From positions 1-51,396 of the forward strand of contig JACKQL020000206.1 of NCBI GenBank assembly GCA_018296165.2: DNA of 51,396 nt, read 5' to 3'. A program made the position numbers and the translations under genes. The notes beneath the pieces are model-generated. The model worked only from the letters and a program-made list of their open reading frames with translations. It did no database searches and had not been told where the DNA came from. The stretch is from Termitomyces sp. T153. Its lineage: Eukaryota; Basidiomycota; Agaricomycetes; Agaricales; Lyophyllaceae. Below, piece after piece: positions 1-51,396 of this stretch (positions within the stretch are counted from its first letter, which is position 1; the number at the start of each line of letters is the position of its first letter).

Positions 1-1652
1 CCCGGAACAGGACCAAAACATCCCCGAGCTTACACTCCGCCACCAGACTACGCCACCTCCCACGAAGGAATCCCCAGCACAGGGGCCACCCCGAACTAAC
101 TATAGGGAAAAAGGACCCTATACGAAGTAGTTCCCTAAGTGCTCTAAATTCGCTGACATGTTCATATAAGGGAGGGAGAAGCCCCACCATCATCCAGAAA
201 ACAACGATCGGCCATTTAAGCGACCCGACAACCCCAAGGGCACGCGCTCCCATATCCTCAAAAGACCTCCCCCATCTGGCTCGACGACCCAAAACGACCC
301 CGCGCCAGCCCGAAACAGTCCCACCCAGACCCCTCCGAACCCATCAATCCAGCTCCGGACCCTGGCGACACGACTCCAGGGCCTCCGCTCCGACCCCGAC
401 ATCTGACCAAGAGGACTCACAGCGCCGGCTTGACAACGATGCCCTGGTAGCCCCAACTCCGCAACAGAAATCACCACCCACTCCGAACCCCGCCCCTACA
501 CCGGAATATGTCCGCCCAAATAGGGACCACATCACCGGGGCCTCCAGACAAGCTGGCAGTGCCTCCCCCCACTATCACCCCTGCACTTGCACAATCTCCG
601 GACCGCTCCGGAACACGAACGAAGAGTAAATCCGACCCTGCCGCATCTCCCGGGGAGCCCCACTCCAGTGCCCTCCCGCGGCCGACCTTCCGCCGCCCCA
701 ACAACCATGAACAACCAACAAACCCCCACCAAGTGACCCTTGAGTCGACTCCGGGACCACCCACTTCTTCCCGATGAAGGAACCACCGACCCCCGAACCT
801 CCGAACTCGAGGAAGTATCAGAAACACGTAAGACCCCCTTTGTCCGCCGCGGGCTTACCTTTGGTCAGGAGAGCAATATCACGTAGATGACCCGGAACCC
901 CAAATTGGGCCCCGGACCCGAAGGAACTGGTTGGGACTGATCACCCCGCATCCTACCCCCTCGGTCATCGACACTCCGGAGCACACCAAAGCGCCACCCG
1001 AAGCAGGCCCGCCCACAGACGCAGCACTCCAAAACACAACCCCGACCCGGACCGACTATACTGCGAAGACGAACCCCGCCTCACCCAACCCCGCCAATAA
1101 AAAAGGGCCCGCCCGCCTTCACCACCAATACCGACGTAAGGGCTAGACCATGGGAAGACCCCCATTACCCCCCGCCCACCACACCGCCAAGACAACCAAA
1201 GCCCCGAACCCGTTGGGCGCCGTACAAAATTCAAAGGCCACCCTCTACTACCAAAACGGCGCACGTCCCCTACACCCCCAGTCGAAAATTTCCAAGAAAC
1301 GAACTCAACGACACCGCCCGAAATGCCGGGGACCCCACCGGAGAACTCCCACCAACCCCGACAGACCCCGGGAGCCCTCCTGCGATGCCCCGCCCCGTCC
1401 CGACAAACCCCGGGACTAGCCAGCGCAGACGGCACTAGCGGGCGTAACCCCCGCCTCTGAACTCACTAGGGATTCCACTCCCTCTCACACCCCTGCGTGT
1501 TTCGCTTACTTTGCCCTCAGACAAAACTAAAAATCTCACTTCACACGCCCAGGGACCAAGAAGTGACATGTTCGCGTACAAAAAAATCATATATACAATA
1601 GGCGGGAAGGCAGCAAGTCCAAGAGCGACAAGAAACGAGGCCCACACCCACC
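1..1652 (+). other. Non-coding interior of element A
   Basis: This C-rich stretch holds only short open frames with no recognisable domain. Positions about 75-230 are similar to the reverse complement of about 43800-43940, including the shared motifs ACTATAGGGAAAA and CTGACATGTTCATATAAG. It is therefore an interior shared by two elements of the same non-autonomous family. Its function is unknown. Confidence 0.6.
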
Positions 1653-2783
1653 TCACTCCCTCCCCGAACCTCCCGGAAACCCAACCCCTAGGTCGACCTC
1701 CATCTGGGCCCGCACCACCGCTAGGATCTCCGCCAACCCCGGCAATGCCTCCCCCGCGTCGGCCGCCACCTCCCACCACGACCCCGGGGCCACCGCATTG
1801 CGTCGCCGATGCCCCGCCAGCAACCTCTCCAACCGCGCCATTCCCTGCTGCAACTCCGGAGGCTGGACCGCGGACCCCTGCGTCAACCCGTCCTGAATCG
1901 ACGCGAACGCCGCGGAGGCACCGTCCAAGAGGACCCGATGCTCCCGCACCCAGCCTAAACTCCGAAAATGAACCGTCAATAACGAACGAAGGAACGGGAG
2001 ACAACTCACGAAGAATCCCCGCGCGACCCGGGGCGGCCTCGTTGGCCAACCAATCCTCCCTCTGCCTCGCCGCCTCCAGCTCCGCCCACAACGCATCCCC
2101 CTCCGGAACTCGTCCCCGCCCCTCCGCTTCCCCCGCGGGTTGCCCCTCCACCTGCGCCAGACGCTCCCGCAAACCCCGCACCTCTAGCGCCCGCTCCGTC
2201 GCCACGCGCACCGAAGTATTCCTCTCCCGCTCCATCGCTTCCTTCTCCGTCCGCGCCGCGTCACGATCCTCCCTCGCCCGGCGGAGCTCCCCCTCCCGTA
2301 CTGCCAACGACGTCGTCAAGGCCTCCACCTGCTTGCGAAGGAAGACCTCCGTGATTGAAGGAATCGGCGCGGAGGGACTCGACGACCGCTCCGAGGGAAC
2401 GCCAGGGACAGGGGAAAAGAGGGAAGACTCGGGAGGCCCCGCCGACAACTCGCGCCCACGCGGCCTCTTGCTGGGTCCCGCCCCCGAGGGTGGGGAAGCT
2501 CGACGCTTTCCCCGAACCACCACCGAAGACGCCCCCTTCCCCTTTGGCACCGCGGGACGAAACTTGGTCCGCTTCGGAACCCCCGGAAAGTCCACCACTA
2601 CTACTACGGACGACTCTACCGGAACCCCGTTAATCATCCCGAAAGGAAAATTCGACAACACTTACGACTCCGGTCCCTAACGCTACCCCGGCGCCGACGC
2701 TCGAACTCCTCACCCCCACTGTCATACACCACCACCTCGTCTAAATCGGCGGGAGAAACCACTGGAACGCTGGGGGAAGACAT
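1653..2783 (-). CDS. Antisense retrotransposon-borne coiled-coil protein, three exons, intact
   Basis: The gene runs opposite to its host element. Exons on the minus strand are 2783-2666, 2615-2010 and 1954-1653, giving 341 codons with no stop. Introns are 50 nt (GTAAGT...GGTAG) and 55 nt (GTGAGT...TTTAG), both phase 1. The start is set by MSSPSV, matching the MSSS starts of the copies at 28303 and 26067. Residues 1-39 are acidic then Arg-rich. About 75-93 is a basic, nuclear-localisation-like stretch (GKRRASPP...KRPRGRE). About 125-195 is a heptad-rich Glu/Arg coiled coil. About 243-341 is a conserved C-terminal domain (WVREHRVLLDGAS, GSWWEVAADAGE). It lacks the six-cysteine cluster of the related copies. 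The function is unknown; a nuclear, oligomeric, regulatory or packaging role is inference. Confidence 0.75.
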
Positions 2784-2980
2784 GACGAAATTTGGGAAAC
2801 CCCGGGGCACGCCCAAAGCTTTAAATTGAGTGAGGAGGACCCTGACGAAACGGCGGCCGCGCTTCGACTTCGCCTCCCACGCCGCTATCACTCGCTGCGG
2901 ATTGATCAATATTGCTCAGCTTCGACTCCCACGCCCCGCCGATCCCCGTCCTGCCCCGCGTCTCGAAGGGTCTCGACGCT

Positions 2981-2993
2981 GAAAGGGGGGTGA
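2981..2993 (+). other. Polypurine tract of element A
   Basis: GAAAGGGGGGTGA sits directly against the 5' end of the LTR (TGTCACGACC). The same tract, on the minus strand, adjoins the 3' LTRs at 25848 and 28089. It would prime plus-strand DNA synthesis and fixes the element's direction. Confidence 0.8.
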
Positions 2994-4157
2994 TGTCACG
3001 ACCCGTTCCCCAAAACCCCGCACATCGTCCATCAAACCCCGAACCCCCAAAAGGACCCCCAACGCTCCGCCGAACTTCCGCCCATGCCCACGCCTACTTC
3101 GGCTAACTCCGACACCTCCCCGGCTAACTCCGACGGCCCCCTGGCCAACTTCGGTGCCTGCCCCGCAGCCACTGACACTTACCCTGGGCTTCCCAAACCC
3201 CGAGAACCACCCCCGCTATTCCTGATCTTCGCCCACCCATCATTAACTCAACACCCTGCTTCCTCCGACCTATTCCGGAATATCACGACAACCTCGGAAC
3301 AGCCCGCGATCCCATCAACGTATCAGCGCGGCACGATCTTCGATCACAACCGACACCCGCCCACTCCGTCAAGCCCCGCCAAGCCCCGCCGCCACAGCCG
3401 ATGTACCCCAAAGTCCTCCGGTAGTCAGTATATAAGTCATCGAGTAGCTCTTCGTACTCCGGTCTTGATATTGCTTAACGTTACCTATGGTCTGATTGTT
3501 TCCTCTTTGTGTTTCGTGTTCGTTTTCGTGTCTTTTTCTCCTTACTCTCAGTTTCCCGGTCTTATCTCAGTCTCCCGATCTTATCTCAGTCTCCCGGTCT
3601 TATCTCAGTCTCCCGGCCTTGTCTCGTCCCCTTTTCGTTATCGTTCTCGTTATCGTTTCGTACCTCCACTCGAATCTACTCTTGTTCCATAATGTCTCGT
3701 CCAACGCCGTCTCGGTGACGTCGTCTGACCCTTGTGCCCAATTCTTCATCAACCCTAACGACCTCACGAACTCCGCGATTATAATTACGAACCCCGACAC
3801 CCCTTACCAGGTCCGAACCTCACTCTTCGCTCGGTCCCGGACTCCATCAACTCCAAATGATCCCCCATCAAACCCCGGCTCCGCCCCCATTGATCACACA
3901 GCCACCTACTCCCTTGCTTCCGCAAATCTCCCGTACGGCCTTCTGCCTGAACCCCGCCAAGACCGTCTCATTTCCCCACAATCCGACTTCTCCGGACCTT
4001 CCCGGATCCGTCTGGATCACATCTCCCCAATTACCCGTGCAAACCACCAGGACCCAGATTGTCTTTGAGTGTCCGGTCACCAATGCAGGGGAATCACGCC
4101 CGCCTAGTAAGGACTCGCCCAGTGCAGCTGCGCCCCCGAGGTCAGCGGACCCTGACA
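2994..4157 (+). repeat. 3' LTR of element A
   Basis: The 1164-bp LTR begins TGTCACGACC and ends GGACCCTGACA, with 5-bp inverted ends TGTCA/TGACA. It is closely related to the solo LTRs at 31620-32765 and 40537-41752, which lie in the opposite orientation. It carries a TATATAA box at 3429 and a predicted RNA start at 3461 (GGTCTTGATATT). Short open frames inside it are LTR sequence, not genes. Confidence 0.9.
3429..3461 (+). promoter_or_regulatory. LTR promoter: TATA box and predicted transcription start
   Basis: TATATAA is at 3429-3435 and GTCTTGATATT begins at about 3461-3462. The same 32-nt spacing is present in all seven LTRs of the window, and this start sequence is the one complementary to the primer-binding sites of related elements at 38058 and 44714. 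Confidence 0.7.
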
Positions 4158-6020
4158 ATTATGTTCTTTCCTCTTTTCTTCCATGATCTCTTGTATCTTG
4201 CTTCCATATATTATCGACAGGATCAGGGAAACTGGGGAGCCTTGTGGGATACCATTGTTTACATTTTTCATATCCCTCCTCTTGCCATCAAGGCATATTG
4301 CCACTTGCCACTGATCTAAGAAGAATTTTACCCACTTCACTAGTGGTAGTGGACTCCCTTTTCTCTGCAGTTCCCATAGCAGTTGAGAATGGTTAATGTT
4401 GTCAAAATAACTGAAGATATTGAAAGTTAGAACTGACATTACCTTATCATGGCTTCTTACTGCTTGGATGTCCTTGACGTGCATAAGAAGCACATCATTT
4501 GTGGAGCTACAAGGGTGTCCACTGAACTGGCAGGTGGGGACTAGGTCTCCTGCCCCTACCATATAACTCAATCTTTTAGTGACTATGCTCTCCAGCACTT
4601 TGCCCAAGCATTCTAGCAGTTGGATTAATCTGTATGCTTTGGGCTCCCAATAGTCAGGCTTGTTTGGTTTGTGCAGTGCTACTGCAATCACTTTCCTCCA
4701 TGCTTTGCAGTGATATCCCATCTCAATGCAGTGATGCATAAGAGAAGATATTACCTCTTCCTCAGCTTCCCATGTCTATCTGACCACTGCAAAGGACTGC
4801 TGGCTTTTGCCCAGAGGTGCTTTAGTGGAAGATGGCTTCCTTAACCTCTGTGCATGTGATCTGGTTGTATTCTATGTCTCTGAGCTCATCTTCTGTGAGG
4901 TTAGGTTCATAGTTGTTCTCAAGAGGTGGGAGGGGGGTTTGAAGAGTGCTCTTCATAGTGTGTTGCATTTATCCTTGTGTGTGACTGCTGGGTCTTGGTT
5001 TGTCCATTTGATTGTGGGTGAGGGGTAGTTTCTGGTTCCTTTGGACCAGTTTTGGAAGCTCCATATCTTGTCTGGGCTGGCATTGTGTAGCATTTCCTCT
5101 ACTCATTTTCTCCTCTCATGTTTGAAGAGTTTCCTAAAGTAGTTAGTAATTTTCTGAATTTCCAAATTTACTACCTCTGAATGCTATCCCCAATGGTCTT
5201 TGTACATCTTAGCCTGCTTCCTCAGTTCCTCTCTATGCTTTGCTACTTGTGATAGTTCCTTGGTCCACCAGGGCTTTGGTTTGATGGTGTTTTGGGGGTT
5301 ACTGTTTCCTTGGAGACATGTTTCATGGCCTCTGTTATCAGGTGTATGTCTTTGTCTAGCTCTTCTGTAGTTCTTGGTCTCTGTCTGTCTGTCAATTTCT
5401 CCCAGTGCCTGCTATTGTGTGCCAGCTCTCTCAAGAAAGCCTCTATCCATTCTCCTGCTTTAAATTTTTCAAATTTGTTGGAGCTGATTGTCCATTCTTG
5501 TGTTGTGTCAAGTGTTCTGGCTGCTTGGTTTGCCCATGTCAGGTCTATCACCAATGTTGCTCTGTGTCATCTGTGTTCCTGGAATATGCACTCCCCTTTT
5601 ATGTTAAGGAGAGAGAATCCCTCTTTGTCCAGCCAGTCTACCAGCTGTTCTGTTTTGCCAGATAGTGGGCCATTTCCCATGCTCCATCTGGGTTGGTGTT
5701 GGTTCCAGTTGCCTGTGATGATGACAGGTTTGTTGGTTGGGAGTGTGAGCCTCTATAATCTAGTGGAGGCTGTTGTGTTGTTTTGGTCAGGTTTTTTTGA
5801 CTTTGGCTGGTATAAATGTTTATTAGTGTGGTGGTTGAGTATGTACCCTGTTCTATATCTAGGACCTGTATGTCAAGGTCCTTTGCAATGTCTGATTGGA
5901 GTGTGACCATGAAGTCTTCTCTTGTCCTCACATATGCCATGGTTCTTGGTCTTTGTCCTGTTGTAATGGTTGCAATCAGCAGGATAGGTGTTCAGCTGGT
6001 GCATCCTACTGGTCCTATCT
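4158..6020 (-). pseudogene. LINE ORF2 remnant: endonuclease and reverse transcriptase
   Basis: From 6020 down to about 5250 the minus strand has a decayed endonuclease region (MAYVRTREDFMVTLQSDIA; IQVLDIEQGTYSTTTLINIY). From 4739 to 4158 it has the reverse-transcriptase core: RKVIAVALHKPNK, YRLIQLLECLGKVLE, then FNIFSYFDNINHSQL and GIPQGSPVSLILSIIYG. The YxDD box and everything after it are missing because element A interrupts the domain. Several stops and frame changes separate the blocks. The family assignment (Tad/Jockey-like) rests on these motifs and their order. Confidence 0.8.
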
Positions 6021-6151
6021 GATCCCCTCCTATTCTGTCCTATGATGGTTCTGTGAAGAGTATGATGTCAAATTTGTCTATAAATGTGTTGAGTGCTGTG
6101 TGGTACACTATCTTGCTTTGATTAGCATTTAGTTTTATTATATGTATAGGT

Positions 6152-7925
6152 TTAGTTTTGATGTGGTATGGACTTATCTACTTCTCCTGTGTTCAGGCCA
6201 TTCTGATGTTTGTTTCTTTGTGTGGGTGAAAGTGTGTGTCCATCATTTTCTTGACTTGGAGCAGCATGTTTGCACCTGGTTTTTGATATCACTGTCATGA
6301 ATGTTTCTTCTCTTGTGTCAATCTTGTTTTGGATGTTTCTGGGTTCAGTTTGGTTGTTGGGCACTTCTTTGCTATTCCTTCCACTTGTTTGGAATGTTAC
6401 CTGTGATCCAGTTGTCTTCTTTCTTTCTTTTGCTCTGGCCACACCTGTGGCCCTAATATGTTTGGGGCATAGTCTGGCCATGGCTTGGTGTCCTCCCTGC
6501 AATTTGCACACTTGACTCTCAGGGTGTTGTTTCTTTGTGTGGGTACCTGCACAGATCCTGCACTTGGGTCCTGTTTGGCAGCAAGCTGTGTGGTGTCCAA
6601 ATGCCCAGCAATTTTGACACTGTAGGATTGGGGGTCTGTTCACATGTTTGACTGTCTTGCACCATTTCAATTATAGTGCAAAGTTCTGTTTTTCTAGCAT
6701 TCACATAGCATCATCCTCTGTGCTTAGATCCAGAATGATGGATGAAAAGTCTTGATTCTTGAGGTCCTCAATTGAATGGATCCACTTTGGGTTGGTAATC
6801 AGTTTGAACAACTTCAGTATTGGGTTGGCATATTCCAGCTCTTCCAGCAGTTCTTCTGGTATGTGCACCATGCCTGGTTCTCCTGTCCATACCTTGTCTA
6901 TCTGCACTTTGTACCTCTGATCATCTGTCATCAACTCCAGGGTGTCCTCCAGTACCCTGAAAATGTGAGTGAAAGTGTGTGTGTATTTGAGAAGTTTAGC
7001 CCCTGTCTGATCTTCTCTAGTCATGAGTATTAGGTTTTGGTGTTGGTTGTAGTGTGCTGATGCTACTCTGATGTGTTGTGATTCCTCACTCCCAGTGAGA
7101 GTGTTGTTAATGAATGTGACTAAGGCTCTAGGGTGTAGCACTTTCTGGTCTAGCTCAGTGCTGTGCATGATGATGATCAGGCAAGACTGGTGGTGTGGTT
7201 GCATTGGGTTTTTAGGTTGTGGTGCATGATATGGTGACATTTGTTTTGCAAGAGTGGGTCTGTATATAGATCCAGTTGTGTGCATGGTGCTAACCTTGGA
7301 TTGCATTTCAGGGTTGGTCTTTGCTTTCCCATTCTTGGTCTGTCTGTCCTCCATCCTCACTGAAAGTGATTTCACCTCCTTGGTCAGTTTCCCCAGGGTT
7401 GCAACTATTCCATCCATATTGTGGTTTCTGTCAGCAGAGTCAGCTTTTTCCATCATAGGCTTGATAATCCTTAGCTTGTGTTTGATAGACCACACTAGGT
7501 TTGTTGTGTGTTTGCTCCAGATTGTGTGGTCTGAGAATTGGCAATGGACTCTAACAATCTGATGACTACTTTTTTGTTCATGAGTGTTTCCTTGGATTGT
7601 ACAGTGTGGACCTCCATGTCTGTGTCTTCCTCTGGTATGTATTTGTCCTCATTTGACATTGCTTGTCTTTTTTTTGCTCTGCCTGATGGTTCTTAGGCTT
7701 TCTGGGCATGTTGGACAGGGTGATCTCATGTCCTCCAAATACATCCATTGTGTCCACCTCCCCTTCTCTAATGTGTTTCCTCCCCTTGTCCTTCACTGCG
7801 CATTGTACTGCCACCAGGTATTTGGGGTCTGGTGGGTCTTTGTTTGATGGTATCATCCAGCTATATATGCTCATTCTTGAATGTAGACTTCCAGTATTGA
7901 GCAAACACTGTGGGAATTTCCCCAA
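6152..7925 (-). pseudogene. LINE ORF1 remnant with CCHC zinc knuckles
   Basis: The minus-strand ORF1 is broken into at least three frames (7925-7578, 7495-6701, 6670-6152). The N-terminal part is Lys/Gln-rich. The middle has a gag-like fold region (PRALVTFINNTLTGSEES; LLEELEYANPILKLFKLI). The C-terminal part has two zinc-knuckle-like arrays (CQNCWAFGHHTACC; CRICAGTHTKKQH), typical of the nucleic-acid-binding ORF1 protein of fungal Tad-like LINEs. Frameshifts lie near 7530 and 6690. Confidence 0.75.
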
Positions 7926-8418
7926 AGTGGTGGTTCCGGAAAAAGGAGCATTTTTGGAGAGGATGAGGAGACAAAGTGGAAGAGTGATCTAATCAACGTC
8001 TCGGCATTGTGTGCCGACTTCGCTGGGCAATCATAAATGGTATGGTCACGGCTGTCCAAATGATTGTCAGCGTGACATTTTTGACCTCGACGTTTGTCAT
8101 GCTGTTATAATTCATACTCATGTTCATTCCATATAATTCACCTTGTAGTATCTTTTTCAAATACTTTACTATCTTTGACAAATGTAATGAGGACACAATA
8201 ATTCGCAGATTTCAAACTGATATCCCAACGAGCGTCCATGACGCTTTGGAAGCGTCCCTGATCGGGAACGGTGATTCGGTGATACTATCATATTATCACG
8301 TGTATCCCCGAACTCTCATGTGACCAACAAGACGTGGCAAGAGGAGATTCGCAGTCATCTGCAGCGACCTTCGCGCCCTGCATATAGCTTTGTTCGGTGT
8401 TTTTTAAACTACCCCGGA
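7926..8418 (+). other. Intergenic / promoter region of the TRAP-alpha-like gene
   Basis: CpG dinucleotides return to normal density here, marking non-transposon sequence. I see no convincing gene. An AT-rich stretch (GCATATAGC near 8379) lies about 40 nt before the start codon, but no core promoter can be assigned with confidence. Confidence 0.5.
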
Positions 8419-9559
8419 ATGCGTGTCTCTGTTTTTCTTGCAACAGTTGGTGCTTTTGTTCTGTCAGTTTCAACAGGTAAGTCTTTGCTTTCGGCCTCAG
8501 CCCTCATGAACAATATCCGATGACCTTCGAAGTTGCTGCAGAGGATGCCGCTGAACCCGCTGTCGTCGCCAGTGCGGTTTTCCCAGAAGCTAACCCGTTC
8601 GGTCGTAGGTGTCTATCTCCGACCGTCTGTACCTGTTGACTCCTTAGTATTCATTATGATATAGACGTCGTCAACGGAGAAAAGAATTCACTCCTGCTGA
8701 ATATAGAGAACAAATCTGGTCGTAATGTTACTTTGATCAACATTTCAGGATCTGTATCGCACCCGGAAACTCACCGCTTGGTGAAAAATGTATGTCAGCT
8801 GGGCTTTTCTGTCTTGAAGCTAGTGATCTTGACTTTATGTGCTCATAGCTCACCACAACGAAGTTCGGAGTTACTCTTCCTGAAGATGTCAAATTGGAAC
8901 TTCCTTACGCATTCTACAGCGAGTACATATTACTTCCTTCCTTCTCAGCTTTAAATTGATATCATCGCAGGTTCAAAGTAATTCCTTGTACAGCCTGTGT
9001 TTCTTGCTTCTGATCCTGATATTGTTTGTAGCCGGGTGACCTCCGCTTGAGCGTTTGGCTTGAACACTCTACCGACGTATGCTGTCGAATGCCTTTATCA
9101 GAACGAGCTGTTTATTAATTTCGAACAGGGCGAGACATACCGCGTTTCCGTGTATGATTCAGTGGTTACCATTGTGGAACCTGAGATTTCGATTCTCGAC
9201 TTCAAACTGTAGGTTTTTTACGTTCCTCGATCTGAGTCGGAGAGCCAAGGCTGACGTATCATCCCAGTATTGCTACGTACTTGATGGTCGCTACAATTCT
9301 TGGTGGCCTAGCTTACTTAGCTTATCTGAACTTTGTGCCGCAAACGAGATCTCGATCCAAAAAGTCTTTTACGTCTTCACAACCCTCAGCAACTACTACT
9401 GCGACCACAACGGGTGCCGGAAGCTACCAAGAAGAGTGGATTCCTGAACACCACCTCAAGAAATTCAAGAAATCCAGTGGTGCAGCTACTAGTGGAGATG
9501 AGATCAGTGGAAGTGAGCTCAGTAGTACTGAAGGCAGGAAACGAAAGGGCAAAAAGTAA
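8419..9559 (+). CDS. TRAP-alpha / Irc22-like ER membrane protein, eight exons
   Basis: Exons are 8419-8476, 8542-8604, 8665-8789, 8849-8922, 8971-8977, 9032-9076, 9129-9208 and 9268-9559: 744 nt, 247 residues plus stop. All introns are GT-AG and 48-65 nt. Residues 1-19 form a signal peptide (MRVSVFLATVGAFVLS). The lumenal part has the family blocks NPFGHVVNGEKNSL, NKSGRNVTLINISG, LPYAFYSEFKPGD, VWLEH and YDSVVTIVEPE. About 155-173 is a membrane helix (YLMVATILGGLAYLAYL). The tail has EEWIPEHHLKK and ends in Lys/Arg (KRKGKK). By family this is the alpha subunit of the translocon-associated complex, called Irc22 in yeasts, a single-pass ER protein. It is the only clear host gene here and looks intact. 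The motif NPFGHVVNGEKN decides the exon 2/3 junction (donor GTAGGT at 8605). Confidence 0.9.
8971..8977 (+). other. Seven-nucleotide microexon of the TRAP-alpha-like gene
   Basis: GTTCAAA is flanked by an acceptor (ATCGCAG, ending 8970) and a donor (GTAATT, from 8978). It completes the split GAG codon from 8921-8922 and adds Phe-Lys, rebuilding the conserved YSEFKPGD block and keeping the frame. No other splice choice in 8923-9031 gives both frame and motif. Confidence 0.8.
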
Positions 9560-9660
9560 TTCCGCTGCTGGATTGATGTGTCGATCTGCCTATAGGAGAA
9601 TGTATTCTTGAAAATTTTTTATAATCTTATTTTCCTCAGCTGGGTAATTTGGTTTCACAG

Positions 9661-10042
9661 ATGGCCTTGTCGAAGAAAGACCCAATTGGCAGGATGGTCC
9701 TTGTAAGTCACATTCTGGAAAAGCAGCCACAGCCGCGATAGAAAGTGCGTGCGTCACTGAATTTGGTAAACTGGGTGATGCTACCAAGGAAAAGCTCTCT
9801 GAATTTTGGGCATTCATGCAAGAAGTCGTCATTGTTCAAGTCAGGCGACGCGCTGGGACTAATTGACCTTCAAGAATCGATATTTCTCTTGGTATACAAG
9901 CCAGAAAGAGGATATGCTTGAAATGGCGATTGATGTTTCGTGTAATGCATTTGATCCTGCTTCAAAGGCCGCAATGCCATCCGGGTATGCACTCAGGATA
10001 TTCGACTTGACGAGACCACGGAATAAGACGGTCCTTGGATAG
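9661..10042 (+). pseudogene. Coding fragment of unknown function, plus strand
   Basis: Two open blocks can be joined in frame. The first, 9661-9827, reads GLVEERPNWQDGPCKSHSGK then EFGKLGDATKEKLSEFWAF. The second, 9875-10042, contains RYFSWYTSQKEDMLEMAID and SGYALRIFDLTRPRNK, and ends in TAG. Between them lies a 47-nt candidate intron (GTCATT...TTCAAG, with GGGACTAATTGAC inside). CpG content is normal and residue use looks protein-like, so this seems host-derived. No start codon or first exon is visible, and a further open stretch (near 10160-10270) may or may not belong to it. I do not recognise the family. The minus-strand open frame 9962-10171 is an alternative reading. Confidence 0.35.
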
Positions 10043-10480
10043 GAATTCCTCCAGATGCTCGAGATCAGATCGATATAAAGCCAGTGGGAGCTTAGACGAT
10101 TTAGGACGTTGAAAAAATGAAGTGAGGACTGGGCTATTTTTTCGTGCGTCTGTGCTTTGATAGGAGGCCATGGGAGACGGATATCAATTCACCAGGCTGC
10201 AAAGAGGTCTTCCAAGATTTCAACCAGTTCCGCGTAGGAAAATGTTCCCCAGATTCTCAAAAGACATGAGACTTGATCACTGAAATTGTAGCTCTGTTCC
10301 AAGAACTAATACCCTCAGTCATTTATACTAGACTGTGGGTAAGTTCTTACTTCTACATCATTGGTCACTTGTTTACTCATACTGTACTCAATACAATTGC
10401 TATTATTAAGTGCAGTATACTAATATCAGTCCATTATACTAGACTGAGGAATTTCTCTTATTACATGCTTTAAATTAGGG
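10043..10480 (+). other. Gene-poor spacer / possible Copia 5' LTR
   Basis: No gene is convincing. From about 10270 the sequence becomes AT-rich and CpG-free, with TTATACTAGACTG occurring twice (near 10324 and 10435). It leads into the Copia gag region, so it may hold the remains of that element's 5' LTR, but no matching second LTR was found. Confidence 0.35.
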
Positions 10481-10693
10481 TTCTAACGGGTTATGGGATA
10501 TTGCTGCCCATACTCTCTGATCTACATTGGAACCCCTTATACACCCACGCATATCACATCTCAACATCACTCCTTGGGACCTGAACCCAATCAATTGATT
10601 GTGTATTTCTTGCATCACTATCTGATTGTATCTCAAGGAACTGTGTCTCTCTTGTTTTAGCAAGTCCAGTGTTTGTCTCTCAAACACTGAGCT

Positions 10694-11912
10694 ATGGGAT
10701 CCACACTCCCTGCTACTCCCACAACTATGCCAACTGTATCCAACACATCTCTCATGTCAATTGTTCTGGTGTCTGATGCTGCCTACCCACAAATTAGTCT
10801 TGCTAAACTTAATGCCCACTGGCCAGCCTTGGAAATGCCATTTGATCATGCCATGGGCAAATTCACAAAGTGGTCCATGAAACTCAAAATATTTCTCTGG
10901 CAAACTGGCCTAGACAGATATATCTTTGCCCCTGAGAAGCAACCAGACCATCTTATCAGGCAACCCAATCCAAACACAAAACCTACTTTGTATGTCAATT
11001 GGCTTGACCTGATCATTGGTGTTATCTGCACTGCCATGTCTGAGGCCAAACAAGAAGGATTGGTCACAGATGGGAGTACCAAGAAATGCTATCACATGTT
11101 GAAATTGAGAACACACTATGAGGAACCTGTAAAGCAGGTCACATTGATCTGCAAAGTTCTTTCAATGTATGCTCCTGTCTGTAAGCCCATTGGGATTACT
11201 GCCTGTAAGGTCTGCAAATCAATCAACTGCACATCTGCAATCAGAGTCATCAACAAGGATCTACTCAAGTGCATTGCCTTACTCAACTGTATCAACAAGT
11301 CTTTTGAATCAGTACAGACTCGGGTTTCATGTGGCCTTACTGACTCAACAAAGGGGAAAAAGTATATCTCCACAGATATTTAAAAGTTATTTCAGACCAT
11401 AAATAGCCTCACCAATCTCTCAAAATCATCCACTGATACTGCTCTCATTGTGAAGTCCTCAACTTAAAACCACCACCATGGTCCTGGTTTTCTCTGCTGC
11501 AAACTACTATAAAGTTGGCCATCAATGTCATGGACACACCAAGCAATGGTGCATCAGGCCTGGTGGGGGAATGGTTGGCAAGACCATAGAGGAATCAAAG
11601 GCCACATCCAAGGCTGTGCAAGGAGGAGGGAAAACAGCAACAGGAGGAGGTACTAAGGCACCTACAGGATCAAGTGGTAATACAAAGATAAGTATAGTGG
11701 TCAAAGGTCTGGATGAACAGGCCTATCTTGTCAGCACCACTCACCTTCAAAAAATCCAGATTGAAACTGCCAAGAATGTCATTACAGAATTTGCTGGCAT
11801 TGCCTCCACCACCCCTAATAACTTGACTGACTTCTTCGAATATCAAGGATTTATGGCCATGGAGGATGATGTCAACCATTTTGGCAACAAACTAAGGATA
11901 TCAATTGGCTAG
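10694..11912 (+). pseudogene. Copia gag remnant
   Basis: The frame from 10694 (MGSTLPATPTTMPT) has the UBN2-like gag pattern: LNAHWPALEMPFDHAMGK, FTKWSMKLKIFLWQTGLD, then YVNWLDLIIGVICTAMSE. It stops at 11383. A second block (11478-11912) has a zinc-knuckle-like sequence (YYKVGHQCHGHTKQWCIRPG) followed by GGGMVGKTIEESKA and a Ser/Thr/Gly-rich tail. In the Copia gag family these steps form the capsid and nucleocapsid. The first cysteine pair of the knuckle is lost. Confidence 0.75.
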
Positions 11913-11989
11913 AACAACAATGCTCTCTGTGACTCCAAAACCATTCTTGCCACTACTGTAATTACACCACTCAATCAAGCTAAACAAAC

Positions 11990-13018
11990 AACACTGGTGT
12001 CCCTCAATGAAAAACCATTTTACTTGGATTCAGGCACAACCATCCACATCTCCCCCTGCAGGTTTGACTTTGTAACACTACAGGCAATACCACCCTGTGC
12101 TATAAGGGAATTGGTGGCTCATTGATCATGGCCATTGGAGTAGGGAGAATTCAACTTCACATTTGAAACCAAGCTGAAATTGTGCTCAAAAACACACTTG
12201 ACATTCCTACTTGTCACTGGTATGAATGTGTCCATCACATTCAACAATACTGGCATTACTATCCTTGACAGCAGCTCCTATGCATGTGCAATCATGTATC
12301 AGAAATAGATACATCATGGATTTAGTCAACAACTATACCACTATGGCATGGTCCATTCCCCTGGAGTCTAAGAGTGATGTGTTCTCAGCCCTGCAAACTT
12401 AAGGAAAGGCAAGAGAACTGGAGACTAATAAACATGTTGGCATTTACCATACAGGTAATGATGGCAAACTCAAGAATCATCAGATGAGGGACTGGCTTGC
12501 ATCTATCAGCTCTAGACAACAGTTTGGAGTCAGCACATGGAACACGTTGAATGCATGCACAGAATGCTACAAGGCAAGGCACAGACTATGAGACTTGCTT
12601 GTGTCAAAATGTGTCAAATCAATGTGGGACAAATTCTATCTGACAGCCACACATCTACATGAGAAGACACCAACAAAATCACTAAAGGGGAAAACCCCAT
12701 TTGAACTCTAGTATGAGCATATCTCAGACTTGAAATAGGATGTTGAGCATTCACAACCCAAAGCTCAATGCATGAGGGATTGAATGTATATTGATTGGGT
12801 ATGGGGCAAATTCTAAAACCTACCAATGTTACATCCCACAAACTGAGAAGATCTACAAGTCTTATCATGTAGGATTTCTCAAATGGCATGAGGGACATCC
12901 AATTGAGTTCAAAACAACTGAACCTGCCCCAACTATGAATGATCACCCAAATAGAAAGCCAGTCAACAAGCATGTGCACAATTATAGGAGAGGACAATGA
13001 CAAAAGCAAATTAGCCAA
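11990..13018 (+). pseudogene. Copia protease and integrase remnants
   Basis: KPFYLDSGTTIHISPCRF (near 12017-12066) is the aspartic protease active site, DSGT for the usual DSGA. About 12310-12720 reads as the integrase zinc region and core remnants (YHTGNDGKLKNHQMRDWLA; LNACTECYKARHRL; HEKTPTKSLKGKTPFEL). About 12790-13000 matches the region after the integrase (VLIGYGANSKTYQCYIP). Many stops are present. Nothing downstream resembles reverse transcriptase. Confidence 0.65.
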
Positions 13019-13033
13019 ATGACTAATCCTGCA

Positions 13034-13076
13034 TATACAGTGGCTTAAAAAACTGTCTCAAATGTTTTATACCTTT
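13034..13076 (+). repeat. Possible Tc1/mariner terminal sequence fragment
   Basis: TATACAGTGGCTTAAAAAAC followed by ATACCTTTTGAAAG resembles the TA-CAGTGGC... terminal repeats of Tc1/mariner transposons. No inverted partner or transposase was seen within the next few hundred bases, so this would be a fragment. Confidence 0.3.
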
Positions 13077-13700
13077 TGAAAGATGACATTGGCATGAAGG
13101 ATGGGAAGTACTTAAAATTCTGGTTAAATCATGTAAAATACTATAGCATCATAGCTGCAAATTGCCTTTGGGTTTATGTAATTTGAATCAGAACCAATGG
13201 AGTAATGAACATTTTAAAATATTGACTTTTTGTGACAATTTGTTGAGCCTCTTTAACTTTGCATGTTTATCCCTATTTTAGTCAGAAATAAAGAGTAAGT
13301 ATGTGGAGTATCAACAGAGTCATGGATAAGTGCCAGGAAATAGAAAAGATTGGGAAACTATACAGAACTATGGTAATATTGAGACTAGCCTACTAACTGT
13401 AGTGAAATGGTATTTATAGGAGTGCTTTTGGGAGGTCTTGGAGCTGGGAATGGGTTACAGATATAGTTACAGGTCTGGGACATGTTCCAAGACCTGAACT
13501 GGAGTGGCAGTGCCAAGACAGGGTTTGGTGGCACTGCCAGGGGTCTTGGGCAGATGCAGGGCAAGTGTAGGGTGAGTGTGGGAGTCCTGTGGAAGAAATC
13601 TAGAGGTTCTGACTTAATGAGAAAGGGTCTTGATGCAGTATTGATGGACTGATGGCAGGGCTGATAGCAGAAATGATGGGATGGTGGGGCTGATGGCAGA
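13077..13700 (+). other. AT-rich stretch without recognised genes
   Basis: No coding signal is visible. From 13400 the sequence turns G-rich, with repeated GCTGATGGCAG-like units (13640-13710), and may be the decayed 3' end (LTR side) of element E. No LTR end could be fixed. Confidence 0.3.
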
Positions 13701-13809
13701 AGTGATGGTAGAGTCAAGAATCTTGGGAGCCTCTACTTGTGAATGGTGTATTGAAAACACTCCCATGAGTCCCTGTTGAAGTTTTGGGGTGTTTGCTAAC
13801 CCTATTGAG

Positions 13810-15454
13810 TGTAAAATTTGTATGCTTCACAAAGATGTTTGCACTTTCTCTCTCCTGGAGCTGGGCTCTCAATGGGCCTGCAATGTATGTGATGAGTGCA
13901 ATGACCAGCACTTGCAATGCTTGTTTTGCATAGAGTGGGAGAGGGAGTTTTCTCAAAGGCAAGAATTACAGGCAGGGAGTTCAGGTGCAGTTTAGGGGTT
14001 GGGATAAGAGTGGGATCAGGGCCAGGGTAGTCTCAGGTCAGGGGTTGTTGCTCTACAGGCCCAGGTTAAGGTGGTCATTACTCATTGGACATTGGATTGG
14101 ACCATGGCCCCTTGTTCACCTTGGAGTTTGTGTCAGACAGAGGTCAGGAAGGAGGACAATAAGCTAGCAAGGAACAATTTGCCTGTCCCCATGCCCATAG
14201 ACAAAAGCAAGGAGCATGAAGTTCCTCTCTTCATTCCTAAGAGTTCCTTGGAAATGTTCAACATGGAGTCTGAGGAGTTTCCTTTGCATTATCTGTGGTT
14301 CAAGTTGGAGGAGGAGGAGCCCAGTGGTTCTGAGTTTGCAGAGGCAAACAAGGAGAAGCATTGTGCTGAGTTGCCAAGTGGTCTTAATCATGCCTAGATG
14401 GTGCCACTGTCCTTGCCTTTTACTCAGGCATTCTTGCATCTGACTGGTTTCCCCCTAGCCTTCAGCCCATTGCCTAAGAATGCCCAGCTCCATCAGCAAT
14501 CAGAGCTAGTCCAAGGGCAGGTGTCCCAGCTCCAAGATGAAAACAAGCAGCTCTTGCTGCACCATTCTGAGCTGGTCCATGAGTTACAGGTGCATGACAA
14601 GTTGGTCTGGGAGTTGGAGGAGGCCATAGTGAGTTAAGGAGAGCAGTTGGCAGAGTGCCAGCAGCAGTTTTATGTACAGTCATTGGAGGTAATCTGGTGG
14701 TGTACCCTGGCAGAAGAGTGGCAGCACAAGATGCAGGCATGGTTGACAAACCTCCAGGAGGTGGGTGTGCAGGCAGTTTCAGTGGCCTAGGGTGGTGGAG
14801 TTCAGGTGGTGGGGCCCATTGATCAGGTTAAGGGCAGTTTGCAGAGTGACATGGTGCAAGAGTGTATGCAAGACAAGGGTTCACTGGGATGGCAAGGCAA
14901 CTCATAATAGTTGGAGGACCAGCAAAAGTAGCCCATCAGCAGGAGTGGCTGATCACCCATGTATTGGAGCTCCAAGTCCAGTCCCATAGTGAGCAATCAT
15001 TGTGCTTTTCTCATATTGGAGAGTACTGATTGGGGTAGAGTGGTTCTGGCATTATTGGACCCTCCTGGATGGGGTTGCATCTGTGGGTTTGTTTGTTCAG
15101 AATGGGCTCCAGTCAATTTTCCTGCAATACTATCTTTCCAGGCAGGTGAGGGCAGGCTTGGACCAGCTTAACCAAGTGGAAGAGAGCCACCAGGCCCTGT
15201 CATTCTCTCAGAATGCTCACTTGAAGCAGCAGGCATCCAATGTGATTGAGCCATTGCCTATCCAGGTAGAGGCATTGATGTAGCTGTGCAAAGAGATGTC
15301 TCATTTGTTCAGTTGCAGTTGAAAACAGCAGGCACCTTTGCCAAGTTCAGTTGATGTATTGGTGTTGTGGGCTGGCTCAAAGGTGATCAACTTGACAGAG
15401 GACCAATCAGAAGCAGAGGAGCAACAGAAGCAGTCAAGCTCGGACTCATTCTGA
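13810..15454 (+). pseudogene. Antisense six-cysteine / coiled-coil gene, copy in element E
   Basis: The cluster at 13810-13920 reads CKICMLHKDVC, 15 residues, CDECNDQHLQC: spacing identical to the copies at 26217 and 28766. Downstream, with stops and frame changes, come an acidic region (14160-14400), a coiled coil near 14480-14630 (LVQGQVSQLQDENKQLLLHH; ELVHELQVHDKLVWELEEA), and a decayed C-terminal domain near 15040-15110 (HYWTLLDGVASVGLFVQNGL) aligning with REHRVLLDGASAAFASIQDG of element A. It lies downstream of the integrase/chromodomain on the opposite strand, as in element C. It is dead, but the cysteines survive. Function is unknown. Confidence 0.65.
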
Positions 15455-15549
15455 AAGTATTATAGCAGCTTCCTACCCTGTACATATACTCTTTCTTGAT
15501 GCAACATTGATATCTTTCCTACAGTCTCAGCTGCTTGTTGCAAACTGGG

Positions 15550-15830
15550 GGTTATGTGGGGGAGTGAGGCATTGAGGGTGCATCAGAAACATTGGAAGTG
15601 CTGGAGGTGTTGGGGCAGGTGATGGTATTGAGGCACTAGGAAAATTGGGGTGTGTTGGGAGTGCCAGAATTAGTGATGGCATTAGGGTGCTGGGGCCTTG
15701 GGGATACTAGGCTGGTGATGGTATCAGGATGTTGGGGGTGTCAGGGAAGTGATGGCATCAGGAGTGTTGGAGGATTTGGAGGGGGCTATCAGAGATGCCT
15801 GGAGGGGTGATGGCATTGTTGAGGCATGGG
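15550..15830 (+). repeat. Degenerate minisatellite
   Basis: Units of roughly 30-60 bp built on GGTGATGGCATCAGG-like and GGTGTTGGGG-like motifs recur about six times with variation. This is probably decayed non-coding sequence between the antisense gene and the following transposon end. Confidence 0.4.
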
Positions 15831-16129
15831 GGTAGATAAGATAGGGCAGGGCTCAGGAGGCAAATCAGAGGGTTTGAAGGAAGAAGAAATAGCATTGTGA
15901 GGGTTGGCTCAGAGCTCTGGGGGCTGAAAGAGTGGTAGTAGTAGAGGTAGTTAGTGAGTAAATAGGTAATGTATGGGGGCTTGCAGCATCAGAGCAGAGT
16001 AGAGTGCAAAAGAAAAAAGGAGAAAAAGAAAAATGGGAGGGGGGTACATACAAGCAGAAGTTGAATCCCTCATAAATCTAAGGGATGGGAGCTAAGCCCA
16101 CTATTGTCCTTGTAGGTCAGGGGATCAGA

Positions 16130-18006
16130 GATCCCAGGGCTTGCAAGGGAAGAACCTGTGAAAGTCCTGGAGAGTGTTCAGAGCTCCTCCAAGATTGTCA
16201 AGGGGTTCCCATGTATTGTCTTCTAGGCTGTATCCTACTCACCAGACTGGATAATGCACCTTCCCTTGGTGGAGCCTGAAATTGAGGATCTTGTCAACTT
16301 TGTATTGGTCCTCTCCAATAGTCTCCACTGAAGGGGGAGGTTTGATCTTGTGTTTGTGGAAGGTGTCTGGAAAGTGTTGTTTGAGGAGTTGGACATGCAA
16401 AATGGGGTGGAGTCCCTTCATTTCCAGAGGAAGCTAGAGCTCATAGGCATGTAAAGAGACCTTTCAGAAAATTATGAATGGGCCTAGGTGCTTGTAGTTG
16501 AGTTTGATCAAGGGTTGCCAGATCTTGATGTGCCATTGGTCCAGCCAGACCAGAGAGCCTATGGGCCAGTCCAGGATAGGGTTCTACTTGGATTTGGCAT
16601 GTTCCCAGTAGGCTTTGTTGGCAATGTTGATTTTCTGGCAGAGATTCTCCTGGAGTGTTCAGAGATTGTAAGCAACTTTGTGGGCAGCATGGGAGGGAAT
16701 ATTGCAGAGGGTGATGGAGAGACAGGAGTTGTATCCTTTGTTTGTAAAGAACAGAGAGACTCTAGTGGTGGAGTGGGATGAATTATTGTATGTGAACTTG
16801 GAAATGGAGAGCTCAGCACACCAGTTGTTCTGGAGGTAGTTTACATAGATTTAGAGGTATTGCTCCAAGGACTGGTTGGTGTGCTTGGTCTGCCTGTCAG
16901 TTTTGGAGTGATAAGCAGTGGAGAGATTGAATCAGATGTTGAGGGCTCAACAAGGGGACTGCTAGAACTTAGAGACAAAAAGGGCACCTCAGCTGGAGAT
17001 GATGTTGTTAGGGAGCCCATGCTTTGTAAAGATGTGGGTAACAAATAGGCAGGCAAATTCTGGTGCATTGTTGGTTGTGTGGCAAGGAATAAAGACTGCC
17101 TGCTTTGTGAGGTGGAAAATGACTACTAGGATGGCATTCTATCCATCAGAGTCCAGGAGTTTAATGATGTAGTCCATGGAGATTGAAGACCAGGGTCTCT
17201 GTTTAATGGGGAGGGCAAAAAGGGTTGGTGGCAAGGGGCTTTAGCACACAGGCAAGATTTGCAGGAGCAGATATACTGAGTGACATCCCTCTTGAGACCT
17301 GGCCAGAAATACATATAATTTGCAGAGTTTTGCAGATTCCAGGGTGCCCTCAGAGTTTTTGGTTATAGTGCCATTGGAAGACATCTAGGCATAGTTGAGG
17401 CAGGTCTGGTACATATATCAGGCTGTGGCAAAGCAGAAGGGGGTTGTTGAGAGAGAGGGTAAAGGGATGTGGGGTCTCCTTGGAGTCAGTCAGGGCTGTT
17501 GGGTTGGAGCTAGGAGAAGGTGTAGGCTGGTTTGCAGGATTACAGGAGTCATTATTTTTAAAGTATTCATTCTTTGGGGTGCTTTGGATCTACTTGAGGA
17601 GTCCTTCTTTGTCAAGGAGCAGGGCAGAGTGGAGGTGTTCTGGAAAAATCATGACTTGTTTTTTCAGAGTGTTCCATTCTCCTTCAAAAGTCTTCTGAGG
17701 GTACACATTGTATTTTCAAGTGAGGGCATCAGGTTTTGCTTCAAAACATCTAGGGTGGTAGCAGATGATGAAGTCATATTCAGAGAGGGTTTTGGACCAC
17801 TGGGCCTAGTGGCAGCTGAGTTGCTTTGTTGTAGTGAAGTACTGCAGATTTTTGTGGTTGGAATAGACTTGGATTTGGTGTCATGCACTCTTGAAGTATG
17901 TGTGCCACTGCTTGGAAGCCTTAACAATGGCCAGGAGTTCCTTGTTGTAAATATTGTAGTTGAGTTCTATGGCAATTATTGAGCATGTGTAGAAGGCAAT
18001 GGGTCA
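16130..18006 (-). pseudogene. Element E RNase H, integrase and chromodomain
   Basis: On the minus strand the RNase H tail starts at 18006 (IAFYT, then ELNYNIYNKELLAIVKA), continues through HQIQVYSNHKNLQYFTTTKQ, and reaches the integrase zinc region (GHPGICKTLQ). The integrase core follows (WSSISMDYIIKLLDSDG; FTKHGLPNNIISS; LSTAYHSKTDRQTKHTNQSL). The chromodomain-type end is EDQYKVDKILNFRLHQGKV then EDNTWEPLDNL. Stops and frame changes are frequent. In the DDE triad the first Asp remains (MDYI) while the second lies in an altered block (IISS for IVSD). This is a dead copy. Confidence 0.75.
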
Positions 18007-19345
18007 GAGGTCCTTTGATTCTGGGTCCTCCCTCCTAAACTCCAGATGCCTCCACCCAAACCCAAGAGTCTACCAGAGTCCTCAGAGCTGCACACCACCA
18101 AGATCATTGATGCTGCTCTCTTTGCATGACTGATCTGGGACAGAGTACAGGCATACAAGCTCCACATCTTGCCTGCAGAGCTGTGGATAGGCATGGGGGC
18201 CTCAGAGCCAGAAAATGCCACCATGCCCATAGAGAAGTCAGAGAAACAAATCCTTACAGAAGTTGTTCTCCCAGAATACCATGAATTTGCTAATGTGTTC
18301 TCTAAAGGCAGCACCCAAGAATTCTCCCTCCCTATTGACCCTGTGACAATGAGATCAACCTGGAGGACAGAGCCTTGCCACCCTTTGGAAAAGTCTACAA
18401 CATGTTGGAAACTGAGCTTCAAGCACTCAAGGAGTACATCAACAAAATGCTTAGAAAAGGCTTTATATGACCCTCCACTGACCCTCCACCTCCCCTGCTG
18501 AAGCCCTAGTTCTCTTTGCAATGTAAGAAGGCAGTTATTTAAGGCTATGTGTTAACTATGAGGTTATGTGTCAACTACTAAGGACTCAACCAGTTCACTA
18601 AGGAGAATTGATACCCCTTCCTCATTGGAGACCTAGTCAACTGTTTACAAAGCATAAAAATCTACATGAAGATTGACTTTCAGTCAGGATACAACAACAT
18701 CTGCATTGCTCTGGGTCACAAATGGAAAATGGCCTTCTGGACACACTATGGCCTCTTTGAATACCTTGTAATGCCCTTTGGAATGACAAACTTCCCCACT
18801 ACCTTCCAATACTTCATAAATAACATCATCCACAATATGAACAACATATTTGTCATTGTATACTTGAACAACATCCTAATCTCCTTAAACTCCCTGGAGG
18901 AGCACTGAAGGTATGTCTGGCACATCTTGGAACAACTCTGGCAGTACCACCTACATGCCAAGCTGGAGAAGTTTTCATTACACACCACTAAAGTGGAGTA
19001 TCTTGGCATCATCATATCCCTGGACAGAGTTTGCATGGATCCAAAGGAGGTTGAAGCCATTACCACCTGGCCCTGACCCTAGAACTTGAAGGAGCTCCAG
19101 TCCTTTTTCAGATTTGCCAACTTCTATTGATTGTTTATCAACAACTACTCTGGCATCACCAAACAACTCACCTGCCTAACCCAGAAGGATGCCCCCTAGG
19201 TCTTGAGCTTTGAATACCAAAGCATCTTCAACCTCCTCAAATGAATTTTCACCACAGCACCCATCCTGAAACACTACAACCCAGACCTCCTCCTCATCCT
19301 CAAATGCAACACTTTGGACTATGCCCTCACTGGGATCCTGTTTTA
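18007..19345 (+). pseudogene. Element E reverse-transcriptase block, inverted in place
   Basis: This plus-strand block begins with the protease-RT linker (TTKIIDAALFA; KQILTEVVLPEYHEFANVFS) and runs through MKIDFQSGYNNICIALGHKW, GLFEYLVMPFGMTN, VIVYLNNILI and VEYLGIIISLDRVCMDPKEV to the start of RNase H (DYALTGIL). Both ends abut minus-strand parts of the same polyprotein: RNase H on the left continues at DLRP-AFYT, and the protease linker lies on the right. So the segment sits in its proper position but reversed. The catalytic box reads YLNN (18861-18872). Stops are present. Confidence 0.75.
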
Positions 19346-21178
19346 GATGGTGTTAGGGTCCACAATACCTGTTCTGGAGGATGTTTAGGGGGAAGAAGTT
19401 AAAGGGGGATGGGGTTTGGAGTCATGTAAAAACTTGCAGAGTGGGGGAGGGGGTTTTGGGGCAATGGTTGATTTGCAGAGAAAGGAGGCTTTTGGGACAA
19501 TGGTCAGTTTTTTGGGAAGAGGAAATTTTAGGACAATGATTGGTTGGTGGGGGGAGGAGCTTGTGGTTCCAGGGAGTTGTTATACTATTCTCCCCTTCAA
19601 GGTCCCTTAAGAGTGGTTGGTGGTGAGAGAAGGTGTTTGCTGAGAGGGGGGGTTGGTCTGGGTCTTCTTCTTTGACAGAGGGGGTGTGGCAGGACCAGAG
19701 CAAGATTCCTGCTGCCAGGTGAGTATTCCCTATCATGAAGGACAACATGGTCATGGTCTTTTAATCTATGTCAGAGTTGGCTTCATGCAGCCATGCTAGC
19801 CTTAGGATCAGTGGGTTGGATCAATGGAATTGTGTCATCATTAGGTTGACTGGAAATTTGCAGTTGTTGGACAGGGAGATTGTATTAACATGGTGGTGGG
19901 AGATGAGGCTGGAGGTGTTGAGTTTCTTTTGAAGAGTTGGAGTTTGACTGGATCACTTAGTTTCTTTCTGCAAAGTTTCAAGTCCATTGCAGCAAAAGTT
20001 CTGGTGGCACCACCAACAATAAGGGTAGTGTAGGTCTTACCTGTTGACCAGAACATGACATTGACTATGAAGGACTTGGAGGAGTTTGAGTGGAGGCTTT
20101 CCAGATTGGTCACATGCAAGGAGAGAGTGTTCAAAGAGGGTAATTGAAAGGGAATGGGGGGGCTATTGGAATTTGGAGTATGTTAGAGGGTCATGGTCAG
20201 GAGGTGCCAATTGATCTGGAGATTAGTGTCTTGTAACCAGGGCATTCCAAGAACAATGGTTACAGCATTGTGTAACTTGGTAGCAAGCATCCAGAGTTCC
20301 TGTTGAGTCCTGTTTACAAAAGTCAGGAGAACAAAGGAGTAGTGAATAATGCTCCCTGCAGAGGAGGACTCACCATTGAACAACCAAAGTGGGATTGGGG
20401 TGAAAAGTTGGATCAAGGGGAGAAAAGAGCATTGTGCCCACACTTGGTCCATGAAGTTATTGGTCATGCTGCTGTCTACCAGAGTTTCTATAAGAAAGAA
20501 GGGGTTGGAATAAGAGAAGAGGGTGGTTTGGAGGAGGAAGGATTGGGAGGAGCCAGAGGAAATATAAGCTGTGTGGGTGTTCAGGGTGGGGGCCAATGCA
20601 TGAAGTAGTGTAACTAGGGCAGAGAAGACATCAGAGCTGATTCCACAATTCAGTGCATCTTCAGGCTCTAAATTGCCAGATTGTTTTCCAGATTGTTTTC
20701 TGCAAACTGGAACTCTATTCATTTCTGTTAATTGTGCAGACTATATGGCCCAGTGTGTTCTGTTTAGGGCACTCCTGCACAACGTGTCCTGGCTTGCCAT
20801 ACAATAGGCACAGGCCAGCCTAGTGCTGTTGTTCCTTCATAGCCTTGGAGATAGTAATCTACAGATGCCCAGTGTTGCAGGTTTGGGCAGCTTGAAACTG
20901 TTTGTCACCAGATTCTTGCTAGGGCTTTTTCCATCCTCCTGCTTGGTCTCAAAAGCTTCTTCTTGCTCAGGAGCTAATTTTAGGAGTGCCAAGAGGACAA
21001 CTTGTAGTTGAGGAGGGTCTGCAGGAGGCACTTCCAGCATTGGTGGGGTAAGGAGTATGAGTCTGCTAGCCAGGGCTTTAAGTATTGCCAGGTTTGCAAG
21101 CAGAGCTGAGTCTAGGGGGGTCCTTCCAGTAGCACTGATCAATTTAGGTACTTGTAATGTTTCCATTATGGTTTGCAC
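19346..21178 (-). pseudogene. Element E gag tail and duplicated retropepsin
   Basis: On the minus strand, 21178-20837 is a gag-like piece rich in Leu/Ala/Pro. Then 20722-20183 has the first protease-like domain (IETLVDSSMTNNFMDQ; AVTIVLGMPWLQDTNLQINW). The region 20134-19750 has the second (TYTTLIVGGATRTF for the usual TLVDSGAS; PLILRLAWLHEANSDID). The first active site has DSS for DSG, and the second has lost the Asp. The same two-domain order is present intact in element C. After it, 19750-19346 is a Pro/His/Ser-rich linker ending at the inversion junction. Confidence 0.65.
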
Positions 21179-21259
21179 AGCTTACAATTCACACTCTGTA
21201 AGTCAAAACCAGTTGTTAGGTCTGTCTACAAAGTATGAAGTAAGCTGCTGCCTTACATA

Positions 21260-21640
21260 AGTAATTGTATTGTACTTTTAGGGATAGTGTTACATGATGC
21301 TATCTGTATAATTAAATAATAATAGAACTAATATAGCAAGGTAGTGCAAGTAATGGGTGCTCCATTACATGCCTTCCTTTTGAGTCTGTTAATGGACTCA
21401 CTTCCAAAGACAAATGAAGTAAATGAAAGAGAAGGGGTGGGATACAGCATCCCACCCAATAGTGTGCACCAGAATTTGGGTACAAATTCCTATGTTTATC
21501 TGTAGTAGAATCAACAATTCTACATGGACAGAATACATCTCAGCATGCTGTCCAACTGTGCTGAGTGAGAAATGTGGGCTACTAGGGCCCATGTGTATTG
21601 GTCATGTTTATGTGAGCTTCAAAAGTAGCTCACCCAGCTC
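21260..21640. other. AT-rich stretch without genes, possible LTR remnant of element D
   Basis: No coding signal is visible. GTAATGGGTGCTCCATTAC (21349-21367) is a near-perfect inverted repeat with a short loop. The position just beyond the last D-element open frame suits a decayed 3' LTR, but no partner copy was found to the right of 48150. Confidence 0.3.
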
Positions 21641-24600
21641 ATTTGTCCATCTTTGAGGCCTCTGCTTCCTCACTGCTCATAATGTCCACCCAGTGCTCTG
21701 ATACAGCATTAGTGGTATCACTAGAGCTATTGTTTCCAGCTTCAGGGGCAGTAGGTATAGCAATGTTAGTTGCTACCACTGCTTCTGTGAGGCTAGGGAC
21801 AACCTGTGGAGTCATTGCTGATTGGGCATCTGTGGGCAATGCAGAATTGTGGGCATAGTCTAATTCCATGGACTCCTTTATAGGTGCATCCTCTGAGGAT
21901 GCACTAGAGCTCAATGCTGGGTTGGTAGTGGTCACAGCCACTGACAATGAAGGCCCCTCCTCAGGGCTGCACTTGCAGAAGGAGCCACTGACAAGGGCTC
22001 CTCTGTGGTGGCCAGTGAGGCTCTCACTGCCTCCACAGGTCAGTGCAGGAGGTGAGTGAAGATACCAGCCTCACCAAAGTGCAGCCATTCAGCTGCATTA
22101 AGAGGAGAGTGGCCTCTGCTCTCATGGATTTGGAGGAGCATGTGGAAGTGCTCCTGGCTATCAGCAGTGGGGATATACTACCCATTGTACCCCTGTACTG
22201 CAGGGGGTACTCTGATGGTCCAGAGGTGATGATGGCATTCATTGTCAACCTGCACATAGTTGGCTAGGAGGTGGTGTATCACCTCTGTCTCATTCAAATT
22301 GTTGATTTGCATAGGCAGCACTTGCAGCCTGCACAGAGTGAAAGTGTAGGATGCTATTGGGTTAAACTCACCTACACTGGATTGGTAATTATTGACCACT
22401 TATCAATAGAGATGTGGCAACAGCCTTATATAGGCTGTTTGTGTGTGCAGTGTAGTTGGGGCTAGTGCCCAACCTAAGATTTAGCTGAAGACCAAATGTT
22501 GGTCTACACACAATGATGCATTGATGGCCATGTCTGAGTACAGGTTCTGTGTACCTGGGTGGCCATAGTGTAGGATGTATTGCACCCATACATTGATGTC
22601 AAAATGATGGTTGCTTGGAACTTGAGTAAGTCCTGCTCCTTGTGTATTGTTATCTGTGTGGCCAAGCATGGCCAACAAATGTGAAGGTAAGGGGACTGGT
22701 ATCCAATGACAGTCCCCTCTAGGCAGAGGTGTTTCCAACTCTGCTGGGGTTAGCTCCATGGCCCACCACATGGTGTGGTATCTCAGGGCTGGAGCCATAT
22801 AGAAGGAGATCTGATGGAACTCCTGAAGAAGAAGAGCAGCATGAATCTGCTTCCTCATGGTAACCTTTGATCTGCCAATCCAAATGAGCTTTAGGATCAG
22901 TTGAATCTGCTTAGGATTCATGGGCATCCCTCAGGGAGCTCACCAGTACAGTAGTTTGTAGCATGGGGATATGTGAGATATCCACACCATCTTAGTAGAG
23001 TGGGCAAAGACTGCTTTGCCACCAATGAAAACTGCATTAGTCATTGGCAACCAGTAGAAGTTGGGGTGTAGAATACTCCTGAAGTCATTCTGGTGCTCAA
23101 AGTGCTTGCAAACCAATGTGGTATCCCAGCTGTCTGGTAGGCAGCTGGGCACTGTATCATTTAGATGCTTGAGGTCCAACTTAGACTTCTCAGTGTCAAT
23201 GGCTAACAGCCATCTGGCATTAGCATTGTGCCATTCCTTGCAACAACACTCAGTAGCATTGTCATTAGAATCACTGTCCAAGATATGTTGTTTAGATGTA
23301 GGGACATCATCATCATTATCACTACCCAAGTCAGATGCTGCTGGGGCACCTGCCATTGCTCAGGCATCTGACTGCTGGGTGATGAAGAATGCTTCATCAT
23401 GGGAATCCCATTGCACTGGTGGCCTAACCTCCTAAGGGAGTGCACCAGGCATAACATAGTTCCTCAATTTGAGGACCTCAATTATGCCAGCTTCTGACCC
23501 TAGTGGGACATTTGCTAAAAATGTAATTGGGGTAGCAACAAGCACAGAGTTGTCTGCCTCTGTCAACGCAACAGTTGGCTTCACAGTGCCAGCCTATTTC
23601 GTGGAGGGCTTCACTACTCCCTCCTTTGTTGCTGCTGGCTTAGGCAGCTTCACTTGAGCCACCACTGACTTGGATGGCCCAGCAAAAGACAAAGCTGCCT
23701 TGAAATCAGGGTGCTCATCTATTACCTGGTCATCACTAGCAGGAACAATATCATCAAAGGGCATGAGTGGTGCCCTCTGAGTCAAGGATTCCTTGACAAA
23801 CACAGAAGGCTCAGTACAAGCCTTCTTTGCTTCTGGAGGATTTGGAGAGGAGGCAACATGCTTTGTCTTCCCCAATGCTGAATGGAAGAGGTCCACCCAG
23901 GCCTTATCCCCTTGATTTTGAACAATGTCAACTTCATTCAGAACTTGAACCAGTGCAAGTTGCACTACAGGGTTTTTGAGGACATCAGCACCAACATTCT
24001 CTGGCACTCCAGCCTTGTGCAATTGCTGAAGCAGTAGAGCAATTTGCTCATCTGCAGCAGTGGAAAGCTCAGGCTCTTGAGCTTTGCTCTTGCCCTTTGC
24101 CTTTGCAGAGAAGCATTGCTCAACTGTCTTCCAGGCAGTCAACAAAGGAGTGCTACTCCCTTGTGCTAATATGGCTAGCAATGTTGCAGTTGCCTTGCCC
24201 TTTTCTTTACTAGTTAAAGTGGCCACTGGTTGCCTTGACATGCTTGACAATGAAGAAGGCACATCTGAAGGATGTGCCCCAGTAGGCAATGGCAGATACA
24301 ACCACCAAGGAGGTGCCAACAACTGCATCAGAGCTGTAATTGACTCTGAGCCTTTATCATCAATCTCTATCACCTCTGCTAACAATGCTGCAGGAACTGA
24401 AATCCCTACTTATGATAACATAGTAGCAGGTCATTGTTGACCTGCTGTGCCCATTGTATGGCTGGGGCCAGCCACTGGAAGTGGGGCCACAACAAATTGT
24501 GGCATCACATACTGCTGGAACACCTGGGACCACACTGGTTGTGCAGCCACAGAGTATCCAAAGTTGAATTGAGGGAGGGCTGGTGGTCCCCCACATCCTC

Positions 24601-24709
24601 TACCTGTTTCCTGAGAGGGGGCTGATGGTCCCCCACACCCTCTGCCTGTTCTGCCCTATTACAGGGGAACTTCATCTCCCTATGCTGGCAACTGCTGCAT
24701 TGCCACTGC
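21640..24709 (-). pseudogene. Element D downstream open frame, left part
   Basis: One minus-strand frame runs from 24385 to about 22178 with scattered stops, then changes frame toward 21639. Blocks include a Ser/Pro/Gln-rich N-terminal part (near 24385-23600; MLAEVIEIDDKGSES), an acidic segment (ASDLGSDNDDDVPTSKQ), a Trp-rich block (HPNFYWLPMTNAVFIGGKAV) and MPMNPKQIQLILKLIWIGR followed by QIHAALLLQEFHQISFYMAP. Similar open frames are, in my recollection, common beside gypsy elements in mushroom-forming fungi, without an assigned role. The N-terminal end lies at 46149-45875 across the insertion. Confidence 0.5.
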
Positions 24710-25848
24710 TGTCAGGTTCTGCTGACCATGGGGGCTCAGCTACACTGGGCAAGTCCTTAATAGGTGGATGTGATTCCCTGCACTGACAACTGGGCATTCA
24801 GAGGTGTCCCAAACTCTGGGGACTTGTGAGGACAGTTGGTGGAGATTGATCTGAGCAAGTCCAGGGAGGTCTGGAGGAGTAGGGGACAAGCTGTGGGGAA
24901 GGGGGATGGGCTTGGCGAGGTTCAAGCACAAGTCCATATGTGAGTATTGCAGGTGCAGAGGAGGTGGAGGCTACACAAGTGATGGAAGTGCAGCTGGAGT
25001 TTGATGGAGGATCAATGGAGGTTGATAGAGTTTGGAGCCAAGCATGTAGCGAGGTCTGGAGTTGGTTAAAGAGTGTCTGGGATTCATAATTGTAATTGCA
25101 GGGTTCACAAAGGCATTAAGGTTGGGAAAGATAGGAACATGATGGATGGGACAGATCAAACAAGACAAAATGGAGTCAAACAAAATGAGACGGAGTCAAG
25201 ACAAGATGGAGATGAGAATTAGAATAGATTCAGGTGGAGATACAAAACAATAATGAAAATGATAATGGAATAGAGACGAGACAAGACCGGGAGACTGAGA
25301 GTAAGAAAATGAGACATGGAACACAAAACACAAGAGAGAAACAATCAGACCATAGGTAACATTAAGCAATATCAAGACTAGAGTATGAAGAGCTACTCTA
25401 CATCTTATATACTGACTACTGGAGAGCTGTCAGCTGTGGCAGCGGGGCTTGGCAGAGCTTAATGGAGTCAATGGGTGTTGGTTATGATCAGAGGGCAGGC
25501 CATGTTGATATGTTGATGGGATCAATTAGTGACATAGGCCATTCTGAGGTCGTCGTAATACTCCAAAGTAAGTCGGAGGAACCAGGGTGTCAAGTTGATG
25601 ACATGTAATGGGGTCAGGCATGGCAGGGGAATGGTCTCAGGGGCTCAGGAGATCCAGGGGAAGCATTGCTGACTGCGGGAAAGATGTCAGAGTTGGCCAG
25701 GGGGCCGTCAGAGTTAGCCGAGGATGCGTCGGAGTTAGCTGGAGTAGGCGCAGAGCACTGTGGGAGTTTGGCAAGGTGTCAGGGGAGGTTCTGGGGGGGT
25801 GGGGGGTCATTGGGTGATGTGCAGGGGTCCAGGGAATGGGTTGTGACA
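24710..25848 (-). repeat. 3' LTR of the outer element
   Basis: The plus strand reads TGTCAGGTTCTGCTGACC ... TTGTGACA. The TATA box (minus TATATAA) is at 25405-25411 and the predicted start at 25379, 32 nt apart. It is CpG-depleted relative to the LTRs of elements A and C, and is the partner of 44727-45874. Confidence 0.9.
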
Positions 25849-25862
25849 TCACCCCCCCTTTT
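25849..25862 (-). other. Polypurine tract of the outer element
   Basis: On the minus strand AAAAGGGGGGGTGA directly precedes the 3' LTR. It is the same tract as in elements A and C. Confidence 0.75.
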
Positions 25863-26066
25863 AACGTCAAGACCCTCGAGACGCGGGGCACAGGTCAGGG
25901 ATTGGCAGGGGCATGAGAGTCAAAGCCAAGTAATATTGATCAATCCACAGCAAACAATGGCAGCATAGGAGGCAAAGTTGAAGTGTGGTTGCCACTTCGT
26001 CAGGGGGTTCTTCCCAATCAATTAAAAGACTTGGACATACCCCAGGGTTCCCCCAAAAATTTCTTC

Positions 26067-27097
26067 ATGTCCTCCTCCAATCACTCAGCTCCATGGTTTT
26101 CCGATGTGGACAAGGTGGCATGGGCTCAGGGCCCCCCAATGCTGGAGTGGTGTTTGAACCAAGCCCCAGTAGTTTTCAAGCCCTTTTGGTCATGTTTACT
26201 GACTGTTTGGTTATAGTGTACCCTTTGTGCTTGGCAGGGCAAGCTGTGCGAATTTGATGGGCCCTCCATGGGCTTGCAACATTACACCTCTGTGTGCCTT
26301 CCATGCCGTGCAAGGCACGAGAAGTGCTCAATTTCGTTGAAGTGGCAGGCAGTGTGCGTTGCTGCAGAGCAGGGGTGGGATGAGGGTTGGGTGTGGGGGC
26401 AACTGGGTGAGGCATGGAAGGCCAGGGTGTTGGGGGAGGGGGGTGCGGGGCAACCTGCAGGAAAGGTGGGACCTCTGTAGGGTGGGCAGAGAGAGGGAGT
26501 GCTGGTAGTGGTGGATAAGGAGAAACAGAGGGCCTCCCCACTGTTGGAGGTGGGGCCCAGCAAGAGGCTGTGGGGACACAAGTCAATGGCGGGGCCTCCA
26601 GGGCCTCACTTTTACTCTTTTACCTTGGGCGTGCCATTGGAACAGGCTTCAAGTTCCCCAGAGCCCCTGCCTTCAATCATGGAGGTTTTCCTATGTCAGC
26701 AGGTGGAGGCTTTGATGATGGCATTGACAGCATGAGAGGGGGAGCTCCAACAGGTAAGGGAGGATCTGGACATGACACAGAGGGAGAAGGAGGTGCTGCA
26801 GTAGGAGTGGGACACCTTGGTGTGAGTGGCAATGGAGCAGGCATTGGAGGTGTGGGGTTTGTGGGAGCATCTGATGCAGTGGGAGGTACGACCCATGGAG
26901 GTGGTGGAGGGGCAGCAGGTGGCATTGGAGGGTGGTTTGTTGTGGGCGGAGCTGGAGGCAGTGGGGCGGAGGGAGGATTGGTTGGCCAGTGAGGCTGCCT
27001 TGGGCCATGTGGGGGACCTTCATAAGTATCTCCCCAGTTCTCCATTCTGTTGCTAATGAATCGTTTTTGGTTAGGCTGGGTGCAGGAGCACTGAGTT
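26067..27097 (+). pseudogene. Antisense six-cysteine / coiled-coil gene of the outer element, first part
   Basis: Exon 1 is 26067-26168 (MSSSNHSAPWF..., ending WCLNQAP). A 48-nt intron follows (GTAGTT...GTTATAG). Exon 2 (26217-27021) opens with the cluster CTLCAWQGKLC, 15 residues, CLPCRARHEKC (26217-26327). It continues in one frame, with two stops, through a basic stretch (QRASPLLEVGPSKRLWGHK) and a coiled-coil region to REDWLASEAALGHVGDLH. The second donor has decayed to ATAAGT, while its acceptor (GGTTAG) survives. Exon 3 (27075-27097: WVQEH, then a stop) is cut by element C and resumes at 39078. Lengths keep the frame and the phases 0 and 1 seen in element C. Confidence 0.7.
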
Positions 27098-28089
27098 TGT
27101 CAGGTTCCGCTGACGACAGGGGCTCAGTACACTGGCGAGTCCTTACTAGGTGGATGCGATGTCCTGCGCTTATAACCAGGCATCCGGAGTTGGAGCGGAG
27201 GTGGGGAAAGCTTGTGAGGGGGTCCCTAGGGAGAGCGGCCCGAGCAAGTCCTGAGTGATTCAGAGGGGTCTAAGACCGAAGGTACTGGTCGTTGACCCAG
27301 GGCGGGTGTCAGGGCTAGTTAGTGGGCGCACAAATGGATTGCGGGATAGGCGGAGGCTTCTCGGTTGATGGGGGTGGGGTCGGAGCTGGATGGGGGGTTA
27401 CCGGGGCTGGGTGGGTTTCGGGGCCGAGCAGGTAGTGAGGTCCAGAGTTGTTGTTAAGAATGTTCAGGTCGTGGCGCGTGCGTGGAGTTCATACTGACGT
27501 AGGGAGCAAGGGAACTTCAGAGGAACAAAGGAAATATGTACAGTTGAGACAAGACGGGGACGAGACGAGACTGAGAAAAGATAGATTCGGAACCTAAAAA
27601 CAGAAATAGAGACGAGACCAGAGACAAAACATAGGAAACTGGTAAATCTAATATCAAGACTAAAGTTTGAGGAGTTATTCTATGACTTATATACCAACTA
27701 CTGACTACTGGGTGCCTCCTGAGGGCGGCGGATATGATGGCGGGGGTCGATGGAGCTGTGCGGAGTCGATGGGTGTCGGGTACAATCCAAGGTCGGGCTG
27801 TGGCGGTATTCTGATGGGATCAGTTGGGGGCGTGGCCGCTCCGGGGACGTCGTGACACTCCGGGACGGGTCAGGTAAACTAGGGTAGGGGGTCGGGGACG
27901 TATGACGTGGCCAGGAACGGTGGGGGAAGGTTTCAGGGGGGTGTTGATGGCTATGGAGAGGGAGTTGCCGTTGGGGTTTGCCGGAGAAGCGTCGGAGTTG
28001 TCCAGTGTGGGCGGGGTTCAGGGGAGTTAGATGGGAAATCGGGAGGGGTTGGGAGCAGTGTCTAGGGAGCTAGGGAGCGGGTCATGACA
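27098..28089 (-). repeat. 3' LTR of element C
   Basis: This 992-bp LTR has plus-strand ends TGTCAGGTTCC ... GGTCATGACA. TATA (minus) is at 27687-27693 and the predicted start at 27661. The sequence TAATATCAAGACT (27649-27661) is the R-region counterpart of the primer-binding site at 38058-38070. Confidence 0.92.
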
Positions 28090-28103
28090 TCACCCCCCCT
28101 TTA
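28090..28103 (-). other. Polypurine tract of element C
   Basis: On the minus strand TAAAGGGGGGGTGA abuts the TGTCATGACC start of the 3' LTR. This fixes the minus strand as the sense strand, and hence the gene at 28303 as antisense. Confidence 0.8.
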
Positions 28104-28302
28104 GCGTCGAGACTCTTGAGACATGGGGAGTGAGTCGGGGATCAGTAGGGCATGGGAATTGAAGTTGATCAATATTGATCAAACTGCAGCGAGTGGCGAC
28201 AGCGTGGGGAAGGAAGTCAAGGTGCGGCCGCCGTTCGTCAGGGGCCCCTTCTTAAGTTATTAAAAGGGGTGGACGCACTCGGGAGTCCGCCAGCTTGTTG
28301 CA

Positions 28303-29998
28303 ATGTCTTCTTCAGCTTATTCTCCCACAGCATCTAGGTCGCCGTCCCTGCCTTCCCAGCCGTCGTCCTCTGAAGATTCAGAGGGTCACCAAGATCGCCG
28401 TCGGGTTGAGGCGATGTACCGTAGTCATGAGTGCGGTCCGTTCCATGTACCCCAGAACACTGATTGTCCCTTCGCAGAGTTGTCCGCGGCCGTGGCTGGT
28501 CCCTCAGGGCCACTGTCTGGTGCGGATGCGACGTAGCCCCCAGTGGGCGTGGTCACTTCTACGCGTTCCAAGTCTGGCATTCGCCCGGGGGTGGTCCGGC
28601 TTGTCCCAGAGGGTTCGAGGGTGGTACAGGCGGAGGTGACGCCGGAGCAGTTTGCCGAGGCGGTGGGTCGGGCGAGGGGTCCCCCCACCCTCAAGTGGTG
28701 TCAGGCGGCGGCCCCGGTGAGTGGCCACTTAGCTTCATGTTTCCTGGACCAACATGCCCCTGCAGTGTGCGTCTTGTACCCGATGAGGGGAGCAGTGTGA
28801 GTTTGAGGAACCTGCATTGGGGGTACAGCGGGACACGTCGGTGTGCCTTCCGTGCCATTTGCGGCACGAGAAGTGCTCCGTCACCCTGAGTTGGCGGGCC
28901 ATTTGTGTCACGGCGGAGCAAGGGTGGGATCAAGGTTGGGTCGCAGTGCAGCTGGAGGAAGGGCGGAAGGGCAGGGTGTCGGGGAGGGGCTCCAGGGCTG
29001 GGGAAGGGGAACGGGTTAGCGTGCCTGTCATGAAGGTGGGCCCCCCGCGGGGTGGATGGAGGGAGGGGGCCCCTTCCATGCAGGAGAAAGGGAAACGGAG
29101 AGCGTCCCCTTCACCTGAGGCGGGTTCCAGTAAGCGGGCGCGGGGCAAGCAGGTGATGGGGGGCCCCCCTGGTTCCGCGGTGTATTTTCCTACATCCAGA
29201 GCCCCCGTTGAGCAGTCCGCGGATAGGTCGTGGTTGGTTGCGGAGGCCTATCTGCAGCGTCGGGTAGAGGGCTTGGAACGGTTGTTGGTCACACGCAAGG
29301 AGGAGATTCAGGGGGTACGGGAGGAGAGGGACGGGGCTTGACGGGAGTTGGACAGGGTTCAGAGGGAATGGGACCTGGCGCGGAAAGACAAGGACATCGC
29401 TGGCGGGACTGCCGCAGAGCGGTTATCTCATCTGCAGGAGTTGGAGGTGCGGACGGTGCATTTGCAGGCGTGGGTGGAGGCGGCGGAGGTGGCGACGCAG
29501 CAGGCAGGAGGCTCAGGGGTGCGGGAGACCCAGCAGGGTTCCAGCGCTGAGGAAGTCCGGGCAGCGGCGGAGAGGGCGCGGCGGTGGGAGGAATGGCTCG
29601 CCAACGAGGTGGCCTCAGGCCAGCGAGGAGTGCTTCGTGAGTGGTTTCCCCGCTTTCTTCTCCTAAGCGCTGATTCGGGTTCCACAGACTGGGCCAGGAA
29701 GCATCGCATCCTTCTTGACGGAGCGTCGACAGTGCTGGGGTCCATCCATGATGGGTTGGCGAGGATGCCCGGGGACCTTCCGCCAGAGTTGGGTCAAGGG
29801 GTTACACAGATGGGGCGTCTGTTGGCAGGGCATCGGCGGAGGGCGACGGCAGATCCTGGGGCGTGGTGGGAGATAGCGATGGACGTGGGAGAACCGCTCC
29901 CCGGGCAACCCAAGGTTCTGGCGGCAGTAGTAGCACAGTTGGAGGTGTTCATGGTGGGAAGGGTAGCAGGGTTAGGGTCAGAGGAGGAGGGAGAGTGA
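28303..29998 (+). pseudogene. Antisense six-cysteine / coiled-coil gene of element C
   Basis: Exons are 28303-28716, 28766-29636 and 29688-29998, about 530 codons. Introns are 49 nt (GTGAGT...CTGCAG, phase 0) and 51 nt (GTGAGT...TCCACAG, phase 1), at the same places as in the outer copy and, for the second, in element A. Exon 2 opens with CASCTR(stop)GEQC, 15 residues, CLPCHLRHEKC, the Zn(II)2Cys6 pattern with a long linker. Then come a basic stretch (GKRRASPSPEAGSSKRARGK), a coiled coil (about 29190-29560) and the conserved end (HWARKHRILLDGAS; GAWWEIAMDVGEPLPG). Stops at 28534 (TAG), 28784 (TGA) and 29339 (TGA) are each explained by one C-to-T change. DNA binding is inferred from the cysteine pattern only. 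Confidence 0.7.
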
Positions 29999-30227
29999 GG
30001 GGAATTTGGACCCCGTCGTTGACTTGTTCCCTGCCCCTTCTTGTTTGAGTATATACCTGTACACTGCTTGTTCCTATACAGTCTTTGGTCCTTCTGCTGA
30101 GTGTGGGAAGTTTCAGATAGAGCGAGGAGAGGAGTAAGTGGAAACACATAGGAGAGTACTGGTGGGAGTTGAATCCCCGGTGAACCCAGAGGCGGGGGTT
30201 ACGCCCACTATTGCCATCTGTGTTGGG

Positions 30228-31619
30228 TCAGTCCCGGGGGTTCCGGGGCTTGGCAGGATTTTGTTGGTGGAAGTCCCGGAGTTTGTCGGGGGCTCTGTTG
30301 AGGTTCTGTTGGGGTTCCCACGTGTCGTCCTCAGGTCCATAGCCCTTCCAGCAGACCAAGTACTGGAGCCGGCCGCGAACTACCCGGGAGTCAAGGATCT
30401 CATCGACCTTGTAGTGATACTCATCCTCAACTTCGACGGGGGGTGGTCGGCTGGGGTGTTGGCCGGGGAAGGGGTCTGGAGCGTGCCTTTCAAGGAGTCA
30501 AACGTGGAACACAGGGTGGAGGCCCTTCAGGCCCAGAGGCAGGTCGAGCTTGTAAGCGTGGGTGGAGACCTTCCGGAGGATCTTGAATGGGCCGAGGCAT
30601 TTGTGGTTGAGTTTGATGGAAGGCCTCCAGGTCTTAAGATTTCGTCGGTCGAGCCAGACCAAGGTGCCAGAGGGCCAGTAGGGGGTCAGCTTGCGATGGG
30701 CATCGGTGTGCTTGGAGTAGGCTTGGTTGGCGGTGTCGATCTCGTCCCGGAGGAATTGGTGGAGGGATCGGAGGTCCTTGGCGACTTCGTGGGCAATGTG
30801 GGAGGGGATGTCTTTGAGGGACAGCGTGAGTCAAGGATTGTAGCCCTTGTTGGCGTAAAAGGGGGAAACTCCGGTGGTGGAGTGAGGCATGTTGTTGTAG
30901 GTGAATTCGGCGAGGGGAAGCTCCGCGCGCCAGTCATTCTGTAAATAGTTAACGTAGAGGCAAAGATACTGTTCTAACATCTGGTTTACGCGCTCGGTTT
31001 GCCCGTCGGTTTCCGGGTGGTAGGCGGTAGAGAGGTTGGTTTTGATCTCGAGCACCTTGCACAGCGATTGCCAGAAATGAGATACGAATAGGGGTCCATG
31101 GTCGGAGACGATGTCATTGGGAAGTCCGTGTTTGGAGAATACATGTTCTAGAAATAGCTTGGCGAAATCCGGGGCGGTGTCAGTGGTGTGGCAGGGAATA
31201 AAGAGGGCTTGCTTGGTAAGGCAGCAGATGACAACAAGGATTGCATCGAAACCTTTGGAGTCGGGGAGTTCGATGATATGATCCATCGATATTGAAGACC
31301 AGGGGCGGCGACTGACAGGGAGGGGTTTCAGTAATCTGTGGGGGCGATGGCAGGGTACTTTGGCCCGTAGGCAGGGTTTGCAGGCTCTTATGTATCACGT
31401 GACGTCCTTCTTCATTCTGAGCCAAAAATAAGTCCGGGAGATGAGTTGAAGGGTCTTACGAATTCCTGGGTGCCCCCGGAGTTTGTGATCATGGTGTTGC
31501 CAGAGTATGTCGAGGCGAATGGACTTGTGGTCCGGGGCATAGATTCGTCCATTCCGGAGCAGCAGGCAGTGGTCTGGGGATAGCAAAAAGGGGTTGTCTA
31601 TGCTTGACTCGTTGGGGTT
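30228..31619 (-). pseudogene. Element C pol, distal part: integrase and chromodomain
   Basis: This is the continuation of pol after the solo LTR; removing the LTR and one AACCC copy keeps the frame. Blocks in order: the zinc-binding region (HDHKLRGHPGIRKTLQ ... CKPC), the integrase core with the D, D, E positions (SMDHIIELPDSKGFDA; HGLPNDIVSDHGPLF; YHPETDGQTERVNQMLEQYL), a GPF/Y-type region (KLNHKCLGPFKILRKVS), and a chromodomain near the end ([27 protein letters not shown]). It ends at TGA 30230-30228. Two in-frame stops, at KKDVT(stop)YIRA and GYNP(stop)LTLS, fit CGA to TGA. The chromodomain would direct integration by reading histone marks, as in other chromoviruses. Confidence 0.9.
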
Positions 31620-32765
31620 TGTCAGGTTCCGCTGACCCCGGGGGCTCAGCTGCACTGGGCGAGTCCTTACTAGGCGGGCGTGATCCCCTTGCACTGGTAC
31701 CTGAACACTCAAAGACGTTCCGGGCCATGGTGGCTCGTGCGGGTAGTTGGGGGGATGTGATCCAGACAGATCCGGGGAGGTCCAGAGAAGTCAGATTGTG
31801 AGGAAACGAGACGGTCTTGGCGGGGTTCAGGCAGAAGGCCGTACGGGAGATTTGTGGAAGCAAGGGAGTAGGTGGCTGTGTGATCAATGGGAATGGAGCT
31901 GGGGTTTGATGGGAGATCATTTGGAGCTGATGGAGTCCGGGACCGAGCGAAGAGCGAGGTTCAGACCTGGTAAAGGAGTGTCGGGGTTCGTAATCGTGAT
32001 CGCGGAGTTCGTGAGGTTGTTAAGGTTGATGAAGACTTGGGCACACTGATTGGACGGAGTCACTGAGACAGCGTCAGACGAAATGGGATGGTGTTGATAT
32101 GGGACAAGAGTAGATTCGAATAGAGATACGAAACAATAACAAGAACGATAACGAAATGGAGACGAGACAAGACCGGGAGACTGAGATGAGACCGGGAGAC
32201 TGAGATAAGACCGGGAGACTGAGATAAGAAAACAAGACACGAAACACGAAAAGGAAACAATCAGACCATAGGTAACATTAAGCAATATCAAGACTAGGGT
32301 ACGAAGAGCTACTCGATGACTTATATACTGACTACCGGAGGACTTTGGGGTACGTCGGCTGTGGCAGCAGGGCTTGGCGGAGCTCGACGGAGGGGGCGGG
32401 TGTTGGTTGTGATCGAGGATCGTGCCGCGCTGATACATTGATGGGATCATTGGAGAACGCGGGTTGCCCTGAGGTTGTCGTGATACTCCGGAATAGGTCA
32501 GGGTGTTTAGTTGATGATGGGGTGGCGAAGATCAGGAACAGTGGGGGTGGTTCTCGGGGTTCGGGAGGCCCAGGGTAAGTGTCAGTGGCTGCGGGGTAGG
32601 CACCGAAGTTGGCCAGGGGGCCGTCGGAGTTAGCCGGGGAGGCGTCGGAGTTAGCCGAAGTAGGCGCGGGGCATGGGCGGAAGTTTGGCGGAGCGTTGGG
32701 GGTCCCTTTGGGGGTTCGGGGGGTTGATGGACGATGTGCGGGGTTTCGGGGAACGGGTCATGACA
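31620..32765 (-). repeat. Solo LTR inserted in element C pol
   Basis: This 1146-bp LTR (plus TGTCAGGTTCC ... TCATGACA) is flanked by GGGTT on both sides (31615-31619 and 32766-32770). No internal sequence remains, so it arose by LTR-LTR recombination. It belongs to the element A LTR subfamily, not that of element C. TATA (minus) is at 32321-32327 and the predicted start at 32295. Confidence 0.93.
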
Positions 32766-35547
32766 GGGTTGTTGCGGGGGTTGTGCTGGTTGAAGAAGGG
32801 GTCCGGGGGTGAATTCCTGATTTGCTGGAGGATTCCTTCTTCGTTTAAAATCAGCACGGCATGTAGATGTTTGGGTGGGATTACCACTCGATGGTTGAAT
32901 GCATTTTGTTCGGTTTTGAACGATTTCTTCAGATACACATCGGGTCTCCGAGTGAGGGCGTTGGGCTTTGCACCAAGTCGCCCGGGGCGGTAGTGAATGG
33001 TAAAATCGTACTCCAAAAGGGTTTCGGACCATCGAGCCTGGCGGCAGCTGAGCTGTTTTGTGGTCGTGAAATATTGCAGGTTGTTGTGATCGGAGTAGAC
33101 TTGGATGCGGTGTGGAGACCCTTCAAGGTAGGCCCGCCACTGACGAAAGGCTTCGACGATCACGAGGAGTTCCTTGTCGTAAATGTCGTAGTTGAGTTCC
33201 ACTGGGATCATTGATTGGGTGTAGAAGGCGACGGGGCGGAGATCCTTGCCCCCCGAGTTTGACTGGGAGAGTATCCCGGCAATAGCGTAGTCGGAGGCGT
33301 CACATTCGAGCACAATCGGTAGGGAGGGGTCGAAATGGCGGAGGACCGGAGCGGAGGTGAAGGCCTTCTTCAGGAGAAGGAATACGCTCTGGCACTTGCT
33401 GTCCCAATTCCAAGGGGTGTCCTTCCATGTGAGCCGGTTGAGGGGTTTGGTGATTCCGGAGTAGTTGTCAATGAAGCGGTGATAGAAGTTAGCAAACCCC
33501 AAGAATGACTGTACCTCCTTGACATTCTGCAGGGAGGGCCAGTTGAGTATTGCGTCGACCTTGGTGGGGTCCATGCGCACACTGTCAGGGGTGACAATGA
33601 CCCCGAGATATTCGACTTCCGCTGTGTGGAATGAGCACTTTTCGGGTTTAGCATGAAGGTGATACTCTCGGAGTCGTTTCAGGACACGGCGGACGTGCTG
33701 CGAATGCTCTGCTGGCGAATTTGAGTAGATCAGGATATTGTCCAAATATACGATGACAAAGACGTTGTTCATGTTGTGGAAGATGTCATTCATGAAGTAC
33801 TGGAAGGTGGCGGGGGAGTTAGTCATTCTGAAGGGCATTACAAGATACTCAAAGAGGCCGTAGCAGGTGCGAAAGGCGGTCTTCCATTCATGTCCCGGGG
33901 CGATCCGGACGTTGTTGTAGCCGGAACAAAGGTCAATTTTCATGTAAATCTTGGCGCTGCGAAGGCAATCAACAAGGTCTCCGATTAAGGGGAGGGGGTA
34001 CCGGTTCTTCTTGGTGACTTTGTTGAGTCCCCGATAATCCACACAGAGTCGGAGGGATCCGTCTTTTTTCTTGGCAAACAGAACCGGAGCGCCAGCCGTG
34101 GAGATCGAGGGATGTATGAAACCTTTGCTGAGCATGTCGTTGAGGTATTCCTTCAGGGCCCGGAGCTCGATTTCGGACATGTTGTAGATCTTGCCAAATG
34201 GGGGTGAGGTGCCTTCTTCGAGGTTGATCTGGTGGTCGTAGGAGTGGTGCGGAGGGAGTTCCTTGGCACTTCCTTCGGAGAACATGTCAGCGAACTTATG
34301 ATACTCCGGGGGAACTACTTCGGATAGGATCTGTTCCTCTGTCTTCTTTTCTGGCGTGGTAGTCCCTGTGCGGAGGTATTCCTCCAGTAGGGCTGGCGTG
34401 ACTTGCAACTGGAAGGCGGGGGTGCCTTCTCGTAGGAGGCGTGTGAAGGGGACGGCGCCAATGATTTTAATGTCGAGGTTTCTGGAGTCGACGGGGTTGG
34501 GTACCGTAGGTGTAGCAGTCGGGTCCGGGGTGGTGTCGGGGTCAGGGATAGACTGGAAGCGGAGGTGGATGGCGGCCGCTAAGCTTGCTTCGGGACCGGG
34601 GAATTGCATGGTGAGGTTCTTCCAGTTGATGTCAGGATTGACGTCTCGCAGCCATGGGAGTCCGAGCACAATCGGGGTCGACGGGGGTAGTTGGGTGACA
34701 AGGAGTCGGGTCTGGAACTGCAGGTCATTATCGAGGGTGAGAGTGTTGTTGTGGTACTGCGTGATTCTTGTTGTGGCGGGGTTCCTGTTGAAGAGTTGGA
34801 GCTCGAGGGGTTTGTCGAGGTCGTTGCATTGGAGGTCGAGTTGGTTGCTGATGAAGACACCAGAGGCGCCGCTGTCTACGAGGGTGGGGAGTACCTTGAG
34901 CGAGCTGCCAAGTTGGACATAGATGATGAACGATTGTGCAGACCTAGAGCGAAGTTGCAGTGGGGTCCAGGGTTGGTTGATCGTGGTCTCGGAGCTCTCG
35001 GAGGGGGGTGAGACATGGAAGGGTACCAGTCCAGAGTCAGTGGGGTTGTCCCGGTCGAGGCGTAGGGTGAGACTGGGCCAATCGACACGGGGATTGGTGG
35101 AGCGGAGCCATGAGAATCCTAAGACAACAGGGGCAGAGGGGTGTAATTTTGTGACGAGTAGTCGGAGTTCTTGCTGTTGTCCGTCGGCAAAGGTCAGGGT
35201 CGTTTCTAGGCAATGAGTGATGTCTCCCGCTGGGGTAGAGTCTCCGTCAAAGAGTTTGAGGGGGATCGGGGTGGGGAGGCGGCGGAGGGGTTGTGGGGCA
35301 AGCGCTGCCAGGGATTCATCAACAAAGTTATTGGTGGCGCCGCTGTCGACTAGTGTGGGGACGGGTTTGTCAGTGAAGGGGAGAGTGGTGCGGAGGAGGA
35401 GGTTTGTGGAGGAGTGGGAGGGGAGGTGTGCTGGGGGGTTATCCGGGGCGAGTATCATTGTGCGGAGGAGTGTGGCTGGGGCAGAGAAGACGTTGGGATA
35501 TGGTCCACGGTCTAGTGCGTCTTCTAGACCTAAACTGCCAACTCATT
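32766..35547 (-). pseudogene. Element C pol, proximal part: duplicated protease, reverse transcriptase, RNase H
   Basis: The frame is open from about 35547 to the solo LTR. Counting from Met at 35458, protease domain 1 has TLVDSGATNNF (Asp38) and VVLGFSWLRSTNPRVDW. Domain 2 has TLVDSGASGVF (Asp195) and IVLGLPWLRDVNPDINW. The reverse transcriptase follows: GSLRLCVDYRGLNKVT, YMKIDLCSGYNNVRIAPGHE, GLFEYLVMPFRMTNSPATF. Its active box is YLDN (33737-33748) where YLDD is usual. RNase H follows (LECDASDYAIAGILSQ; YDIYDKELLVIVEAF; VYSDHNNLQYF). The N-terminal end overlaps gag's end in another frame. The copy is inactive because of the solo LTR and possibly the Asp-to-Asn change. Confidence 0.9.
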
Positions 35548-38038
35548 TTCCGTGAACTGGTAGTTACAGTCTTCTCCGTCGATCATCCACATGGCGCATC
35601 CCATCACCTGTTGTTTAGGGCAACTGCGAATAAAGTGTCCCTGCTCACCACATAGAATGCATGCGCCCTCCTTCCATCGTTTCTCCTGCATCTCCTCCAG
35701 CATGTTGATCCACTGGCTGTCCTGGATTCTGTTTGTGCATAGGGCTTCCTGATCATTGGCGGGGTCTGGGATGTCGTCGCAATTGTTGGGGTTGGTATCC
35801 AGGGGTACTGGGGTGTCATGGAGGTCGGCAGCATTGAGCTGGGCGGGTGGGCGCTGCCCCGGGGGTCAGTTGGTGTTGGGGACTCCTCAGCCTGGAGGGA
35901 AGCGGGGTGCAGGGTTAGCAGGGTTAGCGGGGATTGAGGATCGGATGCCATTGGTTGCTCCTGCCTGCCAGTTGGTGTTACCGGAGGTGTTCCAAGAGGT
36001 CCGGGGCGCCGTGTTTTCGCTGCGGTCTTCCCAGTAACGTTGGTTGACCTGGGTAACGAGTGCCTTGTACCCATTGTAGGTGGTTTGTTTGGGCGCAAGG
36101 CGAAGGATGTCCTTGATCCATTGGGGTAGGGCACGACGGAGGGCAAACCGGAGGGCGTTGTAATTCCAGCCGGTCTCGTAGGCCTCTTGTTTGAATTGTA
36201 CAATGAAGGTCATGAAGCGTTTGTTGTTGCGCATTCGGAGGTTGAAGAGATTTTCCTCTGCCTCTGCTACAGTGTCAAAGACGCCAAACTTACTCGAGAA
36301 CTCTTGGGTGAAAGCGAGCCAATTGGAGAGTACGGGATTGTTTGGGTCGAACCGGAGTAGCGCGGTGTAGTGGTCGAAGGCGATGCCCTGTAAGTATGAT
36401 GCGGCAAAGGCTACTCGTGAGCTCTCAAGCTGAAAAGTGATGGGCTTAGCTTGAAACATAGTTAAACACTGGGTCAGGAAGATTCACCACTTCTGAGGGT
36501 CGCGGCCAGTGAAGGGTTCGGGCTTCTGGATGTCGAGCTTACCCTCCCAGGCCAGTGCGTCATGGGTATCATCCTGTGAATTTTGAGTTCGAGGTGGGGG
36601 TCCAGCATTGTAGTAGTAGTAGTAGTGATTTCCATTTCCGCACTGGGGGGGAAAGTTGTCCATCGCTGGGCCCCATCCTCCCGGGGGTCCGCCATTGGGT
36701 GGTCCTCCACCGGGGTTTTGACCCACACTACCCAGGGCGGGTCCTGGGGCCCATCAAGGAGGAGGGGGTCCTCCGGGGTTCAGGGGTGCAAAATAGTTGG
36801 CGTCGGTGGGGGGATTAAGCATCGGGGTGGGCGGGGGACGAGAGGGGTTGGCAGAAAAAGGGGGTTGGGGCGCCCCAGGGCCCATGGGCTGTCGCGGGGG
36901 AACTGGGGCGTTGGGATGGGGCGGGGGGGCATTGCTATGAGGGGCGCGGAGATCAAAGTGGGGGGGTCGGTCTCGTTGGGGCCCGTTGCATGGGGAGTGT
37001 TCGTTGGCGGGGTTGCCCGGCTCATTGATATAGGAGAGGGTCCTGTTGTCATTGTCGACGCGTAGGGGCGGTCGTTGGGAACGGAGTTCAGGGGCGGCAG
37101 GTTGATCCCAGGTTTGGAAGGCGCTGAGCACGGAGCTGGCCCAGGGCCGGGCGGAGAGAGCCAAGGTGTGGGCAGTGGGTTGGTCGAACAACCCCCCCGC
37201 GGGGTTGAGGTTCCTCAAGATGCTGGAGGCCACATTGAGTTCTTCCTGCTGGTGGGGAACGGAGGATGGGGCTTTGTTTTGTGTCCCAACAGGTTCCTCG
37301 CATTGCACGTGGAAGGAGCGAGCAGGATCCAGAGGGTCTTCGAAGGAGCGGAGGTTCGGGCTAGTGTGGATTTCTTCGACCAAGGTGCGGAGCTCATTCC
37401 GTAAGTTGTCGTCGATGCCCAGGGTGCTTTGCGTATTCTCCAGGAGGTTCCCTTGCAGGTAGCGTTTGTGGAAGTCGAGGAGTCGATCCGCCCAGACCTC
37501 TGGAGTTGCGGAGGCGTCGGGGTAGCCTAGGTTGGTGAGGAGGGTGCAGGTACGCCTTGCAAATTCTGCGGGGGACAGGCGGAGGAAGCGGAGGACTTTG
37601 TTGCATTGCTGGGCGTAGGCTTTGATCCTTTGCTGCCTAGGAGAAGGAGGGGTTTGAGCGGCGAATGGTGGGCGGGGGGGGAATAGTTATCCATGGCCTC
37701 TGGAGGGACTGGGGCTGCAGAGGGGATTGGGTACGCATAGTAATGGGCAGGGGGGAGGTAGGTGGGTTGGGGGGGGCTGTGGAGTATCCTCCGGGGTTGA
37801 TACGGGGGTTGTTGCCATCGGTGTGGAATGCAGGAGGGCGGCGCCAGCCCGGGGGTATTCCCTGGCTGATGGAGGGGGCGTAGAATGCCTGGTTGGGGTC
37901 AGGGGTCCAATGACGGGGCACGTATTGGTCTGCAAAGGGACCCGGGTAGAAGGGGGCATAGGAATTTTCCAGTATGGGCCGGCCGTAGGCATCGGTTGGG
38001 TAACCGACGGGGTTGTATGCGGGGTTAAACACAGACAT
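35520..38038 (-). pseudogene. Element C gag with CCHC zinc knuckle
   Basis: The start MSVFNPAYNPVGYPTD at 38038 lies 33 nt after the primer-binding site. A Pro-rich N-terminal part (to about 37640) continues in another frame from about 37650 (RIKAYAQQCNKVLRFLRLSP), suggesting a frameshift near the C-run at 37673. Then come a Pro-rich spacer, the capsid-like region (LDIQKPEPFTGRDPQKW; ESSRVAFAASYLQGIAFDHY; WLAFTQEFSSKFGVFDT) and the zinc knuckle CILCGEQGHFIRSC (about 35619-35660). It ends ENELAV followed by TAG. Several in-frame TGA codons fit CGA to TGA. The pol frame begins within the last few codons, at -1 relative to gag. Confidence 0.85.
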
Positions 38039-38057
38039 CGAGAACGGGGTAAGGGGG

Positions 38058-38070
38058 AGTCTTGATATTA
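38058..38070 (-). other. Self-priming primer-binding site of element C
   Basis: TAATATCAAGACT on the minus strand lies immediately after the 5' LTR's TGACA end. It is the exact reverse complement of AGTCTTGATATTA inside the LTR, located 32 nt after TATATAA, i.e. the predicted 5' end of the RNA. This is the Tf1/sushi self-priming arrangement, in place of a tRNA primer. Confidence 0.8.
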
Positions 38071-39072
38071 TGTCAGGTTCCGCTGACGACGGGGGCTCAG
38101 TACACTGGCGAGTCCTTACTAGGTGGACGCGATGTCCTGCGCTTATAACCAGGCATCTGGAGTTGGAGCAGAGGTGGGGAAAGCTTGCGAGGGGGTCCCT
38201 AGGGAGAGCGGCCCGAGCAAGTCCTGAGTGATTCAGAGGGGTCTAAGACCAAAGGTACTGGTCGTTGACCCAGGGCGGGTGTCAGGGCTAGTTAGTGGGC
38301 ACACAAATGGATTGCGGGATAGGCGGAGGCTTCTCGGTTGATGGGGGCGGGGTCGGAGCTGGACAGGGGGTTACTGGGGCTGGGTGGGTTCCAGGGCTGG
38401 GTGGGTTCCGGGGCTGAGTGGGTAGCGAGGTCCGGAGTTGTCATTAAGAATGTTCAGGTCATGGCGCGTGCGCGGAGTTCATACTGACATAGGGAGCAAG
38501 GGAACTTCAGAGGAACAAAGGAAATATGTACAGTTGAGACGAGACGGGGATGAGACGAGACTGAGAAAAGATAGATTCGGAACCTAAAAACAGAAATAGA
38601 GACGAGACCAGAGACAAAACATAGGAAACCGGTAAATATAATATCAAGACTAAAGTTTGAGGAGTTATTCTATGACTTATATACCGACTACTGGGTGCCT
38701 CCCGAGGGCAGCGGATATGATGGCGGGGGTCGACGGAGCTGTGCGGAGTCGACGGGTGTCGGGTACAATCCAAGGTCAGGCCATGGCGGTATTCTGATGG
38801 GATCAGTTGGGGGCGTGGCCACTCTGGGGACATCGTGATACTCCGGGACGGGACGGGTAAACTAGGGTAGGGGGTCGGGGACGTATGACGTGGCCAGGAA
38901 CGGTGGGGGAAGGTTTCAGGGGGGTGTTGATGGCTATGGAGAGGGAGTTGCCATCGGGGTTTGCCGGAGAAGCATCGGAGTTGTCCAGTGTGGGCGGGGT
39001 TCAGGGGAGTTAGACAGGAAATCGGGAGGGGTTGGGAGCAGTGTCTAGGGAGCTAGGAAGCGGGTCGTGACA
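38071..39072 (-). repeat. 5' LTR of element C
   Basis: This 1002-bp LTR is paired with 27098-28089; the two differ mainly by C/T or G/A substitutions and a short duplication (CCAGGGCTGGGTGGGTT near 38390). TATA (minus) is at 38677-38683 and the predicted start at 38651. Confidence 0.92.
38651..38683 (-). promoter_or_regulatory. Promoter in the 5' LTR of element C
   Basis: Minus-strand TATATAA begins at 38683 and AGTCTTGATATTA at 38651, 32 nt apart. This predicts where the element's RNA begins, upstream of gag. Confidence 0.7.
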
Positions 39073-39077
39073 GAGTT

Positions 39078-39368
39078 CTCCTGAACAGTGCCTCTGTGGC
39101 ACTGGTGTCAATCCAAGATGGGTTGACACAGATGTCTGTGGATCACCCTCCGGAGCTTCAGCAGGAGATGGCAAGGATGGGGAGGTTGCTGGTGGGGCAT
39201 TGGTGGTGCAATGCGGTGGCCCCAGGGTTGTGGTGGGAGGTGGCAGTGGATGCGGGGGAGGCCTTGCTGGGGTTGGTGGAGGTTCTAGTGGTGGTGCGGG
39301 CCCAAATGGAGATTGATTTGGGGATTGGGGAGGAAGGGAGGGGGTTTCCCAAGGGGGGGAGGGGTTGA
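39078..39368 (+). pseudogene. Antisense gene of the outer element, remainder of exon 3
   Basis: After the GAGTT duplication the frame resumes with SASVALVSIQDGLTQ, PPELQQEMARMGRLLVGHW and GLWWEVAVDAGEALLGLVEV, and ends with TGA at 39366. It aligns with the C-terminal domains of the copies in elements A and C. It shows that element C landed inside this gene. Confidence 0.75.
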
Positions 39369-40536
39369 GGGAGCAGTCGGACTCTGTCCTCTTGTTGCTC
39401 TGTGCCCCATTGCCTACCCCCTTTTTGTTGTATTATATCATTGTTAATGCAATTTTGGTCAATGCTCCTGGGCACATGTGGTGAGCTTTAGTTTGTGTGA
39501 GGGTAAGTAAAAACATGCAGGAGTGCAGGTGGGAGTTGAATCCCTAGTAAGTTTAGAGGTGGGGGTTAAGCCCATTGTTTGCCATCTGTGTTGGCTAGTC
39601 CTGGGGTCATTGCAGGACTTGGCAGAGTATTGTGGGAGGGAGTTCCAAGGCACAATGGGGTGTTGGGAGTCTTTCTGTGGGGTTCCATTGCATTTTAGAG
39701 CATTGATGGCAGTGTTGTTGGGCTTGGCTCTTGGGGTTTTGGACTGAGGTTGTAGCAGTTGTCTTCTGTCTGTGGCGGGGTCAAGCATTGTGCTGGTTAG
39801 GGGGGGCAGACCTCCAAATCTTTGGAGTGTGCTTGATAGTGGCTGGCAGTTTTGTTTTTTCTGTTGGTGTGGCTTGCGGATGGGCAGAGGCCTTCTGGTG
39901 GTTTGACCCTTATGCTGATATGGGTGGCAGAGGTGGTGGAGGTCCTTCTTGAAGACAGTGGGGGTAGTGGAGTGAAGACCCTTATACTGATGCAGCTGGT
40001 GGAGATGGCAGAGGTCTCTTTAGATGGTGGTGGGGGTAGCAGGGTGAAGTTTGTCCTTGGAGGCAGGGCCAGTTAGAGGCGGAAGTCCTTGGTGGCATAG
40101 AGGCATGGTCCCAGTGTGAGGTGGTCCTTGTAATAGTTCGTTGGGGGACTGTTCCACAGGCCAGCTATGCTGTCAGTTGGATTAGTGTGAGTGTGGAGGT
40201 ACTCCCTTGGGGTAGGTGTTGCCATCCTTTGGTTGTTGGTGTCCAGGCTTCGTGTTTTAGTGGGTTTGTGCATGGTGGAGGTTTGTCAAGCTCTGGAGTA
40301 TTGTATTTTGTCAGAGGTGTACTGGGTTTGGGCCTTGCTGTGCTCCAGAGTGTTGGCTCTGGTCAAGGTCATGCTCCGGAATATTGTGTTTAGGGATGGG
40401 TGTGCTCAGGTGGTGTTTTGGTGTGCTCTGGAGTGTCATTGACAAGGGGGTGGGGTTTGGGGTGGCCAGTCTCAATGAGTTTCTTCTGGTCCAGAGTTGA
40501 GGTTTGTGAGTTCTAGACCATTTACACAACCTTGCT
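39369..40536 (-). other. Interior of the outer element, no sense-strand gene
   Basis: The first ~230 nt resemble the stretch between the antisense gene and pol's end in element C (shared GGTGGGAGTTGAATCC and TTGCCATCTGTGTTGG), but no chromodomain or integrase follows. About 39907-40050 holds two imperfect copies of a ~72-bp unit beginning GACCCTTAT. No protein domain is seen on either strand. Confidence 0.6.
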
Positions 40537-41752
40537 GTCAGGTTCCGCTGACCCCGGGGGCTCAGCTACTCTGGGCGAGTCCTTACTAGGCGGGCGTGAT
40601 CCCCTTGCACTGGTAACCAAACACTCAAAGACGTTCCGGGCCCTGGTGGCTTGTGCGGGTAGTTGGGGGGATGTGATCCAGACAGATCCGGGAAGGTCCG
40701 GAGGAGTCGGATTGTGAGGAAACAAGATGATCTTGGCGGGGTTCAGGCAGAAGGCCGTATGGGAGATTCGTGGAAGCGAGGGAGTAGGTGGCTGTGTGAT
40801 CAATGGGAACGGAGCCGGGGTTTGATGGGAGATCATTTGGAGCTGATGGAGTCCGGGACCGAGCAAAGAGCAAAGTTCGGACCTGGTAAAGGAGTGTCGG
40901 GGTTCGTAATCATAATCGCGGAGTTCGTGAGGTTGTTAGGGTTGGTGAAGACTTGGGCACAATGGTCGGACGGAGTCACCGAGACAGCGTCAGACAAAAC
41001 GGGATGGTGTTGATAGGGGACAAGAGTAGATTCAAATAGAGATACGAAACAATAATGAGAACGATAATGAAATGGAGACGAGACAAGACTGGGAGACTGA
41101 GATAAGACCGGGAGACTGAGATAAGACTGGGAGACTGAGATAAGGGAATGAGACACGAGACACGAGAAGGAAACAATCAGACCATAGGTAACGTTTAGCA
41201 ATATCAAGACTAGGGTATGAAGAGTTACTCGATGACTTATATACTGACTACCGGAGGACTTTGGGGTACGTCGGCTGTGGCGGCGGGGCTTGGCAGAGCT
41301 CGATGGAGGGGGCGGGTGTCGGTTGTGATTGAGGATCGTGCCGCACTGATACGTTGATGGGATCATTGGAGAACGTGGGTTGCTCCGAGGTTGTCGTGAT
41401 ACTCCGAAATAGGTCAGAGGAACCAGGGTGTTGAGTTGATGATGGGTGGCGAAGATCGGGAACAGCGGGGGTGGTTCTTGGGGTTCAGGAGGCCCAGGGT
41501 AAGTGTCAGTGGCTGCGGGGCAGGCACCAAAGTTGGCCAGGGGGCCGTCGGAGTTAGCCGGGGAGGCGTCGGAGTTAGCCGGGGAGGCGTCGGAGTTAGC
41601 CGGGGAGGCGTCGGAGTTAGCCGGGGAGGCGTCGGAGTTAGCCAAAGTAGGCGCGGGGCATGGGCGGAAGTTCGGCGGAGCGTTGGGGGTCCCTTTGGGG
41701 GTTCGGGGGGTTGATGGACGATGTGTGGGGTTTCGGGGAACGGGTCGTGACA
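40537..41752 (-). repeat. Solo LTR in the outer element's interior
   Basis: This 1216-bp LTR (plus TGTCAGG ... CGTGACA) is flanked by CTTGC on both sides (40532-40536 and 41753-41757). It is of the element A subfamily, CpG-rich and therefore young. TATA (minus) is at 41237-41243 and the predicted start at 41211. It is about 70 bp longer than the solo LTR at 31620, mostly because of an expanded 21-bp repeat. Confidence 0.93.
41560..41643 (+). repeat. 21-bp tandem repeat, four exact units, within the solo LTR
   Basis: GGGGAGGCGTCGGAGTTAGC plus C is repeated four times exactly after a variant first unit (GGCCGTCGGAGTTAGCC). The LTRs at 2994 and 31620 have a single exact unit, so this is a recent expansion in the LTR's upstream (U3) part. 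Confidence 0.9.
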
Positions 41753-41757
41753 CTTGC

Positions 41758-44713
41758 TCTCCGTTCCTGGCCAAGGGTAAGTTCAGAGACAGTTAGAGAA
41801 GTCTTACATAGTTCTGTCATTCTCTAGAAGTTGAGGTGCTGCCTGGGTTGAATTGGTAGAGGCCTCCTTTTGGTGGAGGCAGTGCAGGGTTTGGTTGGTG
41901 ACTGTCTTGTCCTAGTGGAGGTGCTCTAGGATGAGGGGGAGTTTGGGGGCTGTTGTCCCATGGATTATTCCTCTTGGAGTAGGTGGTTCTTTTGGTGGAG
42001 CTGTGTCAGGGGACTGTATTGAGGGCCTAAGGGTTACTGGTTTGTTGGTGGAGTGCATGGGGCCAGTGGTACAAAGGCGGTGCAGGGGTTTGTGGTCTTT
42101 TGTCTCTTCTTAGGGCGGAGCCAGTAATAGAGTGGTGTGAGAGTTGGTGGAGTGTTGGCCTTGCTGGCGGAGCTCTTTTACGCTTGGTGGGTCAGGGCAG
42201 GGTTAGTTTGGGGTGAGCTCAGGGCCTCAGGTGGCAGTTTTTGTCCTTTTCTAGGGCAGAGCTGGCAGCAGAGGCGGTGGGGAGTCAGCAAAGTGTTGAC
42301 TTCACTGGCGGAGCTCTCTTGGTTTTGGTGGGACGGGGCAGGATTGGTCTGCATGGGTTCAGGGTGTTGTTTCTTTCTCCCAGAGTGGGAGTTAGCAGTG
42401 TGGGGTTGCAGGGTGAGGGTAGCCTGGTGGGTGGTTTGTCAATAGAGTTGATTCCAGAGGTGATGCAGGAGGAAAAGGGAGTCCAGAGAGCATTTGGTCA
42501 GTCCATTGTTTCCATCATACAAACCAGGGATCCAGAGTCAAATGTGGGGATTGGGGTTGGTTCTTAACTTGTTAGCAGGGCTGTGTCGGAGGTGACACGA
42601 GTTGAAGGGGAGGCTCTGGAGTTGGGTTTCCTCTTTGTTCAGTCAGTGCGACAAGCAGATGTTCAACGGACATTACCACTGAGTAGCAGAGTTCTTGCAT
42701 ATGGTGGTGGCTCCCAGAGTCATGTTTGGATGTGGGGAGCGGGTCTAGCTGCCTTCTGAGGCTTTGGTGATTCTAGCCATTGTTCCTTTGTGTGAAGTCT
42801 TTTGCTGCATTGGGGGAGATGGTCATTCATGATCATTGGAGGGCAGCGGGAAGTTGGTTGCAGGGAGACATTGATCTGAGACTTCAAGGGGGTTCATGGC
42901 AGGGTTAGGGTAGTCTTTCCTTTGTGCTCCAGAGTGGTCTGGAGGTCACTATGAATGGGGGTGGGGTAGGTCTTGGCACTGTGGGGCAATCAACTAAGTT
43001 TCTGATCAGGGAAAAAGTGCTGCTTCTTTAGAGGGCATCATTGGTTCCTTCATTGTCGGGGCAGAGTTGGAGGGGCTGCCTCATCATTCTGGGTGTCTGG
43101 ATCAATCTCTGTCAGCATGGTTAGATTTTGCCAGGGGTGTTGCGGAATTTGGGGGGAAACTACTTGGGGGGTCCCAGAGTTTATTCTCTTGTTGGGGAAG
43201 CATTTTGTCAGGGGAGGGGAGTGGTATGGTGGTGGGTCTGGGGCTCTGTGGGTGGGTTGCAGCATGTGACACCCTTGCTGGTGGGGTGGCACTTTCTTCA
43301 ATGTTGAGTTGTTATTGGGGGGTTGTGGCATCCCTTCCAATGTCGATTTGGGATGGGTAGCAATGGGAGAAAAACTAATCACTTCTTATGGGAGGCATCA
43401 GCAATTTTAGGGCACTCTGAAGAAACTACTTCATATGGGGTTTGTTTCTGGGTACTCCAGTAGTGTGGTCCTGGTTTGATAGACATCTCCTGGTGTACAG
43501 GCAGGGTTTCATGGAGTTGATATCTGGCAAGCTGTGATTGCGGGGTGGGTGCTGCAGAGCATTGTCATTTTGGTTGGCATTGTAGGTTCCCTAAGTTGGA
43601 TGTCAGAGTCAGGGCAGGGGCCCCAGAGTTGCATTGCCAGGGTCCGGAGTTGCATGGAGGGCTTTGGAGTGGCTCAGAGAGGTTGGTTGGAGTGGCCTTA
43701 ACCTGGCATGGTGTTATTTGAGCCATCAAGCTTGCTCAAGTTGCTTAGTGGGCAAGCCCTCCAGAGACGTTGGAGCATATGTTCTTTATTGTTGGGGGTT
43801 TTTGGAGCTTGAGAGGGTTGATCAATGGTTTTGGGGATGATGGTGGGGCTTCCCCCTCCCTTATATGAACATGTCAGCAAGTTCAGAGTACTCCAGGAAA
43901 CTACTTTGCATGGGATCCTCTTTTCCCTATAGTTCATTCTGACAGGGCAATTCTGATGCTGGGGTTGGGCGTAGCATTGGTCTCAAGATCTTGCTCTGTT
44001 GTTGGTGGGGTTACTGGCTTGAGCTTGATTCCAATGATGGTGGAGCTAGTGTGGGAGGGTGGAATTTCTTGGGGGTGGGTGCGGGTGAGAGTTGGATGGT
44101 CTGCTGGCACAGTAGCGGAGTTCTGCTATTGGGTTACAATGCTGTTGGGGACTCGCTGGGTTCATCCTGACGGCTTGTGGAGTTGCTTGTGGGTTGGTGG
44201 ATCCAAAGGTGGGCTTTGGGAAAGTGCATTCTCAGTGATCTTGTCATTGTTCTGGCAGGGTTGGTGATCTTCTTCATGCAATGGGTGATTTTTTGCGGCG
44301 GGTTTGTGTTATTGTTGTTGGAGGGGTGGGGGTGTAGTGCCAGAGAAGTTTGTTGATCATTGGGTTGAATTATTGCTGGGGTTTAGTGTGCTGCTTTTGG
44401 TAATGTCAGGATCAACTTTTGTGGGGAAGTGGAGCTGGCAGAGAGGGTGGGGGAAGAGTGGGAGGTGGTCTGCAGGAGTGGTGTAGGGTTGGGCATGGGT
44501 GGGGAGGGTGTCCATGGAGAGAGCCATTGTATGGGTGTAACTGGAGTGGAAGGGATGTTTGGTGTCAGGTCCATGACTCAATGTGCCTTGGCAAATTGGG
44601 CAGGGCTGTATGAATCATAAGGGTTTCCAGGCACAGGTCGACTATAGACATTGGAAGTGTTTGGCAAACGTGTGTGCAGAGCTAGCACAGACATCACAAA
44701 CAGGGTAAGGTAG
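41758..44713 (-). other. Interior of the outer element, 5' half, no genes recognised
   Basis: Only short open frames are present, with no domain. About 43000-43940 resembles the reverse complement of the start of this window, so this non-coding interior is shared with element A. Loosely repeated GGCGGAGCTCT-like units occur at 42100-42350. Confidence 0.6.
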
Positions 44714-44726
44714 AGTCTTGATATTA
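44714..44726 (-). other. Self-priming primer-binding site of the outer element
   Basis: TAATATCAAGACT (minus) directly follows the 5' LTR. Twelve bases (AATATCAAGACT) match the reverse complement of the predicted RNA start in the same LTR (45385-45396). The site is identical to that of element C although the elements are otherwise diverged. Confidence 0.75.
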
Positions 44727-45874
44727 TGTCAGGTTCTGCTGACCACGGGGGCTCAGCTACACTGGGCAAGTCCTTACTAGGCAGACATGATTCCCTGCAC
44801 TGACAACTGGGCATTCAGAGGTGTCCCAAACACTGGGGACTTGTGAGGATAGTTGGTGGAGATTGATCTGAGCAAGTCCAGGGAGGTCTGGAGGAGTAGG
44901 GGATGAGCTGTGGGGAAGGGGGATGGGCTTGGTGGGGTTCAGGCACAAGTCCGTATGTGAGTATTGTGGGTGCAGAGGAGGCGGAGGCTATGCGAGTGAT
45001 GGAAGTGGAGCCGGAGTTTGATGGGGGATCAACGGAGGTTGATAGAGTTCAGAGCCAAGTGTGTAGCGAGGTCCAGAGTTGGTTAAAGAGTGTCTGGGAT
45101 TTGTAATCATAATTGTGGGGTTTGCAAAGGCATTAAGGTTGGGAAAGATAGGAACATGATGGATGGGACAGATCAAATGAGATGAGATGGAGTCAAACAA
45201 AATGAGATGGAGTTGAGACAAGATGGAGATGAGAATGAGAATAGATTCAGGCAGAGATATGAAACAATAACAAAAACAATAATGGAATAGAGATGAGACA
45301 ATACCGGGAGACTGAGAGTAAGAAAATGAGACATGGAACATGAAACACAAGAGAGAAACAATCAGACCATAGGTAATGTTAAGCAATATCAAGACTAGAG
45401 TATGAAGAGCTACTCTATGTCTTATATACTGACTACTGGAGAGCTCTGGGGAACGTCGGCTGTGGCGGTGGGGCTTGGCGGAGCTCAATGGAGTTGACGG
45501 GTGTTGGTTACAATCAGAGGGCAGGCCATGTTGATATGTTGATGGGATCAATTGGTGACGTGGGCCATTCTGAGGTTGTTGTGATACTTCAAAGTAAGTC
45601 AGAGGAACCAGGGTGTTGAGTTGATGATGTGTAATGGGGTCAGGCATGGTGGGGGAATGGTCCCAGGGGCTCAGGAGATCCAGGGGAAGCGTTGCTGACT
45701 GCAGGGAAGATGTTGGAGTTGGCCAGGGGGCCGTTGGAGTTAGCCAAGGATGCATCAGAGTTAGCCGGAGTAGGTGCAGAGCACTGTGGAAGTTTGGCAA
45801 GGCATTGGGGGAGGTTCTGGGGGGGCAGGGGGTCATTGGGTGATGTGTGGGAGTCCAGGGAACGGGTCATGACA
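44727..45874 (-). repeat. 5' LTR of the outer element
   Basis: This 1148-bp LTR has plus-strand ends TGTCAGGTTCTGCTGACC ... GGTCATGACA, and pairs with 24710-25848. TATA (minus) is at 45422-45428 and the predicted start at 45396, 32 nt apart. ACTGC follows at 45875. Confidence 0.92.
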
Positions 45875-46149
45875 ACTGCATATCCATCTCCCTATGCTGA
45901 CAACTGCTGCATTGCCACTGCATAGCTAGGTGAGGCCATGTCTCCTGGCACTTCCAATGGTCCTTTGCTCATGGGCCTCATGTCCCTGTGAGCTGGGGTT
46001 GCTCTTCTCATTGTTGGAAGTGCTACATCCCCTGGCACCAAGCCTCCTGCCAATGCAGTGAAGCCACCAAAACCAGGGAGTGAGCTGCTCCCTGGTCCTC
46101 CCTCTCTTGAGCTCTGGACAGGGCTCATGAAATACTCTGGTGGATCCAC
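45875..46149 (-). pseudogene. Element D downstream open frame, N-terminal part
   Basis: On the minus strand, MDPPEYFMSPVQSSREGG at 46149 starts a Gly/Pro/Ser-rich frame that reaches SYAVAMQQLSA and meets the insertion. The same AVAMQQL motif resumes at 24709, because the target lies in a short tandem repeat. It lies downstream of the chromodomain on the same strand as pol. Confidence 0.5.
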
Positions 46150-46315
46150 ATCTGCCTTGCCTGGTCATTTTTTTTTCTTGCCCATGGGGCAAGGAGTCTC
46201 CTAGTATAGTTGGCAGGTTGCACCAACAATGTGGAAGAAGACAAAGACCAGTTGGACTTTGCACTCAGCCAAAAAATTGGCTGACATAATTGTTGATGGC
46301 TGCCAGCATGGTGGC

Positions 46316-47340
46316 CTATTGCCCTTCTGGACTAAGTAAAGCTGATTTAGACCTTCTAGCCAACTGCACATGGTGCCACACACCCTGCAACTCCAAATAT
46401 CTGTCAAGGGCTACCAGGTCCTTGCAGGTTGTGAGGGACTCCCAAGTGGTGTCCCCAAGACTCCAACAAACCTCAAACTCAAGGTTCTTACCATCCCAAT
46501 GATGACCTACTAGGTCATCAATGATCCATTCCTGGTCATCTGGGATGCCAAAGTTATCAGGCTCTGGTGTTGCCCTGTTGGGGAACAGCACATTGTTGCT
46601 GGCCTTATATGGGCACAGCAGTGACACATGGAACTTAGAATGTATCCTTTGTTCCTGGAGCGCCATAGGCAACTCCAATACATAGTTGGAGGTCTCATGG
46701 TAGGCCTCCAAAATTCTATATGGCCCAACCCACTTTGGGCAGAGCTTCCTTGCTCTGCCCTTGCAAAGGTTGAAATTCTTTGTTAAAGGTACACCAACAT
46801 GCCTTTCTCAAAGTCTGGATCAGGCTTGTGACATGAGTTGGCCATGCACATCTTTCAGATGCATGCCTCAATAATTGCATCATGAGCTACTGCCAAGTTC
46901 TCTAGAGCTTGGCAAGCAAATTGCTGGATTTTTCTTGGAATCGCAGTATTTAAAGCAGAGCATGTCATGTGGGTAGGAATAAAGTGGGCCTGTTTATCAT
47001 AGAGGTCCACCATTACCATTCCAGCATCATGTTCATGAGCATCAGGGAGTTTGACAATGAAATCCACAAATGCAATACTCCAGCAAGCAGCCAGAATAGG
47101 TAAGGGGTGGAGCTGATCTATGGGTGATTACTAGTAAGGCTTGGTGCTGAGACAGAGATCACAGGTGCTGGTATAGGTGCTTACATATTGGGATATCTGA
47201 GGCCACCAATAGTTCTAGAACACCAGCTCCAGCATATTCCACCCTTTAAGATGTCCAGCTACACAAGAGTCATGGTGTTGCTCTACAATGCATCAGCAGA
47301 GTTCCAGAGTGTTAGGCACATAGATGTGCCCTCAGAAGGT
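46316..47340 (-). pseudogene. Element D integrase and chromodomain remnants
   Basis: On the minus strand, 47340-47100 has a decayed zinc region. About 47067-46855 has the integrase core (MDFIVKLPDAHEHDAGMVMV; DKQAHFIPTHMTCSA). 46711-46316 has the post-integrase block (EAYHETSNYVLELPMAL; RIHSKFHVSLLCPYKASN) and chromodomain (DDQEWIIDDLVGHHWDGK; LEFEVCWSLGDTTWESL). A gap and several stops separate them; the second catalytic region is missing between 46855 and 46711. The sequences place it in a gypsy lineage different from element C. Confidence 0.75.
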
Positions 47341-48150
47341 TAGAAGACCTCACTCATCTGCATGCACAGACTTAACTCCACTCACTTGCCAGGCTCATGG
47401 AGCCTGTGCAGCCTGGGCAACTGCATCCTCCTGTGCATTTTCCTGGTTTCCTCTTCGATGCTTTGGAGAATATGTCCTCAAAAATTATAGAGGTGACCAG
47501 GAACTGTGCTATAAAAGGGCTTGGGCTGGGAATTTGCTGCAAATGCCTCAGCCAGATATTGAGAACTGGTCTAACTGGCTCAGATCTCTGCCACTGTAGG
47601 AGTGGGGTGGAGGGTCATAGTATAGATCCAATCACCTACCTCAATGATTTCATCTGGAGACTCAGGATTCAAAGCACTGGCAGAGTCTCCTTTGCATTCA
47701 TCTTCTTCCTGAGGCTCACATCCAACACCTCAGACATCCTTAGAGAGGGCCTCTCTATGAGAGAATGTCAGAGGGGGGGGGGATCCAAGAGGTTGAGACC
47801 TGCATAAGAAAGATGCCCCACATAACAGGTGTGTATAGCAGCATGCTCTCAGAGAGCAAGCAACATGGGATGGAACAGGAAGAGTTGCACCTGCTTGTGG
47901 GGCCATGGAGTATGCATAGAAGGAGAAACTTGGGGGGTAAACTCACCACAGGTAAAGGAAGCATGTGGGGTAGTCATGGAGTGCTGAGTCCATTGCAGCT
48001 CATGCTGCAGTTCCATCAACTGCCATTGCTCATGTACCACCTTGTACCAGGTGTGAACACACTCATCATCTGGGTGCTCCTTAGCCATACTGTTGATACT
48101 ATCCATGAGAGTGTCAGGGGAAATCTTGTTTCCCCTTCTCCTCCTCAAGT
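47341..48150 (-). other. Upstream part of element D, unresolved
   Basis: No reverse transcriptase or RNase H motif could be read. A minus-strand open frame at 48148-47849 (MRRRRGNKISPDTLMDSIN; EQWQLMELQHELQWTQHS) is Gln/Glu-rich and may be a separate element-borne fragment. The sequence ends at the Helitron. Confidence 0.3.
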
Positions 48151-48255
48151 TCTTGTTGGATTCCCCTCCTTATACTTTTCCTTTATTCTCCTTCCTTTTT
48201 CCTGTCTATTGGCTTTATTCTTGGCCTTCTTGCTTCACTGGTTCTCTGTGCATTA

Positions 48256-51200
48256 TCTCTATATATAATGGGTTTTTGACTGTTAAATTGCTTAACAATT
48301 GATGTTTCAGGCAAGCACCTACTACTCCTGAAAGCCAAAGGCAACAAGCTAGGATTCAAAGGAGACTTGAACAATTACAAATGTCAGATCCTGATGATCA
48401 TTGTGCAAATAAAAACAATAGATCTTTGGAACAGATCAATACTGTGGTTGTCTCACCACTTCAATTGGGGCCTGGGGGTATGGGAACTGGGGGTATCAAT
48501 CAATCTATGGGATCTGGGGGTTTGAGACCTATAGCCACTGCTTCTGGCTCTTCAGGAATATCTATTAGGCAGCCAGCAGCTGCTGATGATACATTTTTTA
48601 TGGTCATTCCAGAAACTGTTTTGCCTGAAGGGTGGGATGCTCCTTTGCAGAATCCCATACCTAGAATGGTGCCACCTCTACCTGCTCCTATACAGAGAAG
48701 AGGCAATAGACTCAATCAGTCTGCTGTTGCTCAAGCTGCTTTAGTCATTCCAGAAACAGTTTTGCCAGAAGGTTGGGATGCTCCTTTACAGAATCCCTTA
48801 CCTAGAATGGTGCCACTGTTGCCTGCTCCTGTACATAGAAGGGTCAGAAATGCTCCCTTACCAGAGCTTATAATGGTACCAGCTCCACTTGCTCCCCAAG
48901 CACTGTTGGAAGAGCAACAAAGGCTGAGACAGAGGCAACAAGAGCAGGCACTGGCAATCTTGCAAGAGCAACAAAGGCTAAGGCATATTGCTATGGCTAC
49001 AGAGCAGGAGAGACAACAACAAGAGGCACTAGCAGTGTTGCAAGAGCAACAAAGACTGAGACAACATCAGGAGAGGCAACAAGCATTGGCTATTCTGAGC
49101 CAGGAAAGGTTGAGAGAGGAAGAAGAGGTCAGTCAAAGACAACTTGAAAATGCCACTTGGACTAACAAAGTCTAACAGCATATTGATCTGAATCCTGAAT
49201 ATAGGCCTTTGAATGCAGATATGGCTCAAAGTATCTCTCAAGAGTGGGAACAGCAACATGAAGCTGATCTGGAAGAGGATTTCAATGATTTAGGTCCTCA
49301 GAATGATATACCTTCTGAGGATGACTTGGAATATGTTGATCCTGCTGAACATCAACCAGCAGAGCAATTGGATCCTCCCCTTGATAATCCATTGGGTCTT
49401 CAGAATGACATAGCTTCTGAAGATGACTTGGAATATGTTGATCCTGCCCAACAGAGACCTGCAGAAGACTTGGACCCTGCCTTACCCAATCATCTACCAC
49501 AACCAGAAAATCCTGCTGAAAATATACCAGCAGAGGACTTGGACCCTGCCCTACCCAATGATCGGCCACAACCAGAACCTGCTGAAAATATAATAGCAGA
49601 AGAACCAGAGCTTCCCCTTCCCCCTTCTATTCAACCACAGCTTGGTCCTGTTCAGCCTATTCCAAAAGGAAGGCAACCTTACTTGATTGAATGCCAACCC
49701 CACTATCTTGGTCCTATAACTGTCATATGTCCACACTGCCAAGCTCAACATTTTGATGCTGAAAAGCTCACCAAGGCTACAATTTATAATCCAAAGTTTG
49801 GGATGTGCTGCTTACAAGGCCAAGTCAATTTGTGCAGACTCAAAGATGCTCCAGCAGATTTACTCAACCTATTTCATGGCCACCACCCTCTCTCTGACAC
49901 TTTTAAAACATTTATCTGTCAATACAATGCAGCCTTTGCATTCACATCTCTGGGAGTTAACATTGATCATGCTATTACTAATGCACCTGGACCATACAAC
50001 TTTAGCATCAATGGAGAACTACATCATTTGACAGGTGCCTTGCTTCTTATTGAAGGCAATCTGCCTGTATATGCACAGCTCTACTTTGATGACCACAATC
50101 AGCAATTGGCTTTTCATGGACAGAACAATCCCAGGCTTGATCCTCAGATAATGGCCTCTTTACAGGATATGCCTGCTAGAGTCAATCCCTTCATTGACTT
50201 ATACAAGCAGGCCAGGCAGATTATGGGAGAAGTTCCAGAAGGCCAACCACAAAGGCTTTCTGTCAAGCTTACTGATTTTGGAGACCTTCAATGCTATAAT
50301 GACTCCAATGAACAGGAGGGAGTTGCAGCTGTAATTCCTGGAGATGGCTCAGAGGAGCAATTGAATCATTGTGATATAGTCTTGCACTTGCAGGGAGGAG
50401 AATTGAAGCAGATCAGCAATTTGCATCCATATTACACTCCATTGCACTATACAATCATCTTTCCCACTGGAGAGCCTGGATACCACATCAACATTCTTGC
50501 CAGACATGGCCCACAAGGGCAACAAAGGACAAACAAGGTCTCTGAAACCTCATACTATGCATATAGGCTTCAACAAAGAACTCTGGAATTTAATGCTGCT
50601 TTACTCTGGAGTGGGAGGCTATTTCAGCAATATGTTGTTGATGCATGGGCTTCAACTGAGCAAACAAAGTTGAATTGGGTTTGGCACAATCAGAAGAAGA
50701 TCAGAGCTGAAGTCTATCAGGGAGTGGTGGATGCTGCTGCTGGAGATGAAGAGGTCACTCCACAAAGCTGTCATGTCATCCTTCCCTCCTCTCATACTGG
50801 AAGTGAATGACAAATGCAACAATTATTCCAGGACTCTATGGCTATTTGCAGGCATTTTGGAAAACCTGATCTCTTCTTGACTATGACTGCCAATCCAAAG
50901 TGGTCAGAAATTGAAGAAGCTCTCTTGAAGGAACCTGCAGTCAATGGGAAGAAGAAAACAGCTGCTGATCAACCTGATATTGTTGCCAGAGTATTTGAAC
51001 TCAAGAAAAATGCTGTGGTGAAGGAGATCAAGGAAGGTCTCTTTGGCAGCTGTGTGGCTTATGTTCATGCCATTGAATTCCGAAAGAGAGGACTTCCACA
51101 CATGCACATCTTGATCTTTTTCCACCATCATCACAGGATCAAGGATGCACCTGATGTGGATTCCATTGTTTCTGCCCAAATTCCAGATCCAGTTGCTCAG

Positions 51201-51396
51201 CCTCAATTGTATCAGGTATTGGCTTTGTTTTAATTCTGGATTCAGTAACTTATCTTTGTTGTCAGGTTGTTACTACCAACATGGTCCATGGTCCATGTGG
51301 AGCTGCCAAACCCAATGCTAAGTGCATGGTAGATGCAAATGTTCCAAGAAATGCCCAAAGGAATTCCAAGAGGCTACCCAGTATGGAGATAATGGC
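48256..51396 (+). mobile_element. Helitron, 5' half
   Basis: A large open frame with a Helitron Rep domain begins here and continues past the window end. The proposed 5' terminus TCTCTATATATAATGGG at 48256, preceded by A, fits the 5'-TC start and the A|T target of Helitrons. This end is a guess, because no second copy is available for comparison. Confidence 0.8.
48311..51396 (+). pseudogene. Helitron Rep/helicase protein, N-terminal part with intron
   Basis: An open frame starts after a probable acceptor (TTTCAG, 48310); the first Met is at 48381. It runs in one frame to 51215 with stops at 49173 (TAA, from CAA) and 50808 (TGA, from CGA). An intron follows, 51216-51265 (GTATTG...TTGTCAG), and the next exon has a one-base frameshift near 51331. 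The N-terminal third is repeat-rich (twin VIPETVLPEGWDAPLQNP units, QEQQRLR coiled coil, EDDLEYVDPA units). Then come a zinc-finger-like block (CPHCQAQHFDAEKL ... FGMCCLQGQVNLC) and the Rep region (LFLTMTANPKWSEIE; FRKRGLPHMHILIF, the two-His motif). Rep nicks and joins DNA in rolling-circle transposition. The tyrosine motif and helicase lie outside the window. Confidence 0.85.

What the first reader, a model, noticed from the sequence alone, without database searches (positions are those of the whole stretch)
13810..39368. Antisense, spliced gene carried between pol and the 3' LTR by several related LTR retrotransposons
Four elements (A, E, outer, C) have a gene on the strand opposite to their polypurine tract, primer-binding site and gag-pol. 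It lies in the same place, with related start (MSS in A, the outer element and C), basic stretch, coiled coil and C-terminal domain. The copies are diverged, yet structure and exon layout persist, which argues for selection on a real gene rather than chance. Known background: additional and antisense ORFs are reported in some plant LTR elements. I do not recognise a description of this fungal one.
Basis: partly seen in the sequence, partly recalled or inferred. Interest (0 to 1): 0.92.

Follow-up and report, generated by a model that had tools for sequence, protein, structure and literature searches.

The report
Antisense zinc-cluster gene in fungal retrotransposons
In a fungus that is likely a termite-farmed Termitomyces, several families of jumping elements carry on their reverse strand an extra gene with predicted introns that bears the marks of natural selection even in elements without their own copying genes, and its protein is predicted to work in the nucleus, likely as a switch for the element itself.

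Summary
A, C and the outer element carry a homologous multi-exon gene on the strand opposite to the element, next to the polypurine tract/3' LTR; E carries a decayed, very divergent homologue. Corrections: A and outer have no gag-pol, and the outer gene is broken by stops and by C's insertion into its last exon. The frame is not a by-product of sense coding: A against a sister subfamily (A2; the one element examined also lacks gag-pol) gives dN/dS 0.21-0.24, frames with another wobble position about 1-2. C, outer and E encode C-x2-C-x6-C-x15-C-x2-C-x6-C, a sub-threshold match to the fungal Zn(2)Cys(6) cluster with its halves in swapped order; then come a basic stretch, a predicted coiled coil and a conserved C-terminal domain. 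A lost the cluster. All listed database relatives are Termitomyces. Antisense extra genes are known from plant Gypsy elements and, in fungi, Botrytis Boty (brtn); eight searches showed no description of this one. Most likely it is a self-encoded nuclear regulator, loosely like HBZ/APH of HTLV. Transcription, splicing, DNA binding and function are untested.

The parts
2666..2783 (-). A antisense gene, exon 1 (start codon; 118 nt, phase 1)
2616..2665 (-). A intron 1, GTAAGT...TAG, 50 nt
   Evidence: GT-AG kept in 21 of 21 A copies
2010..2615 (-). A exon 2: basic stretch KRRASPPSGAGPSKRPRGR and predicted coiled coil; zinc cluster deleted in frame
1955..2009 (-). A intron 2, GTGAGT...TAG, 55 nt
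   Evidence: GT-AG kept in 20 of 21 copies
1653..1954 (-). A exon 3: conserved C-terminal domain and stop
2784..2980 (-). Putative promoter/leader of the A antisense gene between PPT and ATG: AATATTGATCAA block (2902-2913) and TTTAAAG box (about 2819-2825)
   Evidence: alignment of A, B, C, outer, positions; promoter function inferred
2981..2990 (+). A polypurine tract GAAAGGGGGG (sense strand)
2994..4157 (+). A 3' LTR
13810..13920 (+). E antisense gene: zinc-cluster codons C-x2-C-x6-C-x15-C-x2-C-x6-C
13765..13809 (+). E intron remnant before the zinc cluster (donor ATGAGT, TGCTAAC branch-like, AG), same place as in B, C and outer
14989..15038 (+). E last intron, GTGAGC...TACTGAT...TAG, same place as in A, B, C
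15039..15456 (+). E C-terminal exon (WFWHYWTLLDG...), with in-frame stops; end approximate
26067..27097 (+). Outer element antisense gene, 5' part with zinc cluster; in-frame stops
39078..39368 (+). Outer element antisense gene, rest of the last exon beyond the C insertion; end approximate
24710..25848 (-). Outer element 3' LTR (5' LTR about 44727-45902; TSD ACTGC)
28303..28420 (+). C antisense gene exon 1 (118 nt)
28478..28716 (+). C exon 2
28766..29636 (+). C exon 3: zinc cluster (codons 28766-28876, one stop in the window copy), basic stretch, predicted coiled coil
29688..29998 (+). C exon 4: C-terminal domain and stop
28165..28182 (.). Perfect 18-bp palindrome TTGATCAATATTGATCAA, 120 bp before the C antisense start codon
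   Evidence: 144 places in the genome, 0 for the control
27098..28089 (-). C 3' LTR (5' LTR 38071-39072; TSD GAGTT)
30228..37686 (-). C gag-pol region (Retrotrans_gag, protease, RVT_1, RNase H, H2C2, rve; chromodomain-like tail read by eye, stop 30228-30230), interrupted by an A-type LTR at 31620-32765; upper limit approximate

Best explanation
These Ty3/Gypsy-type elements carry, on the strand opposite to the element and next to the polypurine tract and 3' LTR, a conserved gene with predicted introns that bears the mark of purifying selection, and whose protein is likely a nuclear, coiled-coil, zinc-cluster regulator of the elements' own transcription. Shown: position, orientation, intron places with splice consensus, cysteine spacing, selection between lineages, presence in elements without gag-pol. 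Inferred: the gene is transcribed from its own promoter in the conserved block between PPT and start codon; its introns survive retrotransposition because the sense genomic RNA does not present them to the spliceosome; the full product (C, outer, E) enters the nucleus, dimerises through the coiled coil and binds DNA by a Zn(2)Cys(6)-like cluster, most simply at the element's own promoter/LTR region, to set its activity (repression slightly favoured); the A product, which lost the cluster, would act by pairing with full-length relatives or host partners, as APH-2/3/4 of HTLV act without the bZIP of HBZ.
For: Selection: dN/dS 0.214-0.243 A vs A2 on a nucleotide alignment; 0.289-0.454 between families; gene frame has the lowest pN/pS of six frames in 3 of 3 family pairs. 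A family, shared variants N:S 4:7 against 0.665:0.311 expected (one-sided P 0.03). Gene present in A, A2 and outer, whose examined elements lack gag-pol; all 20 fetched A copies sit beside an LTR. Zinc cluster: spacing in C, outer and E and 45 of 209 retrieved proteins; Zn_clus is hit in 9 of 10 C-type proteins and is the top Pfam family in 8, all below cut-off, E 0.0022 to 1.6. Coiled coil: predicted helix 127-196, pLDDT 87-97 up to residue 190; heptads equalled in 44 and 32 of 5000 shuffles. Promoter block shared by A, B, C, outer. Precedents: Grande gene23 nuclear with own promoter (PMC7264820, passages); Retand TRP28 predicted to bind DNA (PMC11963269, passages); HBZ and APH-3/4 repress the 5' LTR (PMC10186651, passages).
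Against: No RNA, localisation or binding data. Zn_clus never reaches its cut-off of 21 bits (best 18.5), and two proteins with the full cysteine pattern (P0101, P0163) gave no Zn_clus hit. The models are poor overall (mean pLDDT 52.8 and 63.0) and Foldseek gave nothing at E 0.001 or below. B copies show no within-family constraint (exon divergence 0.170, intron 0.142); C gives only 0.72/0.71 of neutral (P 0.017/0.067), and its mirror frame 0.79/0.69. A lacks the presumed DNA-binding part, so a regulator role for it needs a partner. No binding site was identified; the palindrome's link to the protein is a guess.
Confidence: 0.55

Rival explanations
1. A replication accessory: the antisense protein is an RNA/cDNA-binding or nuclear-import helper (coiled coil, basic stretch, cysteines) used in particles or pre-integration complexes.
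For: Basic stretch and cysteines; non-autonomous A needs trans help and shares LTR ends and the stretch after the 5' LTR with C; PMC7264820 discusses accessory and nuclear-import roles.
Against: Two C-x2-C-x6-C triads are not the CCHC knuckle of gag (general knowledge); A lost the cysteines yet stays constrained.
Confidence: 0.18
2. The antisense RNA matters more than the protein: convergent transcription makes dsRNA that silences or tunes the family.
For: Tail-to-tail arrangement with pol; antisense RNA control is discussed for plant elements.
Against: Codon-level constraint, conserved intron places and cysteine spacing are not needed for an RNA function.
Confidence: 0.1
3. A captured host gene that is now a passenger, intact only because amplification was recent, or that serves the host rather than the element.
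For: Introns point to a DNA-level capture; the listed A copies are 99-100% alike; B is decaying.
Against: dN/dS 0.21-0.24 between A and A2 at synonymous divergence pS 0.28-0.33; all 20 fetched A copies sit beside an LTR. No search for LTR-free host copies was made.
Confidence: 0.12
4. Shadow frame: the antisense frame is open only because the sense strand codes in a wobble-aligned frame.
For: A 370-410 codon sense frame overlaps the gene in A; the mirror frame also has low pN/pS.
Against: Between families and A-A2 the mirror frame scores worse (pN/pS 0.52/0.73/0.79 against 0.41/0.55/0.65) and holds 8, 18, 9 stops against 1, 1, 0; 3-5 against 1-2 counting the real stop. A sense frame cannot follow introns of different lengths.
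Confidence: 0.02

Closest known systems
[quoted passage not shown]
   Same: Orientation, position, presence in most copies; own promoter and nuclear product reported for gene23 (PMC7264820, passages and section 5)
   Different: No family in common seen here (no Pfam hit at cut-off; no direct sequence comparison made); fungus instead of plant; introns and zinc cluster here
Retand TRP28 antisense proteins (PF04195)
   Same: Antisense, POL-3'LTR region, predicted DNA binding (PMC11963269, passages)
   Different: PF04195 not among the Pfam hits of the 19 antisense-gene proteins scanned
Boty brtn of Botrytis cinerea (Zhao et al. 2011, not read; seen as cited in PMC7264820 and PMC8365987)
   Same: Fungal LTR element with an additional antisense gene between pol and 3' LTR
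HBZ of HTLV-1 and APH-2/3/4 of HTLV-2/3/4
   Same: Spliced antisense gene at the 3' end; HBZ lowers 5' LTR expression; APH-3/4 lack the bZIP yet repress the 5' LTR (PMC10186651, passages)
   Different: No bZIP here; zinc cluster and long predicted coiled coil instead; no evidence of common descent
Fungal Zn(2)Cys(6) transcription factors (PF00172)
   Same: Six cysteines in two C-x2-C-x6-C triads, followed by a predicted coiled coil
   Different: Below Pfam cut-off; triad order swapped; carried by a mobile element

Membership tests
Antisense aORF between pol and 3' LTR (aORF-3R) | Opposite strand to gag-pol, between pol end and 3' LTR | tested here: met
   C: gene stop 29998, pol stop 30228-30230, 3' LTR 27098-28089; A and outer: same place, but no pol found
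Antisense aORF between pol and 3' LTR (aORF-3R) | Present in most copies and conserved like an element protein | tested here: inconclusive
   C gene 0.72/0.71 of neutral against pol 3' end 0.80/0.55 in the same 7 copies; share of all elements that carry the gene not measured
Antisense aORF between pol and 3' LTR (aORF-3R) | Antisense transcription | not testable with these tools
   no RNA data
Zn(2)Cys(6) cluster family (PF00172) | C-x2-C-x6-C-xn-C-x2-C-x6-8-C (motif recalled) | tested here: met
   C, outer and E with n=15; 45 of 209 retrieved proteins, n=15 in 44 and 10 in 1
Zn(2)Cys(6) cluster family (PF00172) | Score above Pfam's cut-off, whole profile in order | tested here: not met
   best 18.5 against 21 bits; in 13 of 13 sub-threshold hits the best stretch covers one triad only: first triad on profile 13-36 (9 hits), second on 2-15 (4 hits)
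Zn(2)Cys(6) cluster family (PF00172) | Binds two zinc ions and DNA | not testable with these tools
   needs protein
HBZ (HTLV-1) | bZIP domain | tested here: not met
   no bZIP among Pfam hits of 19 proteins
Non-autonomous LTR element (A) | LTR pair, target duplication, PPT, no gag-pol | tested here: met
   about 6.06 kb, LTR about 1.16 kb; 5-bp duplications in 4 of 4; no gag, RT, integrase or chromodomain match in copy L009 except a reading-frame overlap in the LTR
Chromovirus (C element) | Gypsy gag-pol with chromodomain at the end | tested here: inconclusive
   gag, protease, RT, RNase H, H2C2, rve by Pfam; chromodomain read by eye, not scanned; label recalled

The most novel reading that the evidence does not exclude
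An order-swapped Zn(2)Cys(6) zinc cluster heads a self-encoded transcription factor that these retrotransposons carry on their reverse strand; non-autonomous elements have thrown away gag-pol but keep this regulator as their only gene, and the A lineage has further shed its DNA-binding half to make a coiled-coil spoiler or mimic that manipulates the autonomous elements it depends on.
Probability: 0.25. Interest if true: 0.88.

Novelty: new variant of a known kind. Interest (0 to 1): 0.66.

Why it matters
Antisense extra genes of LTR elements have been known for many years without an assigned function. Here is a fungal case with at least 190 places in one 72-Mb genome (150 A/A2-type, 40 C, both capped lists), conserved introns, a recognisable if swapped DNA-binding motif, and a natural deletion series: full protein with gag-pol (C), full-type protein without gag-pol (outer), cluster-less protein without gag-pol (A, A2). 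A protein gene kept under selection in elements that encode no replication enzymes suggests that the product benefits the carrier element or its family. It is also a natural counterpart of the antisense-intron markers used to detect retrotransposition: introns can survive because they face the wrong way for the genomic RNA.

Tried and rejected
Shadow-frame explanation: rejected by frame comparison and stops. Sense ORFs of A elsewhere (1202-1510 and 1957-2586 in element coordinates): pN/pS 1.35 and 0.75 against A2, no coding signal; in that control two non-coding frames fell to 0.44, so single ratios near 0.5 are not evidence. Intron-less copies: junction patterns with up to 3 mismatches gave 0 hits for A intron 2 and 0 for the C zinc intron; other junctions were not tried, and copies diverged by more than about 12% would be missed. 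Relatives outside Termitomyces: none among the listed 120 of 175, 120 of 171 and 68 of 68 hits; the unlisted 55 and 51 were not seen, and only word-sharing relatives are reachable. Solved structures: 0 matches at E 1. Folding: poor models, no fold match. Within-B selection test: no constraint. Flank-versus-CDS polymorphism in A is biased because copies were ranked by similarity over the gene; only CDS versus introns (39/1026 vs 10/105, P 0.019) and N:S are used. Literature: eight answered searches showed no description of this gene in their listings.
Full report
What was checked. The window is the whole contig C206 of a 72.4-Mb fungal genome.

Anatomy. In A the sense strand is plus (PPT 2981-2990, 3' LTR 2994-4157) and the gene lies on minus at 2783-1653, three exons, 341 codons, introns of 50 and 55 nt with GT-AG ends. 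Annotation of another Termitomyces strain holds a product of the same 341 residues (P0003, strain J132, 85% identical over 100%). In C the gene runs on plus, 28303-29998, four exons, 512 codons, introns 57, 49 and 51 nt; exon 1 is 118 nt in both A and C. It ends 229 bp before the stop codon of pol, which runs the other way. C has gag, protease, RT, RNase H, H2C2 and integrase matches, and a chromodomain-like tail read by eye. The outer element's gene starts at 26067, has a deletion between exon 1 and the zinc exon, several stops, and is split by C inside its last exon with the target duplication GAGTT. E, very divergent and decayed, keeps the zinc cluster at 13810-13920, the intron in front of it (donor changed to AT; the same in its only close relative L057), the last intron and the start of the C-terminal domain. 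'B' below is the family found in the genome with P0071 (L016-L027); the outer gene resembles it.

Correction to the finding. A and the outer element do not have gag-pol. Full A copies are about 6.06 kb, two LTRs of about 1.16 kb and 3.7 kb inside, with 5-bp target duplications in 4 of 4 examined. C's gag, protease-RT, integrase and chromodomain sequences find nothing at E 0.01 in one A copy (L009), in one A2 element (C31) or in the outer pieces, except an overlap of the RT reading frame with the LTR in A. A2 is collinear with A over LTR and inside in pieces of 78-90% identity, so both most likely descend from one non-autonomous ancestor. Whether B copies other than outer lack gag-pol was not tested.

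Is the frame selected? (i) A against three A2 copies, nucleotide alignment, no length difference except an in-frame 54-nt block: dN/dS 0.214, 0.238, 0.243; the four frames with another wobble position 0.99-1.99; the mirror frame with the same wobble 0.246, 0.279, 0.334 but with 5, 4 and 3 stops. The three A2 copies were chosen's list of 150 among those without stops in exon 2; two of the three nevertheless have a stop in the last exon and one a changed donor. (ii) Between families: dN/dS A-B 0.289, B-C 0.314, A-C 0.454; pN/pS 0.41, 0.55, 0.65 in the gene frame, 0.91-1.14 in the four others, 0.52, 0.73, 0.79 in the mirror frame with 8, 18 and 9 stops against 1, 1 and 0 (the alignment was made on the protein, which favours the gene frame somewhat). 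(iii) Within A, 21 copies: shared variants N:S 4:7 against 0.665:0.311 expected under the singleton spectrum (one-sided P 0.03), singletons 18:10, about as expected for decay after insertion; 0 stops, one 1-bp insertion (L043), one lost donor (L050), so 19 of 21 intact; these are among the best 40 of 550 first-look candidates, not a random sample, and 20 of the 40 were fetched with the flanks. (iv) Within C, 7 copies after dropping L031, which is nearly identical to L030: N/S 0.72 of neutral for singletons (P 0.017) and 0.71 for shared (P 0.067), against 0.80 (P 0.12) and 0.55 (P 0.006) for the pol 3' end in the same copies; the mirror frame gives 0.79 and 0.69, so this test alone cannot tell the strands apart. 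Mean divergence in C is similar in exons (0.0625), introns (0.0717) and pol (0.0652). No gap in 1539 coding nt in 8 copies; 4 of 8 have no stop and 3 of 8 also keep all splice ends. (v) Within B, 11 copies (L025 dropped as partial): exon divergence 0.170, intron 0.142, no constraint. So selection is clear between lineages, weak within C, absent among old B copies, as expected for dead copies.

What the protein looks like. N-terminal MSS; in C, outer, E and many database relatives C-x2-C-x6-C-x15-C-x2-C-x6-C; a conserved basic stretch of the form KRRASPxxxAGPSKRxxG (read as a nuclear localisation signal from general knowledge, not predicted by a program); a long predicted helix with heptad periodicity; a conserved C-terminal domain. 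Pfam's Zn_clus is found in 9 of 10 C-type proteins scanned and is the top family in 8, always below the cut-off; over there are 13 such hits in 19 antisense-gene proteins, several of which lack the cluster. In all 13 the best stretch holds one triad only: the first triad lies on the later part of the profile (13-36) in 9, the second triad (CLPCRSRHEKC type) on its beginning (2-15) in 4, hence 'order-swapped'; that these profile parts are the two halves of the cluster is general knowledge. In A and A2 an in-frame deletion removed the cluster. The overall fold is unknown.

Control region. Between PPT and start codon A, B, C and outer share an AATATTGATCAA block and an AT-rich box (TTTAAAG or TTAAAAG) about 36 bp before the ATG in A and C. 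In the window the block occurs only there; E lacks it. CAATATTGATCAANCYGCAG has 395 exact places in the genome, the reversed control none; the perfect 18-bp palindrome of C has 144. Common descent of the copies alone could explain this; that it is a promoter or the protein's own site is inference.

Introns. Two exon-junction patterns found no intron-less copy. This fits elements copied through the sense RNA, in which the antisense introns are not spliceable.

Mechanism and rivals. I commit to a self-encoded nuclear regulator (0.55), with a replication accessory (0.18), host use or passenger (0.12), antisense RNA (0.10) and shadow frame (0.02) as rivals. The steps from promoter to splicing to nuclear entry to DNA binding to LTR control are inferred.

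Known background. Antisense additional ORFs at this place are described for Grande, RIRE2, Retand, PvRetro13 and Boty (PMC7264820, passages and section 5; PMC11963269, passages; PMC8365987, passages). PMC10186651 (passages) describes HBZ and APH. The Boty paper itself was not read. Eight answered literature searches showed no description of this Termitomyces gene in their listings; subscription journals and repeat libraries were not searched. Verdict: new variant of a known kind.

Noticed in passing
27093-27097 and 39073-39077: C inserted into the last exon of the outer element's antisense gene (target duplication GAGTT).
   Followed up: yes
31620-32765 and about 40536-41752: Two LTR-only stretches of the A type, one inside C's pol between RNase H and integrase, one inside the outer element.
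   Followed up: partly
about 1389-1482, 30164-30257, 16055-16120: A block just past the antisense gene (after the pol end) is conserved in A, B, C and even E with no known role; possibly a shared terminator, packaging or export signal.
   Followed up: no
49176-51230: Helitron: Helitron_like_N in two adjoining frames, near the contig end.
   Followed up: partly
4107-4775 (-): Reverse transcriptase fragment (RVT_1; LINE-like by eye) abutting the end of A's LTR.
   Followed up: partly
46319-46807 (-): Tail of another Gypsy-like element with a Tf2-1-like SH3 domain.
   Followed up: partly
C copies (window and L029, L030, L032-L035), gene, flanks and pol 3' end: Singleton changes are dominated by C to T / G to A at CpG: 252 of the 382 in the eight commonest classes, which points to methylation-driven decay of copies.
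   Followed up: partly
window about 38059-38070 and L009 about 5301-5312: A and C share the stretch TAATATCAAGAC right after the 5' LTR, where a primer-binding site should lie; it was not matched to a tRNA, so self-priming is possible.
   Followed up: no
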